From Cyclonatronum proteinivorum (lineage in GTDB: Bacteria > Bacteroidota > Rhodothermia > Balneolales > Cyclonatronaceae): DNA of 64,000 nucleotides. Every line of letters starts with the position of its first letter. Positions within the stretch are counted from its first letter, which is position 1. The DNA lies in assembly GCF_003353065.1 (NCBI RefSeq), contig NZ_CP027806.1:1505353-1569352 (forward strand), read 5' to 3'. Position numbers and translations under genes: made by a program. The notes under the pieces are model-generated. The model was not told the origin of the DNA. It saw only the letters and a program-made list of their open reading frames with translations, and ran no database searches. Of this stretch, positions 1-64,000 are shown one piece after another.

Positions 1-73
1 TGAATGTGCCGCTTGAATATCAATCGTTAAACAGCCATATTAAATCTTCCCTGTCACTCAAAATACGTGGAAC

Positions 74-1384
74 ATGATTCGTGGGATGCTCTTCATCTTG
101 CTTTTTGTATGCCTTGTACCTGCAGCCATTGCACAGCAGGAGCTGACTATTTTCGGCTCGCTCACCAATGCCGATGCCGCGCCGGTTGCCGGTTTGCCGC
201 TTGAACTGCAAACTGCCGACGGGGAAGTCCTGGAAATAACCCACACCGGCGAGGACGGCAGCTACAGTTTTACGACCCTGTGGACCACCGCTGCGCAAGC
301 GGACAGCAAGCCTGCGACCCTCAGCCTGGACGCCCCCTGGCCGAATCCGGCCGTAGCTGATGTGCAAACCCGTGTACATGTTTCCCGACAGGGCAGTTAC
401 AGCGTGGAAGTGTTTGACGTGCTTGGCCGCCGGATATCGGTGAAGCAGTATTCGCTTGTTCCGGGCGCAGGCACTTTGCAGCTGGGACGACCCGGCGCAG
501 ACGGGGTGTACCTGATACGAGTCAGCGGAGCGGGCGAGGTCGCAACACGTATGTTTACGGTTGTGGGCGGCAAGCCAATTAGCGGTCAGCCCGCCGTGCA
601 ATGGTCGGCCTATATGCCTGCAGCAGTACCGGCGTACTCGCAGTCCGGAGCCGGTATAAACAGTTCGGGTTTCGTGCTGAACCTGCCGGAATCAGCCTTT
701 TATGATGGGAAGCAGCGGGAAGTACCACATCCGGCTGAGGGCGCGACATCCGTGCAGGTTGATCTAACGACTGTAGACCTGTTAAGCACATCTGTCATTA
801 CCGGCACAGTTCAGAACATCAGGCAGGAAGCTGTTGCGGGCGTTTTGATAGCTAACGAATACGGCAGCGCTACGAGTGATAGTTCAGGCCAATACGTTTT
901 AGAGCTGACGCATGAAAAAAGAAAAGAAGGTCAACTGAGTACAATAAACTTCTCCCATCCTAATTATAATAGTAAAGATGTAGATGTTTCTTTAGAAGAT
1001 CAGTCTTTGGATGCTCTTTTAGATATAATACTACAAGAGAACAACTTTTTGTTGAATGCTAGAACGGTTAATTTTGACGATGAAACAATGCCGTTTGTTT
1101 TGAAATACTTAAATGAAGCAGGCACTGACTCTGTTGAAGTAAATCTTACTCCTAGTAACGGAGTTATTAACGTTAATTTCAATAACTGGCCTGGCGAAGA
1201 CGCCGTTTTATACAACACTTCAAGCAGTGATATGAATGAAGAAGACCAAAGACTTGATATTATGGCTTTAAGAAGCATGGATCAAATACCTTTAGCTTTA
1301 AATATTAGCCAAAGCGAAACCGGAGAGCCTTTGTACTTGCCTTTACAAACACCTCAATCCGTGAGTAATCTCGCCAATTCATAG
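74..1384 (+). CDS. Secreted protein with regulatory-like beta-sandwich domains and an internal sorting-like domain
   Basis: The 436-residue product begins with a clear signal peptide (hydrophobic residues 5-20, ending AIAQ). Residues about 22-75 resemble a carboxypeptidase regulatory-like (CarboxypepD_reg) beta-sandwich. Residues about 92-165 (PWPNPA... VEVFDVLGRR... GVYLIRVS) match the type A sorting domain that normally ends type IX substrates, but here it is followed by about 270 more residues, including a second regulatory-like segment (about 235-300). No enzymatic motif is visible, so the molecular function is unknown. From about nt 880 to the stop the DNA becomes distinctly AT-rich, and the protein ends without a sorting tail just before a transposase gene. 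The 3' part may therefore be foreign or rearranged (inference). Confidence 0.7.
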   Translation: MIRGMLFILLFVCLVPAAIAQQELTIFGSLTNADAAPVAGLPLELQTADGEVLEITHTGEDGSYSFTTLWTTAAQADSKPATLSLDAPWPNPAVADVQTRVHVSRQGSYSVEVFDVLGRRISVKQYSLVPGAGTLQLGRPGADGVYLIRVSGAGEVATRMFTVVGGKPISGQPAVQWSAYMPAAVPAYSQSGAGINSSGFVLNLPESAFYDGKQREVPHPAEGATSVQVDLTTVDLLSTSVITGTVQNIRQEAVAGVLIANEYGSATSDSSGQYVLELTHEKRKEGQLSTINFSHPNYNSKDVDVSLEDQSLDALLDIILQENNFLLNARTVNFDDETMPFVLKYLNEAGTDSVEVNLTPSNGVINVNFNNWPGEDAVLYNTSSSDMNEEDQRLDIMALRSMDQIPLALNISQSETGEPLYLPLQTPQSVSNLANS

Positions 1385-1464
1385 CCTAACATATTTGTAT
1401 TACTAGCTTTAGCGATTCTGCGTATTTTCACCCAACCGGTGAACCCTTATATAATCGTTTGAGC

Positions 1465-2823
1465 ATGCCAAAAATACAATTTGAGCTTACCTCTACACCA
1501 ATTACCTCTCATGCAGGTCTGGCTTTTATTGGTCAGGCCCTTGATGATCCCGTGCTGGCCAATGACATCAATGGCCTTTGTTCGCTGCCCCGCAACAAGA
1601 ATTATATTTCCACCCTTGATACCATTAAGGCCATGATTGGGCTGTTGTCGGTCGGTAAACCTCAGTTTGACGCTATTGCTGAATATCGTGCCGATCCCGT
1701 ATTTGCCACTGCCTTGGGAATAAAAAAGACCCCCTCACCGGAAACCCTGCGCCAGCGTCTTGAGCAATGCCCGGAGTCACTGGATAAGGTATTTCGTGCG
1801 TTCAACACCCGCCTGCTGGCAGCTCATCCTCACCTGCTGACCGAAGATCTGCACGGGCAGACCTGGGCGGTAATTCACTGTGATGTCTCACCCATGGATA
1901 ACTCCAATAGCCACAAAGAAGGCGTAGACTGGACATACAAACAGTTTGAGGGCTATGCGCCCATGCTTGGCTACATCGGTCCGTATGGTTTGATGATAAA
2001 CAACGAGCTGCGCAACGGCTCGGCGCACAGCAACACACCCGGCACCGATGCGTGGTTCAAGCAGACCATGGATATGGCTGAGCGTATGACCAGCCACAAG
2101 CGGCTTGTGGTGACCGACTCGGGCAACGATAGTGGCGTCAATGTCAGGTTATTTATGCGCCAGAAGGATACTGATTTTGTTGTGAAGTGCAACCTACGCA
2201 ATCAGGATCCGCAGGAGTGGCTGGATCTGGCTGTGAAGCAAAACGGCGGAGCCGATGGCGAGTACGTAGATATAGGCGCACGGGCATGGTACGGACAAAA
2301 GCAAGTACAGATTCCCGGACATAGTGACACCCCTGATGATCCGAAGACTTGCCGGATTGTGTTCCGGGTTACCAAGCGGTTTGCCCGCACGGACGGGCAG
2401 TATATGTTTCCGGCTATGATCACCGTCGATGCGTATTGGACGAGCCTGGACTGGACCCCGGAGCAGATACATGAGTTCTACAAGCAGCGGGGTACCAGCG
2501 AGCAGTACCACAGTGAACTCAAGACAGATATGGATGTAGAGCGACTCCCCTCGGGTAAATTCAGGGTCAACCAGCACGTGCTGGATATGAGCATGATAGC
2601 CTTTAATTTATTGCGACTGGCGGGGCAAGGCATGCTAAAAACAGGTCTGGTGCCGGGGCGAAAAGCCAGGAGCAAACGGCTTCGGCTGCGCACCGTCATC
2701 CAGAACCTGATGTATATGGCGGGACGGCTGGTTCAACATGCACGCAAAACCATCATCCGCATTTTTGAGGGTCACGGCTGGGCCGAGCCCGTCATGGCAC
2801 TCAATCGCTTACCCGACGGGTAG
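1465..2823 (+). CDS. IS1380-type DDE transposase
   Basis: The product is about 452 residues from the ATG at 1465; a TTG two codons upstream is possible. The N-terminal 110 residues have the helical dimerisation style of IS1380-family transposases (TIKAMIGLLSVGKPQFDAI, then an ETLRQRL motif). The catalytic core follows, with DVSPMDNS, then RLVVTDSGNDS, and near the C-terminus YKQRGTSEQYHSELK, which corresponds to the family's YxxRGxxEQ signature carrying the catalytic Glu. The length is normal for the family and the frame is intact, so the enzyme could be active. I could not identify convincing terminal inverted repeats in the flanks (1385-1464 and 2824-3100), so the borders of the insertion sequence are not given. 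Confidence 0.85.
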   Translation: MPKIQFELTSTPITSHAGLAFIGQALDDPVLANDINGLCSLPRNKNYISTLDTIKAMIGLLSVGKPQFDAIAEYRADPVFATALGIKKTPSPETLRQRLEQCPESLDKVFRAFNTRLLAAHPHLLTEDLHGQTWAVIHCDVSPMDNSNSHKEGVDWTYKQFEGYAPMLGYIGPYGLMINNELRNGSAHSNTPGTDAWFKQTMDMAERMTSHKRLVVTDSGNDSGVNVRLFMRQKDTDFVVKCNLRNQDPQEWLDLAVKQNGGADGEYVDIGARAWYGQKQVQIPGHSDTPDDPKTCRIVFRVTKRFARTDGQYMFPAMITVDAYWTSLDWTPEQIHEFYKQRGTSEQYHSELKTDMDVERLPSGKFRVNQHVLDMSMIAFNLLRLAGQGMLKTGLVPGRKARSKRLRLRTVIQNLMYMAGRLVQHARKTIIRIFEGHGWAEPVMALNRLPDG

Positions 2824-3360
2824 CACAGCATACAGCTTGGGATAGAAAACAGCCGGAAAAACCACAAGTGAGACAAAGCCCAAAAGGCATTGCGGAATCA
2901 GTATGCACTGTAGGGCCAAAACAAGAGCAAAAATGGTGCTCGAAGAGGTCTTGCAGGGATTGAATTGATCGTAATGAAGTACTTTGGTGGGCTACATCAA
3001 GCTGTGTGAGCGATATTTCTAACAACTATTGCCAGTATTGACCGCAAAATACCTGTCAAATAAAACTTTTCACGGATTTAGGTTTTAGATAGAATACATC
3101 GGATCACATCATCTTTATGAATTGGCAAAGTGTCATAATTTGACGTGTTAATGGAATTATTGCTTGTAGCATAGTTTGGTACATCCAAGCATATCACTTT
3201 GCAGTATAGCATAGTACAGTAAAGTAAAGCATAGTGTAGAAAAATCGATAAAGTCATTGCACACAAATTTGGGAAGCGATTTATTTCAGCCATGAAGCCG
3301 TGCTCCCGTGAAGCGATGAAGTCTTGAAGTCCGAAGCCCGCAGCCACAAAAGTGAAACCT
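2824..3360. other. Non-coding region downstream of the transposase
   Basis: No credible gene is seen. 2824-3060 may hold the right end of the insertion sequence. Between about 3195 and 3240 there is an AT-rich, imperfectly reiterated run of TAGCATAGTA / AGTAAAG units. An open frame on the minus strand across 3078-3425 reads through this run and through the repeat that follows it, and it has no protein-like features. Confidence 0.5.
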
Positions 3361-3465
3361 AAAGCCCTGAAGGGGCGGTATAGCATAGCACGGGGTGCAA
3401 ACCCTGTGTCAGGTGGTACCCCCAATTTATGAAGCCCTGAAAGGGCGGCATATCATCGGTGCGGG
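3361..3465. repeat. Two copies of a GCCCTGAA(G/A)GGGCGG repeat
   Basis: The core at about 3363-3378 (GCCCTGAAGGGGCGG followed by TATAGCATAGCACGGGGTGC) recurs about 70 bp downstream at about 3434-3448 (GCCCTGAAAGGGCGG followed by CATATCATCGGTGCGGGGT). The cores contain the short palindrome CCCT-GA-AGGG. From memory, similar 'CCCTGAAGGGGC' intergenic repeats occur in Bacteroidota and relatives, often near transposable elements. Here they lie between a transposase gene and an ABC transporter operon. Confidence 0.55.
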
Positions 3466-3619
3466 GTATGGTCCGGAGACTGCCGGTGCGTTTTTGAGGC
3501 CGGTAATGAATGGTATGCATTTGCTGTCGCTATCGCCGTGGCTGACGCGGTTTTGGGGCGAACTTGGGGGACTCGTGATTCGGCTGCAATGTTTGTATGT
3601 GATGGTCTGCGATGCTGCG

Positions 3620-3708
3620 GAAAAAAAGCAACGCATTCATCTTTGATTTGGGGGCTTGTAGTGTGCTTCCCCCGCTCCTGATGTTCACGGAGTTTTCCCC
3701 AAAAAAAC
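3620..3708 (-). repeat. Dispersed 3'-end element, copy 1
   Basis: Read on the minus strand this contains TTTTTTTGGGGAAAAC, CGTGAACATCAGGAG, CCCCCAAATCAAAGAT and TTGCTTTTTTT in that order. The same order of blocks occurs at 9334-9422, 29016-29108, 36799-36892 and 51039-51127. This copy lies just beyond the terminator of the minus-strand ABC permease gene, in that gene's orientation. Confidence 0.75.
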
Positions 3709-3762
3709 GGATGAAGTATCACCACGGCTGTCGGTGGCGGGGCTATGGCGTTTGGCAGAGAC

Positions 3763-3801
3763 AAAAAAAGGCGCTGTTCGTTGTGATACAAGAACAGCGC
3801 C
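3763..3801 (-). terminator. Intrinsic terminator of the ABC exporter operon
   Basis: Perfect 10-bp arms GGCGCTGTTC (3770-3779) and GAACAGCGCC (3792-3801) are followed, on the minus strand, by a T-tract complementary to 3763-3769. It lies 26 bp beyond the permease stop codon. Confidence 0.9.
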
Positions 3802-3826
3802 TTTGTGAGATTGGGGTGGCTTGGGG

Positions 3827-5131
3827 TTAGCTGTAGCGGACCCACTTTGCGAGCTCTTTGAAGCTTGCGCTTTTGCCGTACATCAGGATGCCGACGCGGT
3901 AGATGCGGGCGCTCAGCCAGATGAGGCCGAGGAAGGTGAGGGTCATGAGTACGATGCTGAGGCCGATTTCCCAGGCGGGCACGGACATCACGGCCATGCG
4001 TACGGGCATGATGATGGGGCTGAACAGCGGGATGAGGGAGAGTACGATGGCAAGGTTGGAATCCGGATCTGAGGAGACGGGGCTTATGAACAGAATCGGA
4101 ATGATGATGGGCAGCGAGACGACGGTCGTGAGCTGATTGTTCTCGGTTTCGGACTCGAGTGCCGAGCCAACTGCAGCGAAGAGTGCGCTGTAGATGAGGT
4201 AGCCGAGGATGAAGAACACGAGGAAGCCGATCAGCAGGCTGGTGCCGATCTCGGGCATGGTGAAGGGGAGTTCGCTTTCGAGGGCCTGCATGGCGGCTGC
4301 AGTGTCGCCCCCGGCGGCTTCGGTGGCGCGGCTGCCGAAGAAGTAGAGCATGACGGGCGTTGCCGCGAGGGAGATGCCGCCGATGGCCAGTGCCCAGAAT
4401 ACGAACTGCGTTACGGCAAGCGCCCCAACACCGATTACTTTGCCCATGAGCAGCTCGAAGGGGCGCACCGAGGAGACGATAACTTCCACAATGCGGTTCG
4501 TTTTTTCTTCAATCACGCCCCGCATGACGATGCCGCCGTACACGAACATAGCAATGTACATGATGAAGCCCAGCACCAGACCTACAACGAACAGGGCGCT
4601 GGTGTCCTGTTCTTCCTCACCGGTGGCAGTGAGCACGCGGGTGCTGAGGGCGATGCGCTCGTTCATGATTTGCCGGACTTCCGGACTGACGTCCGCCCGA
4701 TCCAGCTTTTCGTCGCGTATGGCGCTGCGCAGGGCCGAGCGGACTTCGGTGATGAAGGCGACGCCGCCGGTGCCCGCAAAAATGAGCTCAGGCGTGCGGT
4801 TGCCCGCGATGACCTCTTCGTCAATAATAACGAAGCCGTGCAGGCGGCCATCGGTGACTTTGGCGCGGATTTCATCGAGGGGCACATCCGGCAGGTACTG
4901 ATAGCGGTCGGGGTCGTTTTCGAGCATGCGCGGGGCTATGGTGCCGGTTTCGTCCACAACGGCAACGCTGCGCTGCGTATCGGGGGTGAGGAGTACGACA
5001 AGAACCGGTATAATGAAAAAGGCGAGGAAAATGAGCGGCGCCAGCAGGGTGGTGATGATGTAGGCTTTGCTCGTAACGCGGGTGATGTATTCGCGCTTGA
5101 AGATGATGAGGAATTTGTTGAAGTCAATCAT
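3827..5131 (-). CDS. ABC-2 type permease, NatB-like
   Basis: This 434-residue inner-membrane protein has the ABC-2 exporter layout. A cytoplasmic N-terminus (FKREYITRV) leads into TM1 at about residues 24-48. A soluble extracytoplasmic domain of about 130 residues follows, then five or so TM segments between about 180 and 415. The stretch GVIEEKTNRIVEVIVSSV after the second TM is typical of NatB/YhaP permeases. Its partner ATPase lies 18 bp upstream in the same operon. NatAB in Bacillus exports sodium; here the substrate is not shown by the sequence. A strong terminator follows the gene. Confidence 0.85.
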   Translation of the reverse strand: MIDFNKFLIIFKREYITRVTSKAYIITTLLAPLIFLAFFIIPVLVVLLTPDTQRSVAVVDETGTIAPRMLENDPDRYQYLPDVPLDEIRAKVTDGRLHGFVIIDEEVIAGNRTPELIFAGTGGVAFITEVRSALRSAIRDEKLDRADVSPEVRQIMNERIALSTRVLTATGEEEQDTSALFVVGLVLGFIMYIAMFVYGGIVMRGVIEEKTNRIVEVIVSSVRPFELLMGKVIGVGALAVTQFVFWALAIGGISLAATPVMLYFFGSRATEAAGGDTAAAMQALESELPFTMPEIGTSLLIGFLVFFILGYLIYSALFAAVGSALESETENNQLTTVVSLPIIIPILFISPVSSDPDSNLAIVLSLIPLFSPIIMPVRMAVMSVPAWEIGLSIVLMTLTFLGLIWLSARIYRVGILMYGKSASFKELAKWVRYS

Positions 5132-5149
5132 GTAGTGAGGATACGTGGG

Positions 5150-6082
5150 TTAGGCTTTGGCGGTCTGGGTTGCGGATTCGGCGGCAGTGGCGTTGTTGAC
5201 CGTAGAGATGAAAATTTCGTTGAGGCTGGGTTGCACAAACTCGAAGTGCGTGAGCTGCACGTGCTGAACCGCGGTTTGCAGTACGTCCTGTTCGGAAGTG
5301 CCGTCGAGCAGGCGGATTTCGGCATAGTTGGCCGATCGGTTGTTGATGCGCACATTTTCGAGCCCGTCGATAAAGCTGCCGTCCCCCAGGAAGGAGAGCT
5401 TCACGGTGTTGTTGCCGAAGGAGCGCTTGACGTCCGCCAGGGAGCCGGTGAGCAGCAGTTTGCCGTTGTTGAACAGGCAGATGTCATCGCACATTTGCTC
5501 GACTTGCTCCATGCGGTGCGTGGCAAACAAGATCGTTTTGCCCTTCTGATTGAGTTCAAGAATGACTTCCCGCAGCAGCTCGGCGTTGATGGGATCGAGT
5601 CCGCTGAAGGGCTCGTCAAAAATGCAGATTTCCGGATCGTGGGCGATGGTGGAAATAAACTGCACCTTTTGTTGCTGCCCTTTGGAGAGCTCACCCAGCT
5701 CTTTTTTAATCCAGTCGGTGGCTTTGAAGCGGTCGAGCCAGTAGGTGAGTGATTTTCGTGCGTCGTGATCATTCATCCCCTTAAGGCGCGCAAGATACAG
5801 CAGCTGATCGCCGACCTTCATTTTTTTGTAGAGCCCGCGTTCTTCGGGCAGGTAGCCGATCAGCTTCTGACTCTCGGCGCTTGCCGGTGCACCTTTGATC
5901 AGCACCTGCCCGCTGTCGGGTATGGTGATGAAGTTGATCATTCGGATGGTGGTCGTTTTTCCGGCACCGTTTGGCCCAAGCACACCGAAGATGCGCCCTT
6001 TTTCTACATTGAATGAGACGTCGTCTACGGCAGTGAATGCGCCGTAGCGTTTTACGATCTGATTAACTTGTATGACAGACAT
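5150..6082 (-). CDS. ABC transporter ATP-binding protein, NatA-like
   Basis: The 310-residue ATPase energises the adjacent ABC-2 permease. Visible motifs are Walker A GPNGAGKTT (36-44), signature LSKGQQQKV (132-140), Walker B ICIFDEP (152-158), a D-loop and the switch His in LFATHRM (H189). The C-terminal 80 residues after about 220 form the DUF4162-type extension common in NatA/CcmA-like exporters. The start ATG at 6082 faces a 359-bp gap divergent from glgA. The substrate cannot be read from the sequence; drug, lipid or sodium export are all possible. Confidence 0.88.
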   Translation of the reverse strand: MSVIQVNQIVKRYGAFTAVDDVSFNVEKGRIFGVLGPNGAGKTTTIRMINFITIPDSGQVLIKGAPASAESQKLIGYLPEERGLYKKMKVGDQLLYLARLKGMNDHDARKSLTYWLDRFKATDWIKKELGELSKGQQQKVQFISTIAHDPEICIFDEPFSGLDPINAELLREVILELNQKGKTILFATHRMEQVEQMCDDICLFNNGKLLLTGSLADVKRSFGNNTVKLSFLGDGSFIDGLENVRINNRSANYAEIRLLDGTSEQDVLQTAVQHVQLTHFEFVQPSLNEIFISTVNNATAAESATQTAKA

Positions 6083-6441
6083 GTTTTGGAATTGATGGGA
6101 TGTTAGGATAGGGATGATGAAGGCGTCAGGGATACGCCAGGCGTATTTACGTTTGAAAAGGCCGTGCGAACCACTTTAAAAGCTATTAAAAGGCCGGAAT
6201 CTGTCTGTTCGGCGCCCGATGCGCAGAACGTAATCGTCCAAATTCTACTTGTTTTAAGTACATACGGCAAATTAAGCGAACGCGACGCAAGCTGAAAGAA
6301 TAGAGCAATCAGGCCCTTTGTTTTGAGACAATCTATTTCATTATTAGGTGGCTTTGCTTTATACTACGAGCACTTAATAGTGCCCGGAATGGTACGGAAA
6401 AGCCGTTCCGCAGTCCAATTTATTATGCCGAAATTCATCTT
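6083..6441. promoter_or_regulatory. Divergent intergenic region between the ABC exporter and glgAC
   Basis: This 359-bp stretch has no open frame and should hold the outward promoters for both operons. It is AT-rich towards glgA (6290-6440). I see candidate TTTG and TATACTAC elements around 6320-6370 but no convincing spaced pair, and no riboswitch-like structure. Confidence 0.4.
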
Positions 6442-7878
6442 ATGAATATTATACATTTAACTTTTGAGTGTTATCCCGTAGCAAAAACGGGGGGGCTCGC
6501 AGATGTTCTGGGTTCGCTGCCTAAATATCAGCGGGCATTGGGTGCAGATGCATGGGTTGTGATGCCGCGATACAACAACGAATGGATTAATCAGCGCAAC
6601 ATTCAGGTTGTGCACGCCGCGAGTACGTGGATGGGAAATCAGATGTTTCACTTCGAAATTCATAAAGTGGAAGGGGATGAGCTGGGTTTCCCGCTGTATC
6701 TCGTGCACGTGCCCGGACGCCTCGACCGTAAGGGCATTTACGTAGATGCCGATTCCGGTTACGGCTTTTGGGATGAGTTTGAGCGCTATCTCAGCTTTCA
6801 GCTTGCAGCCCTTGAGTGGATCCGGACCTTCTCAACCTATCCCGATGTGCTGCACTGTCATGATCATCACACGGCCCTCGTTCCTTTTTTGATTACTTCC
6901 ACAGATACCTTCAGCGGAATGGAGCATATTCCGACCATCGTCACTATTCACAATGGGGAGTATCACGGAAATTATGATATGGGTAAGGCCGACCTCATTC
7001 CTTCCATTAAATTCGGACAGCACGGATTTCTGGATTGGGGCGGGCGCTTCAACGCCCTCTCCGCCGGCATTCGCAAAGCCTGGAAGGTAACGACGGTCTC
7101 CAAAACCTATATGGACGAACTTCAGGAATCGGCCGGCGGTCTCGAAGGCCTCCTCAAAGCCGAAAGCGGCAAGTGTACCGGTATTATCAATGGGATTGAC
7201 GATGAAGTCTGGAATCCGCAGAAAGATCACATGCTTGAATATCACTACAACAAGCGCACCGTGGAAAGCGGCAAGGAAAAGAGTAAGCGCCTGATTTGTG
7301 AATATTTTAATCTCAACACCAACTATCCACTGATTGCCTTTATTGGCCGGCTCGTGAAGGAAAAGGGCGCTGATATGCTGCCTTCTGCCATCTCCGAATT
7401 CATTGCACAGGGCGGACGCGCAAGCTTTGTTGTGCTCGGAACCGGCGATCACTGGCTGCAGGAGCGCCTGCGGGTGATGTCGGACGAATACACCGGATTC
7501 TTTGACTCCTCCATTCAGTACAACGAAACGCTCTCCCGCCGGATTTACGCCGGTGCCGATTTCATCATAATGCCTTCCCGGGTCGAACCCTGCGGGCTGA
7601 ATCAAATGTACGCCATGCGCTACGGCACCATCCCGATTGTTCGGGAAGTAGGCGGCCTCAAAGATTCGGTGCGCGACATTGGCGAAGAAGATGGCTACGG
7701 AATCCGCTTCCGTAACTTCACGCCCGATGACACCCTGCATGCCCTCTACCGTGCAACCGATCTGTATGAAGACACCGAAACATTCAAATCAATTCGCAAA
7801 AAAATCATGGGGCTTGACTTCACCTGGAACAGGTCGGCTCAAACCTATCTTGATTTATACCAATCTCTTTTAGACTAA
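6442..7878 (+). CDS. glgA: Glycogen synthase (GT5 family)
   Basis: The enzyme transfers glucose from ADP-glucose to a growing alpha-1,4-glucan. The 478-residue length is standard for bacterial GlgA. The N-terminal sugar-nucleotide binding motif KTGGLADV is at residues 15-22. The Rossmann domains carry LHCHDHHTALVP, IINGIDDEVWNP, IAFIGRLVKEKG and, near the C-terminus, the catalytic-region motif PSRVEPCGLNQMYAMRYG with the conserved Glu. It is followed after 30 bp by glgC, whose product makes the ADP-glucose substrate, so the pair forms a compact glycogen-synthesis operon. Confidence 0.95.
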   Translation: MNIIHLTFECYPVAKTGGLADVLGSLPKYQRALGADAWVVMPRYNNEWINQRNIQVVHAASTWMGNQMFHFEIHKVEGDELGFPLYLVHVPGRLDRKGIYVDADSGYGFWDEFERYLSFQLAALEWIRTFSTYPDVLHCHDHHTALVPFLITSTDTFSGMEHIPTIVTIHNGEYHGNYDMGKADLIPSIKFGQHGFLDWGGRFNALSAGIRKAWKVTTVSKTYMDELQESAGGLEGLLKAESGKCTGIINGIDDEVWNPQKDHMLEYHYNKRTVESGKEKSKRLICEYFNLNTNYPLIAFIGRLVKEKGADMLPSAISEFIAQGGRASFVVLGTGDHWLQERLRVMSDEYTGFFDSSIQYNETLSRRIYAGADFIIMPSRVEPCGLNQMYAMRYGTIPIVREVGGLKDSVRDIGEEDGYGIRFRNFTPDDTLHALYRATDLYEDTETFKSIRKKIMGLDFTWNRSAQTYLDLYQSLLD

Positions 7879-7908
7879 ACTATCAATCATCTAACCCATT
7901 CCCGAACT

Positions 7909-9177
7909 ATGGAAAACGTACTTTCAGTAATTCTCGGCGGCGGTCAGGGATCGCGGCTCTATCCACTCACCCGCAGCCGCTCCAAGCCCGCAGTGCCCAT
8001 TGGGGGGAAATACCGCCTTGTTGATATTCCGATTTCTAACTGTCTGAACAACAACATCCGTAAGATTTATGTGCTTACACAGTTCAACTCGGCCTCATTA
8101 AACCGGCACATCAAAAACACCTACAGCTTTGACCCCTTCAACCCGGGCTTTGTGGATGTACTTGCTGCCGAGCAGACCATCACAAGCCAAAAATGGTTTC
8201 AGGGTACAGCCGACGCCGTCCGGCAGTCGCTTCACCACATGACGAACCACGATTTTGATTACATGATGATTCTCTCCGGGGATCAGCTGTATCAGATGGA
8301 TTTCAAAACGATGATGGAGACACACATCAGCTCCGGTGCCGAAATCTCCATCGCTACCATCCCCGTAAATGCCTACGACGCAACTGGTTTCGGCATTATG
8401 AAAGTGGGCGAAAACGACGCGATTGAAACATTCGTTGAGAAGCCCTCTGCGGATGAGCTCGGTGAATGGGGCTCCGAAGTGTCGGATGAGCTCAAGAACG
8501 AAGGCCGCATTTATATGGCCTCCATGGGCATGTACATATTCAACCGCTCGGTTATCAAAGAGCTGTTTGATGAAATGCCCGAAGCCACTGATTTCGGCAA
8601 GGAAATCATCCCCTCAGCCATTCAGAACGGCCGCAAGGTAAAATCTTTCCTCTATGACGGCTACTGGGAAGACATCGGAACCATCAAGTCTTTCTTTGAA
8701 GCCAATCTGCAGCTGACAACCGCAATGCCCAAGTTCAACTTGTACGACCCCAACAACATGGTGTACACCCGTGCGCGTATGCTGCCGGCCTCCAAAATCA
8801 GCGGCACAACGCTGGAGCGCACCATCGTAGCGGAAGGATCTGTGATTGAAGCCAGCCGCGTTGAGCACTCCATCGTAGGTATCCGCTCCCGTGTTGGCCG
8901 CGGCACTACCATCGCCAACAGCATCATCATGGGTAACGACTACTTCCCGCGCTACGACGAAGTAACCGGAAAAGACGGCACCAAGCCACCCATGGGTATT
9001 GGCGAGCGCTGTTACATCCAAAACTGCATCATCGATAAAAATGCCCGCATCGGTAACGACGTCCGCATCAATGGCGGCACGCACCTCGAGAACGGTGACT
9101 TTGATCAGTATTCAGTCAGAGATGGCATCGTCATCGTCCCCAAAACAGCAGTCATCAAAGACGGTACCGTAATCTAA
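7909..9177 (+). CDS. glgC: Glucose-1-phosphate adenylyltransferase
   Basis: The enzyme makes ADP-glucose and pyrophosphate from glucose-1-phosphate and ATP, the committed step of glycogen synthesis. The N-terminal nucleotidyltransferase signature GGGQGSRLYPLT (residues 10-21) is followed by SKPAVPIGGKYRLVDIPISN. Further conserved segments are FQGTADAVRQ, LSGDQLYQMD, FVEKP and YDGYWEDIGTI. The C-terminal third is a left-handed beta-helix of hexapeptide type (IIMGNDYF... GIGERCYIQNCIIDKNARIGNDVRI). The 422 residues match the plant/cyanobacterial-like size class. The gene is the second in the operon with glgA and ends at a strong terminator. Confidence 0.95.
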   Translation: MENVLSVILGGGQGSRLYPLTRSRSKPAVPIGGKYRLVDIPISNCLNNNIRKIYVLTQFNSASLNRHIKNTYSFDPFNPGFVDVLAAEQTITSQKWFQGTADAVRQSLHHMTNHDFDYMMILSGDQLYQMDFKTMMETHISSGAEISIATIPVNAYDATGFGIMKVGENDAIETFVEKPSADELGEWGSEVSDELKNEGRIYMASMGMYIFNRSVIKELFDEMPEATDFGKEIIPSAIQNGRKVKSFLYDGYWEDIGTIKSFFEANLQLTTAMPKFNLYDPNNMVYTRARMLPASKISGTTLERTIVAEGSVIEASRVEHSIVGIRSRVGRGTTIANSIIMGNDYFPRYDEVTGKDGTKPPMGIGERCYIQNCIIDKNARIGNDVRINGGTHLENGDFDQYSVRDGIVIVPKTAVIKDGTVI

Positions 9178-9211
9178 AACACAGCGGAAAGAAAGCTGTC
9201 ACCGTAACCAT

Positions 9212-9264
9212 AAAAGCCTGCCCGGTCTGCAAACATACTGCAACCGGGCAGGCTTTCTTTTTTT
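9212..9264 (+). terminator. Intrinsic terminator after glgC
   Basis: AAAGCCTGCCCGGT (9213-9226) pairs perfectly with ACCGGGCAGGCTTT (9243-9256) and a T-rich tract follows. It lies 35 bp after the glgC stop. Confidence 0.93.
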
Positions 9265-9333
9265 ACGATGACTTCGAAGGGGCATTCCACCCGCATTCCC
9301 CTGCCACAGGCTTACTTGCTGTTCGGGCTTTTT

Positions 9334-9422
9334 TATTTTTTGGGTGAAATCCCGTGAACATCACGGTCTTTCGTGGCAGATCAGCGCTCCCAAATCATAA
9401 TTTGAGTCCCTTGCTTTTTGGG
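9334..9422 (+). repeat. Dispersed 3'-end element, copy 2
   Basis: This is the same block order as the other copies, plus strand: TTTTTTGGGTGAAAT, CGTGAACATCACGG, TCCCAAATCA, TTGCTTTTTGGG. It is nearly identical over about 65 bp to copy 4 (36799-36892, opposite strand). It lies beyond the glgC terminator, in the glgC orientation, between the convergent genes glgC and the patatin-like gene. Confidence 0.8.
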
Positions 9423-9492
9423 TTCCTGCGCATGCTACGGTTCCGGAGCAGAACAGGAATCCGGCGTTTATAATGGCTTGACCGGACGGGTG

Positions 9493-10236
9493 TTAAAGGT
9501 GCTTCATAGCCGTGTCGTAGCCGATTTTAATCAGATCTTTTAGCGCTTCGGGATCACTTCTGGAAAAGCCGTGAAGTTCCGGGGCAATAATCACGTTGGC
9601 ATCCTCTGACTGCAGCTGTGCCGCATTGTCAAGGGCAATGTCCATGGCGTTGATCATCACATCAATCACATCCTCGGGTTTATCGTATTTGCGGTTGGCG
9701 TTCAGATCTACCGCAACAATATGCGAAGCGCCCATTTCTACAAGCGGACTAACGGGCACATTCTCCATAATACCGCCGTCCACGAGCATACGCCCCTCAT
9801 GCTCAACAGGGATGAAAACGCCCGGAATACAGGTGCTCGCCCGGACCGCTACCGAAAGCTTGCCCGATGTGAAAACTACTTTTTCACCTTTCCCCACATC
9901 GGTCGCAATGATGGCGAGCGGAATATCTGCATCCTCAATATCCACATCCTTAATGTAGTCGTCTGCGATATCAGCCATCTTGTCATTGCTGAGAAAGCCA
10001 AACTTCGAAAGCGAAAATGAGCTGACATCGAGCCACTCCAGCTCACTCATAAGAGATTCTATTTTGTGGGAATCAAGCCCAAACGCAAACAGTCCGGCAA
10101 CGAGCGCACCAATGCTTGTCCCGGAAATATGCGTCACTTCGATTTGTTTTTCCTCAATGGCACGTAAAATGCCAATGTGTGCGGCCCCAAGTATCGCGCC
10201 GCCGCCGAGCGCCAATGCAATTTTGTTTGAACTCAT
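9493..10236 (-). CDS. Patatin-like phospholipase family protein (RssA/NTE type)
   Basis: A serine hydrolase of about 247 residues with the patatin Ser-Asp dyad. The oxyanion loop LALGGGAILG is near the N-terminus, the nucleophile elbow is GTSIG, and the catalytic Asp sits in LVDGG(I)MENVP. It probably acts as a lipid acyl hydrolase in the cytoplasm or at the inner membrane; the physiological substrate is unknown. I place the start at the ATG at 10236 because GGAAAGG lies 7 nt upstream on the minus strand; the frame can be extended five codons to a TTG at 10251, but that would absorb this ribosome-binding site. The gene converges on glgC. Confidence 0.85.
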   Translation of the reverse strand: MSSNKIALALGGGAILGAAHIGILRAIEEKQIEVTHISGTSIGALVAGLFAFGLDSHKIESLMSELEWLDVSSFSLSKFGFLSNDKMADIADDYIKDVDIEDADIPLAIIATDVGKGEKVVFTSGKLSVAVRASTCIPGVFIPVEHEGRMLVDGGIMENVPVSPLVEMGASHIVAVDLNANRKYDKPEDVIDVMINAMDIALDNAAQLQSEDANVIIAPELHGFSRSDPEALKDLIKIGYDTAMKHL

Positions 10237-10368
10237 AAATCGCCTTTCCAAAAGGTTGATGTTTAATCCTGGAAATGTACGTCTCGGCTTTGGGCCGTGC
10301 TGCCGCTGCCGCTGTCACTGCCGCTTCGCGCAACAATCAGGCAGGGTGGTTCGCTTGGGCCTGCAGCA

Positions 10369-11082
10369 TCAGGGTTCTTCGGCCTGAATTTCAAGCAGCT
10401 TGGAAAGCGCACGGTCGCGCAAACCCTCGAAGTGCGCGGGCCTGAAATCGCCGTTGTTGAACTTCATATACAGCCAGATCAGATAGGTGGCAATAACATC
10501 TTCATAGCAATAGTGCTCGATTGCAGCAAGCTGTCCGTTCTGATACATTTCATACACCGCGTTGCCTTCCCCCGTCTTTTTGAACGGAATGCCGAGCAGA
10601 AGCCCCAAATGCTTGAGCTTGGGCCAGGAGCTCGCCCCGAAGTTGCTGAACTGATCGACCAGATCAATATTTTGCTGACTGTAGCGGTACTTGATGTCGT
10701 GCGAGTTGAGCCGTTGCGGCAGCGGCAGTCCGTGCTTCAGGCTCCGGTAAGTGAGCAGCGGAATGTCGAATCCGCGTCCGTTATGGTGAATCAGGCCGAA
10801 ATCCTTATACACCCGCAGCGCATCGATAAGCTGTTGAATGCCCTCCTTTTCGTCGGTTCCGTGCCAGCCAAGCTTGTTTTTAGGATTTCCCTCATTGTCG
10901 ATCCACAAGCCTACCCATGAAACCATCCGGTGAAACATAGGCGGCAGGAAGCCTGATTTGTTTTTGGCCAGCTCCTCTGTGGCCCGCTCCATCAGTTCCG
11001 GTTCGGGCAGATCCGGCTCGTCCAGCGCAAGCCGTACAAAATCAATGTCAGGAATGGTTTCAATATCAAAAACAAAAAACAT
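10369..11082 (-). CDS. PolB-like 3'-5' exonuclease family protein
   Basis: The 237-residue protein matches the predicted '3'-5' exonuclease related to the exonuclease domain of PolB' family (PF10108 type). The ExoI motif DIETIPD lies at residues 6-12. An ExoII-like segment, LIHHNGRGFDIPLLTYRSL, carries the Asp after N/G. The ExoIII-like segment is YEDVIATYLIW. A DEDD nuclease acting on DNA or RNA ends is the family expectation; the actual substrate is unknown. It follows the antiporter gene by 37 bp, so the two are probably co-transcribed, although no functional link is obvious. Confidence 0.85.
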   Translation of the reverse strand: MFFVFDIETIPDIDFVRLALDEPDLPEPELMERATEELAKNKSGFLPPMFHRMVSWVGLWIDNEGNPKNKLGWHGTDEKEGIQQLIDALRVYKDFGLIHHNGRGFDIPLLTYRSLKHGLPLPQRLNSHDIKYRYSQQNIDLVDQFSNFGASSWPKLKHLGLLLGIPFKKTGEGNAVYEMYQNGQLAAIEHYCYEDVIATYLIWLYMKFNNGDFRPAHFEGLRDRALSKLLEIQAEEP

Positions 11083-11119
11083 AGCAGATCAGAAAAGGGC
11101 GTGGTTAAAGGTTGGTTTC

Positions 11120-13636
11120 CTAAAATTCAGACCGGGCTTTGGTGATGATTTTGCTCACTTCGGTAAAGTTCCGGGCCTCCATGAGCTTTTTGTAGGTTTT
11201 GCGGTGACCCAGCAGCCGCGCGATGTTACCCAGGGTACGGATGTTGCGCTGCGTGCTGTGTGAAGCAGGCGTGATAAGCACAAACAGCAGCTTCACCTTT
11301 TCCTCAATATCGGGATATTCAATTCCGTTGGGGCTGATTCCCAGAAACAGGGTCGGCTTTTCTACATTCACTGACCGGCTTTTGGTCAGCACGACGCCGG
11401 GCAGCTCACCCGGGAGATTATCCGTTTCCTGCGTAAGCACCTTGTCAATAATTTCGGTGAGCTCAACAGGGTTGGCACTGAAACGTTTCGACATCAGTTC
11501 GCGCAGCGCCTGACGCGCATCCATATCGTCCAGCTCAAAGTTCACATTCTCGTTATGGATGTCCGGAATATCCTGCATGGAATCAAAAGCGACGTAGTTG
11601 TGCGCGTTTTCATCAGAACTTACTTCTGCCGGATAAATGGTGAGAAAATTGACGTCAGGATAGTTCTGAGCAATAATCCGCGGCAGTCGCTCAAGATTGG
11701 CATCCCAGGAAACCGTGCCGTTGCGGGTACTGAGCAGAATGAGCAGGTCTTCTTCATCCTTAAACTGAATGCGCTCATCTTTGAGCAGATCAGACCACTC
11801 ATTCAGGGTAATGTACTCCGCTTCAATCTCCGGATCTTTATTGCTGATGATTTCGCGCATGGTTTTGTGATTGTTGCGCGAAGTAACGACCACAAGGCTT
11901 GCACCAATTTCATTCACCATATTTTTGATGGTCCCCACAGCGCCTGTAAAGCCGGTTTCACGATCCAGATAAGGCGGTACCACCAGGAAGATTCGTTCGG
12001 TAATGTTGATGGGATGAACAACTTTGGATACCATAATCAGCTGTTTACTTTCATCCAGCAGCTGATCAAGCACGGTTCCGAAGATAAGCTGACGCGCAGA
12101 AATTTCGCCGTTCCAGCCGATCACAACATGCGATATGCGCAGTTCACGGATTGCACGCGTGATCCCGTTCGATATGTTCATGTCGATTCGCGTAACCGGG
12201 ATTACCGGAGTTTCGGCGGCGGCGGCATGCACAACGGCATGGCTCAGCATCTTCTCGCTTTCAGCTACGCGGGCGTCGGTATCCGCATTTTCTGAGCTGC
12301 GGGCAACGGTTAGCGGGAAAAGCGGCTCGCTGGAATTGCTTCGGCGGATGATCATCGCAATATCCATCAGGGCTTCAGCGGTCTGCGGATTAGCCAGCGG
12401 AACCAGAATACGCTCTGGAGCGTCCTGCGGATTGTACTGCGCGCTTGCTTCCTGAAGCGCAACCTGCCGCCCGAATCGCTCAACGAGACTCGGGCCAATC
12501 AGGCAGGTGATCAGAATCATCAGAACCACAGCGTTCACCGAAGTTTGCGATAAAAGTCCGATTTCGAAACCCACAAGCGTTACGGCCAGGGTTGCAGCAG
12601 CCTGCGGAATGGTAAGCCCGGCAATGGTCCAGCCTTCGGCTGGTGACATCTTGTAAATCCACTGCGTTATTTTGGCAGCCAGGCTTTTTCCGAAAACAAC
12701 GAGCGCAACAAATGCCCCGGTCTGTGCCCAGACTTCCCAGCTTTCGGCCATAACGCGCACATCAACAAGCATCCCCACTGAAATAAGGAAAAACGGGATG
12801 AAGTACGCATTCCCAACAAACTGAACACGGCTCATGAGCGTACCGCTCTCCGGAACCAGGCGGTTCAGGGTGAGTCCGGCCAGAAACGCACCAATGATAG
12901 GTGCAAGCCCTACCACATCCGCCAGGAATGCGGAAATAAAAAGCAGCGCAATCATAAACACATATTCGGTATTGGTCTGATTGCGCACATTTTTAAAAAA
13001 CCAGCGACCAAGTACGGGCAGGCCGAGTAAAATCAGCGCCGTGTAGCCCACTACGAGCAGGGCAAAGGTAAGCCAGAAGGTGAAGCCGGTTGCATCAGAA
13101 AGAGAGTTTGCCACAATGGCCAGAATCAGCAGCGAAAACATGTCGGTAACAATCGTACCGCCCATGGCCATGGTCACCCCGGTATTTTTGGTGATACCAA
13201 TCCGGTTGGCAATCGGGTAAGCGAGCAGGGTATGCGAACCCACGATGGAGCCCAGCAGCAGTGAAGACGCCAATGAAAAATCAAGGAGCAGCATCCCGAC
13301 AGGCAGCGCCGCAAGCTGCGGTATCAGAAATGAGATGAGACCAAATGCGACGCTCTTGTTCCGGTTTTTCTCAAACTTGTTGAGATCAATGCTCAGGCCT
13401 GCCATAAACATCAGGTACAGCAAGCCTACGGTGCCCAGCAGAATGATGGTATCATCGCGCTCAAGCAGGCCGAGAACACTCGGGCCCACAATGGTACCGG
13501 CCAGAATCGTACCAACCAGCCCAGGTATTTTGAGCCGCTGCACGACCATCGGTGCCAGCAGGATGATGAGCATCACTATGGCAAAGATTAATACCGGATC
13601 GTTGATCGGCAGACTGAAATTATAAAGTAAATGCAA
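11120..13636 (-). CDS. Cation:proton antiporter (CPA2) with USP and degenerate PTS EIIA C-terminal domains
   Basis: An 838-residue inner-membrane protein. Residues about 12-395 are a 12-13 TM Na+/H+ exchanger domain (CPA2 type), including GTILAGTIVGPSVLG, LFMAGLSIDL-like text and GAFLAGLTLNRLVPES. Residues about 410-700 resemble one or two universal-stress-like regulatory domains (ERILVPLANPQTAEALMDIA). The last 130 residues align with PTS EIIA of the PtsN/fructose type (GVVLTKSRSVNVEKP... GISPNGIEYPD... KVKLLFVLITPA... IARLL). The residue aligned with the phosphorylated His of IPHAR is Lys (LTKSR), so it probably senses rather than carries phosphate (inference). The only available start at the N-terminus is TTG, since a stop codon lies 9 nt upstream. 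Confidence 0.88.
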   Translation of the reverse strand: MHLLYNFSLPINDPVLIFAIVMLIILLAPMVVQRLKIPGLVGTILAGTIVGPSVLGLLERDDTIILLGTVGLLYLMFMAGLSIDLNKFEKNRNKSVAFGLISFLIPQLAALPVGMLLLDFSLASSLLLGSIVGSHTLLAYPIANRIGITKNTGVTMAMGGTIVTDMFSLLILAIVANSLSDATGFTFWLTFALLVVGYTALILLGLPVLGRWFFKNVRNQTNTEYVFMIALLFISAFLADVVGLAPIIGAFLAGLTLNRLVPESGTLMSRVQFVGNAYFIPFFLISVGMLVDVRVMAESWEVWAQTGAFVALVVFGKSLAAKITQWIYKMSPAEGWTIAGLTIPQAAATLAVTLVGFEIGLLSQTSVNAVVLMILITCLIGPSLVERFGRQVALQEASAQYNPQDAPERILVPLANPQTAEALMDIAMIIRRSNSSEPLFPLTVARSSENADTDARVAESEKMLSHAVVHAAAAETPVIPVTRIDMNISNGITRAIRELRISHVVIGWNGEISARQLIFGTVLDQLLDESKQLIMVSKVVHPINITERIFLVVPPYLDRETGFTGAVGTIKNMVNEIGASLVVVTSRNNHKTMREIISNKDPEIEAEYITLNEWSDLLKDERIQFKDEEDLLILLSTRNGTVSWDANLERLPRIIAQNYPDVNFLTIYPAEVSSDENAHNYVAFDSMQDIPDIHNENVNFELDDMDARQALRELMSKRFSANPVELTEIIDKVLTQETDNLPGELPGVVLTKSRSVNVEKPTLFLGISPNGIEYPDIEEKVKLLFVLITPASHSTQRNIRTLGNIARLLGHRKTYKKLMEARNFTEVSKIITKARSEF

Positions 13637-14095
13637 GCTTGGTTAGTTTAGAAAGACGGTGTTTAGGAAAAACGCCTTGTAGCGGGCGTGAACAAAAAAG
13701 TTCGCCTAAAATACGGAGAATAAAGTCTGAACAGATAATAGCATTTTGAAGAACTAAATCAAGTTTTGCCTTTTAATGTGTGCTGCATGTACTCCGGATG
13801 GATTCGCCCGCATAACTCAGTCTGAATGATTAGTAAGCAGGTGTTCGGAAGCATGCAAATCAATAAAAAAGCCGACGACCTTACCCCTCACAGCCTTTAG
13901 CCTGCGCATAAGCCGAAAATGGTTTTATGAGCCTGAGAACGCTTTCTTTCCGGCTTGAAAGGTTTTTGATTAAAGCATTGATGGGCAATGAGATAGGTAT
14001 GAAATCGAATCCTGTCGGGAATTATGCGGGTATGGCTTCATGTCCGCATTGAAAAGTGTTATCTTCAGCAAACTCTCTTCCAAAAGCCCAAAACT
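13637..14095. other. Intergenic region upstream of guaB and of the antiporter gene
   Basis: 459 bp with no supported gene. It should carry divergent promoters. One frame reads into guaB from upstream (GTG/ATG choices from 14024), but conservation of the IMPDH N-terminus favours the ATG at 14096. No purine-riboswitch-like structure was recognised. Confidence 0.4.
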
Positions 14096-15574
14096 ATGCC
14101 ATCAGAAGTTTTTGCACACAAAATTACCCGTGAAGGACTCACCTACGACGATGTTTTACTCGTACCGGCGCATTCACAGGTTTTACCCCGGAATGTGGAT
14201 ACATCCGTAACCCTTGCCCGAAACCTGAAACTCAACATGCCGGTGCTTGCCGCCGCGATGGATACAGTCTCGGAATACCGCCTTGCCATTGCCCTTGCCC
14301 GTGAAGGGGGGATGAGCATCCTTCATAAAAATATGACGATAGCAGAGCAGGCAGAGCAGGTTCGCCTGGTGAAGCGCAGCGAAAGCGGGATGATCGTGGA
14401 TCCGGTAACCCTTGGTGCCGACGCAACCGTCGCGCAGGCCCGCGATGTGATGACCCGCCACAAAATTGGCGGCATTCCGATTGTAGATGGCAACCGCAAG
14501 CTTCTGGGCATTGTGACCAATCGGGATTTGCGTTTTGAAACCGACTTCACCCGCAAGCTCACGCAGATTATGACGTCGGGCAGGCTGGTTACGGCACGCG
14601 CGGGTACTACCTTAGAAGAAGCAGAAAGCCTGTTACAAACCCACAAAATTGAAAAGCTGCCCATCATTGAACCGGACGGCACCCTTGTCGGACTGATCAC
14701 ATTTAAGGATATTGAGAAGAAGAAAAACTTCCCGAATGCCTGTAAAGATGAAATAGGCCGGCTCAGGGTAGGTGCAGCAGTAGGTATTGCAGCCGATACG
14801 GTAGACCGGGTTGCGGCACTCGTACACGCTTCGGTGGATTGTATCGTGGTGGATACGGCACATGGTCACTCTCAGGGGGTGATCGATATGGTAAAAACAC
14901 TGCGTGCAGCGTATCCTGAACTCGTTATCGTTGGCGGCAATATTGCTACCGCACAGGCCGCTGAAGCGCTCCACAAAGCCGGTGCTGACGCCGTTAAAGT
15001 GGGCGTAGGTCCGGGTTCAATTTGCACAACCCGGATAGTGACCGGGGTGGGCGTTCCGCAGCTGAGCGCCGTGCTGGAAGTTGCCGCTTATACCAGGGCC
15101 AACGGCTTAGGCCTAATTGCCGATGGCGGAATCAAGCAAACGGGCGATATCCCCAAAGCCATAGCGGCCGGCGGTGACGTGGTCATGCTGGGATCGATGT
15201 TCGCAGGCGTTGACGAAAGTCCCGGAGAAACCATCATTTATGAAGGCCGCAAATTCAAAACCTATCGCGGCATGGGCAGCATTGGTGCGATGAGTCAGGG
15301 CAGCAAGGACCGCTACTTTCAGGATGTGGAAGATGATGTGAAAAAGCTGGTTCCGGAAGGTATTGAAGGTAGGGTCCCTTACAAAGGAACCCTTGCTGAA
15401 GTGGTCTATCAGATGAGCGGTGGCTTGCGCGCCGCCATGGGATACTGTGGTGCAGCGAGCATAGAAGCGCTGCAGCAGGCCGAGTTCGTGCGGATTTCCC
15501 CGGCAGGTATGCGGGAAAGTCATCCCCACTCCGTACATATTACAAAAGAATCGCCTAACTACTCCATGCGGTAG
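14096..15574 (+). CDS. guaB: Inosine-5'-monophosphate dehydrogenase
   Basis: The enzyme oxidises IMP to XMP with NAD+, the first committed step to GMP. At 492 residues it has the normal two-part form: a (beta/alpha)8 barrel ([14 protein letters not shown] at the N-terminus, [26 protein letters not shown]), interrupted by two CBS domains at about residues 95-210. The catalytic Cys is C310 in [13 protein letters not shown], and the flap YKGMGS-type text appears as [10 protein letters not shown]. The start at 14096 fits the family; an upstream in-frame ATG at 14024 would add 24 residues of unconserved sequence. The next gene begins 6 bp after the stop. Confidence 0.96.
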
Positions 15575-15580
15575 GATATC

Positions 15581-16957
15581 GTGCAGGCCGGATTTGTGAC
15601 CGAAAAGCAGCAATCGGAGTCAGACGACAGCGGTAAAAACGTCTTACTTATTGCCTACTACTTCCCCCCTATGGGTGGTAGCGGCGTACAGCGTCCGGTG
15701 AAACTGGCAAAATACCTTCCCAGCTTTGGCTGGAATCCTGTCATTCTCGTTCCTGAGCCGGGCGCGTATTATCATTTTGATGAAAGTTTAGCGCAAGAAA
15801 TCAGCGAGCTGAAAATACCGCCGGTACGGGTGAAGGCCCGGACGCTGTTCCATGCCGCCGCCGGGATTGCCGGGGTAGGGCAGCTGAAGGTACAGCCACA
15901 AGAGTGGAAAACCCGCTTGCTCTCCTTTATAACGTCATGGTTTTTTGTGCCCGACAATAAAACAGCGTGGATCAAGCCGGCCCTGGAACAGGCAGCCAAG
16001 CTGATACGCGAGCACAATATCAAAGCCGTCATTGCTACTGCGCCGCCGTACAGCAATCTACTGATTGCCGCGCGCATTCGTGAAGCATTTCACATTCCGG
16101 TAATCATGGATTTTCGGGATGAATGGCTTCAGAGTCACTGGGTCAGCTATCCGACTTCGTGGCATTTCCGCCGTATGCAGCAAACGGAACAGGCCGCCCT
16201 TTCCCGCGCTGATTATGTGACAGTGGTAAATGAGGCCTACCGGGATTCCATTTCGCGCCGCATGCCGGGACCGAAGCAAAAAAGGATACAGGTCATCCCA
16301 AACGGCTATGATCCTGCAGATTTCGAAGGCGCTGAAGTAACACAGACGGGTTCAGGAACGCCTGAGACAGATTCGAAGCATCAAAAAGTATTTACCTTGT
16401 TGCACAGCGGCCGGTTTTACAGCGGCATACAACCCGACGACCTGCTCGAAGCCGTACACCGGTTTTTGCAGAACCATCCGGAAAAGCGAAAGTGTTTCCG
16501 GCTCGCATTTCAGGGAGGACTTACAGATACCCATCAACAGCAAATCAAAAAGCTGGATCTTGAAGACGTCACCCGGGATTATGGCTACCTGCCGCATAAG
16601 AAGGCCGTCCGGAATCTTATGCAGGCAGACGCCCTTTTTCTAACGCTGGGGCACATTCCCCAAATTGAAGCGGTTACGCCGGGCAAGCTTTTTGAGTATA
16701 TCGGCAGCGGTAAGCCCGTGCTTGCCTATCTTCCTGAAGGGATATCCCAAAAGCTTCTCCAAGGCTATGGCGCATGTTTTTTAGCGGATCTTGGTGCCAA
16801 ACAGCAGCAGTACAGAGCCCTTAAAGCCCTTTTCTTTGCCTGGGAAAAAGACCGGTTGCCACAGCCGGATCCTGAATACTGCCGGCAGTTCAGCCGTATA
16901 GAAATCGCCGCAGCCTTCGGAAAGATATTGGATCAGCTAAGGCTGCGCGAAAGCTGA
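15581..16957 (+). CDS. Glycosyltransferase family 4-like protein
   Basis: A 458-residue GT-B fold protein. The N-terminal acceptor domain starts with VLLIAYYFPPMGGSGVQRP and includes IMDFRDEWLQS. The linker VIPNGYDPADF precedes the C-terminal donor domain, with LLHSGRFYSG, GYLPHKKAVRNLM and TPGKLFEYIGSGKPVLAYLP, where the conserved Glu of GT4 enzymes lies. It probably builds a surface polysaccharide; donor and acceptor are not evident. The start is a GTG six bases after guaB with GGA just before it, and a second in-frame GTG lies five codons further. It may be co-transcribed with guaB, a known loose arrangement without clear meaning. Confidence 0.82.
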   Translation: MQAGFVTEKQQSESDDSGKNVLLIAYYFPPMGGSGVQRPVKLAKYLPSFGWNPVILVPEPGAYYHFDESLAQEISELKIPPVRVKARTLFHAAAGIAGVGQLKVQPQEWKTRLLSFITSWFFVPDNKTAWIKPALEQAAKLIREHNIKAVIATAPPYSNLLIAARIREAFHIPVIMDFRDEWLQSHWVSYPTSWHFRRMQQTEQAALSRADYVTVVNEAYRDSISRRMPGPKQKRIQVIPNGYDPADFEGAEVTQTGSGTPETDSKHQKVFTLLHSGRFYSGIQPDDLLEAVHRFLQNHPEKRKCFRLAFQGGLTDTHQQQIKKLDLEDVTRDYGYLPHKKAVRNLMQADALFLTLGHIPQIEAVTPGKLFEYIGSGKPVLAYLPEGISQKLLQGYGACFLADLGAKQQQYRALKALFFAWEKDRLPQPDPEYCRQFSRIEIAAAFGKILDQLRLRES

Positions 16958-17074
16958 AAAAATGGGCGCAAAGTTTTCTAAGAAAATGCGCGTAAACATC
17001 ATATCTTAGCCTTTCTTTAGAAATAACCGGAATACCTCCGACAGCCTGAATAACAAAAGTATCACACTGACCGG

Positions 17075-17947
17075 ATGCTTGAATTTTTATCGCGAATAAC
17101 ATCCTTCAGCAATGAGAAATTAACCGTTTTGCTGTGGCAGGGACAAGCACACGAAACCAACAAGCCTTATACCATTGTCCCCCGCAAAATGCTCGGTTTG
17201 CTTGTTGTGACGCATCTCATTGTTATCGCACTGATGTTTTTGTTTTTCTTTCTGACGCCGTTGGGCACATTGCTGTTCAACCGTGAAGATCAGGCCGTCA
17301 GGGAACAGATTGTAGAAATAAGGGACCGTATCGAGGTGCTGCGCGATTCCCTTCATGCAAACGAAATTCAGTTAAGTAACTTCAAGCTTGCCCTTATGCA
17401 AAGCGCTGATACTACATTTACAACCGGTATCAGTGCTGAAGACAGGCCGGAAATATTCAGTGTGGCCCCCGCATTTATGGAATTCGACGATACCGATTTT
17501 TTCACACAGGTGAGAGGGTTGAGTGTAGAAGAAATTGTTCACTCTGCGGAAGACTTTTTCTCATCAGACTGGGAGTTGCCCCTGCGCTTTCCGCTCGAAG
17601 GTACTGTAACACGGGGTTTTGATCTGCAAACCGGTCATACCGGGATTGATATCGCGGCAGCGGAGGGCACAGTCATCAGAACTTTTGCAGATGGCGTCGT
17701 GCTTTTCAGCGGCTTTACCATTCAGTATGGCAATGTTATGGTTATTCAGCACATCAACGGATTTCTGAGCATATATAAGCACTGTAAAAGCCTCGCCCGG
17801 CAAAAGGGTGATTTTGTTAAACGCGGAGACATAATAGGACGCGTAGGCAGTACCGGTATCCTTACATCAGGCCCGCACCTTCATTTTGAACTTTGGCAAA
17901 ACGGGGTGGCACTGGACCCGTCGGAATCATTCACAAATTTAAATTAA
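17075..17947 (+). CDS. M23 family metallopeptidase with N-terminal membrane anchor
   Basis: A 290-residue cell-wall peptidase. One TM segment (about residues 38-62) is followed by a coiled coil (about 68-105, QAVREQIVEIRDRIEVLRDSL), then the LytM/M23 domain (about 170-287). The zinc ligands are seen in the H-x3-D motif (GHTGIDIAA), in the region YKHCKSL and in the GPHLHFEL motif, so the enzyme looks catalytically competent. It should cleave peptidoglycan cross-links or stem peptides in the periplasm. The bactofilin gene starts 5 bp after its stop. M23 peptidases paired with bactofilins set cell shape in several bacteria (established), so a shape-determining pair is likely here. Confidence 0.9.
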   Translation: MLEFLSRITSFSNEKLTVLLWQGQAHETNKPYTIVPRKMLGLLVVTHLIVIALMFLFFFLTPLGTLLFNREDQAVREQIVEIRDRIEVLRDSLHANEIQLSNFKLALMQSADTTFTTGISAEDRPEIFSVAPAFMEFDDTDFFTQVRGLSVEEIVHSAEDFFSSDWELPLRFPLEGTVTRGFDLQTGHTGIDIAAAEGTVIRTFADGVVLFSGFTIQYGNVMVIQHINGFLSIYKHCKSLARQKGDFVKRGDIIGRVGSTGILTSGPHLHFELWQNGVALDPSESFTNLN

Positions 17948-17952
17948 AGCAC

Positions 17953-18360
17953 ATGTTTGGCAGAAAAAAGAATAAGTCTGAAGTCGTAGTACCACCAGCT
18001 GACAATCAGGCTGTACCGGCAATAAATATGGTAAGCGAAAACACCGTCATTCAAGGGCTGATAACTGGTAGCGATGATATTCGCGTATCCGGTAAAGTTG
18101 ATGGTGAAATTGAAATAACAGCCAAATGCATTGTTTCAGCAAGTGGCACCGTGATCGGAAATATTAATTCTAAAGACGCTGATATTGCCGGAAAAGTTGA
18201 GGGGCATGTTGTGTCAGCTAATCGTCTCATTCTCAGGCAGTCTGCGCATGTAACCGGTGACATTAAGACAAATGTGCTGCTGATTGAGGAAGGAGCCAAA
18301 TTTGACGGGGCCTGTCGTATGGGCAGCACCATATCTTTAGAGAAAGAAAGTGAAGTGTAG
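17953..18360 (+). CDS. Bactofilin (polymer-forming cytoskeletal protein)
   Basis: A 135-residue bactofilin. It has a short basic N-terminus (MFGRKKNK) and then a right-handed beta-helix core of about 95 residues, with the DUF583 motif VIQGLITGSDDIRVSGKVDGEI and repeats such as GTVIGNINSKDADIAGKVEGHV. It polymerises without nucleotide and organises peptidoglycan enzymes at the membrane. The ATG at 17953 gives the normal bactofilin N-terminus; the frame extends upstream into the M23 gene, which is not expected to be used. The stop TAG at 18358 is in the same frame as the next gene, atpZ, 57 nt later. Confidence 0.92.
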   Translation: MFGRKKNKSEVVVPPADNQAVPAINMVSENTVIQGLITGSDDIRVSGKVDGEIEITAKCIVSASGTVIGNINSKDADIAGKVEGHVVSANRLILRQSAHVTGDIKTNVLLIEEGAKFDGACRMGSTISLEKESEV

Positions 18361-18417
18361 CAGCAATGGCTACAACAACAGCAACAGCAGGCGAATAACG
18401 AGGAATACGGGGAATTA

Positions 18418-18651
18418 ATGGATGTTCGCGGGTTTGGCCAGTATATTCAGTTCGGATTGCAAATCGGCATTACGATGTCCATACCAGTTCTGATAGGGGT
18501 TTGGCTGGATAATCGCTATCAAACCGGTCCCTGGCTCATGCTTGCGGGTATATTTTTAGGGTTTATATCCATGTTTTGGACCATCTATAAAACTGCAATG
18601 GAGTTAAATGAAAAGGACAGGTACAAACAAAAACACAAAAGAGATGTGTGA
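18418..18651 (+). CDS. atpZ: AtpZ/AtpI-type F0F1 ATP synthase accessory protein
   Basis: A 77-residue membrane protein with two TM helices (about 10-32 and 38-60). It carries the features of the ATPase_gene1/AtpZ family: a [21 protein letters not shown] segment ending in the D-x-R/K turn, then [13 protein letters not shown]. It sits at the head of the ATP synthase cluster, where this family assists assembly or Mg2+ supply. GGGGAA lies 5 nt before the ATG. The frame is open upstream to the bactofilin stop through a Gln/Asn-rich stretch, so a longer product from a non-ATG start cannot be excluded. Confidence 0.85.
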
Positions 18652-19043
18652 TGTGGGCTAAATTTCTGCTATATTTGGCACTTATTGATGCAGTTTTGCT
18701 GGGTTCGGGTTTGTTGATAGCGCATTATTCGGCAAGCATGGATCTGATTCCAGGTCATCTCTTGGCTCTTGTTACGACAAGCCTTAATGCCATAGCAGCT
18801 TTTTACTTCGCAAAGGCAGGAATACATGCTACAATGAATGTATTTATGCTGAAGGTAATGGGAGGTATGGGGCTTAGGATGCTGGTGATGCTGGCAATCG
18901 TTTTTCTTATTATTTTTCTTACCGAGCTCCCTCAATTTCAGTTTATTATTAGCCTCTTTATTGCTTATATTTGCAAGTCTGTATTAGAAATTATTTTTAT
19001 ACTCAAAATTAAAGACAACCCGCAATTATTACGTAATGACTAA
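18651..19043 (+). CDS. Small membrane protein in ATP synthase operon (AtpI/AtpR-like position)
   Basis: About 130 residues with four predicted TM helices (about 5-27, 36-57, 68-95, 98-120). The ATG at 18651 overlaps the stop codon of atpZ (TGATG), indicating translational coupling, and the 3' end overlaps atpB by 8 nt. There is no recognisable catalytic motif. By position and topology it corresponds to the AtpI (UncI) assembly factor that helps form the c-ring, but sequence similarity is too low for me to assign it with certainty. A charged residue within the TM3 region (GLRMLVMLA) resembles AtpR-like proteins. Confidence 0.7.
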
Positions 19044-20127
19044 TCTTGTTCGGACCGCATTCCTGGTTTTAGCTCTGTTGTATGTTATGCCTGTTCAGGC
19101 ACTTGCGGAAGATAATAACAAGGATTACGGGGATATAGATGTAATAGCGAAGCTTGGTGACCGCTATTACATCGAATTTGAACCGCTGCCCAAACTGTAT
19201 CTGCCAAGGATTTTAATTGCGGATGGCATTCACTTTTTCGGATCTACGAAAAGTGCCATGCAAAGCGGCTTGTTTCAGGATGCTTATTACATTGAAAATC
19301 CGCAGGAGTTTGTCGCGGGGGTTTCCGGTCCGGTAACATACAGATTGGTACAGGCCAATGGCGACCCGGTCACCCTGGACTTATCGATATCGAAGCACGT
19401 GGTCTGGTTCTGGCTTGCAGGTTTTCTGACCCTTTTCATTTTCGGCAGGATGGCCAAAAAATATGAAGCGGGCATCGGCCGCGAAACAGCACCACGCGGA
19501 GCCGGGATGAATTTTGCGGAAGTCATTATTGTCTATTTGCGGGATGAAGTAGTCAAGTCAAACATAGGGGAAGAGAAATACAAAAAATTTGCCCCTTATC
19601 TGCTCTCCTGTTTTTTCATGATTCTGTTCATGAACCTTTTTGGTCTCGCCCCATGGGGTCAAACACCTACCTCTGATATCTCCGTAACGGCCGCCTTGGC
19701 ACTTACTACCTTTTTCATGGTGAACCTGAATGGCACAAAGGATTATTGGAAGCACGTTTTTGCAATGCCGGGCATTCCAAAGTTTATGCTGATCATCATG
19801 ATTCCCGTTGAAATTCTGGGACTGTTCACAAAGCCCTTCGCCCTCGCTGTTCGTTTATTTGCCAATATGCTTTCCGGGAAAATGCTGATCCTAAGCATGC
19901 TCGGGATGATCTTTATTTTCGCGGGCCTTTATGGCGCGGGTCTCGGACTCGTGTCCGCCTTCCTATGGGTTCCCTTCACGCTCTTTATCTATGCGCTCAA
20001 GGTATTTGCTGCATTCCTTCAGGCGTACATCTTCACCATGTTCTCTGCACTGTTCATCGGTATGGCTTTGGAAGACCATAGCCATCACGACGAGCATCAT
20101 CATGCAGAAACAGCTGCAGCACACTGA
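19036..20127 (+). CDS. atpB: F-type ATP synthase subunit a
   Basis: The proton channel subunit of F0. The 363-residue form has an extra N-terminal signal-like segment (residues 1-24) and an extracytoplasmic domain of about 90 residues before the first core TM, which is usual in Bacteroidota-type AtpB. The core contains [20 protein letters not shown], and the essential Arg is in [16 protein letters not shown]. The tail is His-rich ([12 protein letters not shown]). It is translated from an ATG overlapping the previous gene by 8 nt. Confidence 0.95.
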
Positions 20128-20192
20128 TTTAATTTAAATCACCTTTCAACAACTGTTAACTAAATACACTTACACGTTCAGGAGTTATTATT

Positions 20193-20429
20193 ATGGAAGT
20201 TACTCAATTTGCTGATATGGCCCACCTTGCCGCTGGTTTAGGTGCTGGTATTATTCTTCTCGGTGCTGGTTTCGGTATCGGTATGATCGGAAAAGGCGCT
20301 ATGGATGCGATGGCTCGTCAGCCTGAAGCTGCCGGTGATGTGCGTACCGCTATGCTTATTGCTGCTGGTCTTATTGAAGGTGCTGCCTTCTTTGCATTGG
20401 TTATCTGCATTATTCTGGCCAACATCTAA
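20193..20429 (+). CDS. atpE: F-type ATP synthase subunit c
   Basis: A 78-residue hairpin forming the rotor ring. TM1 is at about residues 10-33, the polar loop is ARQPEA (41-46), and TM2 at about 52-77 carries the ion-binding carboxylate E62 in AAGLIEGAAFF. The Gln in helix 1 and the E-S pair of sodium-type c subunits are absent (I/M in helix 1, E-G in helix 2), so the ring should translocate protons. The gene is preceded by AGGAG about 10 nt upstream of the ATG (AGGAGTTATTATT), one of the clearest Shine-Dalgarno sites in the window, fitting the need for many c copies. Confidence 0.96.
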   Translation: MEVTQFADMAHLAAGLGAGIILLGAGFGIGMIGKGAMDAMARQPEAAGDVRTAMLIAAGLIEGAAFFALVICIILANI

Positions 20430-20525
20430 TAAGATAATTTCCAACAGGGTCCTGCTTTACCGGCTGTCTGAAATATTATCAGGTATAACAGCTCTTCCTA
20501 AGCCTGCCCCAAAACTTAAAAGCAC

Positions 20526-21035
20526 ATGAATCCGGTTTTAGCAAATGCGTTGCTGAATTTTGAGCCAGGTATTGTAATCTGGATCGGAATTACCTTCATC
20601 CTCTTTCTGCTGACCCTTCGCAAATTTGCCTGGGGGCCTGTGCTCGCAGCACTCGAAAAGCGTGAGCAAAGTATTCAGGAATCGTTAGATTCAGCTGAAA
20701 AAGCCATGAAGCGGGCAGAAGAAATCGCCCGTAATAATGACGAAGCGCTCCGCAAGGCTGAAGTAGAGGCCCAAAGGGTGAGGAAAGAGGCGAAGGAAGA
20801 AGCCGAAAAGATTCGTGTTGAAATTATTGAGAAGTCGCGTTCGGAAGCCGAAGCAGTGAAAGATCAGATTCTGGCTACCATTGATCAGGAAAAGCAAAAG
20901 GCAATGCTTGAACTGCGTTCGCACGTAGCGGAGCTTGCTCTCGAAGCAGCCACAAAAATCCTGAATGCTGAACTCGACAAAAAGAAAAATCAAAAGCTTG
21001 TCGATGATTTCATCGATGGAATTTCTAAGAACTAA
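20526..21035 (+). CDS. atpF: F-type ATP synthase subunit b
   Basis: A 169-residue peripheral stalk subunit. One N-terminal TM (about residues 13-33, IVIWIGITFILFLLTLRKF) ends in the FAWGPVLAALEKRE turn conserved in subunit b. It is followed by a long charged coiled coil to the C-terminus. It links subunit a to F1 through delta. It lies between atpE (96 bp gap) and atpH (6 bp gap). Confidence 0.95.
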   Translation: MNPVLANALLNFEPGIVIWIGITFILFLLTLRKFAWGPVLAALEKREQSIQESLDSAEKAMKRAEEIARNNDEALRKAEVEAQRVRKEAKEEAEKIRVEIIEKSRSEAEAVKDQILATIDQEKQKAMLELRSHVAELALEAATKILNAELDKKKNQKLVDDFIDGISKN

Positions 21036-21041
21036 GTCTCA

Positions 21042-21587
21042 ATGATTCCCTCAAAAGCTGCACGCAGATACTCATCCGCCCTGCTGGGCTTCGCAATTGA
21101 AACAAATACGCTTGAGCGCATATTGTCTGATATGGAGTACATCCATAAAACAATTGAGCATTCTCGCGAATTGGTTCTTTTCCTGCGGAACCCGCTCATC
21201 AAAGCAGATAAAAAGCGGGACGCTATCAATCAGCTGTTTGGATCAAAGGTCTGTAAAGAAGTTAATTCTTTTTTCGACCTCGTTGCTTCGAAAGCCCGCT
21301 TTGACCTGATTCCGGGCATAGCAAAAGCTTTTATCGATGCTTATCGCAAACACAAGGGAATTGAGCTTGTTCACCTGTTCTATGCTGAAGAGCCCAATGC
21401 TGATCAGATCGATCGCATCAAAAAGGCGCTTGAATCCAAAACTGGGAAAACCATCGAACTGATAAGCCAGCACAAACCAGGACTCCTGGGGGGTGTTATG
21501 GTAAAAATTGATGACACGGTCATTGATGGCTCTGTAAAACACAAGCTTGAACAGCTTCAGCACTTGTTTTTTAAAGCTGCAATCTAA
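21042..21587 (+). CDS. atpH: F-type ATP synthase subunit delta
   Basis: A 181-residue OSCP/delta subunit joining the b stalk to the top of F1. Family features are the N-terminal AARRYSSALLGFAIE helix, FLRNPLIKADKK, and the C-terminal two-strand module with LLGGVMVKIDDTVIDGSVKHKLEQL. The start ATG lies 6 bp after the atpF stop. Confidence 0.95.
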   Translation: MIPSKAARRYSSALLGFAIETNTLERILSDMEYIHKTIEHSRELVLFLRNPLIKADKKRDAINQLFGSKVCKEVNSFFDLVASKARFDLIPGIAKAFIDAYRKHKGIELVHLFYAEEPNADQIDRIKKALESKTGKTIELISQHKPGLLGGVMVKIDDTVIDGSVKHKLEQLQHLFFKAAI

Positions 21588-21627
21588 ACCGATTCCGATT
21601 TAAGACTGAGATTAATTCAATATTATT

Positions 21628-23247
21628 ATGAGCCATGTAAAACCAGATGAAGTATCCGCCATATTGCGCAAGCAGCTGGCAGGCTTTCAGTCTGAATCCG
21701 ATATTTACGATGAAGGTACCGTGCTCGAAGTAGGTGATGGTATCGCTCGTGTTTACGGATTAAGTAAAATACAGGCCGGCGAGCTTGTAGAACTACCCGA
21801 ATCAAGGGATAAAGAAGGAAACCCTGTACAAGGAATGGTACTGAACCTTGAAGAAGACAATGTTGGTATTGTACTTTTCGGTTCTGCAAGTGCTATTCAG
21901 GAAGGTCATACCGTGCGACGCACCAAAAAAATTGCCTCCATTGAAGTGGGCGAAGGTGTCTTAGGACGTGTACTTGACCCCATTGGCAAACCGGTTGACG
22001 GAGAAGGCCCGATTGCAGGAAAAACCATTCTGATGCCGCTTGAGCGTAAAGCTCCCGGTGTAGTTTATCGTGAGCCTGTAAGCGAACCGCTTCAGACAGG
22101 TATCAAAGCTATCGACTCCATGATCCCGATCGGACGTGGGCAGCGTGAGCTTATTATCGGTGACAGACAAACCGGTAAAACAGCTATCGCAATCGATACC
22201 ATCCTCAATCAGAAAGCGTCTCACGACAAGCAGGACGGTAAAGGTGTTTACTGTATTTATGTTGCGATCGGCCAGAAAAATTCTACCATTGCGCAGGTAA
22301 ATCAGATTCTTGAGCGTGAAGGCGCCAAGTCTTACACAACGATTGTATCAGCACCTGCAACAGCACCAGCGCCGCTTCAATATATTGCCGCCTATGCCGG
22401 TGCCGCAATTGGAGAGTATTTCAGAGATACGGGGCGTCACGCGCTCATTATTTATGATGATCTTTCAAAACAGGCTGTAGCTTACCGCGAAGTTTCCTTG
22501 CTTCTTAGACGTCCGCCAGGACGCGAAGCTTACCCCGGTGACGTATTTTATCTTCACAGCCGTCTTCTTGAGCGGGCAGCCAAAATTAACCGTAACCAGG
22601 CTGTAGCGGAGCGAATGAATGATGTACCGGCTGAACTCAAGCCCCTTATTAAAGGTGGTGGTTCACTGACCGCCCTTCCGATTATCGAGACGCAGGCCGG
22701 TGACGTTTCCGCTTACATCCCTACAAACGTAATTTCCATTACGGACGGTCAAATCTTCCTTCAGACCAACCTGTTCAATTCAGGTGTGAGACCGGCTATT
22801 GATGTAGGTATATCCGTATCCCGTGTAGGTGGTTCTGCACAGGTTAAAGCGATGAAGAAATTGTCTGGTACCCTGAAGCTTGACCTTGCCCAGTATCGTG
22901 AGCTTGAAGCATTTGCCAAGTTTGGTTCTGACCTTGACGCTACTACGCAGCGTCAGCTTGCTAAAGGTGAGCGTTCGGTTGAACTCCTGAAGCAGAAGCA
23001 GTATTCACCGCTGTCCGTTGAAGAGCAGGTTGCTGTTTTGCTTGCAAATAACGAAGGCGTTCTGAGCGAACTTCCGGTTGACAAAATTCAGGAGTTTGAA
23101 AAGAACTTCCTTGAAGCGCTGCACCTCAAATATCAGAAAGAGCTCGATGAACTGAGTGCTTCCGGAAATCTTTCGGACGAATCAAAGGGCAAATTCCTTG
23201 ATGCAGCAAGAACAGCCAAAGACGAAATATTAAGCTCCGTTTCTTAA
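21628..23247 (+). CDS. atpA: F-type ATP synthase subunit alpha
   Basis: A 539-residue regulatory, nucleotide-binding subunit of F1. The Walker A motif is [10 protein letters not shown], followed by [39 protein letters not shown] and the Arg-finger segment [17 protein letters not shown]. The N-terminal helix ([16 protein letters not shown]) that contacts delta is present. The C-terminus has an extra helical stretch (about 495-539) longer than in E. coli. The gene order b-delta-alpha-gamma follows the standard operon. Confidence 0.96.
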
Positions 23248-23251
23248 AATT

Positions 23252-24130
23252 ATGGCCAATTTACGCGAAATACGAGACCGCATTTCTTCGGTAAAAAGCA
23301 CGCAGCAAATCACCAAAGCTATGAAAATGGTGGCTGCAGCTCGGCTTCGCAAGGCCCAGGAAAATGTGATTGCAACCCGGCCCTATGTGGCAGGGTTGCA
23401 GTCTGTTATTGAGAAGCTTAGCAGCAGTACAGCTTCTCAAAACATTTTCATGAAGGATGTTGAAAATCCGCAGAGCATACTACTCATTGTGATAGGCTCC
23501 GACAGGGGACTTTGCGGTGGTTTCAACAGTAATCTCTTTCGTTTTGTGACCGACACGCTTAATCAAAGGTTCCCCGGTTTTAGCAAAGACGGAAAACTTT
23601 CAGTTCTAACTATAGGCCGTAAAGCTGGAGATTTTTTCAGCAAAAGGGATTTCAAGGTAATACAGCAGAACAACGGATTTTTTGATAATCTGCGGTTTGA
23701 CCGCTCCGCTGAAATTTCAGAAGCTGTAGCAAAAGCTTTTAGTGAAGGTACCTATGACGCTGTTTTTCTGGCTTTCAACGAGTTCAAAAGCGTTATTGCG
23801 CAGAACAGAATCTTCACCAAGCTTCTGCCTGTAACCGTTGAAGAAGCTGACGATGACTCAGCTGACAACATCGACTACATTTTCGAGCCCAACGCAGCTC
23901 AAATATTAGATAACATCATACCTTTGCATATCAACATGCAGCTATGGCGTGCGCTTCTTGAATCAAATGCTTCAGAACAAGGTGCACGAATGGCCGCCAT
24001 GGATAATGCGACGGAAAATGCCAAAGAAATTATAGGTCATCTCAACCTGAGCTACAACAAAGCACGTCAGGCTGCGATTACGACAGAACTTTCAGAAATT
24101 GTTTCCGGTGCTGAAGCATTGAACGGATAA
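23252..24130 (+). CDS. atpG: F-type ATP synthase subunit gamma
   Basis: A 292-residue central shaft of F1. Conserved ends are visible: [29 protein letters not shown] at the N-terminus, [16 protein letters not shown] in the middle and [12 protein letters not shown]... [21 protein letters not shown] at the C-terminus. It begins 4 bp after atpA. No beta (atpD) or epsilon (atpC) gene follows; a tRNA does. The catalytic beta subunit must therefore be encoded elsewhere, as in many Bacteroidota. Confidence 0.96.
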
Positions 24131-24152
24131 TTTTTTTATATTACAAAGATAC

Positions 24153-24237
24153 GGAGAGTTGGCAGAGTGGTCGATTGCGGCGGTCTTGAAAACCGTTGAG
24201 GCGAAAGTCTCCGGGGGTTCGAATCCCTCACTCTCCG
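24153..24237 (+). tRNA. tRNA-Ser (anticodon UGA)
   Basis: Acceptor arm GGAGAGT (24153-24159) pairs with ACTCTCC (24230-24236), with G as discriminator. The anticodon stem-loop CGGTCTTGAAAACCG carries TGA. A long variable arm precedes the T arm (GGGGGTTCGAATCCC), as expected of a class II serine tRNA of 85 nt. CCA is not encoded. Confidence 0.97.
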
Positions 24238-24242
24238 CAGAA

Positions 24243-24273
24243 AAGCCTTCATTACAAGTGAAGGCTTTTTTTG
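24243..24273 (+). terminator. Terminator after tRNA-Ser
   Basis: AAGCCTTCA (24243-24251) pairs with TGAAGGCTT (24259-24267), followed by a run of T. Confidence 0.9.
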
Positions 24274-24338
24274 TATCATGAACTTGTATCCAACGCGTTG
24301 CAGAAACCTCTTGTCAACCACGTCCGCTTATTTAATAT

Positions 24339-25784
24339 ATGAGACACGTCTTCCTCTTTCCTTTTAGTAGCGCGATTCTGTATTTGTCGGTAATCTGCCT
24401 TAGTGTGGTAGTTTTACCACAGGGTAAGGCAAATGGCCAAGATCTCAATGTTGCAGCTTCGGATACCGTATCGGTGAGCTTGTCTGAGTTTCTGTCAATC
24501 GCCGCCGAACACTCCAATGAATTGCGTGCCAGAAAACAGTCTGTTGAGCTTGCCCGTAACCGAAATCAGGAAGCCCGCAACAGCCGCATTGTTCCCAACT
24601 TCACCTTAACAACAGCACATGGACTGATTCCCGGCGTCAGAAGCCGTGATGGCGCAGACTTTCCCTCATCGCAACTCTATCTCGACCCAAGCCTTCGTAA
24701 CGATTGGGAAGACTGGGCTTTTTTTAATCAGTTTGAAATTACAGCCTTACAGCCGGTATATACTTGGGGTGCAATCCGGAACGCAATAAAAGCCTCACAG
24801 GCGGGGATAAACGTGAGTCTCTTCGAGTATCAGGCGCAGGAACAGGAAGTTAAGCTTCAGCTTTTTCAGCTATGGCAGGGCAAGCTTTTAGCTATGGAGC
24901 TGGAAAGACTTACTGTAGAAGCCGAACGAACAATTGAGCTTGCCGAGCGTGAGCTCATTAAACTTTTGGATGAAGGCAGTGATGAAATCGATGACGCTGA
25001 TTTTTATCAATTTGAGATTTTTAAGTTTGAATTTCAGGCACAACAGGAAGAAGTCAGGCGAAATATAGCTTTCCTCGAGCGTGCATGGGCGATTGCGCTC
25101 GGAAGCAGAGAAACCGGAATTGTTTATGTTCCGGAAGACCGTTTCCTTGACCCGATAGACAAGGAGCTTGACACGCTGGACAGCTACGTAATGCAGGCTA
25201 TGCAAGCACGCCCTGAAGTGCTGCAGATTGAATCAGTACGGGACGCCGCCGGATTTGGCCTTGAAGCGCAGCGTGCACAGCGGTTTCCGGCTTTATTTCT
25301 GGGTGCGACTTACCGGTATGCTTACGCTCCGAACCGGCCACGGCAGCGGAATCCTTTCATCAGCAACCCGGCAAATACAGAAAGTTTAACTGTCGGTCTC
25401 GGGTTAAGACAAAACCTGAATTTTTTCCAGCTCCAAAACAGAACTGAGCGCTCGCAGCTTCAGTTCAGGCAGGCAAGCTATGCACTTGATGCGGTTCGGG
25501 ATGGCATAGAACTTGATGTAAGCGACAAATACAAAGATGTACGTGTAGCAAGCAAAAGGCTGTCAACCATTGAAGGTGCACTGGATGTAAGCAGAAACTG
25601 GCTCCGGCAGGAACAGCTGGATTACGATATCGGCTTTGGTGACATCCCCAACCTGATTGACGCCTTCACGAAAAACCTCGAGCTTGAAGCACAGCAGAAG
25701 CAATATATACATGATTTCAACGTGAGGCTTGCGCGTTTGCTAAATGCAGGCGGCTTCCGACTTGATCAAATATTTACGAATTAA
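24339..25784 (+). CDS. TolC family outer-membrane efflux protein
   Basis: A 481-residue outer-membrane channel protein with a signal peptide (cleavage near ANGQ, residue about 33). Two OEP repeats follow: long helices (SLSEFLSIAAEHSNELRARKQ, VELARNRNQEARN) and a second set (PRLEVLQIESVRD-like, then FFQLQNRTERSQLQFRQA). It would export small molecules or lipids through the outer membrane, with an inner-membrane pump not encoded here. It is followed after 12 bp by an MlaC/Ttg2D-like gene, which points to an envelope lipid or solvent-tolerance role (inference). Confidence 0.85.
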   Translation: MRHVFLFPFSSAILYLSVICLSVVVLPQGKANGQDLNVAASDTVSVSLSEFLSIAAEHSNELRARKQSVELARNRNQEARNSRIVPNFTLTTAHGLIPGVRSRDGADFPSSQLYLDPSLRNDWEDWAFFNQFEITALQPVYTWGAIRNAIKASQAGINVSLFEYQAQEQEVKLQLFQLWQGKLLAMELERLTVEAERTIELAERELIKLLDEGSDEIDDADFYQFEIFKFEFQAQQEEVRRNIAFLERAWAIALGSRETGIVYVPEDRFLDPIDKELDTLDSYVMQAMQARPEVLQIESVRDAAGFGLEAQRAQRFPALFLGATYRYAYAPNRPRQRNPFISNPANTESLTVGLGLRQNLNFFQLQNRTERSQLQFRQASYALDAVRDGIELDVSDKYKDVRVASKRLSTIEGALDVSRNWLRQEQLDYDIGFGDIPNLIDAFTKNLELEAQQKQYIHDFNVRLARLLNAGGFRLDQIFTN

Positions 25785-25796
25785 GCACACTCCCCC

Positions 25797-26408
25797 ATGA
25801 AAGTATTCCTAATAATCTTTTCCATCGTATTCGGCACAGCTGTACAAAATAGTGTGCAGGCTGCCGCTGCCGTTGCAGATGAACAGGCCGTAATTGATGA
25901 AGTACGGCAAATGCTGATAGACCGCGATCAGGAAATAAAGGCTTTACTCGGTCCCGAAGATTCAGAGCATTCCGAGGCTCAGCGGGATGAACTGATGGAG
26001 ATCATCAATCAGATCATCGACTACAGGGCTATGGCACGGCACGCGCTTCAGGATACCTGGGATACCCTGTCGGATGATCAAAAAGATGAGTTTGTGGATG
26101 TTTTCGCGCGAGTCATTCGTGATCAGTCACTTAACAGCCTGGAAATCTATCGCGCAGAAGTTACATATGAGTCTTTTGATGTAGATGGTCGTTTCGTAAC
26201 TGCGCACACCATTGCCATTTTGGATAATGTTCGTACCCCCGTCATTTATGAAATGGAAAACCGGGATGGCGAATGGTTTGTAATTGATATGTCCGTTGAT
26301 AATGTTTCGACCGCTGACTCATACCGTCGTTCATTTCAGCGCATTATACAGCGCCGCGGATTCGACGCCCTTATGGATAACCTGCGCCGACGTGCAGGTG
26401 TATCGTAA
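25797..26408 (+). CDS. MlaC/Ttg2D-family periplasmic protein
   Basis: A 203-residue secreted protein with a signal peptide (residues 1-24). It matches the toluene-tolerance Ttg2/MlaC family, with IIDYRAMARHALQDTWDTLSDDQKDEFVDVFARVIRDQ, then YESFDVDGRFVTAHT and the C-terminal SYRRSFQRIIQRRGFDALMDNLRRR. MlaC carries phospholipids between the outer and inner membranes. The partner MlaA/B/D/E/F genes are not in the window. Together with the TolC-like gene 12 bp upstream it probably forms an operon. Confidence 0.88.
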   Translation: MKVFLIIFSIVFGTAVQNSVQAAAAVADEQAVIDEVRQMLIDRDQEIKALLGPEDSEHSEAQRDELMEIINQIIDYRAMARHALQDTWDTLSDDQKDEFVDVFARVIRDQSLNSLEIYRAEVTYESFDVDGRFVTAHTIAILDNVRTPVIYEMENRDGEWFVIDMSVDNVSTADSYRRSFQRIIQRRGFDALMDNLRRRAGVS

Positions 26409-26480
26409 CCGCAGGATTTATCCCTGCAAACCAAGCTCCCCATAAAGCAGCCGTAACTTAAGTTTACCCGGAACGTCGTC

Positions 26481-27593
26481 ATGCGCAAAATTAGCACAGT
26501 ATCCTATTTGAAAGCCATCATGCTAAGTGTGATCATCATGGCAGCATGGCATGGGGGCGGTATAACGGAAACGAATGCACAGCCCCTGAATCCTTCCGGG
26601 GAGCTTTCGCCGCTAAACGCAGATCATATTTGGGCACAAACCCTAAGCGGAAGTCATTTTAACGAATTCTGGACCTGGCACTTTTTTATGGATGACGGCA
26701 TGCTCGTCACTATCACTTTTTCGGCAGCCAACTTCGGCAGCTTAAAATCACCGGTATCCGGTGTCAGGGTTTCAGTCGTCGGCCTGGAAGGTGAAACCTG
26801 GCAGCTCACCCGTGAATATCCGATTGAAGAACTCATTCAGGATCGCGAAACCGGCTTGTTTCAGCTGCGCGACGAACGCGAAGTATGGTTCAAAGGCAGC
26901 CTGCCCGATGATATGCAGCTGCGTATTGAAACCACAAAAGACGGCATTACCTATGATATACACCTTTTTCTTGATGATATCCATCCGGGTTTCAAGTTTG
27001 GGGATGGCATCTATCGGATCGGCAGTGAAGAGATCGGCATTTTTACGCACATCCCCTTTGCAAGAGCACGCGGGCACATAGAAGTGAATGGCACGCGCCG
27101 CGATGTTACCGGCACGGCCCACATGGACCACACCTTTCAGCACCAAACCACAACGCGATTGATGGACAGCGGATACCGCTTCATCTCACACACCGATGAA
27201 GACAACTGGGATGTCCTGTTTTTCTTTCTGCCGGCGGGAGAGCGAAATCTGCGCACAATTGGGTACATGCTGAGCAGTACCGCCGGAGAGCAGGATATAT
27301 TTGCAGTACACAACATTGAGCGCAAAAATACATCGAGGCTGCATGGTAAGCGTGTAGCTGCGGAAGCCGAAATTATGCTCATGCACCCCGCCGGTACCAT
27401 CAAAGTCGCAAACCTAAGGCGTGAGCGCGACATGGAGCGGTTTTCCATGCTTTCGGAGCTCTCATGGGTTGAGCGCAGGGTTGCGCGCACTTTTTTGGGG
27501 GGCGAAGTGCTTGAATTCAGGGGTGAAGCAACTTTTAGCGTTCCGGGTCGTGAGACGGCCACGGGATTTTATAACTTCTTCCTCGTCGACTAA
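26481..27593 (+). CDS. Svf1/CrtC/AttH-like lipocalin family protein
   Basis: A 370-residue protein with an N-terminal hydrophobic segment (about residues 10-33) that is probably a signal peptide. The body resembles the double-lipocalin fold shared by Svf1, AttH and carotenoid 1,2-hydratase CrtC: FWTWHFFMDDG near the N-terminus, a central GTAHMDHTFQH segment at the place of the CrtC-like GxxYxDHxW motif, and paired beta-barrels. It could bind or hydrate a lipid. The catalytic nature is not certain and no carotenoid genes are nearby. It lies 72 bp after the MlaC-like gene and may belong to the same envelope-lipid unit. Confidence 0.62.
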   Translation: MRKISTVSYLKAIMLSVIIMAAWHGGGITETNAQPLNPSGELSPLNADHIWAQTLSGSHFNEFWTWHFFMDDGMLVTITFSAANFGSLKSPVSGVRVSVVGLEGETWQLTREYPIEELIQDRETGLFQLRDEREVWFKGSLPDDMQLRIETTKDGITYDIHLFLDDIHPGFKFGDGIYRIGSEEIGIFTHIPFARARGHIEVNGTRRDVTGTAHMDHTFQHQTTTRLMDSGYRFISHTDEDNWDVLFFFLPAGERNLRTIGYMLSSTAGEQDIFAVHNIERKNTSRLHGKRVAAEAEIMLMHPAGTIKVANLRRERDMERFSMLSELSWVERRVARTFLGGEVLEFRGEATFSVPGRETATGFYNFFLVD

Positions 27594-28005
27594 AAAAACA
27601 GCGCCTGATGACACGCAGGATTCGCAAAGAAACGGTCTTTTAAGAAAACGAACAATAATGCGCCCGGCGGAACTCAACGAAGGTATCCACACATAGCTTT
27701 TTCATAACCCAAACAACGGTAGAGATTTCATTGACGCGCATACTCTTCTGTTCAGGATTTTTTATAGGCAAAAGTACATGATACTATAAAGCTTAGAGCA
27801 GTATATTCATTTTATCCTGAACATAAGTCGGGAAATTATTAAGTAAGGGAATAACAGGGTATAATTGGTATTTTGGGGCATCCAATCAGTCAAAACAAGT
27901 TCGGATTAAATCCGTGGCACAGCTTCAGCAGTATCGCTCCGCTTCAGGTTTTTGCCCGGCTCATACACCCGATACGCTTAAAATGAACCCACAATTGCAC
28001 AGCTA
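27594..28005. other. Intergenic region, no gene recognised
   Basis: 412 bp, AT-rich in 27740-27880. No open frame, tRNA or strong hairpin is seen. It presumably contains the promoter of the downstream glycosyltransferase-like gene. Confidence 0.4.
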
Positions 28006-28971
28006 ATGCCGCACGAGCTAAAAGGGGATGAAGGATACGTTTTTACCAGCTTCGGCAAGCAGAGCTATCTGCGCGATGTCATTGTAGCAGTTGACGCGCT
28101 TCGCCGCTTTGATACCGTCCGACCTGTAGCCCTGTACTGTTCTGAAGAACACGCCAATGAACTGCAAAAACTTGCATTCAGAGAGTGGTTCACAAAAATT
28201 GTCATCCTGCCTCAAGAAAATCAGTCTATTATCGGGTTTAAACATCAGCTGTACCGCTTCATGCCCTTCACATGCAATATGTACCTTGATTCCGATATGA
28301 TTTGGTGCCGGAATCCCGATCCTGTTTGGTACAGCATGCGGCCGTTTGGGTTCACGCTTACAGGAAACAAGTCAGCGGATATTTTTTTTGGTGCACCCAA
28401 ATCATTTGGCATATCGCCCCACATCCTTTTTCGACGCCGGCAGAGAACCCTGCGCAGATTCGGACTTACACACCTTTACAGGGTACAAACAGGCCTGATG
28501 TTCGCACGTGATGAGCAACTCACCCGCGAAGTATGCGAGCAGGCAACGGCATTCCTCCATCGCATGGATGAAACCCATTTCACAAGCCGAACCAACGAAA
28601 AAAAACGCAGTCTTGAGAGCTGCGAATGGAGCCTTGGCATGGCCGTAAGCCATCTCGGCCTGCACCTCATGCCATGGTTCAACGGCTACGAAAGTCTGCA
28701 ACTCGACTACATCCGCTACCTCACACACCACAATGCGGATTTCACGAAAGTCGCCTGTAAATATTACTGCAACCCATTTATTTACGGGCTTCGGGGCATA
28801 AAAACGCTATGGGTTCACAAGCTCCTGAAAAGCCTTTTCTGGGCACTGCCGCGCAGCAACGATCACATCTGGGTAACGCCCTACCTCCTCCATTTTGGCT
28901 GGCTGCACGAAAAAGAAGTGTTCGAAGCCTATGCCGAACGCCGCTGGACCCAACTGACGCAAGGCGGGTAG
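28006..28971 (+). CDS. Orphan glycosyltransferase-like protein (GT-A fold, DxD motif)
   Basis: A 321-residue cytoplasmic protein. The N-terminus (GYVFTSFGKQSYLRDVIVAVDALRRF) reads like the nucleotide-sugar binding start of a GT-A enzyme. The sequence YRFMPFTCNMYLDSDMIWCRNPD contains the D-S-D metal-binding motif in the setting typical of GT8-like transferases. The C-terminal half (GLMFARDE, WSLGMAVSHLGLHLMPWFNGYESLQ) fits acceptor-side elements. Donor and acceptor are unknown. The gene stands alone between an envelope gene and a convergent Wzi-like gene. It could also be an uncharacterised member of a neighbouring family. Confidence 0.6.
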   Translation: MPHELKGDEGYVFTSFGKQSYLRDVIVAVDALRRFDTVRPVALYCSEEHANELQKLAFREWFTKIVILPQENQSIIGFKHQLYRFMPFTCNMYLDSDMIWCRNPDPVWYSMRPFGFTLTGNKSADIFFGAPKSFGISPHILFRRRQRTLRRFGLTHLYRVQTGLMFARDEQLTREVCEQATAFLHRMDETHFTSRTNEKKRSLESCEWSLGMAVSHLGLHLMPWFNGYESLQLDYIRYLTHHNADFTKVACKYYCNPFIYGLRGIKTLWVHKLLKSLFWALPRSNDHIWVTPYLLHFGWLHEKEVFEAYAERRWTQLTQGG

Positions 28972-29015
28972 ATCCGGCAAAAGAAGCCCCGCTATTGTGG
29001 CAGCGCTGATTCCGG

Positions 29016-29108
29016 TTTTTTTATTTTTGGGGGAAAATTTCGTGAACATCAGGAGTTTGGGCGACAGATTGAGAAATCCCAAATCAAAGATAGGCCCCTT
29101 GCTTTTTT
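29016..29108 (+). repeat. Dispersed 3'-end element, copy 3
   Basis: Blocks: TTTTTGGGGGAAAATTT, CGTGAACATCAGGAG, ATCCCAAATCAAAGATAGG, CCCTTGCTTTTTT. It lies 45 bp after the stop of the glycosyltransferase-like gene in the same orientation. The rest of the 28972-29338 gap holds no gene. Confidence 0.78.
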
Positions 29109-29338
29109 CTCCGAAAACCAGCCCACAAGCTAACCGGCAGCATCAGCATATAACGCAGGATAGGCACTTGTTTTTGTCTTCGTACAGGATTCTTGAGCTT
29201 GCCGAATGCAAAAGGTCAACAGCAGCTGTATCGCGCCATCATCATCTTCAAAGCGGGCAGCGTCCCTGCAACAGGCAGCATTATTCACATCCGGGATGTG
29301 TGTTGCGGTGCTTCATAATCACTGTTAAGCTGTCCAGA

Positions 29339-30898
29339 CTATTGCTCAGAGACCCATCGTAGGGTAACCATCGCGCCCAGCGTATTCGGATGAACATCGC
29401 CGCGGTCGAACGCGAGTCTGAGTCGTGTTTCGGTTCGGGGTAACAAGGTGTTTGTGCCCATATCAAGCATGAACGACCACTGATCGCGGCGTTCTGTCAG
29501 CAGTTTTTCCCGACCCGATAAATTCGACCTGTGGGTGACTCTGTTGGCCCCGTAATTCCGGCTGTAGGTTGCAAAAAAGCGCCAGTCAAAAGCTTTTCCT
29601 AAAAAGCCTTCGAGCCCGAGATGATGGGCGAAAATTTCGTTATTCACAACCCCGAGAAAATCGCGGTCCGTCAGAAATAAGGGGTTGCCGAGCGTATTGC
29701 CGAAATAAGTCCATCCCCCGCGATATGCCCAGTGGTTGTAGTAGTTGAAGTACTCGTCCCGTGCCCGCTGCGGAAAGCGAAACATATCACTCATAACATC
29801 AAGGTATTCGTAATGAATACTCTTCAGGAAGGGACGGAAGGTGTCATCCGAACTGTGGTAGCCGGGATGAAGCCGGCTTTGCTGTCGCTGTCCTGCGACG
29901 GGAGCGGGGGCTGTTCGCGTTGAACGCCATGAGCGCCTTTCAGGTGGGGGACGAAAGGTAAGCGAAGCACCCCAAAGACCTTCCCAGGGCGTGCCAAAGC
30001 GGGCGTTTGGCGTATCTTCAAGGATAAATTGCCGGCTTACGGAAATAACGTATCGTTCTGTATTGATTTTGAATGCAAAATCATAGGTTCCGAGGTGATT
30101 TTGCGCACTGTTGAGCAGCTGCCCCCCGCCAATAATTTCATTCGAATCAGCTGCCCTTGAAAAAAAGACATCAATAAAAGACCTGAAATTTACGGGAGAA
30201 CTGCCGTGCAGCGGACTTGAGCCGCCCCATTGTGCGAAGTGCTTCAGACCCCCATAAAGCACAAGGGGCGCATCATTACTGAAAATCCGGAGATAAAGAT
30301 GTTTGCGGTGAACCCGTACAAGCCCTTCCACAAAACGGTCATTGAAGTCATTTTGCCAGCCATGACCCAGAGAAGCATCGGCAAAAAGTACCCCGCGGGT
30401 GAAGGGGACAGGCATAAATCCGCGGGTAGCAAAAACGATTTGCGGCAGCGGACGGGTATTTTCAGAAAGATCCATGCTGCCGGTGGATAGCGTCGGGTGA
30501 ATCAGGCCGAAACGCTCCCGCTTTCTGCCGGCCCAAAGGTCAAAAGAGCCGTAACTGAGCTGAACAAAACCTTCAGTAAAGTGCAGCTGTGAGTCCTGTG
30601 AAGCGCGGACAAACAAATCTGCCTGCGCTGTAAGCGTAAGTCCGTTGTTCAGACTGTAGCGGCCGAATCCAAAGAAATTGGACATCGCATTGGCACTGTA
30701 CGGATCTACCTGCCCATGCTGATTGGCATGCAGCCAAAACGGTTGCGTACCGGAAAAACCAGCGCCAGCTCCGGTCTCCCAGCCATACCCAAAACTGAGC
30801 CCCTGCGGATATGAACCGGTCTGTGCCTGAACGTCATGCAGGCAAGCTGTTGTGAAGAACACAAAAAAAAGGACGAAAGCAATGCGGCGTGTAAGCAC
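29339..30898 (-). CDS. Wzi-like capsule assembly outer-membrane protein
   Basis: A 519-residue outer-membrane beta-barrel protein with a signal peptide (cleavage near VQAQ, residue about 26). The body contains alternating aromatic strands and the family features of Bacteroidota Wzi-like proteins: GYGWETGAGAGFSGTQPFWLHANQHG, FDLWAGRKRERFG, FARTRG-like and GGLKHFAQWGG. Wzi anchors capsular polysaccharide to the outer surface. No capsule export cluster is adjacent, so its role here is inferred from the family only. The start codon is GTG with no ATG nearby. It converges on the glycosyltransferase-like gene. Confidence 0.8.
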   Translation of the reverse strand: MLTRRIAFVLFFVFFTTACLHDVQAQTGSYPQGLSFGYGWETGAGAGFSGTQPFWLHANQHGQVDPYSANAMSNFFGFGRYSLNNGLTLTAQADLFVRASQDSQLHFTEGFVQLSYGSFDLWAGRKRERFGLIHPTLSTGSMDLSENTRPLPQIVFATRGFMPVPFTRGVLFADASLGHGWQNDFNDRFVEGLVRVHRKHLYLRIFSNDAPLVLYGGLKHFAQWGGSSPLHGSSPVNFRSFIDVFFSRAADSNEIIGGGQLLNSAQNHLGTYDFAFKINTERYVISVSRQFILEDTPNARFGTPWEGLWGASLTFRPPPERRSWRSTRTAPAPVAGQRQQSRLHPGYHSSDDTFRPFLKSIHYEYLDVMSDMFRFPQRARDEYFNYYNHWAYRGGWTYFGNTLGNPLFLTDRDFLGVVNNEIFAHHLGLEGFLGKAFDWRFFATYSRNYGANRVTHRSNLSGREKLLTERRDQWSFMLDMGTNTLLPRTETRLRLAFDRGDVHPNTLGAMVTLRWVSEQ

Positions 30899-31229
30899 GA
30901 TAATAGATTTGGTGTGGAGCGCTTAAAACAGGTTCATATAAGATTTGGATTTGGCAGCACCGAAAGATACCATTCGTATCCTAATGATACGCATCCTAAA
31001 ATGTGATACAGCTAAACCATGCAATTGCGCAGGATAAGCACCGGAGCATAATTTTGTGCCTTAGACAGACTCCGGCTAAAGAAGTAAAACAGAACCGGGT
31101 TTCCTGCATGAGTCTGTACCGCGGGATCTTTCCGGTTGGACTGGAATAAAATCGGTCTGGTTTTCTTATTTTCAGCCTTCAAAATAATGATATGATGAGC
31201 TTTCCTTAAACATAATCCGAACGTATTAC
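30899..31229. other. Divergent intergenic region between wzi-like and DUF805 genes
   Basis: 331 bp without an open frame. The direct repeat CGTATCCTAATGATA / CGCATCCTAAAATGTGATA at 30973-31010 is the only pattern noticed; it could be part of a promoter or operator. Confidence 0.35.
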
Positions 31230-31649
31230 ATGAAATGGTATTTCAAAGCGCTGAATCGCTACACTGATTTTAGCGGGCGATCCCGAAGAAGGGAATTCTG
31301 GCTTTTCTGGCTTTTTAACGTGCTGATATTCTTTGTGATAACTTCTTTGGGTACATGGTTCGGTGTCGAAACCGATGAAGTATTCTTCTACGGTACTCTA
31401 TACAACTTTGCTGTTTTAGTTCCGTCTTTAGCAGTTACGGTGCGGCGTATGCATGACTCCAACCGTTCGGGCTGGTGGATTCTTGTGATTATACTGCCGG
31501 CTTTCGGTCTCTTTGCGTTGCTTTATTTCTTATTGGTTGACGGCACGCCCGGCGATAACTACTACGGCCCGGATCCCAAAGCCGAAACAAACATCGGTTC
31601 TGCAGCTTTGCCCAGGGATGAAGATTTTTGGAAGCGTGACACTCACTAA
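31230..31649 (+). CDS. DUF805 family membrane protein
   Basis: A 139-residue inner-membrane protein. It has the DUF805 signature: a cytoplasmic start WYFKALNRYTDFSGRSRRREFWLF, three TM segments (about 26-45, 55-75, 82-105), the VRRMHDSNRSGWWIL motif between TM2 and TM3, and a polar tail with DGTPGDNYYGPDPK. The function of the family is unknown; it is widespread in bacteria. It is monocistronic here, convergent with the TonB-dependent receptor gene 119 bp away. Confidence 0.85.
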   Translation: MKWYFKALNRYTDFSGRSRRREFWLFWLFNVLIFFVITSLGTWFGVETDEVFFYGTLYNFAVLVPSLAVTVRRMHDSNRSGWWILVIILPAFGLFALLYFLLVDGTPGDNYYGPDPKAETNIGSAALPRDEDFWKRDTH

Positions 31650-31768
31650 GCCCGGCCGTACTTCAAAATGTGTTTCGTGTCAAAACCGACAATCATTAAC
31701 GAAGTAAACGAACCAGCAAGCACACTCAAAACAACTGGCTTGGATTATGGCTTATCGTATTGATATAA

Positions 31769-33757
31769 TTATCGAAGCGTAAAGGAAAGACCGCTGCGTA
31801 TCCAGCGCCCGGGCTGTGGCACATTGGCAATATCATTATAGGAAACGTCGAGCGCGTTGGAAGCTTCTGCAAACAGGGTGAAGTTTCCGAAGCGTGCAAA
31901 AACGTGCAGGTCAGTCATGAAGAAAGGCTCAAATGGCTTGCTTTCGGTAAATGCGCCGTTTTCAAAGAGCATAAACTCACCTGCGCGCTGCTGCCAGCTG
32001 ATATTAAGCACGAATCCGCCGTTTGAGGTTAGCGGGTGCCGCAGGGTCATGGCAACTTTGTGCTGCAAAAAATCAAGGGCGTAATTCGAGATAAATGCTC
32101 CGCTGCGCCGCCCGGCGTCGATGAATGCATAGCTAAGCTTCAGGCTGCGGTGTACGCCGGTACCTGTACCGCTAAGCGGCGTGAGCGCAGCCGGCAGATA
32201 CCATGTAAGGCTGTGTTCCATTCCGCTAATGGTTACTTCGGTAAGGTTTTCGCTGCGCCAGCTGTCTTCGCCCGGGCGTCGTGTCCAGTCGATGATATTG
32301 GTTCCCCAGCGCCGGAAAAAGGCAGATTCCCAAAATACAGGTCCGCTTCCTGCCATGAAGCCGGTTTCAGCAGAGATGGCCCGCTCGGGCTGTAAATCGG
32401 GGTTTCCTAAATTATTAGGACCTTCATAAAACAGGTCGGTGAAGGTTGGATGCCGGAGGGTACGGTTCAGGCTGCCATATATTCGAAGACGTTCGCTGAG
32501 CTGCACACCCGCGTCAATGCCGGGAAAAAAGGTGACATCCTGCGCAAGGTCGGAATTGTAGTATAAAAGCCCGCCCCCCGAAAGGGAGAAAGGACCGTAG
32601 GTAAAACTGTGCTCAGCCATTAAGCTAAGCCCCGTACGGCCGTAGGCCTTCGTGAAAAAGGCTTCTGAAGCACCGGGTACGGCCCGTGGCTCTGACAGGG
32701 GATCGCCCAGTACATTACTCCAGATGTGCTCGTACCGGTACGCAAGGCCGGCAGACGAACTGCCAAAACGGCTAAGGTGCGTCCAGTTCAGCGTCGCGCC
32801 AAGAATATCTGACTGATGGTAGTTGTGCCCGCTGTACCAGGCCGGTGCTTCATTCCGAAAAAGCTCAAAGCGGTCGCTGTGCCTGCGCCAGTAAACCGTC
32901 GGGGTAAGACGAAGCGCACCATCCGGTTGCCAGCTGAGCGCCGCAAAAAAGGTTTGGGTTTGTTCAAACTGATCCGGAAATACCGGAGTATAAAAGCTGT
33001 TTGCCCCGAATGCCCGCCCATTGAAGCCCGCCTGCAGGCTTGCTTCTCCGCCGGCCGCGGGATGTTTGATGTGGTAGAACAGGCTGCCGTTCCGAAAATC
33101 GGTATTTTCAATATACCCGCTGCTTCTTATCCCGCCCATCGAAAAATGGTGCCGCGCCATCCCGGTTTCAAAGCCTGCGGAAAGGCCTGCGTTTGCGAAG
33201 CCGTGCTGACCCGCTGATCCCGAAACCTGCAGGTGTTCGGTTCCCGGCTCCCGCGTGATGATGTTGATAGCCCCGTTGAAGGCATTGGGGCCGAAAATCC
33301 GCGCACCAGCACCGTGCAATACTTCTATGCGCTCAATGCTGCTGATATCAACCGGTAAATTCAGGTTGTGATGGCCGGTCTGCGGATCTGTCAGGTTCAC
33401 GCCGTTCAGCAGCACGAGGGTCTGATCAAAGGTGCCGCCGCGGATGATGATATCGCTTTGCATCCCAAAACTTCCCCGGCTCCGTACATCAACACCACGT
33501 ACGAGGCTTAAAAGGGCGCTCATATCCTGCGCGCCGCTTTGTTCAATTTCCTGACGACTGACAACCTGAACGGAGCGCCGCAGCTCCGAAAACCGCAGCG
33601 GCGCCCGCTGTGCACTTACAATGACACGGTTGAGCTCAAGCTGCAGGAGCGAGTCGGCTTCTGCTGAAGCGGTAGCCTGAGCATTTACCTGTGCTGGTGT
33701 AAGGAAGAGAATCAAAATCATCCAAAAGGAAATCAAAAGAACAGATATGAAGCGCAT
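31769..33757 (-). CDS. TonB-dependent outer-membrane receptor
   Basis: A 662-residue active-transport barrel. The signal peptide ends near VNAQA (residue about 27). The plug domain (about 45-160) has RRSVQVVSRQEIEQSGAQDMSALLSLVRGVDVRSRG, IIIRGGTFDQTLVLLNGVNLTDPQTG and GPNAFNGAINIIT. A 22-strand barrel follows, ending in an aromatic C-terminal strand (SGLSFTLR). The size is BtuB/FhuA-like and no SusD partner is present, so small metal complexes or vitamins are likelier substrates than glycans (inference). I looked for a cobalamin riboswitch upstream (33758-33965, minus strand) and saw none. Confidence 0.88.
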   Translation of the reverse strand: MRFISVLLISFWMILILFLTPAQVNAQATASAEADSLLQLELNRVIVSAQRAPLRFSELRRSVQVVSRQEIEQSGAQDMSALLSLVRGVDVRSRGSFGMQSDIIIRGGTFDQTLVLLNGVNLTDPQTGHHNLNLPVDISSIERIEVLHGAGARIFGPNAFNGAINIITREPGTEHLQVSGSAGQHGFANAGLSAGFETGMARHHFSMGGIRSSGYIENTDFRNGSLFYHIKHPAAGGEASLQAGFNGRAFGANSFYTPVFPDQFEQTQTFFAALSWQPDGALRLTPTVYWRRHSDRFELFRNEAPAWYSGHNYHQSDILGATLNWTHLSRFGSSSAGLAYRYEHIWSNVLGDPLSEPRAVPGASEAFFTKAYGRTGLSLMAEHSFTYGPFSLSGGGLLYYNSDLAQDVTFFPGIDAGVQLSERLRIYGSLNRTLRHPTFTDLFYEGPNNLGNPDLQPERAISAETGFMAGSGPVFWESAFFRRWGTNIIDWTRRPGEDSWRSENLTEVTISGMEHSLTWYLPAALTPLSGTGTGVHRSLKLSYAFIDAGRRSGAFISNYALDFLQHKVAMTLRHPLTSNGGFVLNISWQQRAGEFMLFENGAFTESKPFEPFFMTDLHVFARFGNFTLFAEASNALDVSYNDIANVPQPGRWIRSGLSFTLR

Positions 33758-33965
33758 GAACAGCGAAAGTTAGGGAAAGGGTGAAAAGCAGGTTAAGGCT
33801 AAGTCAGCCGAAAGATGACTTCGACATGCGACAGGCAAAAATAGGAACCGGTTAGCAAATCTGTGTGAAAATTTTTTACCAGCGCACGCTGCCAATTACA
33901 AGGTGATTTCTGTTTCGCTAACCCCGCATTTTGGCTGAAGCTTTGCCCCTTAAAGCAAAATAAAA

Positions 33966-34007
33966 ATGCCATCCCCAACAGTTTTCTTTGACAGTAGGAG
34001 ATGGCAT
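33966..34007 (-). terminator. Terminator-like hairpin downstream of the small-peptide gene
   Basis: On the minus strand ATGCCATC (34007-34000) pairs with GATGGCAT (33973-33966), with further partial pairing inside (ACTGT/ACTGT region), followed by TTTTATTTT. It would end transcripts coming from the S9 peptidase / 40-codon gene side. The MITE copy at 34067-34292 lies between those genes and this hairpin. Confidence 0.7.
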
Positions 34008-34066
34008 AGTATGGGTTGCCTTCAAATCGGACTATCCGGAGGAGAAACAGATTTACCTGTTGCTAA

Positions 34067-34292
34067 CCCGCATTATTCACATTTAAACTGAATTTATTTG
34101 CTAAATGTAAGTTTAAATTTGGCTTAGTGAAAAACACCGGTAGCCCGAATTTAAGTGTGGTGTGAAGACTGCGAAATTTCCCCGCTGGCTACGTTGAAGC
34201 TGAAAACTCATGCTCAGGGTACTTAGGTACCCCTCCGCTGAGTTTTCAGCTTCGCCTTGCCAGCAAGAAAATTTCTTGGTGAATAATGCGGG
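34067..34292. mobile_element. MITE-like element, copy A (226 bp, 14-bp inverted termini, CTAA duplication)
   Basis: Terminal inverted repeats CCCGCATTATTCAC (34067-34080) and GTGAATAATGCGGG (34279-34292) are perfect. CTAA directly flanks both ends (34063-34066 and 34293-34296), a 4-bp target duplication. No coding frame is present. The interior holds a nested palindrome: GCTGAAAACTCA (34199-34210) pairs with TGAGTTTTCAGC (34239-34250), and GGGTAC with GTACCC inside it. Related copies are at 43495-43750 and 52434-52621. Confidence 0.9.
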
Positions 34293-34415
34293 CTAAACCG
34301 GTGGCGGTGGTGGCGGGGGTGGAATCGGTACGGAGAGAGGCGACATAAGCGCGACGGAAACATCCGAATCAAATGTGGTTACCCGCAATCCCGGTTTTTG
34401 ATAGGACTCTTTCAT
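34293..34415 (-). CDS. 40-residue 'Y-x-KP' peptide ending in a polyproline run
   Basis: A complete small frame from the ATG at 34415 to the TAG at 34293-34295 encodes MKESYQKPGLRVTTFD..., then SVALMSP and a tail of I, eight Pro and V. The N-terminal pattern MK-x2-Y-x-KP-x-L-x-V resembles numerous very short Bacteroidota proteins of unknown function that start MKKxYxKPxLxV (recalled from knowledge, not searched). It lies 88 bp downstream of the S9 peptidase gene on the same strand. Its stop codon lies within the CTAA target duplication of the MITE, so the insertion did not change the coding end. A role as a structural, signalling or modified peptide cannot be told from sequence. Confidence 0.55.
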   Translation of the reverse strand: MKESYQKPGLRVTTFDSDVSVALMSPLSVPIPPPPPPPPV

Positions 34416-34503
34416 ATAGTCAGCTTTTTGTTAAAATTAACACCCTTCCGGATGATACCAATACGTTTCTGATTTTGCTACAATATGGCGGACCTGAAGC
34501 TAT

Positions 34504-36639
34504 TTATTTCAGGTATTTATCCAGCCAGCTGTAGAACTCGCGGTGCCAGAGCAGGCTGTTCTGCGGGGTGAGAATCCAGTGGTTTTCGGTGGGGAAGAGC
34601 ACCATGCGGCTGTCGATGCCGAGGCGCTGTGCCGCGGTGAAGGCCTGAAAGCTTTCAGTGACCGGCACCCGGAAATCGAGTTCGCCGTGAATGATGAGGA
34701 TGGGTGTATCCCAGTTTTGGACGAAGAGGTGGGGCGAGTGCGCGTCGTAGCTCACCGGGCGCGGCTCTTCCCAGTAGGAGCCGCCGAGGTCGAAGTTTAC
34801 GAAAAACATTTCCTCGGTGGTGCCATACATGGCCTCGAGGTGGAACACCCCGGCATGGGAAATGAAGGCGCTGAAGCGGCCTTCGTGGTTGCCGGCCATC
34901 CAGAAGACGGAGTAGCCGCCGAAGCTTGCGCCTACGGCACCGAGGCGGTTTTCATCGACCCAGGGTTCTTCTTTGACGTTATCGATGGCGCTGAACAAAT
35001 CCTGCATGGCCTGTCCGCCCCAGTCGCCGCTGATTTGGCGGTTCCATTCTTCGCCGAAGGAGGGAAGTCCGCGGCGGTTCGGGGCGACAACAACGTAGCC
35101 GGCGTTGGCCATCACCTGGAAATTCCAGCGATAGGAGAAGAATTGTGAGACGGTGCCCTGCGGGCCGCCCTGTGCGTAGAGAAGGGCCGGGTACTGCTGC
35201 GATTCATCGAAATTCGGGGGGAGGATGACCCAGACGAGCATTTGTTTGCCGTCCGTGGTTTCGACCCAGCGTTGGGTGACCTCGCCCAGGGTGAGGCTGC
35301 CCATCAGCTCGTCGTTGATGTGGGTGAACCGGTCCATGGCGCCGTCTTCGGCGGCAACGAGGTAGAGCTCGACCGGCGAGGACATGGACATGACGCCCGC
35401 AACGAGCACCGGGTTGCCGTCGGTATCGAGCCCTTCTTCGAAGCCGGTTACATCGTGGATGCCGTCGGTGAGCTGCCGTACCGGCGGGAACATGGAGCGG
35501 GCAAGCATGTTCAGCTCGAAAATCTGCACGGTCGCTTCGATGCCGCTTGTGATGTAAATCCGGCTGCCGTCGCGGCTGAAGCGCGCAGCGTTCATGTTGC
35601 CGTCAAAGCCGGTGCTGAGCTCGCGGGTGTTGCCGGTTTCCAGGTGCAGCTCCATGAGACGGTAGCGGTCGCTCTCGTACATGGGGGTGACCATCTGATT
35701 CCAGATCATGGTGTTGCCGTCGGGGCTGAAGGCAGGGTAAAAATCGTAGCCGGGGTTGGGGGCAGTGAGGTTGCGTGTTTCGCCGGTGCGCAGGTTGTAG
35801 AGGTAGATGTCGGAATCGGTGCTGTAGGCGTACTCGGTGCGGTCCATTTTTTTGGAGGTGTAGGCGATCAGCTCACCGGAGGGATGCCAGGCAATTTGTG
35901 AGGAGCCGCCGAAGGGCTTGAGCGGGGTGTCGTAGGGCTGACCGGCCATGATGTTGAGCGGCTCGCCGGTGAGTGCGCCGTCGGCATAGGGCGCAATATG
36001 CAGGTGACGGTAGGTGCCGTCGTGCCAGCTATCCCAGTGGCGGTACATGAGGTTGTCGATGATGCGGACATTCGCGAGCGGGTACTCGGGGTAGAGGTCG
36101 AGGGAGGTGGGATCAACGCGCACATTCCGCACAAAGGAGAGGTGCCGGCCATCGGGGCTGTACTGCACGAACATCACGCCGCCTTCGATGTCGGTCACCT
36201 GACTGAGGTAGGTGCCGTCGGGGTCCATTTCGTGGAACTGACCGCCGCGCATGAAGCCGATGCGGTCGCCGGACGGATGCCAGACCGGCGCAGAGGCCGA
36301 AGCACCGGTAGTAAGCTGCATGATAATGCCGGAACCGATATCACGCCGGTAGATGTGGGTGGACGACGAATTCTCGTCAACCGACATATAGGTGATGGTG
36401 AACAGCACAGAGCGGCCATCGGGCGACACAACGGGATTTCCAACGCGCCCGAGCTCCATCATGAGCTCCGGGGAGAGTCCGCTGCGGGTATCAGTATCCT
36501 GGATCGTGTTTGCTGTAGCTTGACAGCCGGGAAAGAGGATGAAGGCGAGAAGGATGGTCAAACCGGTTATGATCGTTTTTGGAAACGATACTTCGTTATA
36601 ACGAAATGGTAAAATGGGTGCTGGGTACAGTTTCATCAT
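34504..36639 (-). CDS. S9 family prolyl oligopeptidase-like lipoprotein peptidase
   Basis: About 711 residues. A hydrophobic segment ending in the lipobox LFPGC suggests a lipid-anchored periplasmic protein. The N-terminal two-thirds form a TolB/WD40-like beta-propeller (repeats such as [39 protein letters not shown]). The C-terminal alpha/beta hydrolase has the nucleophile in [11 protein letters not shown], an Asp in HGELDFRVP and a His in TENHWI. It should remove dipeptides or acyl-amino acids from peptides. I use the ATG at 36639 (MMKLY); the frame extends to a TTG at 36675. It is one of three large peptidases in this 9-kb stretch. Confidence 0.88.
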
Positions 36640-36798
36640 GGAGATCTGTTTGTGGGAGGGATAAGGAATTGGCAATAGGTAATAATAATGCTATGCTGCC
36701 AAAAAAGCGTCAGCGGGATTTGCGCTAATTTTTTACTCCGTTTTCCTTGTAAATATGCTTTTGTATTGCCAAATCAACAATATCTACCAGCTTAGAAA

Positions 36799-36892
36799 CC
36801 CAAAAAAGCAAGGGACTCAAATTATGATTTGGGAGCGCTGATCTGCCACGAAAGACCGTGATGCTCACGGAGTTTCCCCCACAAAAAAATAA
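36799..36892 (-). repeat. Dispersed 3'-end element, copy 4
   Basis: On the minus strand the blocks are TTTTTTTGTGGGGGAAACT, CGTGAGCATCACGG, TCCCAAATCATAATTTGAGT, CCCTTGCTTTTTTGGG. It is nearly identical to copy 2 over about 65 bp. It lies beyond the terminator of the minus-strand DUF4097-like gene, in that gene's orientation, and upstream of the S9 peptidase gene. Confidence 0.8.
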
Positions 36893-36947
36893 ACTAAGAA
36901 ATGGCTGTGCGTTATGTTCAGGCCGACCTGCAGCGGGTTACGGAAAC

Positions 36948-36978
36948 AAAAAAAGGGAATGCGGTTGATCGCATTCCC
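36948..36978 (-). terminator. Terminator of the DUF4097-like gene
   Basis: GGGAATGCG (36955-36963) and CGCATTCCC (36970-36978) form a perfect 9-bp stem, followed on the minus strand by a T-run complementary to 36948-36954. Confidence 0.92.
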
Positions 36979-37001
36979 GGAGTATGGAGCGGTTTTGGGG
37001 A

Positions 37002-37979
37002 TTATTCGAAGGTCAGGGTTGCGCGTCCGCCGGAGGTGCGCAGCTCTACTTTTGTTGCGCCCTTGCCGAACGTGCCGCTGACGCTGTTGCGGTTGACATT
37101 GCTGTTCTGCATAACGCTGTGGAGGTTGCCCTGAAGGTTCGCACTGCTGCCGCGCAGGCTCAGCTCAAGGCCGGGGCTGTCGGCTGCCGTGAGGGTGGCC
37201 GGCAGGTTGAGGCTCACATTGCCGCCGCTGGTGCGCAGGTTGAGGATTTCGCCGGGTTCGCGGACCGAAGCGGTGATGTTGCCCCCGGAGGTTTGCGCTT
37301 CAACGGAGCCGTTCACGTCGCGGATGTTGATGTTTCCGCCGGATGTACGCACGTTGAGGCGGCCATTGCTGTCGTTGAGGGTAATGCGTCCGCCGGAGGT
37401 GCGGGCGTCGAGCTCACCGCTGACTCCGGTAATCTGAATGTTCCCGCCGCTCGTTTGTGCGCGGATGGTGCCGCTGGTTTGCGTGAGGGTGATGTTTCCG
37501 CCGCTGGTACGCAACTGGTGTCCGCCGTCAAAGCCGTTGAGCGAAATGTTGCCTCCTGAGGTTCTGCCGTTTGTGCTGCTTGCTGAGGGGGCAAGAATGT
37601 GGTAGGAAATGCTGACATTGGCGGATGATGAGCGACCGAAAAATGAGAAGCCCGAGCTGTTTCTGCGCTGGGCTTCGACCGAAATCTGATTGTCGCTCTC
37701 GTTGAAAATGAGCTCAGCATAGCTGTCAAGCTCGTCGGCGCTGAGGTATGCTCGTCCCTTTCGGGCGATGACATGTATGACGACTTCATCGCGGTTGTGT
37801 GTTTCAAAGGTGATGTTGCCGCCCGAAGTAGCCGCACTGAGCTGCGGACTGCTGCCGGTTCGGAAGGTTTGGGTGAGGGTTGTGTTATCCGGCTGCGCAT
37901 GCACATAGGCAGGGAGTGGCAAAAGAAGGAGGGCGAAAACGGAAAACAGAAGCGTGCATTTGGCTTTCATGGAAGACAT
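37002..37979 (-). CDS. Secreted DUF4097-like beta-solenoid protein with 18-residue TSGG repeat
   Basis: A 325-residue exported protein; the signal peptide ends near VHAQ (residue about 29). From about residue 138 the motif TSGGNI recurs with an exact 18-residue spacing five times, then once at 20. In total there are nine TSGG motifs, including one near the mature N-terminus and one at the extreme C-terminus (TSGGRATLTFE). This is typical of DUF4097/DUF2807-type right-handed beta-helices, here more regular than usual. The family is of unknown function and is thought to be adhesin-like or a companion of signalling proteins. Two ATG codons (37979, 37970) could start it. The gene is monocistronic with its own terminator. 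Confidence 0.8.
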   Translation of the reverse strand: MSSMKAKCTLLFSVFALLLLPLPAYVHAQPDNTTLTQTFRTGSSPQLSAATSGGNITFETHNRDEVVIHVIARKGRAYLSADELDSYAELIFNESDNQISVEAQRRNSSGFSFFGRSSSANVSISYHILAPSASSTNGRTSGGNISLNGFDGGHQLRTSGGNITLTQTSGTIRAQTSGGNIQITGVSGELDARTSGGRITLNDSNGRLNVRTSGGNINIRDVNGSVEAQTSGGNITASVREPGEILNLRTSGGNVSLNLPATLTAADSPGLELSLRGSSANLQGNLHSVMQNSNVNRNSVSGTFGKGATKVELRTSGGRATLTFE

Positions 37980-38154
37980 CAGGTTTAGTTTGAAGGAATA
38001 CAGGAACTAACTGGAGTTCGCATTTTACGCAGGTTTTTTTGGAAATGTTGGAGTAGGACGGACTTATTTTTCAGAGGTCAAAACGGGGCCTGACTGAACC
38101 TTGAGAAGCCCATGCCGGTTTGGAAGTCATCATCAAAAAACAAAAAAAGTACGC

Positions 38155-38778
38155 ATGAATTCTTTTTTAACCTTTCGCCTGATCCTGCCGGTTTATTTAT
38201 TTCTTTTTTTTATCGGGGGATGTGCTTCCGGACCTGAAGAAGAGCGGGTGCCCGCTGAACTTGCTTTTGCTGAGGAGGCGGAAGCGGTGCAGGAGAGGCC
38301 CCATCTGCAGGTAGAGCCGCTAAGCGTGGAAGAAATCGCGGCCTTTCGGGAACTCACTGATCGCTCCGTAATTGATCGCGTAACACGTACCGAACGCGAG
38401 TGGCGGGAGCTGCTGACCCGTGCGGAATACAGGATTTTGCGCAATGAAGGCACCGAGCTGCCCTGGCGCAACGCTTATAACAGTGAAACCCGGGAAGGGA
38501 TTTATTACTGCCGTGGCTGTCATCATCCGTTGTTTTCATCTGAGGTGAAGTATGATTCAAGGACCGGATGGCCGAGCTTTTGGGAGCCGTTGGCGAAAAT
38601 CAGCACCGATTACCGCGAAGACCGCTCCTTTTTTATGGTAAGGACGGAGGTCATTTGCGCGCGCTGCGACTCTCACCTTGGACATGTGTTCGATGATGGT
38701 CCTGAGCCGACCGGTCTGCGGTATTGCATGAATTCTGCCGCGATGATCTTCGTGCCACAAGAAGTAGCGGCAAAGTGA
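38155..38778 (+). CDS. msrB: Lipoprotein peptide-methionine (R)-S-oxide reductase
   Basis: A 207-residue protein beginning with a lipoprotein signal (lipobox FIGGCAS, Cys about residue 22), a linker of about 50 residues, and then an MsrB domain (about 75-205). The domain shows EREWRELLT, GTELPWRNAYN, the zinc Cys pairs YYCRGC and ICARC, GWPSFWEP, HLGHVFDDGP and the catalytic Cys in RYCMNSAA. It reduces the R form of methionine sulfoxide in proteins. Lipid anchoring means it protects or repairs envelope proteins, needing an extracytoplasmic electron source. The ATG at 38155 is chosen because it gives the lipoprotein signal; longer in-frame starts do not. Confidence 0.93.
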   Translation: MNSFLTFRLILPVYLFLFFIGGCASGPEEERVPAELAFAEEAEAVQERPHLQVEPLSVEEIAAFRELTDRSVIDRVTRTEREWRELLTRAEYRILRNEGTELPWRNAYNSETREGIYYCRGCHHPLFSSEVKYDSRTGWPSFWEPLAKISTDYREDRSFFMVRTEVICARCDSHLGHVFDDGPEPTGLRYCMNSAAMIFVPQEVAAK

Positions 38779-38878
38779 GGCCTTTTGGCTGCCAGAAGTT
38801 TTACAACAGCTGGCATTAAGTGCGCGTATTTTGAAGTCACTGTTCACCCGAATTTATATCCAAGTCCGAAAAACTGTT

Positions 38879-40864
38879 ATGGCGCGATTCTATACGGTAG
38901 CAACCCTTCTGCTCACTTTTCAACTGCTTTGGGCATGCTCATCATCAGAAACGATCATCAAAGAAGAAACACCCCAAAACCTGATGTTGCTGCACGACGT
39001 CAGGCCCATTCCGTATCCGATAGATATTCCTGAAGAATATCTGGCTGCCATAGCCAACGGTACCCGAACGGAGACAGGGGCACCGGGGGAGCATTTCTGG
39101 CAGCAATATGCTACCTACGATATCGCAGCGACGCTCAACCCCGATACCAAAAAGCTCGAAGGCAGCATGAAAGCCGTGTATATGAATCAGTCGCCGGATG
39201 AACTCGGACGGCTTCACATGGAGCTGTCGCTGAACGTTCACCGCAAGGGTGTTGTGAGGGCGCGTGCGCAGGATGTGACCGGCGGAAAAGAAATTCAGTC
39301 CGTAACGGTTAACGGAAGAACGCTGACGGAAGGCCGCAACCCGTTTCCGGCTTATGAAGTGCAGGGCACGCAGCTCATTATTTATCTCGCAGAAGCTCTG
39401 CCGAGCGGTGGGGAGGTCGAGGTTGAAATTGACTGGACGGTTGATATACCGCGGCGGGGTGCTTCAGGACGCAACGGCTGGGCCGACGACCTTTTCTTCT
39501 TGGGGTACTGGTATCCGCAGTTCAGCGTGTATGATGATGTGTACGGATGGTTTACCGAGCCTTTCCGCGGGAATGCCGAATTTTATCACGGGTTCGCAGA
39601 CTACCGCCTGTCCATTACCATGCCGGATGACTGGGTTGTTATGGCGACCGGCGAATACCTGAATCCCGAAGAGACGCTTGCACCGCATGTGCTGGAGCGG
39701 TATATCGCAGCGCAGGAAAGCGACGAGGTGATACACGTAATCACCGCCGAGGACTTCGGCAGAAACGCAACCGCTGAAAGTGAAAACGGCATGCTCACCT
39801 GGCGCTTCGAAACGGAGCGTGTACGCGACGTGGCCTTCAGCGCTACCCGGAAATCTTTCTGGGACGCGCGCCGTACCCCGGTCGGCGATCTGAATGGCGA
39901 CGGTGAAACCAACTATTCGCTCATGAACGCCTTCTACCGTGAGCTTGCCCCGCTGTGGACCGAGGTAGCCGAGTACAATGCGCACGCCATCAGCTTTCTG
40001 TCGGAGTTCACCGGTTTCCCGTATCCGTGGCCGCACATGACATCGGTGGAGGGCTCTACCATCATTGGTGGCGGCATGGAATACCCGATGATGACGCTCA
40101 TGGGCGATTACAATCAGCGGGGCGCGATGGCGCTGTACAGCGTAACCGCACACGAACTCGCGCACATGTGGTTCCCAATGATTGTGAGTACCAACGAGCG
40201 GATTTACACCTGGATTGATGAGGGCAACACGGTTTTTGCGACGGATGAGGCGCGGCACAATCGTTTCCCTGATGTAGATAAACACGCTTCGACACAGCTG
40301 AACTATATTTCTTTTGCCCGTTCAGGGCGCGAGGGTCCCATTATGCGCTGGTCCGATTTTCATTATTCGCAACAGGCATACGGCATTGCTTCTTATCCCA
40401 AGCCGGCTTCTGTGCTGGTTGCGCTGCGGGGGGTAATTGGCGAAGAAGCATTTCGGGAAGCATACCAAACCATGGTACACGAGTGGGCCTGGAAGCAACT
40501 TTACCCATGGGATATGTTCCGCACATTTGAGCGTGTAAGCGGCATGGACCTGTCCTGGTTCTGGCGGGCCTGGTACTACGAAACCTGGACGCTTAACCAA
40601 AGCATACATCAGGTATATGTTGAAGACGGACATACGGTAATCAGTATACGTGATTTGGGGAACGTGCCCATGCCGGTATTGCTCCGGATAACCCGCGCAA
40701 CCGGTGAGGTAAACGAAGGCCGCATATCGCACGAACACTGGCTGACCGGTACCCGGGAGGCTGAATACCGCGTACCTTACACCGATGTACTTCGGGTAGA
40801 AATAGACCCCGACCGGCACTTCCCGGATATCGACAGAAATAATATGGTATATGACATTAGGTGA
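38879..40864 (+). CDS. M1 family metallopeptidase, lipoprotein
   Basis: About 661 residues; the N-terminus has a lipobox (LLWACSS), suggesting a membrane-anchored periplasmic or surface enzyme. The aminopeptidase-type exopeptidase motif GGGMEYP is at about 397-403, in place of GxMEN. Zinc is bound by H425-E426-x2-H429 and E448 in the HEXXH-x18-E arrangement (HELAHMWFP... WIDEG). The C-terminal part is helical. It should cleave N-terminal residues from peptides. The ATG at 38879 gives the lipoprotein signal; a TTG at 38831 would add 16 residues. A second M1 enzyme lies 0.9 kb downstream. Confidence 0.88.
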   Translation: MARFYTVATLLLTFQLLWACSSSETIIKEETPQNLMLLHDVRPIPYPIDIPEEYLAAIANGTRTETGAPGEHFWQQYATYDIAATLNPDTKKLEGSMKAVYMNQSPDELGRLHMELSLNVHRKGVVRARAQDVTGGKEIQSVTVNGRTLTEGRNPFPAYEVQGTQLIIYLAEALPSGGEVEVEIDWTVDIPRRGASGRNGWADDLFFLGYWYPQFSVYDDVYGWFTEPFRGNAEFYHGFADYRLSITMPDDWVVMATGEYLNPEETLAPHVLERYIAAQESDEVIHVITAEDFGRNATAESENGMLTWRFETERVRDVAFSATRKSFWDARRTPVGDLNGDGETNYSLMNAFYRELAPLWTEVAEYNAHAISFLSEFTGFPYPWPHMTSVEGSTIIGGGMEYPMMTLMGDYNQRGAMALYSVTAHELAHMWFPMIVSTNERIYTWIDEGNTVFATDEARHNRFPDVDKHASTQLNYISFARSGREGPIMRWSDFHYSQQAYGIASYPKPASVLVALRGVIGEEAFREAYQTMVHEWAWKQLYPWDMFRTFERVSGMDLSWFWRAWYYETWTLNQSIHQVYVEDGHTVISIRDLGNVPMPVLLRITRATGEVNEGRISHEHWLTGTREAEYRVPYTDVLRVEIDPDRHFPDIDRNNMVYDIR

Positions 40865-40901
40865 CTTGAAAAACCGAAGAAAAAGTAATACATTATGTAG
40901 T

Positions 40902-40929
40902 ACAATTGGGTTAAGTAAAACCTAATTGT
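40902..40929. promoter_or_regulatory. 11-bp-arm palindrome upstream of the vapBC-like operon
   Basis: ACAATTGGGTT (40902-40912) and AACCTAATTGT (40919-40929) are inverted repeats with one G-T mismatch and a 6-nt spacer. There is no T-tract, so a terminator is less likely than an operator for the RHH antitoxin encoded 78 bp downstream. Confidence 0.45.
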
Positions 40930-41006
40930 CACTAATCCTGCATGGGTGCATTCCCCCCATTTCAGGTTTAAGCCAACACATCCGTAAATGTATAAGCCCC
41001 TAAGCC

Positions 41007-41267
41007 ATGACTTCCGTCCGTCTCCCCAAAGAACTCGAGCAAAAGCTTGACAGCCTTGCAGAGGCCAAACAAATCAGCCGCTCAGCGCTCATCAAAGAAG
41101 CGCTCGTGGCCTATCTCGAACAAGAAGAAAGTCACAGTCAGCCTTATCTCGTCGGTGAGCCGCTCTTCGGCAATTATGGCAGCGGCACTACAGATAACGC
41201 TGTGAGCTACAAAACCAAGCTTCGTCAAAAGCTCGCCCGTAAGCACAACAAATCCTACCCTTACTAA
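41007..41267 (+). CDS. Ribbon-helix-helix antitoxin (VapB/CopG type)
   Basis: An 86-residue protein. The N-terminal ribbon-helix-helix (TSVRLPKELEQKLDSLAEAKQISRSALIKEALVAYLEQEE) binds DNA. The basic, flexible C-terminus (KTKLRQKLARKHNKSYPY) would wrap the toxin. The PIN-domain gene starts 9 bp later, the usual antitoxin-first order. Autoregulation through the palindrome upstream is likely. Confidence 0.85.
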   Translation: MTSVRLPKELEQKLDSLAEAKQISRSALIKEALVAYLEQEESHSQPYLVGEPLFGNYGSGTTDNAVSYKTKLRQKLARKHNKSYPY

Positions 41268-41276
41268 GTCTGAAAA

Positions 41277-41723
41277 ATGGCCAGGAAAGGCAGGTCTACT
41301 ATCATCCCGCTTCGGTACATTCTGGTTGATGCAGGGCCCCTGATCGCCCTGTTCGACCGGGATGACAGCTATCATCAGCTGGTGTTGGATTACATCAAAA
41401 CGTTTAACGGAAAGCTCATCACAACCTGGCCGGTGCTGACGGAAGCCCTGCACATGCTGGGCTTTCATGTGAATGCACAGCTTGATTTGCTCACCTGGGT
41501 AGAAAGAAACGGGGTACAGATTTACGAAATGAGTTCGGATGTTATCCCTGATATCAAAACCTATTTCGACAAATACCGCAATATTGAGGCAGACCTTGCG
41601 GATATCAGTTTACTCGTTGCCGCTGATCAGATGAATGTTACGCAGATATTGACCATCGACCGCGATTTCAATATTTATCGCATGCCCGACGGCGAATACC
41701 TCCATAATGTGCTTCAATACTGA
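41277..41723 (+). CDS. PIN-domain toxin (VapC type ribonuclease)
   Basis: A 148-residue PIN protein. The acidic metal-binding residues are visible: D18 in LVDAGPLIALF, a Glu in VLTEALHML, an Asp in EADLADISLL and one in LTIDRDF. VapC toxins cleave RNA, often tRNA or rRNA loops. It is paired with the RHH antitoxin 9 bp upstream and is followed 5 bp later by an M1 peptidase gene. No function in common with the latter is suggested. Confidence 0.87.
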   Translation: MARKGRSTIIPLRYILVDAGPLIALFDRDDSYHQLVLDYIKTFNGKLITTWPVLTEALHMLGFHVNAQLDLLTWVERNGVQIYEMSSDVIPDIKTYFDKYRNIEADLADISLLVAADQMNVTQILTIDRDFNIYRMPDGEYLHNVLQY

Positions 41724-41728
41724 ATTTT

Positions 41729-43414
41729 ATGTCTTCCAAATCCTGTGAAACCGTCTCTGACCTGAGTATGATGAAAATACAGCCGCAAGTGCACTCATCC
41801 GGAAAACCCTTAAAGCGGCTGTTAGGGGTGTGGGTTTTATTTGCTGCCATTTTTATTTATGCAGGGCCAATGCACGCTCAGAACTGGTCAAGCGGCGGAC
41901 CATTATCTTCTCTGCAACAGGGATTCGATGTTACCTTTTACGATATACAGCTCGAAATTCATCCGGAGTTGCAGGAGATTTCCGGAACCGTTACGGCGCA
42001 TGTCTTCGCACTTGAGCATGACATTAACCAGGTCGAATTCGACCTGGTTAATCATTTTAAAGTGACCGCAGTACGATACAGTGATAGCCCGCTCAGCTTC
42101 ACGCATGAACAGGATAAGCTTGTGGTTGATCTGCCCCGAAAGTTGGGTGCGAATCAGATTATGCCGCTGGAAATCAGCTACAGCGGCGCACCGCCGGTTG
42201 CGGTACGTCCGCCCTGGCAGGGGGGATTTACCTGGGCGCGTGACAGCGAAGACCGTCACTGGGTTTCGGTTTCGTGTCAGCTGGAGGGGGCTAAGCTATG
42301 GTTGCCTGCCAAAGATCATCCCACGAGTCGTGCTGACAGCGTCCGCATAGACGTCACAGTGCCCAAGCCTTATTTTGTGGCCTCCAATGGTTTGCTTGAA
42401 TTGCAGGAGGTGGTTGACGAAGCACGTCAAAGGTTTGTCTGGATGACCCGCTATCCCATCCATAATTATAACATTAACGTGACGATGGGGATATTTGAAG
42501 AAGTACGTACGGCCTACCTCACGGAAGTTGGGGACGAGATGCCGGTGGTATTTTATGTATTGGAGTCGTATGCGCATGAGGGTCCGCAGTTGTTAAAAAT
42601 GACGCTGCAAAAGTTGTATCAGCTGAGGGCGTATTACGGGGAATATGCCTTTACCACCGAGAAGTTCGGTTTGGTACATACTCCGTATCTGGGCATGGAA
42701 CATCAGACCATAAATGCGTACGGCAATGATTTTGAGTATACAGTAATTGATGACCGCCCTTACGACTGGCTTTTGCTGCACGAGATGGGACATGAGTGGT
42801 GGGGGAATGCTGTTACAGTCCGTGACTGGGCAGACTTTTGGATTCATGAAGGCATTACAACATTTACGGACGCACTGTTCCTGTGGGATTTTTACAGCCC
42901 GGAAGTGTATTATGATAAAATCCGTGAGTATGTGGGCTTCATCCGGAACCATCAGCCTATCATTCCGGGCACGGATGTAACTTCGGCTGAAGTGTATAAC
43001 CATGATGTATATTACAAAGGCGCCTGGTTTATGCACACGCTCATGCATGTGTTAGGGCGCGATACTTTTCTGGAGGCCATGCGATCCTTTGCTGTCTCAA
43101 ACAGATACGGTTACACCGATACGGATGCCATCCGTGCGTACCTGCAGCTTTATACCGAAATCCCCTTAGCTCCGCTTTTCGAACTGTATCTGTACCAAAC
43201 AGATTTACCGCGTTTTGAGCTTCATGAGGTCAGCGATCAGACCTGGGCCGTTTACCTCAGCGGGGCTGAGCTGACCATTCCGGTTGAAGTGCGCACCTCA
43301 GCCGGCGTACAGCTTATTCAGCTTGGTACCGAGGCTCAGCACATTCACTCTCAAGACAAGCCGGTTCTTGATCCGCAGTTTTGGTATCTGACAGAAAATC
43401 TGTTTGACCGATGA
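41729..43414 (+). CDS. M1 family aminopeptidase, secreted
   Basis: A 561-residue enzyme. A signal segment lies at residues about 30-50 (GVWVLFAAIFIYAGPMHAQ). The N-terminal beta-sheet domain is followed by the catalytic domain with GMEHQ (about residue 331), the zinc motif H351-E-M-G-H355 EWWGN and E374 in WIHEG. It is shorter than the first M1 enzyme, lacking much of the C-terminal helical domain. It should release amino acids from N-termini of peptides in the periplasm. Unusually for a chromosomal housekeeping-type gene it starts just 5 bp after vapC and may be co-transcribed. Confidence 0.88.
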   Translation: MSSKSCETVSDLSMMKIQPQVHSSGKPLKRLLGVWVLFAAIFIYAGPMHAQNWSSGGPLSSLQQGFDVTFYDIQLEIHPELQEISGTVTAHVFALEHDINQVEFDLVNHFKVTAVRYSDSPLSFTHEQDKLVVDLPRKLGANQIMPLEISYSGAPPVAVRPPWQGGFTWARDSEDRHWVSVSCQLEGAKLWLPAKDHPTSRADSVRIDVTVPKPYFVASNGLLELQEVVDEARQRFVWMTRYPIHNYNINVTMGIFEEVRTAYLTEVGDEMPVVFYVLESYAHEGPQLLKMTLQKLYQLRAYYGEYAFTTEKFGLVHTPYLGMEHQTINAYGNDFEYTVIDDRPYDWLLLHEMGHEWWGNAVTVRDWADFWIHEGITTFTDALFLWDFYSPEVYYDKIREYVGFIRNHQPIIPGTDVTSAEVYNHDVYYKGAWFMHTLMHVLGRDTFLEAMRSFAVSNRYGYTDTDAIRAYLQLYTEIPLAPLFELYLYQTDLPRFELHEVSDQTWAVYLSGAELTIPVEVRTSAGVQLIQLGTEAQHIHSQDKPVLDPQFWYLTENLFDR

Positions 43415-43494
43415 AATTTTTTTTTCTGGTGAATGGGTATGCGACGCTGCGCCCGTGTTACCTTAATAAAAATAATTGAACCCGTTAGATTTAA

Positions 43495-43750
43495 CCCGCA
43501 TCATTCACAATAATACAGGATTTATTTGCTAAGTGTAAGTTTAAATTAAGCTTAGCGAAAAAAAAACTGGTAGTCCAATTTTGAGTGTGGTGTAAAGACT
43601 GCGCTCCGAGCGAAGCGATTCCCGCGCAGCGAAATTTCCCCGCTGGCTGCGTTGAAGCTGAAAACTCATGCTCAGGGTACTCAGGTACCCTTCCGCTGAG
43701 TTTTCATCTTCGCCTTGCCAGCAAGAAAATTTCTTGGTGAATAATGCGGG
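43495..43750. mobile_element. MITE-like element, copy B (256 bp)
   Basis: Ends CCCGCATCATTCAC (43495-43508) and GTGAATAATGCGGG are the same inverted termini as copy A with one mismatch. The interior is colinear with copy A, including the GCTGAAAACTCA...GGGTAC...GTACCC palindrome, but it has about 30 extra bases (CTCCGAGCGAAGCGATTCCC region). Flanks TTAA and TTCA are not an exact duplication. It lies between two plus-strand genes. Confidence 0.88.
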
Positions 43751-43819
43751 TTCATATGAACTATCAGCGGTCAAATCTTCTTAAGTAGGGCGAGTTATCA
43801 CCAACAATCAGAGGGCGTT

Positions 43820-45556
43820 ATGATGGTATCTATTCGCAATTTGTATTCAATACTACCCGCAGTATTGGTCACGATGTTTGTGCTTCTTTATTCCGCTGAA
43901 ACCGTGCAGGCGCAGGATCAGGAGCTTATTGTTACGGAAGCTTTTCCCGGGGTGAATGTAAATCAGATATTAGGCCTGCAACCGCAGCCTGGTTCTGATA
44001 ATCTGTTCATTGTTTCGCAGCAAGGGCGGATTTTCAGGCTTGACAGGAGTGCGCAAGTGCAGCAGCTTACGACCTGGCTCGATCTTTCTTCGCAGCTCAT
44101 TTCAGGAGGGGAGCGCGGTTTGCTGGGTTTGGCGTTTGATCCTGATTTTGAGCAAAACCGCCGCTTTTATGTGAACTACACCATTGCCAATCCGCTAAGG
44201 ACCGTCATATCCAGATTTACCACCGATGAAAACGGGGATCCGGATCTTGCGAGCGAGCAGCAGCTTCTCATATTCAATCAGCCCTTCAGCAATCACAATG
44301 GCGGTGATATTGCCTTTGGACCTGACGGGTTTCTTTATATTGCCTCCGGGGATGGCGGAAGCGGCGGGGATCCACAAAACAATGCGCAAAATCCGGACAA
44401 CCTTCTCGGGGCTATGCTGCGGATTGATGTCAACACGGACGATGCAAGCTATCTGATTCCGGAAGACAATCCTTTTGTAAACGGAGGCGGCATGCCTGAA
44501 ATATTCGCCTGGGGCCTGCGAAATCCGTGGCGGATTTCGTTTGACCGGGAAAGCGGCGTTCTCTGGACCGGTGATGTAGGCCAAAATGCCTGGGAAGCCA
44601 TCCATATTATCGAAAACGGCAAAAATTACGGCTGGAATATTCTCGAAGGTTCCAACTGTTTCCCGCCCGGCTCAAACTGCGACCCTGAAGGATTGGAGCT
44701 TCCGGTTTTTGAGTACAATCACAACAACGGCGACCGCTCCATCACCGGCGGGTTCGTCTATCGCGGTCAGAAAAATCCTTCTCTTTATGGCAAATACATC
44801 TACGGGGATTTTATTTCGGGTCGGGTCTGGGCGCTTGCCTTTGATGAAGAAACCTTTGAAGCCGTATCCAACACAGAGCTCATCAATCTTCCGATGAATA
44901 TCTCATCTTTCGCGCAGGACAGGGATGGCGAGCTTTACATTTTGGGCTATAACAACGGGGGCGTATTTCGGATTGTCACAACACCCGAGACAAGTGCCGT
45001 TACACAGCCGCTTGCTGAGGATTCCGTACCTGCCACATTTATGATGAGCTGGGATGAGATTCCCGGAGCCGACACCTATCAGTATCAGATCGGAAATGAA
45101 TCATCCTTCGAAAACATCCTTGCAGAAGGCGAAACAGCATTGGTGTCAACGGAAATCACCGTAGCCGAAACGGGTCAGGCGGCATGGGCGCGGGTGCGCA
45201 CGCAAAATGAAGCCGGCAGCGGGGCATGGAGTGAAGCCGTCCCGTTTTTTATCGAAGATCCGGTTTCGGTTCCGGTCTCGGCCGAGCTTCCGCGGGAAGT
45301 TGTGTTGCACCCAAGCTATCCCAACCCCTTCAACCCGACCACAACCCTCACATTTGAACTGCCTGAGCGCGCAGAAATCAGGCTGCAGGTTTTTGATTCG
45401 ACGGGCAGGCTGGTTTCTACCCTTGCCACGGGTACCGTTCAGGCAGGAACCCATCAGGTACGTTTTGATGGCAGCGGATTGGCAAGCGGCCTGTATTTTG
45501 TGCGGCTGCAAACGGGCGATATGGTCATGACGCGCAAAATGACCCTTGTAAAATAA
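43820..45556 (+). CDS. Secreted PQQ-dependent sugar dehydrogenase-like protein with sorting tail
   Basis: A 578-residue exported protein. The signal peptide ends near VQAQ (residue about 33). Residues about 40-375 match the glucose/sorbosone dehydrogenase beta-propeller family: QGRIFRLDR, GERGLLGLAFDPDF, FSNHNGGDIAFGPDGFLYIASGDGG, RNPWRISFDR, and GDVGQNAWEAIHII. An Fn3-like module follows (about 390-475). The last 85 residues are a type A sorting domain (SYPNPFNPTT, VEVFDSTGR-like, GLASGLYFVRL). It should oxidise a sugar on the cell surface or in the medium if it binds PQQ; this is family knowledge, not shown by the sequence. Confidence 0.85.
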   Translation: MMVSIRNLYSILPAVLVTMFVLLYSAETVQAQDQELIVTEAFPGVNVNQILGLQPQPGSDNLFIVSQQGRIFRLDRSAQVQQLTTWLDLSSQLISGGERGLLGLAFDPDFEQNRRFYVNYTIANPLRTVISRFTTDENGDPDLASEQQLLIFNQPFSNHNGGDIAFGPDGFLYIASGDGGSGGDPQNNAQNPDNLLGAMLRIDVNTDDASYLIPEDNPFVNGGGMPEIFAWGLRNPWRISFDRESGVLWTGDVGQNAWEAIHIIENGKNYGWNILEGSNCFPPGSNCDPEGLELPVFEYNHNNGDRSITGGFVYRGQKNPSLYGKYIYGDFISGRVWALAFDEETFEAVSNTELINLPMNISSFAQDRDGELYILGYNNGGVFRIVTTPETSAVTQPLAEDSVPATFMMSWDEIPGADTYQYQIGNESSFENILAEGETALVSTEITVAETGQAAWARVRTQNEAGSGAWSEAVPFFIEDPVSVPVSAELPREVVLHPSYPNPFNPTTTLTFELPERAEIRLQVFDSTGRLVSTLATGTVQAGTHQVRFDGSGLASGLYFVRLQTGDMVMTRKMTLVK

Positions 45557-45813
45557 GCGGTTTATCATACTTCAATTGGTTGCCCCGGAATAAATTAAGT
45601 CTTCTTAACGGCGGCCGGAATTCGTACATTACGTTATTATAATATTTGACTTTTCAATATTAAGACCCACAAGAACTAACTTTTTTGGGATAATTCAGCT
45701 GGTGTTTAAATCCACGTAACATAGAAGCGGTAGCTTAGAAAAATCAGAGCATTGCACAAACCGCGCGGTCAGAGTGGCCGTGCAAACAAACGATCACAAA
45801 ACCAAGTAGCACT

Positions 45814-48800
45814 ATGAACAATCATGTTACCAAAGGCTTCGGGAAGCGATTTCCGGGGTTTTTATTGTGGCTGGTCCCCGTTTTTCTGATGGGATTTGCC
45901 GTACAGGTTCAGGCGCAATATACCGGTTCGGGCGCGTTTACGCAGCTCAACGGGCTTGCTGAGCTTGAAGACGGCTATTATGTCGTAACCAACGCCCCCG
46001 GCGAATTTGCCATGAACAGCGCACATACCGGTGTTTTTTTACCTGAAACGCCTGTTAATCCTGTTGATGGAATACTTCAAAATCCTAACGTAGCCGATGT
46101 GTGGCTGATTGAAGCTGACGGTTCTTCCTGGACCATCTTCAGTGAGGCCACGCAGCAATTCGTGTCTTATACCGGTCCCGGGAATAATGTTCAGGTTGTG
46201 GATGAAGTTACCTCTGATAATGACCGCTGGAATTTTGATTTTGCGGATGGTGAATTTGTCTTAACCAATGCAGAGATTACCGAGAGAACGTTGCGCTACA
46301 ACCCCTCATCGCCAAGGTTTGCAACCTACGCTTCAGGTTTCGGACAAAATCTGAGCTTATTCAGACTGGGTGATGACAATGGTACTGAGCCAAGTCCTAT
46401 TGATCCATTTGCGTTGCTTACCCCTCCTAACAACACAAATCTGCCCGTTTTCGAAGGCGGTACCGATGACGTAGTTATTGAGTGGGAAGCAGCCGAAGGT
46501 GCAGATACCTACACCTGGCTTGCCGTAGCTCAGGGCGGCAGCTTTGATGAGCCGCTTCTGGCCATCCCAGCCGACAATGGCGGAGCCGCAACAAGCCTCA
46601 CCCTCACCACAGGTGCCATCTATGATGTACTTGCAGGTCTTGGAATCGAAGAAGGATCTGTTGCCAACCTTACCTGGACTGTAGAAGCAACCGCAGGTGA
46701 CGATTCGCGCCTTGCCATTCAGCAATGGGCCATCAACATTGTAGCGCCGGTTGTACTTGCTGACATTGAAGCCCTGCGCGCAGCCGATACCGGCTCTACC
46801 GTCTATGCTGTAGCCAATGAAGCTACTTTTCTTGGTGGCGACGGTTTCCGGAACACCAAGTTTTTCCAGGACGCTTCCGGATTTGGAATTCAGATAGATG
46901 ATGCCCCTGGCATTATCACATCAACCTATGAAATCGGTGATAATGTCAACTTGCTGCACGGAACATTGGGCGCATTCCAGGGACAGCTTCGCCTGACGCC
47001 GTTTGTAGATTACGGCGCGGCCGTATCCTCCGGAAATGCAATTGACCCCCTTGAGCGCACACTTGATGAACTTTCCTTTGATGATCAGGCCCGTCTGATC
47101 GTAGTTCGTAATGTAGCCTTCGAAAACGCCGGTCAGAATTTTGGCGGTGGCGGTTCTATTACCTCCATCACCGACCCAAGCCTCGACGACTTCACAGGTC
47201 GCCACCGCAATGTGTTTGGCGGTTCTGACATCACCGGTTCACCTATTCCGGAAGGTGAATGGGATATCGTTGCGGTTGTACAGGAAAACAATGCAGGCCT
47301 GAATATTGCGGCACGCAGCCTCGCTGATTTCAGCCCCGCTGATGACGATCAGGCTATTGCCGCCTTCAACCTTCTGTCACCTGCGGACGGTACTTCGCTG
47401 GTAACGTCCCCTGATAACGAAACCGAAGTAATCATCACCTGGGAAGAAGCTGAAGGCGCGGACACCTATACCTGGCTCGCCGTCCTCGACGGCGGTGATT
47501 TCAGTGACCCGCTGCTGGCCCTTCCGGCAGATGATGAAGGCGCAGCGACAACGCTGACGGTAACCGTTGCCGCCCTTGACGGCATACTCGAAGGACTCGG
47601 CGTAGCTGAAGGCGAGAGTGTGAACCTGCAGTGGACAGTCAATGCTGAAGCCGGTGATGACAGCCGCCTGGCGAATATGCCGTTTGGCATCACCCTTGAG
47701 CGCGACAGCGAACAGCCTGCTCCGGCCGCATTCAGCCTGCTGAGCCCGCCTGACAACACCCGTCTGCCTGTTTTTGAAGGTTCGGATGATGCAGTTGTCA
47801 TTGAATGGGAGGCTTCAGAAAACGCCACAAGCTACACCTGGCTGGCCGTCCCCGATGGCGGTGATTTTAGCGACCCGCTGCTGGCCCTTGCAGCTGATGA
47901 GGAAGGAACAGCGAAAACGCTCACCCTCACAAGCGGTGCCATCTATGATGTACTTACATCACTCGGCATTGAGGAAGGAACCATAGCAAACCTTGAGTGG
48001 ACTGTCGAAGCCGCCAATGGCGGTCTTACCCGTCTTGCCGATCAGCAATGGAATATCAGCCTTGTCGCGCCGGTAGTTGTTGCCGATATCGAATCGCTCC
48101 GCGGTGCTGAAACCGGCAGCACAATGTATGCCGTAGCCAATGAAGCTACTTTCCTTGGTGGCGACGGTTTCCGGAATACCAAGTTTTTCCAGGACGCTTC
48201 CGGATTTGGAATTCAGATTGATGACCAGCCGGGCATTATCTCGTCAACCTACGAAATCGGTGATAATGTGAACATGCTGCATGGAACATTGGGCATATTC
48301 CAGGGACAGCTTCGCCTGTCGCCGTTTGTTGACTTTGGTGCGGCCGTTTCCTCCGGTAATGAAATTGAGCCCCTTGAGCGTACGCTTGATGAGCTTTCCT
48401 TTGATGATCAGGCCCGTCTGATCGTGGTTCGCAGTGTTTCCTTCCAGAACGCCGGTCAGAATTTTGGCGGTGGCGGTTCTATCACCTCCATCACCGACCC
48501 GAGCCTCGACGGCTTCAATGGTCGCCATCGCAACGTGTTTGGTGGTTCTGACATCACCGGTTCACCCATCCCGGAAGGCGAGTGGGATATCGTTGCAGTG
48601 GTACAGGAAAACAATGCGGGTCTGAATATTGCCGCCCGTAGTCTGGCTGATTTCAGTCCTGCAGAAGCGGCTATTGCAGCCTTTGACCTCCTTGCGCCTG
48701 CTGACGGTACAAGCCTTGTAACCTCACCTGACGACGATACCGAAGTGGTCATCGAGTGGGAAACTGCCGAAGGTGCTGAAACCTACACCTGGCTTGCTGT

Positions 48801-50961
48801 AACTGCCGGTGGTGATTTCAGTGATCCGCCGCTTGCTATTCCTGCTGATGATGAAGGCGCAGCTACAACGCTTACCGTGCCTGTTTCAGCCCTTGACGGC
48901 ATTCTCGCAGATCTCGGTATCGAAGAAGGTGGTATTGCAAACCTGCAGTGGACTGTTCGTGCTGAAGCCGGTGACGAAACCCGCCTCGCCAACAGCCCGT
49001 TTGCCATTACGCTTGAGCGTGCTTCTGAACTGCCTGTACCGGCAGCTTTCGACCTGCTCAGCCCGCCAAATAATGCACGTATTGCTGTATTTGAAGCAAA
49101 CGATACCGAGGTCGTCGTAGAGTGGGAAGCAAGCGAAAACGCACAGACTTACACCTGGCTTGCAACCCTGCCAGAGGGTGATTTTGATGAGCCGCTGCTC
49201 GCTATTCCTGCCGATGCAGACGGTGCTGCAACAACACTAACCCTCACTTCCGGCGCTGTTTATGCAGCCTTGACGGGTCTCGGTATTGATCCCGGCACAA
49301 CGGCAACCATTCAGTGGACCGTTAGAGCGGAGAACGATGACTTGACCCGCCTTGCCAATCAGGCATGGACGCTCGTGATCGATGTGCCGCTTGAGGTTAC
49401 CCTCAACGAAGCCCGTGTGCTGCCCGCGAATACGGTTGTGAGCACGTCAGGTCTCGTAACAACACCGGATTTCGGCTTCAACGCTGCGGAGTTCTACTTC
49501 CAGGATGAAGACGGCGGGATGAAAGTCCGCTGGCCCGGCTTTGGGGGCGGAAACACCGACACCCCGTTTGCTGCCGGTCAGGAAGTTCAGATCGTTGGTT
49601 TTATGACGGAGCGTTTCCAGGAAATAGTGATTCAGCCAACAGCTTTTGAAATTCTTTCAGAGGATAACACGCTGCCTGAAGCCAACCCGATCATCGATTA
49701 CGATACGCAGTGGGTGTTCGACAGTGCCGATCAGGGTCGCCGCGTTACCATCCTTGAAGTTTCGCTCGTAGATCCGGATCAATGGCCAACGGAGCCGATC
49801 TCAGCCGGAAGCGGTGTAACCGTTGAAGCGATTGACGCAGATGGCAACATCTATGACATCCGGATTGACCGCGATGAGTCTGAATTCGAAGCAAGCCCGG
49901 TACCGCCAGCAGTCTTTAACCTCTCAGGTGTGCTTGGCCGCTTCAACGAAAACGCGCAAATCTTCCCCTTCTTCGCTTTCGAACTGGAAGAAGTAGCGGA
50001 GTCACCGCGCGTTCAGCTCATCCACAACGCAGCTGATCCGGCCCTTGCCAACGTTGATGTGTATGTTGATGGCGGACTCCTGTTCGGTGATGTGCCTTTC
50101 CGCGGTGCAACGCCGTTCTTTGAAGCTCCCGCCTCTTTCACCGTAAGCCTCACCGCTGCCGGTGCACCCATCGAAGACGCCGTATTTGAAGCCGAAGTTG
50201 AGCTCGATGGCGGCGAATCTTACTATATCATCGCACAGGGTGTACTTGATCCTGAAGCCTTTGATTCGAATCCGAACGGCATCAGCACAGCCTTCACCCT
50301 CGATATTATCGAAGGGGCTGTCGAAGGGGCAAGCGTACCCAACGCCTTCGATTTCATCATCTACCACGGCGTTACCGACGCTCCTGCAGTAGATGTTGTC
50401 GCGCGCGATCTTGCGGCCCTCGCCGAAAACCTCTCCTACACCGACGTGAGTGAATTCTTCATTCAGGTCCCGGCTGATGTTTACACGCTTGATGTGAACC
50501 CTGCCGGAACACCAGACCCGGTGTTCAGCTTTGATGCCGATCTCTCGGCCTTTGCCGGACGTTCCGGAGTAGTGCTTGCGAGCGGTTTCCTCGACGCTTC
50601 ACAGGGTGAAAGCTTTGGCCTCCTCGCGGTACTCGATACCGGCGAAGTTGCCTTCCTAAACCCATCTACAAGCCTCGGGCCCATTGACGGTGTTCCTGTA
50701 GCATTCGAGCTCAGCCAGAACTACCCGAACCCGTTCAACCCCACAACGCAGATTCAGTACGCCCTCCCCGAAGCCACTGATGTACGCGTTGAAGTCTTCA
50801 ACATCTCAGGTCAGCGTGTAGCAGTACTCGTTAACGGTCAGCAGGCCGCCGGGGTACACAACGTAACCTTTGATGGCAGCCGCCTCTCAAGCGGCGTGTA
50901 CCTGTACCGCATACAGGCAGGCAGTTTCCAGCAGGTCCGCAAAATGATGCTCGTGAAATAA
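45814..50961 (+). CDS. Large secreted modular protein (Fn/Ig-like and OB-like modules, DUF4397, sorting tail)
   Basis: 1715 residues. The signal peptide ends at VQAQ (about 34). Five SusE/Fn3-like modules start at residues about 199, 518, 640, 957 and 1079 (F-x-LL-x-PP/PADxTxLV..., EWEAxExAxTYTWLA). Three OB-like segments lie at about 316-500, 755-945 and 1200-1330. A DUF4397-like domain (VQLIHNAADPALANVDVYVDG) lies at about 1395-1610. A type A sorting domain (YPNPFNPTT) covers 1630-1715. No catalytic motif was identified. Order: A-OB-B, A-OB-B, A-OB; the first two units are near-identical DNA copies. It is probably a cell-surface or extracellular adhesion or carbohydrate-binding scaffold (inference). 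It ends at a strong terminator. Confidence 0.8.
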   Translation: MNNHVTKGFGKRFPGFLLWLVPVFLMGFAVQVQAQYTGSGAFTQLNGLAELEDGYYVVTNAPGEFAMNSAHTGVFLPETPVNPVDGILQNPNVADVWLIEADGSSWTIFSEATQQFVSYTGPGNNVQVVDEVTSDNDRWNFDFADGEFVLTNAEITERTLRYNPSSPRFATYASGFGQNLSLFRLGDDNGTEPSPIDPFALLTPPNNTNLPVFEGGTDDVVIEWEAAEGADTYTWLAVAQGGSFDEPLLAIPADNGGAATSLTLTTGAIYDVLAGLGIEEGSVANLTWTVEATAGDDSRLAIQQWAINIVAPVVLADIEALRAADTGSTVYAVANEATFLGGDGFRNTKFFQDASGFGIQIDDAPGIITSTYEIGDNVNLLHGTLGAFQGQLRLTPFVDYGAAVSSGNAIDPLERTLDELSFDDQARLIVVRNVAFENAGQNFGGGGSITSITDPSLDDFTGRHRNVFGGSDITGSPIPEGEWDIVAVVQENNAGLNIAARSLADFSPADDDQAIAAFNLLSPADGTSLVTSPDNETEVIITWEEAEGADTYTWLAVLDGGDFSDPLLALPADDEGAATTLTVTVAALDGILEGLGVAEGESVNLQWTVNAEAGDDSRLANMPFGITLERDSEQPAPAAFSLLSPPDNTRLPVFEGSDDAVVIEWEASENATSYTWLAVPDGGDFSDPLLALAADEEGTAKTLTLTSGAIYDVLTSLGIEEGTIANLEWTVEAANGGLTRLADQQWNISLVAPVVVADIESLRGAETGSTMYAVANEATFLGGDGFRNTKFFQDASGFGIQIDDQPGIISSTYEIGDNVNMLHGTLGIFQGQLRLSPFVDFGAAVSSGNEIEPLERTLDELSFDDQARLIVVRSVSFQNAGQNFGGGGSITSITDPSLDGFNGRHRNVFGGSDITGSPIPEGEWDIVAVVQENNAGLNIAARSLADFSPAEAAIAAFDLLAPADGTSLVTSPDDDTEVVIEWETAEGAETYTWLAVTAGGDFSDPPLAIPADDEGAATTLTVPVSALDGILADLGIEEGGIANLQWTVRAEAGDETRLANSPFAITLERASELPVPAAFDLLSPPNNARIAVFEANDTEVVVEWEASENAQTYTWLATLPEGDFDEPLLAIPADADGAATTLTLTSGAVYAALTGLGIDPGTTATIQWTVRAENDDLTRLANQAWTLVIDVPLEVTLNEARVLPANTVVSTSGLVTTPDFGFNAAEFYFQDEDGGMKVRWPGFGGGNTDTPFAAGQEVQIVGFMTERFQEIVIQPTAFEILSEDNTLPEANPIIDYDTQWVFDSADQGRRVTILEVSLVDPDQWPTEPISAGSGVTVEAIDADGNIYDIRIDRDESEFEASPVPPAVFNLSGVLGRFNENAQIFPFFAFELEEVAESPRVQLIHNAADPALANVDVYVDGGLLFGDVPFRGATPFFEAPASFTVSLTAAGAPIEDAVFEAEVELDGGESYYIIAQGVLDPEAFDSNPNGISTAFTLDIIEGAVEGASVPNAFDFIIYHGVTDAPAVDVVARDLAALAENLSYTDVSEFFIQVPADVYTLDVNPAGTPDPVFSFDADLSAFAGRSGVVLASGFLDASQGESFGLLAVLDTGEVAFLNPSTSLGPIDGVPVAFELSQNYPNPFNPTTQIQYALPEATDVRVEVFNISGQRVAVLVNGQQAAGVHNVTFDGSRLSSGVYLYRIQAGSFQQVRKMMLVK
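46408..47730 (+). repeat. Internal tandem duplication, unit 1 (A-OB-B modules)
   Basis: Encodes residues 199-639. It is repeated head-to-tail by 47731-49047 with an offset of about 1320 bp (440 codons), keeping the frame. The OB-like core is the most similar part (for example 46810-47340 against 48130-48660). Confidence 0.85.
47731..49047 (+). repeat. Internal tandem duplication, unit 2 (A-OB-B modules)
   Basis: Second copy of the 46408-47730 unit, residues 640-1078. A third, strongly diverged A-OB unit follows from 49048, suggesting two rounds of duplication of different age. Confidence 0.85.
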
Positions 50962-51007
50962 GCACACACACGCATCATCAGCGCAAAGCTGAAGTACGCA
51001 CATAACC

Positions 51008-51046
51008 AAAGCGCCGGAAGGATTTTTCCTTTCGGCGCTTTTTTTT
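51008..51046 (+). terminator. Terminator of the 1715-residue protein gene
   Basis: AAAGCGCCGGAAGG pairs with CCTTTCGGCGCTTT around an ATTTTT loop, followed by a T-run that is also the start of dispersed element copy 5. Confidence 0.9.
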
Positions 51047-51127
51047 GGGTAAAACTCAGAGAACATCAAGGTCTTGGGGGACAGATTCTAAGCCCCCAAA
51101 CCAAAGATAAAGGCGTTGCTTTTTGGG
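51039..51127 (+). repeat. Dispersed 3'-end element, copy 5
   Basis: Blocks: TTTTTTTTGGGTAAAACT, GAGAACATCAAGG, CCCCCAAACCAAAGATAAAG, CGTTGCTTTTTGGG. It begins in the T-tract of the terminator of the upstream plus-strand gene. The remainder of the gap to 51455 holds no gene; 51220-51300 is AT-rich. Confidence 0.75.
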
Positions 51128-51455
51128 AGCATAACTGCCCGTTTCAGCTTTCAGCCATCTGCGGACGTATCCCGCTTCCGGGGTTCCTGACTGTAATTGG
51201 TTTAGCGCTATCTCTATGTTTTGTTGTATAATAGCGCAAGAATAAATATATTTTGAAAGCTGAGGGCGAAAGCGTGATTTGAGACGTACGCATCAAGTTT
51301 ATGTTGTCTCAATCTTCACAGCCGGTGAGCTTAACAGAAAAACAGCTCAGAAAAAAACAACTAAAAGAAGCTTTGAGGAGGGATCAGGTTTGTACCAGAA
51401 CATCACCCGGAACTTGAACAGCAACTTCACACAAACATAAACAGCCCATCTTATT

Positions 51456-52301
51456 TTGAATGAAACCGAACACAAAAGGGACAGCCTGATACAGCAGCCC
51501 GAAAAATGGATATCCAAAATTATCAGGCTGACCGGATTCAGAAATCCGGAGGATGTAATTTACATGCTTACGCAAGGCTACTTTCCGTATATGAACTACG
51601 GTATGTTTCCGGTACAGCTTTCCGAAAAGTTCAGCGGTCACCCGGAGGAGGCTGTCAATTACCTTCAATTGTTTGAACTGGGGCGGTCCTTTTATCCCAA
51701 GCAGGCGGATATTCTTGAAATAGGCTGCGGTTTCGGCTACGGAGCCCAACTTGTGGCGGGTGCAGCAAAGCCAAAAACCCTGCTTTCTATAGATAAATCC
51801 CAAAAAGCCATTTCGTATGCCATCCGGTATATGGATACCCAAAAAGTCACTTACAGGCATGAAGCTTTTTCCGACCGCATAGCGCCTGAGAACAGCTTAG
51901 ACGTCATCTACACCGTCGAGAGTGGCGGAAAATTTCCGCGGGAGGAAGACTTTGAAACCGCCATCCGGCTCCTGAAAAAAGGCGGCATTTTTCTGATTGC
52001 GAACATCAATACCCGGGAAGGTCTTGAAAATAAGCGCAGGTTTGCGGCCAAAGCCGGCTTTACCTGTCATGCCGCGCAAGATGTTACACCACAGGTAAAG
52101 GCATATTTGTCCTCAGATAAAAAGATGGCATCGTTTAATGCGTCCATAAATAAAATGCCGTTCTATGCCCCCGTGCTATGGCGGTTGTTTCGCAGCAGTA
52201 TCAAAGAATTCGCCCGCTTGCCCGGCAGCAAAAGTTTTGATCAGCTGGGTGTATCAGAATTTTACTATCACTTCTGCTTCATTAAAACAGAGGATAAATA
52301 A
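51456..52301 (+). CDS. SAM-dependent methyltransferase
   Basis: A 281-residue class I methyltransferase. The SAM-binding motif I is ILEIGCGFGYGAQL (about residue 88-101), followed by the acidic end of beta-2 (LLSIDKSQKAI), then LDVIYTVESGGKFP and LLKKGGIFLIANI (motif III). The N-terminal 85 residues (VIYMLTQGYFPYMNYGMFP) resemble small-molecule or glycolipid O-methyltransferases such as those of mycobacterial PGL synthesis. The substrate is unknown. The start appears to be TTG; the nearby ATG at 51460 is in another frame. It stands alone. Confidence 0.8.
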   Translation: MNETEHKRDSLIQQPEKWISKIIRLTGFRNPEDVIYMLTQGYFPYMNYGMFPVQLSEKFSGHPEEAVNYLQLFELGRSFYPKQADILEIGCGFGYGAQLVAGAAKPKTLLSIDKSQKAISYAIRYMDTQKVTYRHEAFSDRIAPENSLDVIYTVESGGKFPREEDFETAIRLLKKGGIFLIANINTREGLENKRRFAAKAGFTCHAAQDVTPQVKAYLSSDKKMASFNASINKMPFYAPVLWRLFRSSIKEFARLPGSKSFDQLGVSEFYYHFCFIKTEDK

Positions 52302-52433
52302 GCTTATGTTTGATTTCAGGCCTGCCACTTAACACTTCGCGACTGCAACAACTATCGGGATAAACAAACCGCAGGAGTTTGCCTACGAAAAGGCGCTTGC
52401 TGAAATAAAGGCGGGACGAAAACGAACGCATTC
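52302..52433. pseudogene. Possible coding relic left of MITE copy C
   Basis: The stretch 52351-52430 reads as a well-composed helical peptide (INKPQEFAYEKALAEIKAG) with no start. Bases 52334-52360 recur imperfectly at 52640-52666 on the other side of the MITE. This could be a decayed gene interrupted by the element. The evidence is weak. Confidence 0.25.
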
Positions 52434-52621
52434 TAAGTACCCTGAGCATGAGTTTTCAGCTTCAACGCAGCCAGCGGGGAAATTTCACTTCGTGAGAATC
52501 GCTACGCTCGGTGCGCAGTCTTTACACCACACTCAAATTTGGGCTACCGGTGTTTTTCGCTAAGTCAAATTTAAATTTTCCACTTAGCAAATAAACCCTG
52601 TTTAGTTGTGAATAATGCGGG
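52434..52621. mobile_element. MITE-like element, copy C (truncated, reverse orientation)
   Basis: Relative to copies A and B it is inverted. The end GTGAATAATGCGGG (52608-52621) is intact; the other end is lost, the copy starting inside the central palindrome (AAGTACCCTGAGCATGAGTTTTCAGC). It keeps the ~30-bp segment present in copy B and absent from A. The rest of the gap (52622-52894) has only short frames, including a 21-codon one at 52633-52698. Confidence 0.85.
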
Positions 52622-52894
52622 TTAAATCCTGCATGACCATCTTCGCAACTGCTGAACAATCCGGGAATACGATTTTCCAAAAAGTCCTCGCCAAATAATA
52701 CAACAACCAACCCGATCACAAAAAGCTGGTCTTGCTGTAATCGCAGAAGCCATTGGGGAGAAAAAACTAAGAAGCGTCTGCTATCAGACAGGTACAGCCA
52801 TCACGGCGATGATAGTACAGGGATTTAGCAGATGCGTGCGAATTCTGAGGCGACATCTTCCGTATCCTGCACTTTAGTGATGGTTTATGCCCCG

Positions 52895-53557
52895 TCAATC
52901 CTTGGTCTGCTTTTTGCTCTTGCGGCCTGTTTTGCCTTCAATTTTTCGTTTGCTGTACACAATTAAGGGTGTGATAATTATCGTTGGTGCGATCCACGCG
53001 ATCCAGGCCGGGTCGGATTGGATGTTGGTCACAACGAAGGCTGTTATAGCGGCTATGGTTGCGCCGAGCATGGCGCCAAGGTGTCCGCTGATGCGATCTT
53101 TCCCTTTCACCGGGCCCGCCGCAAATTCCCGCAGATTTTGCCCGGCAGTCAATCCGCCGATGAGTCCGAAGAGGACGAGTACCGGTCCGAATCCGTTGCC
53201 TTGCAACTGGAACCAGCCGCCGGTGCCAATCATTACGATTGAGGTCGCGATCATAACCCATGCGGCGGTTTTATCCCAAAACTTAGCTTCACCCTTCCGG
53301 TTAAGGGCAAGACGCCATCCGTGAAATGTGAGATAGTAGCTGAATATTGCAATTACAAATAAGAACAGGTTGGGTTTCAGCAGGGTAAGGGCAATGGAGG
53401 TGACAAAAACGATAGTCATCGCCCAGCAAAATAATCGGCCGCTGTACAGGTGAAGCTGATGCCGGTCGGTCACAAGTTTGGTATATACGGCTACAAAACT
53501 GCTGCCAAGCGCCAGAAAACCCGCTATGATGTGAATAACAAGGATGGGTGAATACAT
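52895..53557 (-). CDS. DUF2306-like polytopic membrane protein
   Basis: A 220-residue inner-membrane protein with about seven TM segments (LVIHIIAGFLALGSSFVAVY, FCWAMTIVFVTSIALTLL, LFLFVIAIFSYYLTFHGW, AAWVMIATSIVMIGTGGW, VLVLFGLIGGLTAG, GAMLGATIAAITAFVV, IAPTIIITPLIV). A conserved-looking His in TM1, a His-Leu-Tyr-Ser-Gly pair before TM2 and a second His before TM6 recall haem- or metal-associated DUF2306/DUF420-like proteins. The C-terminus is strongly basic (KRKIEGKTGRKSKKQ). The function is unknown. Confidence 0.65.
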   Translation of the reverse strand: MYSPILVIHIIAGFLALGSSFVAVYTKLVTDRHQLHLYSGRLFCWAMTIVFVTSIALTLLKPNLFLFVIAIFSYYLTFHGWRLALNRKGEAKFWDKTAAWVMIATSIVMIGTGGWFQLQGNGFGPVLVLFGLIGGLTAGQNLREFAAGPVKGKDRISGHLGAMLGATIAAITAFVVTNIQSDPAWIAWIAPTIIITPLIVYSKRKIEGKTGRKSKKQTKD

Positions 53558-53861
53558 GGTAGTACTGAGTTGTTGGTAGTGTTGTCTGACTTTTCTGATT
53601 TCAATTTCGCACCATTTTACGACAGGCTTCTAACCTTTGTAAGCCTGATTTAGGATTGTGCGCCAACTACGACCATCTTTTTCTGATGTTTCCCGCTTTG
53701 TTTGCAAGAATATCGTAATTAATTTTATAAACAATGAGTTAGGCTGAATGATAGCTAAAATCCTGAATTTTATATGGGATTCGCTTTTCCGTAATAAGGT
53801 ACAAAGCTATGAGTCAACCGCATCATAAAACACAACATAAACAAAAATAAGGAGTTCGGAT
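53558..53861. other. Divergent intergenic region with a tiny upstream frame
   Basis: 304 bp between the membrane protein and the 111-codon gene. At 53810-53851 a 13-codon frame (ATG AGT CAA ... TAA, His/Lys/Gln-rich) ends 10 nt before the next ATG, with AAGGAG between them. It could be a leader peptide or chance. Confidence 0.3.
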
Positions 53862-54197
53862 ATGTCGGAACATGAGGGGTCAAATACACAGCTTGCCGGA
53901 AATACTTCCGGGGGTGGCATGCAGCAGCGCGTGATGAACAGGAGCCGATTTGCGGCTGAGCTACGGCCTGATGCCCGTCCGGGTCCGCGCCTTGCGCCCG
54001 GGAGCAATACAGTCCTGGAAATCCGGGATTCTCTTTCGATTATCCTGTCGGGTACAAGCAGAATTACCGTTTTGCCTGGCCCTGCCTTTGCAAACGTCGG
54101 GACTTCAAGCAGGGAGGGGTCGGTTACAGTGCAGTTGCGGCGGACGCGAGCGTCACCGAAAGTTGGGGACATCGAAATTACCAATCCGCCCGGTTAA
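53862..54197 (+). CDS. Small protein of unknown function
   Basis: 111 residues, no TM segment, no signal peptide and no family I recognise. The N-terminal 45 residues are polar and rich in Gly, Ser and Arg (probably disordered). Residues about 48-108 could be a small beta-rich domain (SNTVLEIRDSLSIILSGTSRITVL... GSVTVQLRR). The start is supported by a Shine-Dalgarno site AAGGAG 7 nt before the ATG, stronger than in most genes here. A minus-strand frame also covers the region but lacks such support. It sits 114 bp upstream of the sensor kinase gene and could be co-regulated with it. Confidence 0.5.
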   Translation: MSEHEGSNTQLAGNTSGGGMQQRVMNRSRFAAELRPDARPGPRLAPGSNTVLEIRDSLSIILSGTSRITVLPGPAFANVGTSSREGSVTVQLRRTRASPKVGDIEITNPPG

Positions 54198-54311
54198 ACT
54201 GCAGGTCTTGAAAAGGTATGTGGTCGGTTTGTTGCAGCGCGTCAGATAGGGTTTTATCATAAGCCTGATCGCTGTATTATGCCTTATATCATGAAATGAG
54301 GCACCTAAATT

Positions 54312-57278
54312 ATGATCCAGAAATCCAACATGTACGGTCACGCTTCTTCCAGCTTTTGGAGCTGTAGGGTTATGTGCCTTTTTTTCGCAGTCATAATATG
54401 GGGGCTTCCGCAGCCTGCCGCGGGCGCTGATGACGGCGTGGGATTTCCGCTGATTTCCAACTACACTACGTCTGAGTATGCGCTGCATATTCAGAATTGG
54501 GGCTTTGATTCGGATGCAGACGGTAATCTGGCTGTGGCCAATCAGGGGGGATTTATGATTTATGACGGGGTCCGCTGGCAGCCCTATACGCTGCCAAATG
54601 CAACAGTTTTTGCGGTAAAAAGCGGGCCCGGAGATCGCCTGTATATCGGTGGCAACAATGAGCTGGGCTATTTTTACCATCCGACCAACAGCGTGCCACG
54701 AAGTACCGGGCTGAGACGCTATAAAAGCCTGAGTCCGCTGCTTGAAGCGCAGGAAAGTATCGGCAATGTGTGGTCCGTGGAGATTTATGGGGATGAGGTC
54801 TTTTTCATGGCAGAGCGGTATTTGTTTGTGTATGACGGCGCTGAGCTTACCCGACACCCTGTGCCCGATTTTTTCTTCCGCATGGCCGCGACAAAGTCAG
54901 GTATTCTGTTGTACGATCAAACGGAAGGCTTCCTGCGCTTCCAGGATGGCAGGTTCCAGTCCTGGCAAGCGGATTATGATTTTAAAGCAGCGGGCTTCCG
55001 GGGGTATACCCCGTTTGGCGATCAGGAACTGATATGCGATCCGCAGCAGTGTTACCGCTACGACGGAGCGGCCCTGCATGTTTGGGAGACCTCGCCTGCA
55101 CAGCTACTTGAAGACGCGCAGGTAAGTGCAGTGCAGGAACTTAAAGATGGTACATTAATGGTGGCAACGCGGCGGTTCGGACTGATGCACTTTCATGCGG
55201 ACGGACGGTTTATTCGTCAGATCGGCAGTGATCAGGGGCTGGTCCATAACACGGTGTACGGCCTTCATGAAGACGGATGGGGCAGTGTTTGGGCGGCTAC
55301 CTTAAATGGTATTTCAAGGGTTGATGTATCAGTGCCGCTGCGTCAGTTTGATGACCGCTCGGGTCTCGATGAAATTGTGCGCCGCATGGTGCCGGCAGGG
55401 GATGAAATGCTGCTTTTAACGCAGGATAACATTCATCGGATGAGCAAAACAGGAGCACTTACGCTGCTCGCGCCGCAGTCGGACTGTACGCGCTACGTTC
55501 ACATCGCGGAGATCCCGTACTTACGGTGTCGGTCGCAGCTGATGGGTTTTGACGGGGAGCAGCTGCTCATCAGTCCGGAAATCCGGAACCTTCAGGCGCT
55601 CGGGCGATGGGAGGCCAATGAAGATGAAGAGGCACTGATTATGGCAACGCAGTCAGCCTTATTGCTTGGGCGGGTGCAGAACGGACGCTTACTTCCCCAA
55701 ACACTCCATCAGCTGTATGCTTCGAATGAGCTTCCGCAGGGGATCAATGCCATACTATACGATGAGCGGGGCTATGTCTGGCTTGGTACGGAAAGCGCAG
55801 GCGTGTATAAATTTGACATCGGGGAAGAGGAAGGGCAGCCGGTATTGAGACAGCCGCAGCGTTATCTTACAGAAGCACGCAACTTCAGAAATATCCGCCG
55901 GGTATTGCCGGTTGCGTTACACGGCGAAGTGCTGTTTCTGACCTGGGGCTATGGGGTGATGCGGTATCAGGAAGCTGATGCGCGCATGGCGGTCGTGACG
56001 GAGTTCGGGCCATTATTTGAAGATGATATTCAGTTCTTCTGGGCCGCTGAAGATAAACAGGGTGCGGTTTGGTGGCGTGCAGGCGGAACCTACCTTGGCT
56101 CGTTACCCGGGGAATCCGGTGGGTTCAGCACCTATAGCGGTGTACTTAATCTGGTGGAAGGCAGTCAATCGAACTACCTCACCGTTGCGGCGGATGGCAT
56201 GCTTTGGATCAGCACCGAAAATGGCCTCACACGTTTTAATCCGGCGCAGAGTTTTGACGATGCGCGTCCGTTTACGGCTCAGCTGCATCGGCTGGTGAAA
56301 GATGATGTTGTGCAGTTCAGCGGCGAGCTTTTGGGGATGGCACCGGTTTTTGCGTTTTCCAACAGTATGAAACGCTTCAGTTGGTCGGCCAACACCTTTA
56401 TGGGCAGCACGGAGTACCGCGTGAAGCTTGAGGGTTTCGACCGCGACTGGACCGATTGGGGCAGCGATACACAGCGGGATTTCACGAGTTTACCGGAAGG
56501 CCGCTACCGTTTTCTGGTTGAAGCACGTAATGTGTTCGGGCATGTTGCAGCATCCGAGCCCCTTGTGTTTACGGTCACCCCGCCCTGGCATCGCAGCTGG
56601 TGGGCCTACATGCTGTATGTGGCTGCAACTGGCTCGGTCTTTTATCTTGGCTTTAACATCCGGCTCAGGCGGGTTACGCGGGAGTATAAAATGCGTAATC
56701 AGATATCGGCTGACCTGCATGATGAAGTGAGCGCAACCCTAAGCAGCATCAGCTTTTTCGCGCAGGCTATTGAGTCGGGGCGGAAGCCGGAACAGAATCA
56801 GCGTTTCCTCAGCCTTATCCGGGACAGTGCCGGAGATGCAAAGGATAAGATTTCGGACATTGTTTGGGCCATTAATCCTGAGAATGACGATTGGCAGTCT
56901 TTTATGGTACGGTGCCGGCGGTTTGCGTCGGATCTGCTGGAAAGCCGCGGCATCAAAGGTCAGCTGCAGATCGACAGCAACTATACCGGACCGCTGAATA
57001 TGCACACGCGTCAGCATATCTGGATGATTTTTAAGGAAATCATCACCAATGCTGTACGGCATGCTGAAGCCGGGAGGGTAGATGTGGTGATGAGGGTGAG
57101 CGGTGGCAGGCTCACCCTTGTTGTTCAGGATGATGGCAAAGGATTGTCTGAAACAGAACAGTCAGATGGTAACGGCCTGAAAAACATCCGAAAGCGCGGA
57201 CAGAAAATCAATGCCACCGTAAGCCTGCACAGCGAACCGGGCGCGGGCACCCGATGGAAACTGGTGATTCCGGTCTGA
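54312..57278 (+). CDS. Propeller-type sensor histidine kinase (Reg_prop / Y_Y_Y / HisKA_3)
   Basis: A 988-residue one-TM sensor. The signal segment is at residues about 14-36. Extracytoplasmic seven-bladed propellers follow to about residue 660 (Reg_prop-like blades such as NLAVANQGGFMIYDGVRWQPY, VHNTVYGLHEDGWGSVWAATLNGISRVD, GYVWLGTESAGVYKF). The Y_Y_Y domain is at about 685-755 and the TM at about 763-785. The cytoplasmic HisKA_3 has phospho-acceptor H803 in ADLHDEVSATLSS, and an HATPase has the N box EIITNAVRHAEAG and DDGKGL. Such sensors detect extracellular glycans or peptides in Bacteroidota. The LuxR-type regulator follows 127 bp downstream. Confidence 0.92.
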   Translation: MIQKSNMYGHASSSFWSCRVMCLFFAVIIWGLPQPAAGADDGVGFPLISNYTTSEYALHIQNWGFDSDADGNLAVANQGGFMIYDGVRWQPYTLPNATVFAVKSGPGDRLYIGGNNELGYFYHPTNSVPRSTGLRRYKSLSPLLEAQESIGNVWSVEIYGDEVFFMAERYLFVYDGAELTRHPVPDFFFRMAATKSGILLYDQTEGFLRFQDGRFQSWQADYDFKAAGFRGYTPFGDQELICDPQQCYRYDGAALHVWETSPAQLLEDAQVSAVQELKDGTLMVATRRFGLMHFHADGRFIRQIGSDQGLVHNTVYGLHEDGWGSVWAATLNGISRVDVSVPLRQFDDRSGLDEIVRRMVPAGDEMLLLTQDNIHRMSKTGALTLLAPQSDCTRYVHIAEIPYLRCRSQLMGFDGEQLLISPEIRNLQALGRWEANEDEEALIMATQSALLLGRVQNGRLLPQTLHQLYASNELPQGINAILYDERGYVWLGTESAGVYKFDIGEEEGQPVLRQPQRYLTEARNFRNIRRVLPVALHGEVLFLTWGYGVMRYQEADARMAVVTEFGPLFEDDIQFFWAAEDKQGAVWWRAGGTYLGSLPGESGGFSTYSGVLNLVEGSQSNYLTVAADGMLWISTENGLTRFNPAQSFDDARPFTAQLHRLVKDDVVQFSGELLGMAPVFAFSNSMKRFSWSANTFMGSTEYRVKLEGFDRDWTDWGSDTQRDFTSLPEGRYRFLVEARNVFGHVAASEPLVFTVTPPWHRSWWAYMLYVAATGSVFYLGFNIRLRRVTREYKMRNQISADLHDEVSATLSSISFFAQAIESGRKPEQNQRFLSLIRDSAGDAKDKISDIVWAINPENDDWQSFMVRCRRFASDLLESRGIKGQLQIDSNYTGPLNMHTRQHIWMIFKEIITNAVRHAEAGRVDVVMRVSGGRLTLVVQDDGKGLSETEQSDGNGLKNIRKRGQKINATVSLHSEPGAGTRWKLVIPV

Positions 57279-57405
57279 AAACAAGACTGCATAGGTATGC
57301 GGTGCAATTGCAATTTTAATCTGTTATCATAGATTCCGGCTGCAGTAAAAAAACGGAACCGGATACGCCTGCAGAAACAATAGAGGGAAATCGTATTATT
57401 ACATA

Positions 57406-58083
57406 ATGGACACAGAACACGAAAAGGAGAAAGCCGGCATGGCCAAAAAAGTGCATAACGTCATCATTGTTGAGGACAATGTTTACATGCGGGAAGGCTG
57501 GAAGACGTTTATTGATTTTGAGGAAGACCTTCACGTACTCGCAGATTATGAATCCTGCGAAAAAGCATTTGATAACGCAGCATTGTGTCAGCAGGCCGAT
57601 TTGTTTCTGATGGATATTGGTCTTCCGGGCATGAACGGCGTGGAAGGCGTTCGCTACATCAGGAAACACTTCCCGGACGCGGTATGTGTGATGGCGACCG
57701 TATTTGATGATGACAAACATATTTTCGAAGCCCTGAAAGCCGGTGCAGTAGGGTATATGCTGAAAAATATGTCGCCTTACGAACTTATTCATGCGGTACG
57801 GAGTGCCCTTGCCGGCGGATCTCCGCTTACCCCGAATGTTGCCCGCCTCGTGATCGGGTACCTGCAAACGCCCGATGAAGATCTCGTTCCGCTTACAACC
57901 CGGGAAAAAACCATTTTAGAGGAACTCTCCAAAGGCAATTCCTACGCAGAAATCGGCAAAAAACTCTATCTCTCGGTTGATGGTATCCGCTACCATATCC
58001 GCAATATTTACAATAAACTGCAGGTCAACTCCAAGTCAGAAGCCGTAACCAAAGCCATCCAAAACCGCATCATAAACCCGTGA
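57406..58083 (+). CDS. NarL/LuxR-type response regulator
   Basis: A 225-residue transcription factor. The receiver domain (about 17-135) has VEDN at the acidic pocket, phospho-acceptor D70 in LFLMDIGLPG, T98-region VMATVF and K120 in GYMLKN. The LuxR-type HTH domain (about 158-222) has LTTREKTILEELSKGNSYAEIGKKLYLSVDGIRYHIRNIYNKLQV. It should be phosphorylated by the HisKA_3 kinase encoded just upstream. An internal ATG at residue 12 would give a start closer to the receiver fold. Target genes are unknown. Confidence 0.92.
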   Translation: MDTEHEKEKAGMAKKVHNVIIVEDNVYMREGWKTFIDFEEDLHVLADYESCEKAFDNAALCQQADLFLMDIGLPGMNGVEGVRYIRKHFPDAVCVMATVFDDDKHIFEALKAGAVGYMLKNMSPYELIHAVRSALAGGSPLTPNVARLVIGYLQTPDEDLVPLTTREKTILEELSKGNSYAEIGKKLYLSVDGIRYHIRNIYNKLQVNSKSEAVTKAIQNRIINP

Positions 58084-58208
58084 GCTTTTGCTACTGCCGG
58101 CCGGGATTTGATTTTTAAATTTGGGGTTACAGGTTTGCGGATGTCGCTGCGTCTATCATCCTGATTGAAGGGCAGTAAAATCAGGATGATGGTGTGTTTT
58201 CGGCTCAC

Positions 58209-58247
58209 AAAAAAGCCCTGCCGGGTTGAACCAGCAGGGCTTTTTTT
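58209..58247. terminator. Bidirectional terminator between convergent genes
   Basis: AAAAAAGCCCTGC (58209-58221) and GCAGGGCTTTTTTT (58234-58247) form a stem with A- and T-runs on both strands. It serves the plus-strand regulator gene and the minus-strand lipoprotein gene. Confidence 0.92.
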
Positions 58248-58266
58248 ACACTCAGATGTTGAGGGA

Positions 58267-58806
58267 TCAGTCCAGTATTTCGAAGAGCTCGATGTCGTAG
58301 CGGAGGGTGTCGGATACGCCGCTTACGGAAGGGGGGACGAGGGCGACGCGGAATTCTCCGTCGGTGTTGAATTCGCCATCTTCGTCTTTGGAGCCGGGCA
58401 GCATACCGGTTACGAGGAAGTTGAAGTAGGAGCCGGTGAAGATGGGGACACCGTTTCCGATTTCGCGGCGGAGGAAGTCAGTGAATACAGGTTCCATGAA
58501 GCCGCCTTCGTAGGAGCTGTCGCGGACGTTTCCGCGGCCGGCGTTGAACCAGATGGAGTAGCGCATGAAACCCTGATCGCGGGCGGTAAGTCCCGGCAGC
58601 TCGGGGTTCATGGGGTTGCCTTCGCGGAAGGTGTAAATCAGAATGCCGTTGGCCAGGGTATCTGCCTCGAGGCCCCTTATGCTGACCGGGTCAGGAACCT
58701 GACTGAAATCGGGTCCGCGAAAACTGTTGTTGTCGCAGGATGTGAATAGCAGTAGTGAGAAGATTACAGCAAGGGCGCGCAGGATTACGCTGTTTGAAAA
58801 GTGCAT
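58267..58806 (-). CDS. Lipoprotein with a degenerate FKBP-like domain
   Basis: 179 residues from the ATG at 58806, which gives a lipoprotein signal (LLLFTSCDNN). The region from about residue 65 looks like an FKBP-type fold: RYSIWFNAGRGNVRDSSYEGG at the place of the VxYxGxLxDGxxFDSSY strand, GNGVPIFTGSYFNFLVTGMLPGS for the helix/GMKxGE turn, and VPPSVSGVSDTLRYDIELFEILD as the final strand. Several prolyl isomerase active-site residues seem absent, so it may be a non-enzymatic member. The function is unknown. A longer frame to 58902 exists but would lose the signal. Confidence 0.55.
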   Translation of the reverse strand: MHFSNSVILRALAVIFSLLLFTSCDNNSFRGPDFSQVPDPVSIRGLEADTLANGILIYTFREGNPMNPELPGLTARDQGFMRYSIWFNAGRGNVRDSSYEGGFMEPVFTDFLRREIGNGVPIFTGSYFNFLVTGMLPGSKDEDGEFNTDGEFRVALVPPSVSGVSDTLRYDIELFEILD

Positions 58807-58926
58807 TTTGCGGGGATTCAAATGACAGATGGATAGTGTTATGGATACGACCGGGAAAGATAACGAAAAGGAGCGTAAAATATGCGGATGCTTTGCCCGC
58901 ATGCGGGGCTTCTGAACCGGGGGATT

Positions 58927-60954
<2,028 letters not shown>

Positions 60955-60979
60955 GGCGTTCAGACTTGGTGGATGCGGC

Positions 60980-62299
60980 CTAATCAAGGCGCCCGGTGAT
61001 GATGCCGAACATGTCGTGCGGCTCCACATCGGTGATTTCGGCGGTGTAAAAGTGTCCGGCACGCAGCTCGCGGGTATCGAAGCCGTCTGAGGCGCCCTGA
61101 ACCACAAATTCGTTATCGACTTCGGGACAGTCATACTCGGTGCGTCCGTAGGCGACGCCGCCTTCGATGCGGTCGATCAGCACCGGAAGCTGTTTGCCCA
61201 GCAACATCATGTTGTGATCGAGGGAAATTTCTTCCTGTAAATCCATCACGGCTTTTACCCGGCGCATTTTTTCTTTTTTGGGGATGGGGTCACCGAGGGG
61301 GAAAGCGGTTGTGTCGTCTTCCTGCGAATAGGGGAAGACGCCGACGCGGTTGAAGCGGATGTCGTGCATGAACTGAAGCAGGGCTTCGAAATCGTCGCGG
61401 GTCTCGTTCGGGTAGCCGATGATGAAGGTCGTGCGCAGCCGGATGCCCGGTACTTCTTCTTTGATGATGCCCAGCAGTTCACGCAGTCGTTTTTCGGTTA
61501 CGCCCCGGCGCATGGATTTGAGTACGTTTGTGGAAATATGCTGCAGCGGCATATCGAGGTAGTTGCAGATGTTTTCACGCTCCCGAATAACCGGAAGAAT
61601 GTGGAGGGGAAACTTGGCCGGGTAGGCGTACAGCAGGCGGATCCAGGTGAAACCGATGTCGGACAGGCGGAGCAGCAGTTCGTCGAGTTTGCGGCTGCCG
61701 TAAAGGTCGAGGCCGTAGTAGGTGAGATCCTGACCAATGAGAATCAGCTCTTTCACGCCTTTTTGATGCAGCAGCGTCGCTTCGGTTACGAGCTCATCCA
61801 TGGGTTTGGTGCGGTGTCCGCCGCGCATGAGCGGGATGGCGCAAAACGAGCAGGGGTTGTCGCAGCCTTCGGAAATTTTGAGGTATGCAAAATGCTGCGG
61901 CGTCGTCAGGCTGCGCTCCCCAAGCAGCTCGTACTTGTACTCCCCGCCCATGGCATGCAGGATTTCGGGCAGGTTGTTGGAGCCAAAATACTGATCAACT
62001 TCGGGGATGTCGGTGCGCAGGGCGTCGGCGTAGCGTTCGGACAGGCAGCCCATAACGAGCAGCTGACTGACTTGCCCCGATTCCTTCAGCCGCACCCCGT
62101 CGAGGATATGGTTGATGGATTCCTGTTTGGCCGATTCGATAAAACCACAGGTGTTGATGACGAGTACATCTGATCCTTCCGCTTTATCGCTGATACCAAA
62201 CTGATTGGCACGGCACTGGGCGAGCAGCACTTCAGAATCTACATCATTTTTTGAGCAGCCGAGCGTGTGAACGTGAATTTTGGGAGGTTTGGTTTTCAT
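60980..62299 (-). CDS. rimO: Ribosomal protein S12 methylthiotransferase
   Basis: 439 residues from the ATG at 62299; an upstream in-frame extension is unlikely. RimO adds a methylthio group to the beta carbon of Asp in ribosomal protein S12. The UPF0004 domain starts with [15 protein letters not shown], and VINTCGF and CLSERY give the three cysteines of the auxiliary iron-sulfur cluster. The radical SAM motif is [11 protein letters not shown] (CxxxCxxC). A TRAM domain ends the protein ([12 protein letters not shown]... ). The GCSKN form distinguishes RimO from MiaB, which has GCQMN. Confidence 0.95.
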
Positions 62300-62468
62300 A
62301 AAATGAATATAAACAAAATGATGAAGTTTTGAAGCCGCGGGAGCGCTCAATGCGTTGTGCGTACAGCTAAGCAAAAGCAAGGCTGAATCAACCTGAAGGG
62401 CCGGGTAGGTTTAGGATGCCATCACCCGAAACCAAAACCCCCGAAAACCCGCAAGCGACAGCGCAGCG

Positions 62469-63290
62469 CTAAGGTTTGCCGCTTGCCCCCCAGATTTCTT
62501 TATCGCGTTTCTTATTTACGTAGCGGCTGATATAAATGCCGAGCTGATAGAGCAAAAACAGCGGGATGCCAATCAGAAACTGCGATACCGGGTCGGGCGG
62601 GGTGATGAAGGCTGCAAGCACGAAGCACATCACGATCGCGAGCTTGCGGTATTTGATCATGAATTCCGGCGTGAGAATGCCGACTTTGGAGAGGGTGTAG
62701 CTAACCATGGGCAGCTGAAAGATGATGCCGCAGGCCACAATCCACATGGTGACAGCTGAGAAGTATGCGGTGATATCAATGTCGTTGCGGACGCTGTCGG
62801 ACAGCTGAAACTGTGCGAAGAATTGCACGGCGAAAGGTACGAGCACGGTGTAGCCGAAAGTAACGCCGGCAAGAAAGAGTCCGGTGATGGAGAAGGCGGT
62901 GAAGCGTGTTCTGCGCTTTTCTTTTGATTCGAGCGCAGGCTCGATGAATTTCCAGAGCTGATAAATAAAGAGGGGGGAGCCGATGATGAATCCCACCACG
63001 AAAAGCGTGCCCCAGTAGGTGAAAAACTGACCGGGTAAACGCCTGTTTTGCAGGGAGATGTCAACAGCGTCGAGTCCGATCCACTGATACACAAAAAAGT
63101 CTTTGTAAACCGGCCCGAGCAGTACGGTGTCAATGAAGAAATCAGAGTAGATGAAGGCAACGATGATGCCCAGCAGTACGCCGCCAAGGCCCTTGATAAT
63201 GCGCCAGCGCAACTCTTCGAGATGGTCCAGAAACGACATATTGTCGGTCTGCAATTGGGGGGGGACCGCTTTAGGCAGCTCCCGGTCCAT
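62469..63290 (-). CDS. tatC: Sec-independent protein translocase subunit TatC
   Basis: About 273 residues with six TM helices. The TatC N-terminal signature SFLDHLEELRWRI, the turn FFTYWGTLFVVG, GSPLFIYQLWKFIEPAL and the P-rich C-terminal loop FITPPDPVSQ are all present. It recognises twin-arginine signal peptides of folded proteins. Start choice: ATG at 63290 (MDREL); a GTG at 63317 would add nine residues, and an ATG at 63239 directly before SFLDHL is a shorter option. TatA is not seen in the window. It lies between rimO and glyA. Confidence 0.94.
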   Translation of the reverse strand: MDRELPKAVPPQLQTDNMSFLDHLEELRWRIIKGLGGVLLGIIVAFIYSDFFIDTVLLGPVYKDFFVYQWIGLDAVDISLQNRRLPGQFFTYWGTLFVVGFIIGSPLFIYQLWKFIEPALESKEKRRTRFTAFSITGLFLAGVTFGYTVLVPFAVQFFAQFQLSDSVRNDIDITAYFSAVTMWIVACGIIFQLPMVSYTLSKVGILTPEFMIKYRKLAIVMCFVLAAFITPPDPVSQFLIGIPLFLLYQLGIYISRYVNKKRDKEIWGASGKP

Positions 63291-63382
63291 GATTTGTCGT
63301 TGCGAGGTTGTTGACACGTGCTAAATTTTCGGTTCTCGGTCTTGTTTTCAGCGGATGCTGCGTATGCAGGATAATGTAACAG

Positions 63383-63423
63383 AAAAAACCTGCCCGGCTT
63401 AACAGAGCGGGCAGGTTTTTTTT
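63383..63423 (-). terminator. Terminator of glyA
   Basis: AAAAAACCTGCCCG (63383-63396) pairs with CGGGCAGGTTTTTTTT (63408-63423); on the minus strand it lies 36 bp after the glyA stop and 66 bp before the tatC frame. Confidence 0.93.
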
Positions 63424-63458
63424 CGGATGAGAAGATATACCTGGTTCGGAAATCAGGC

Positions 63459-64000
63459 TCAGATGCTTATGAAGTCGTACAGCGGGAAGCGCTCGCAAAG
63501 GGCTTTGACTTCGGCAGCTACGCTGTCGTGCACGGCTTCATCCGTCGGCTTGCTGATGGCTTTGTCGAGCAGGCGGGCCAGATATTCAAACTCGGGTTCC
63601 TTCATACCGCGGGTTGTCATAGCCGGTGCGCCAACGCGGATACCGGAGGTCACAAACGGGCTTTGGGTATCAAAGGGAACCATGTTTTTGTTAACCGTGA
63701 TTTCCGCACGTCCGAGAAGGTTTTCGGCGTCTTTACCGGTCACGTTTTTGTTGCGCAGGTCGATGAGCAACAGGTGGTTATCGGTGCCGCCGCTTACGAG
63801 CTCGTAGCCGAGCTCGGTGAGTACACGCCCCATGGCCTGGGCGTTTTTAATAACCTGTTGCTGATAGGTCACGAAATCGGGCTGCAGGGCTTCGCCAAAA
63901 GCGACGGCTTTGGCCGCGATTACGTGCATAAGCGGACCGCCCTGCGTGCCGGGGAATACGGCGCCATCCAGCACTTCGCCCCAGTTTTTGACCCGGCCAG
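63459..64000 (-). CDS. glyA: Serine hydroxymethyltransferase, 3' part (gene continues beyond the window)
   Basis: The visible 180 or so residues are the C-terminal part of GlyA, which interconverts serine and glycine with tetrahydrofolate. Seen motifs are [67 protein letters not shown] and FPLYDF at the end. The frame runs off the right edge of the window ([13 protein letters not shown] precedes), so the pyridoxal-phosphate lysine is outside. It ends at a terminator shared with no downstream gene. Confidence 0.96.

Follow-up and report, generated by a model that had tools for sequence, protein, structure and literature searches.

Three short elements in a 64,000-nt window of the Cyclonatronum proteinivorum chromosome (Balneolales; 4.29 Mb; GCF_003353065.1, NZ_CP027806.1, positions 1,505,353–1,569,352 of the forward strand; the window is the whole stretch analysed here) are MITEs that were inserted by transposition, not conserved regulatory sites. 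Judged from their ends and flanking duplications, they are IS1380-family non-autonomous transposons with a probability of about 0.88. A long hairpin, conserved at its tip and under constraint, makes up the right half of the element.

Copy A (34067–34292, plus strand) is a full-length element of the 226-bp form that carries the 14-bp terminus CCCGCATTATTCAC exactly at both ends (34067–34080 and 34279–34292) and lies between exact CTAA target-site duplications (TSDs; 34063–34066 and 34293–34296). Its hairpin module (GAAATTT...AAATTTC, plus strand, 34173–34275) has the tip GCTCAGGGTAC-TTAG-GTACCCCTCCGC. Copy B (43495–43750, plus strand), also full length and of the 256-bp form, has inverted termini with one mismatch on the left (43495–43508) and none on the right (43737–43750), and its TSD has decayed, such that TTAA on the left (43491–43494) and TTCA on the right (43751–43754) agree at three of four positions. 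Together with its hairpin module (plus strand, 43631–43733), copy B contains an optional 28-bp module, GCGCTCCGAGCGAAGCGATTCCCGCGCA (plus strand, 43601–43628), that is missing from copy A. Copy C (52434–52621, minus strand) is an inverted half copy that runs from the left terminus, the only one it has (52608–52621), to the hairpin tip, where it is broken; its sequence supplies the inverted-repeat arms I1, I5 and I6. An RNA model of the hairpin, R1, matches copy A at 34172–34292 (139.9 bits) and copy B at 43630–43750 (145.3 bits, the top score of all), and folding as RNA gave z-scores of -9.5 for the whole of copy A and -8.1 for copy B. The initial annotation had described these copies with their positions and termini, the CTAA duplication of copy A, a palindrome GCTGAAAACTCA...TGAGTTTTCAGC and a lack of open frames. 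All of this held: the palindrome is present inside the window copies (as inverted-repeat I9), and no ORF of at least 80 aa overlaps them.

The family comprises ~100 copies in this chromosome. Its terminus CCCGCATTATTCAC is found, at no more than one mismatch, at 217 sites chromosome-wide (against 0 for a reversed control pattern), and within the window seven matches at no more than two mismatches were observed where 0.75 were expected, a count reached in none of 100 shuffles. BLAST recovered at least 40 full-length copies, and the 40 that were scored are 87–100% identical. Size classes of 226, 254 and ~280 bp, in 28-bp steps explained by the GCGCTCCGAGCGAAGCGATTCCCGCGCA module, occur next to shorter deletion forms, giving an overall span of 74–282 bp; derivatives of 74–146 bp that have no hairpin keep intact TSDs. 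Across the order, most elements of the family keep a length of 226–230 bp. The elements are inserted in either orientation and lie between convergent, divergent and operon-like gene pairs alike, which counts against the explanation that we prefer below. A further copy in the same genome (G000:132369) is, like copy C, broken at the hairpin tip.

That these elements arrived by transposition, as the initial annotation had claimed, is borne out by their flanks and by a comparison with a congener. Exact 4-bp TSDs border 53 of the 65 copies examined, and 46 of these 53 are of the YTAR type (TTAA, TTAG, CTAA). In the congener (G005), in which neither DNA search nor the RNA model detected members of the family, the M1 peptidase and glucose dehydrogenase genes that flank copy B are kept as a pair with ~170 bp between them, as opposed to 406 bp here, so that the gap is shorter by approximately the length of the element. 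The family thus has the features of a MITE: 14-bp inverted termini, TSDs at unrelated sites, a length under ~300 bp with no coding capacity and, for copy B, an insertion missing from the orthologous site as judged by gap length.

The mobiliser is very probably an IS1380-family transposase. This candidate has the best support, since ends and TSDs like those of the MITE are known from IS1380 elements both within the order and on plasmids of Pseudomonas and Rhizobium. An IS1380 element of 1702 bp in another genome (G444, L189:1381–3082) has perfect CCTGCATTTCTCAC inverted repeats and a CTAG TSD; IS1380s on Pseudomonas and Stutzerimonas plasmids have perfect CCCGCATTTCTCAC inverted repeats and CTAG TSDs; and one on a Rhizobium plasmid has imperfect inverted repeats and a TTAG TSD. 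The duplications on these elements (L189, L216, L217 and L218) thus agree with those of the MITE in both length and target. Both CCTGCATTTCTCAC and CCCGCATTTCTCAC occur exactly as ends of other members of the MITE family, CCCGCATTTCTCAC being the exact MITE end in genomes G058 and G067. In a further genus (g25), degenerate IS1380s end in CCCGGATTATTCAT, one base away from the MITE end CCCGGATTATTCAC of the same genome (G076). The variant of C. proteinivorum itself, CCCGCATTATTCAC, was found on no IS1380 element, the nearest ends being 1–3 bases away. The MITE has the CCYGNATTWYTCAY-type ends and the 4-bp CTAG/TTAG-type duplication of annotated elements of the IS1380 family (NF033539); it differs from the family in that it has no transposase, has only the 14-bp ends in common and contains a hairpin that is missing from the IS. 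We propose that an IS1380 transposase, acting in trans, bound the 14-bp ends (CCCGCATTATTCAC here; CCYGNATTWYTCAY group-wide) and carried the element to YTAR-type sites, where its insertion duplicated 4 bp. In this scheme the insertion and its TSD are observed directly, and we infer the identity of the transposase because the ends match.

A search of the C. proteinivorum genome for the DDE families PF13701 and PF01609 recovered no matching transposase: of nine PF13701 matches, six belong to another IS1380 subgroup and three weak ones are IS4, and the MITE terminus lies at the end of no IS of either family. Nor was a transposase found between two termini in any of the 40 stretches of this genome that were inspected, in a survey that covered 100 of the 217 terminus sites. 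Two long terminus pairs in other genomes (G003:C412, 2.6 kb; G084:C42, 2.2 kb), considered as autonomous elements, were rejected, as they enclose ordinary genes and no transposase. Since only a different IS1380 subgroup is encoded now, as judged by profile search, the copies in this genome are probably immobile. An encoded partner is no requirement for calling an element a MITE, although a family that still moved should have one.

What other origins could these copies have? The initial annotation had called the duplication of the MITE compatible with the IS1380 family and had pointed to the IS1380-type transposase encoded in the window itself (1465–2823, plus strand; NF033539, 290.7 bits). The family is supported, and that transposase does share it, broadly, with the proposed mobiliser. 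It belongs, however, to a different subgroup: the six copies of its element end in CCTNAATCCGTGAG and duplicate 5 bp where this is readable, unlike the MITE, and BLASTP detects no resemblance of the protein to the end-matching transposases of L189 and the plasmids, with just 24% to one divergent member. It is therefore very unlikely to be the partner. A transposase of the IS5 group is an equally improbable mover. IS5 also duplicates YTAR, the target of the MITE, and an IS5-family transposase is encoded in the genome; against this, the terminus was found at the ends of no IS5, IS4, IS982 or IS701-like element there, whereas terminus and TSD are both present on IS1380 elements. The least probable reading, and the one named at the outset as able to overturn the initial annotation, is that the copies are a conserved RNA gene or regulatory region that relatives share by descent at the same loci. 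The conserved structure with compensatory changes would fit such a gene, but the TSDs and the many unrelated sites do not, no Rfam model matches at the gathering threshold, and at the one site compared, the locus of copy B, the shorter gap without the element in the congener refutes it.

We found that the internal palindrome is a ~103-nt hairpin that adjoins the right terminus, is conserved across the order Balneolales and shows marked compensatory change. Double changes are seen at 19 of its 34 pairs and 95.3% of cells are paired, a level reached by 0 of 500 shuffles. Divergence is 3.4% in the hairpin and 13.0% in the left part of the element, a fourfold difference; of 55 copies, 53 have a hairpin less divergent than the left part (p=1.6e-9). 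The imperfections of the hairpin, too, are kept across the order, namely the internal loop CTCA/TTCCG, a T-G pair that never varies and the loops TGCGTT/GCCTTG. The first reading of the palindrome from sequence had missed this covarying hairpin and its relatives in other phyla. Neither the MITE nor the hairpin matched Rfam at the gathering threshold, and permissive E-values returned only chance matches of the miRNA type to the hairpin. Departures from canonical pairing are G-U and A-C at similar frequencies in the order (22 and 24; in the C. proteinivorum genome 11 and 19), and an RNA function is therefore not favoured by this measure; in other phyla A-C exceeds G-U (96 versus 48, so that G-U would dominate on the opposite strand), counts that are inflated by fixed positions and related copies.

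Beyond Balneolales, the tip GCTCARSGTAC-N4-GTACSYTTCCGC caps long intergenic hairpins that have no IS1380 ends in groups that include Betaproteobacteria, Myxococcota, Desulfobacterota and Clostridia, for example between rplJ and rplL and between grpE and dnaK; in Duganella, where one lies between aceE and aceF, such hairpins lie directly 3′ of stop codons. A viral origin of the tip was rejected, as the tip was found in none of 2.9 million viral contigs, and a literature search with sequence strings returned nothing relevant. Because the tip occurs without IS1380 ends, between operon genes and in unrelated phyla, we tentatively propose that the hairpin is a transcript-level structural module, similar to REP or Correia elements, with a role in processing or stability. 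Folded in the mRNA, it would be processed or shield 3′ ends and may render intergenic insertions tolerable or useful.

Constraint on the hairpin could instead reflect the success of the element itself, if transposition required it in cis, extruded as a cruciform or in single strands, so that the transposase or some factor of the host could recognise it and synapsis would be aided. The hairpin adjoins the right terminus, the end most conserved within the genome; the length of 226–230 bp is steady in most elements of the order; the lack of a G-U excess over A-C is what DNA would give; and copies broken at the tip (copy C and G000:132369) are what DNA-hairpin nucleases would produce. Against it, IS1380 elements with matching ends have no hairpin, IS1380 ends do not accompany the tip in other phyla, and copies that have no hairpin retain intact TSDs, unless they arose by later deletion. 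On balance we regard a requirement in cis as somewhat unlikely. Covariation as a mere by-product of palindrome correction by template switching during replication, a known process for quasi-palindromes, would leave the structure functionless. In its favour, a few double changes are seen even among copies within one genome, yet correction would erase the loops and the T-G pair that persist order-wide, and the tip sequence is kept across phyla; we think it improbable, and the retained mismatches refute it as the only cause. The transcript-level module remains our preferred reading.

The MITE family has parallels among described elements. Like the Correia/NEMIS elements (CREE) of Neisseria, its members are short, intergenic and hairpin-forming, with terminal inverted repeats and ~100–250 copies; CREE transcripts are bound or cut by RNase III (PMC2649163, PMC10969869), and CREE termini are reported with TA (PMC2229807), as opposed to the 4-bp YTAR duplication and CCCGC termini found here. 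By description alone, the Chunjie MITE of Geobacter uraniireducens (178–235 bp, dozens of copies, one in an operon) is also alike in its conserved inverted repeats and direct repeats (PMC10969869). REP/BIME palindromes of the GTAG and CGTC super-families are intergenic, often 3′ of genes and present in several phyla (PMC3733652), but they are 20–40 bp long with a GTAG/CGTC tag, compared with a ~103-nt hairpin with a GTAC-N4-GTAC tip in an element with inverted termini and TSDs.

MITEs are usually viewed as degenerate transposon ends with arbitrary filling, and a 2024 review on prokaryotic MITEs does not mention IS1380, of whose derivatives this family is a concrete case. In this family, by contrast, conservation of the filling exceeds that of part of the remaining element, and the filling covaries order-wide and has a tip that recurs, in unrelated phyla, between housekeeping genes. 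It is possible, although we hold this more loosely than the role proposed above, that long intergenic hairpins with the GCTCARSGTAC-N4-GTACSYTTCCGC tip form a class of their own, so far undescribed, in at least four phyla and with a common recognising factor (a nuclease, an RNA-binding protein or a DNA-structure protein), which an IS1380 MITE of Balneolales captured and spreads chromosome-wide. Confirmation would establish a structural module common to several phyla, MITE-borne in one and free-standing in others, and would make the function of REP- and Correia-like hairpins testable through one conserved recognition motif.

The initial annotation had placed three MITE copies at 34067–34292 (A), 43495–43750 (B) and 52434–52621 (C) of the window, and re-reading of the sequence bore out these positions and their termini; copy C is a half copy that stops at the hairpin tip. 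Seven sites match the 14-bp terminus at two or fewer mismatches in the window (0.75 expected), and a search of the entire genome, a single contig of 4,294,247 bp, returned 217 sites at no more than one mismatch, compared with none for the reversed pattern. At least 40 full-length matches to the 226-bp element are present, and we infer roughly 100 copies genome-wide. These fall into size classes of 226, 254 and ~280 bp, i.e. 28-bp steps, with shorter deletion forms; their closest pairs are 97–99% identical and the median is 88%. The same MITE occurs in another genome of the order (G071) and in a Fodinibius salsisoli record, and across the order relatives' elements are mostly 226–230 bp. We note that elements of 144–164 bp in genomes G047 (L180:479–636 and L181:1273–1416) and G003 (L179:1262–1423 and L179:2470–2633), which have the same TIRs and a different, shorter hairpin, are possibly separate MITE subfamilies.

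The MITE is a transposed element that inserts with duplication of a YTAR target. Specifically, an exact 4-bp direct repeat flanks 53 of the 65 copies read with their flanks, against a chance expectation of ~0.25 (TTAA in 20, TTAG in 13, CTAA in 12 and others in 8). Crude ORF calling placed 58 of the 65 between genes, and the orientation of the neighbouring genes showed no strong bias. Neither a DNA search nor the RNA model found the MITE in the congener G005, which retains the M1 peptidase and glucose/sorbosone dehydrogenase pair of the copy B locus with a gap of ~170 bp versus 406 bp, a difference that, at the level of gap length only, fits an empty site.

The window contains other repeats and features. 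A dispersed repeat of ~100 nt, unrelated to the MITE and with the layout TTTTTTGGGGGAAACTCCGTGAACATCACGG...CCCAAATCAWAAT...CCTTGCTTTTTGGG, has five copies in the 64 kb (3622–3707, minus strand; 9322–9422, plus; 29010–29108, plus; 36800–36893, minus; 51027–51124, plus) and recurs at least once elsewhere, at L088:1411. An Acido-Lenti-1 RNA (RF01687) at 3363–3408 on the minus strand scores 48.4 bits, above the gathering score, in this Balneolales genome, and a 1715-aa ORF (45814–50961) has internal repeats of ~300 nt at 46465, 47352, 47718, 47788, 48669, 48739 and 49105. Elsewhere in the genome an IS701-like element (L077–L083; G000:C1 1604k, 2896k, 327k, 384k, 488k, 2465k and 3696k), whose 478-aa transposase scores 165 bits against a cut-off of 170, lies mostly within small palindromes (CCCTTTCAGGG, GCCCCTACAGGGC); two of its copies are at the MITE hairpin tip and one is beside the ~100-nt repeat. 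One MITE and another palindrome are each split into reciprocal halves between L079 and L080, which suggests that ~57 kb is inverted between these two IS701-like copies.

Comparison of termini showed that, at the level of sequence, the MITE and IS1380 elements have ends in common. A full-length element with the matching type of ends, which the initial annotation had proposed to seek, is a 1702-bp IS1380 of G444, in the same order, with perfect CCTGCATTTCTCAC ends and a CTAG duplication. Annotated plasmid IS1380s of Pseudomonas putida and Stutzerimonas have perfect CCCGCATTTCTCAC ends with CTAG, an annotated Rhizobium IS1380 has ends CCCGAATCTCTCAA/CCCGCATTTCTCAC with TTAG, and MITEs of G058 and G067 end exactly in CCCGCATTTCTCAC; in genus g25, degenerate IS1380 ends read CCCGGATTATTCAT and MITE ends CCCGGATTATTCAC. 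Of the transposases whose elements have such ends, L188, L189, L216 and L217 form one group (50–62% mutual identity; ~25–32% to L190/L191). The assignment of the mobiliser to the IS1380 family, suggested initially from the duplication length, therefore stands, and the gene proposed for it falls: the IS1380 transposase (NF033539) at 1465–2823 belongs to an element present in six copies with ends CCTNAATCCGTGAG and readable duplications of 5 bp, and BLASTP detected no similarity between it and the four grouped transposases (24% to L190). All nine PF13701 matches in the genome are either of this subgroup (six) or weak matches that turn out to be IS4 transposases (three), so the MITE copies are probably now stranded. 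An IS1380 transposase probably mobilised the MITE in trans, an ability that this genome has probably since lost.

The hairpin is under structural constraint. The left ~100 bp of the MITE is poorly conserved, and the right ~121 nt forms an imperfect hairpin that, in an alignment of 20 sequences, has 34 pairs, 19 of them changed on both sides, and keeps 95.3% of cells paired; its covariation score, 0.363, compares with 0.110 in shuffles (0 of 500 as high). Within the genome, divergence from consensus is 3.4% for the hairpin versus 13.0% for the left part, and the hairpin is the less diverged part in all but two of the 55 copies compared (53 of 55; p = 1.6e-9). G-U and A-C departures from pairing are equally frequent, a balance that does not favour function as an RNA strand. 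A sample of 394 genomes of the phylum, searched with the covariance model under strict filters, gave matches in 15, every one a member of this order.

The GTAC-N4-GTAC tip itself recurs outside Balneolales elements. The pattern CTCARSGTACYNNNGTACSYTTCCG has at least 119 stretches in 257 billion bases, where about one is expected by our own arithmetic with equal base frequencies, and 16 among the 80 matches listed come from records assigned to Betaproteobacteria (Duganella, Uliginosibacterium, Burkholderiales), Myxococcales, Desulfobulbaceae or Clostridia/Eubacteriales; the Balneolales-type element is also present in a MAG labelled Chitinophagaceae (L282). A stricter pattern gave 11 matches in Duganella phyllosphaerae and none in 397 other Pseudomonadota, and viral contigs had no match to the tip. 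In other phyla the tip tops long hairpins; for the ten that were tested, z ranges from −3.6 to −10. Arms pair better within a copy than with other copies of the same genome in Myxococcales (58.2 versus 29.5) and Duganella (53.9 versus 42.3), with no such advantage in Desulfobulbaceae (37.0 versus 36.5). Four repeats with this tip that start GATGGCGTCGCAAAAACTCCGATCTC in the Desulfobulbaceae MAG G478 (L353, L362, L367, L371) resemble repeats common in Deltaproteobacteria.

MITEs and IS1380 are already known. No earlier description of an IS1380-derived MITE family was found in the literature searched, ISfinder lying outside that search; Rfam has no family for the tip hairpin, and neither Rfam nor this literature seems to describe the trans-phylum tip. 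The main alternative for the hairpin, that it serves transposition in cis, we consider somewhat less likely than a role in transcripts. Around the tip hairpins of other phyla, IS1380 ends are absent. There, the positions of tip hairpins include the gene pairs rplJ-rplL and grpE-dnaK in Clostridia (Pfam) and the pairs aceE-aceF and tuf-rpsJ in Duganella (genes named by eye from translated ends). Handling by RNase III is documented for Correia elements (PMC2649163). We tentatively propose, with a probability of about 0.4, that the hairpin is a REP- or Correia-like structure that would act on the transcripts of neighbouring genes.

Follow-up and report, generated by a model that had tools for sequence, protein, structure and literature searches.

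The closest described systems are lasso peptide pathways, in which the leader motif YxxP(xL) is bound by RREs (PMC12710340, PMC6784204) and YxxP is the characterised RRE recognition sequence (PMC12710340). In bsf-type lasso leaders YxxPxL is reported to span positions -17 to -12, a Thr is described at -2 in other lasso precursors, and BsfK acting with BsfB1 phosphorylates core Ser3 of the YxxPxL precursor BsfA (PMC10368454). In the account given there, replacing Y, P and L of BsfA together left phosphorylation in place and merely reduced cleavage (PMC10368454), and YxxPxL is thus not strict proof of RRE use.

Here we describe a family of 14 short genes carrying such a motif, one of which lies in the window, the whole 64-kb stretch of DNA that was analysed. 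We consider it rather probable that the encoded peptide is a RiPP-like precursor guided by an RRE; it may be phosphorylated at an invariant Ser25 and cleaved, and its product would probably act alongside T9SS cargo.

The window gene and its relatives

The gene runs on the minus strand from an ATG at 34413-34415 to a TAG at 34293-34295 (ORF 34415..34293), and its product ends in eight consecutive prolines and a final valine, so that both the 40-codon reading frame and the proline run of the original prediction are present. The features of the locus are as follows, with the leader/core boundary taken from lasso numbering.

34293..34415, minus strand: candidate precursor peptide gene, 40 codons plus TAG; MKESYQKPGLRVTTFDSDVSVALMSPLSVPIPPPPPPPPV
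34341..34415, minus strand: peptide residues 1-25, including the putative leader; MKESYQKPGLRVTTFDSDVSVALMS
34296..34340, minus strand: variable tail, residues 26-40; PLSVPIPPPPPPPPV; the predicted core is residues 22-40
34504..36675, minus strand: S9 prolyl-oligopeptidase-family gene, upstream of the peptide gene; Pfam PF00326, E 9.8e-55
33966..34007, minus strand: hairpin and T-rich run read from the sequence, a possible terminator
34067..34292, unstranded: MITE-like element of 226 bp abutting the stop codon of the peptide gene; ITR CCCGCATTATTCAC
34063..34066, unstranded: left target-site duplication, CTAA
34293..34296, unstranded: right target-site duplication, CTAA, containing the TAG stop codon

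The S9 peptidase gene (36675..34504) shares the direction of the peptide gene, as had been proposed without naming a strand, and is separated from it by 88 nt. The hairpin, earlier called a terminator in the same direction, is visible and is followed on the minus strand by a T-rich run, although it is absent from a consensus terminator scan that permits only 3-8 nt loops. Between it and the peptide gene there is the MITE-like element and no further same-strand gene, and a consensus scan found no sigma-70-type promoter site near the peptide gene. Neither Pfam nor NCBIfam gives a match for the peptide at E <= 10, T9SS sorting domain included, and no signal peptide is visible by eye.

As originally described, the stop codon (34295..34293, minus) falls within a CTAA copy of the target duplication. 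At least 40 near-full-length matches to the element are present in the window's genome (40 of 144 candidates having been scored). Of 15 copies read together with their flanks, 13 are framed by two identical 4-bp sequences (TTAA, CTAA, TTAG or GTAG), one has a single mismatch between its two, and one was left unparsed. At the peptide gene the duplicated CTAA re-creates the stop codon, which is therefore the same after the insertion as before it; since most duplications are TTAA, CTAA or TTAG, the element can land in a stop codon and leave one behind.

A 21-residue block without gaps, Y-x-x-P-x-[LIV]...D...S-x-[VA]-[LM]-M-S, is common to all 14 family members, and in it (window numbering) Y5, P8, D16, M24 and S25 are invariant and S20 is present in 13. 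Spacing is equally regular, with L, I or V two residues past the P in every copy, the S at Y+15 in 13 of the 14, and M-S at Y+19/20. Three members are in the window's genome (G000, a single contig of 4.29 Mb with two paralogues beside the window gene), five in G003 and six in G002; the other three genomes of the genus (G001, G004 and G005) have none, and the family is thus present in three of six. The further members recovered from 11 family-level genomes are in G003 and G002, and a 13-member profile added one extra copy, L053 in G002.

The original prediction of a spread across Bacteroidota or Balneolota was not supported, as no family member was confirmed outside the genus in overlapping sets of genomes from the order (128), the class (244) and the phylum (394). 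Matches were obtained in five genomes of the order (13-member profile, E <= 0.05), two of them by chance, in four of the phylum (E <= 0.01), again two by chance, and in three of the class (14-row profile, E <= 0.001). One candidate, L041 in G025, resembles the motif and is antisense to a 120-codon ORF, making it a chance match; L042, L054 and L055 were rejected as lacking such a short ORF, and the weak matches L011 and L010 (G001 and G007) and L004 have no family ORF. A contig scan with a four-row alignment gave 4 confirmed stretches among 27, all in the MAG PXDL01 'Balneolia bacterium isolate T3Sed10_333R1' and apparently four G002 contigs; its pattern was IDNEISVV, and members of the window's type were therefore not findable by it. 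In a scan of viral contigs none of 81 stretches was confirmed.

T9SS neighbours and the PqqD/RRE locus

In 12 of the 14 cases the gene directly upstream, on the same strand, ends in a T9SS type A tail and lies 27-176 nt before the peptide start, and the other two, the window gene and its orthologue (L025), are behind an S9 peptidase gene at 88 and 170 nt. Pfam confirms the T9SS domain in seven of the 12 upstream proteins (L006, L005, L020, L021, L023, L024 and L027), that of L022 (G002:C128) is taken from the genome listing of T9SS domains, and those of L026, L028, L029 and L053 are assigned from C-terminal sequence only. At L025 the peptide gene is followed by one for a T9SS-sorted DUF285 protein, and the window has none at that place.

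There are 59-117 T9SS sorting domains per genus genome, including the genomes lacking the peptide, and most T9SS cargo genes therefore have no peptide. Among 30 control loci with T9SS sorting domains, eight contained a short ORF that satisfied a loose Y..P motif; only one of these, L095, also had the MS motif, and it was already a family member. The probability of the adjacency comes to 2.6e-17 for 12 of 14, or 1.2e-13 for 9 of 10 with like loci merged by eye, illustrative figures that assume 100 sorting-domain genes in 3500 (chosen round numbers) and an independence that is violated by paralogues. Paralogues could have been copied as a unit of sorting domain plus peptide, so that the 12 T9SS-adjacent copies are not independent.

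Two T9SS genes have features of their own. The T9SS-sorted gene upstream of one G000 paralogue (L005:3005-8788) is split into three consecutive ORFs, whereas its G003 counterpart (L028) is a single ORF of 1997 codons, and the G000 copy is either a broken gene or a sequencing error. In the window, a T9SS sorting domain at 50722-50949 (G000:C1:1556074-1556301) ends a 1715-codon ORF (45814-50961), behind which no family peptide was found.

The second association is with a PqqD protein, the gene for which in the window's genome is located elsewhere on the chromosome.

C1:4181865-4182158: stand-alone PqqD/RRE gene of the window's genome

Searches with PF05402 found a single PqqD each in G000 and G003, two in G002 and none in G001, G004 or G005, in agreement with an order-wide protein search. 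Peptide and close PqqD thus co-occur exactly within the genus, both being present in G000, G002 and G003 (three of three genomes with the peptide) and neither in the remaining three. Physical linkage is seen at one of the 14 peptide loci, L020 in G002, where a T9SS-domain gene, a peptide gene and two PqqD genes lie in a row. A Rieske-type oxygenase-like ORF, recognised by eye, follows the two PqqD genes (L020:5937-7043) and could be a chance neighbour or a tailoring enzyme.

The PqqD matches PF05402 above its cut-off (E 1.8e-18), and the solved chains that it matches are the lasso PqqD chaperone 9x90 and TbiB1 (5v1u). The best NCBIfam match is NF033536 (lasso_PqqD_Bac) at 9.4e-10, and its 38.5 bits against a cut-off of 80 place the protein outside that lasso subfamily by NCBI's rule. 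A structure model of the first of the two G002 proteins (mean pLDDT 87.5, from a two-row alignment) most closely resembles leader-bound lasso B1 proteins, with Z 9.8 for 6jx3 (82 aligned, 2.8 A), 9.1 for 5v1u (79 aligned, 3.1 A) and 8.7 for 5v1v, the next row reaching only 7.5; Foldseek of the model against the PDB gave no match below E 0.001 (best 3.0e-3).

In G000 and G003 the PqqD gene diverges from genes for an HprK-like kinase and an S24/S26-like peptidase. The gene that follows PqqD in both genomes encodes a T9SS-sorted protein, and the G000 protein also scores 134.3 bits against the model of the MXAN_6640-family putative metalloprotease, just short of its cut-off of 140. The kinase has the P-loop GVSGVGKST and an NDD (HprK_rel_B, 7.8e-9). 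The peptidase (PF00717, 1.2e-6) has the boxes GQSMYP and IAHR, which we take to be its Ser/His active site. The kinase does not reach the Pfam cut-off, and no NCBIfam cut-off is reached by it or by the peptidase. Neither was found in G002, an 89% complete assembly of about 600 contigs and the genome with the most peptide genes. PqqD, kinase, peptidase and the T9SS adjacency all lie outside the window or in other genomes, and none of them was part of the original prediction.

These associations bear on whether the peptide is modified at all. It could instead be a small protein that stays unmodified and serves T9SS cargo as a surface, adaptor or chaperone peptide, with the conserved block binding a partner and the proline-rich tail being a flexible extension, an account that fits both the T9SS adjacency and the failure to find a kinase or peptidase of this kind in G002. 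The exact co-occurrence with PqqD, the peptide-PqqD-PqqD arrangement in G002, the RRE recognition motif and the lack of a visible signal peptide all argue against it, and we regard it as rather unlikely.

Lasso register, tails and selection

Numbered from Y as -17, a convention borrowed from lasso peptides, the P is at -14 and the L/I/V at -12 in all 14 members, so that the leader motif is of a class already known for RRE recognition, and position -2 is Ser in 13 and Met in one, where other lasso precursors have Thr. This register, together with a PqqD nearest to lasso B1 proteins, would suit a lasso precursor whose cyclase and leader peptidase are encoded elsewhere or are highly divergent. 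Elsewhere in the order, too, more distant PqqD proteins occur in 11 genomes (E 4.1e-6 to 8.6e-4); they belong to other loci, and some of those at L063, L064, L069, L072 and L078 have ORFs next to them that look B2-like, HprK-like or nucleotidyltransferase-like (judged by eye, eight loci inspected), neighbours that make these probable lasso-type clusters. G009 also has a PqqD locus.

Two observations speak against a lasso product in this family. B2 (Transglut_core3, PF13471) was found in none of the six genus genomes at E <= 0.001, the control matching 2 of 14 named genomes. Lasso core residue 1 is usually Gly, Ala, Ser or Cys, with Asp or Glu at 7-9, whereas the residue predicted here (Y+17) is V in 13 members and A in one and the tail has no conserved acidic residue. 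A lasso peptide is therefore very improbable.

The tails following the block are 4-30 residues long and are proline-rich in most members, with proline contents from 20% to 67%. A fixed block followed by a variable tail is the layout expected of leader and core in RiPP precursors, as judged from the alignment, and a conserved leader with a variable core is typical of those dependent on an RRE. A C-terminal proline run is not conserved across the family; of the combination for which a search had been suggested originally, N-terminal motif plus proline tail, the motif is found in every member and the tail is variable, and no homologue was confirmed outside the genus.

The eight prolines of the window copy and the nine of its orthologue could also be read as the functional part of a translation-arrest or EF-P-dependent regulatory peptide. 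Runs of this length occur in those two only (the tails of L009, L017 and L053 are 20-24% proline), the conserved part is at the opposite end from the prolines, and in the window no same-strand gene follows before the hairpin, leaving this explanation extremely doubtful.

Over the leader block pS is 0.59-0.97 and pN 0.04-0.25 in all nine pairs compared, and the protein sequence is therefore under strong purifying selection. With 13 further members and pS far in excess of pN the short ORF is above chance and is a real gene, as the original prediction had it, with a conserved Y-x-K-P-type N-terminus. A chance ORF, for which its mere 40 codons and want of any Pfam or NCBIfam match might speak, is contradicted by the 14 members, the invariant residues and the strong synonymous excess, and can be set aside as next to impossible.

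Proposed maturation and comparison with known systems

Under the preferred reading as an RRE-guided precursor, residues 1 to about 21 would be the leader, with Y-x-x-P-x-[L/I/V] predicted to be bound by the stand-alone PqqD/RRE protein, which would hand the peptide on to maturation enzymes from genes next to its own. The HprK-like kinase would most likely phosphorylate Ser25 and the S24/S26-like serine peptidase most likely remove the leader, giving a short peptide from near V/A-L-M-S to the variable, often proline-rich tail. Of the three loose guesses made originally, a signalling, structural or modified peptide, it is the last that the evidence favours.

A role at the cell surface, alongside T9SS cargo, is probable for the mature product, as 12 of the 14 copies follow T9SS-sorted genes and PqqD precedes one in two genomes. 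The gene family, its selection, the leader/core layout, the identity and predicted fold of PqqD, the co-occurrence and the gene neighbourhoods are direct results, around which we infer binding, phosphorylation, cleavage site, export and the link to cargo, the T9SS link being a genetic one. An RRE-presented, Ser-phosphorylated and cleaved precursor would be the simplest reading of these facts, by analogy with BsfA/BsfB1/BsfK.

A more ambitious version, which we hold to be decidedly unlikely, is an RRE-peptide-tailoring pathway dedicated to T9SS, in which most peptide genes travel with one cargo gene, a shared RRE, kinase and peptidase process the precursor, and the mature proline-rich peptide leaves the cell with the cargo or becomes joined to it at the surface. 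If the preferred reading is right, the family would use a lasso-type recognition motif without a lasso leader peptidase, and a single central RRE locus would serve precursors from several scattered genes. Should the T9SS adjacency prove functional, it would join the fields of peptide tailoring and T9SS; no paper linking RRE/RiPP precursors with T9SS was found in a literature search at set term thresholds.

The bsf lasso cluster, as far as it is described in PMC10368454, shares with this system a YxxPxL-type leader, a stand-alone PqqD/RRE, a kinase partner and a Ser near the core start. It differs in having Thr or Ile, as in lasso precursors, where Ser is at -2 here; in our family no B2 was found, the core does not start with Gly, the tail is proline-rich, the peptidase is S24/S26-like, and the precursor genes are dispersed around the chromosome, most of them following T9SS genes. 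Of the cassettes named in NCBIfam, SynChlorMet is similar in that its ScmC and ScmD are matched by the kinase and the PqqD respectively, but both matches are far under the cut-offs (22.7 of 125 bits and 22 of 100 bits). The PqqD falls below the cut-off of the NF033536 peptide chaperones, yet exceeds that of PF05402 and has the predicted fold of this family. Unlike T9SS type A cargo (TIGR04183/PF18962), the peptide itself has no sorting domain, but most of its genes directly follow such cargo genes, and in G000 and G003 PqqD precedes one.
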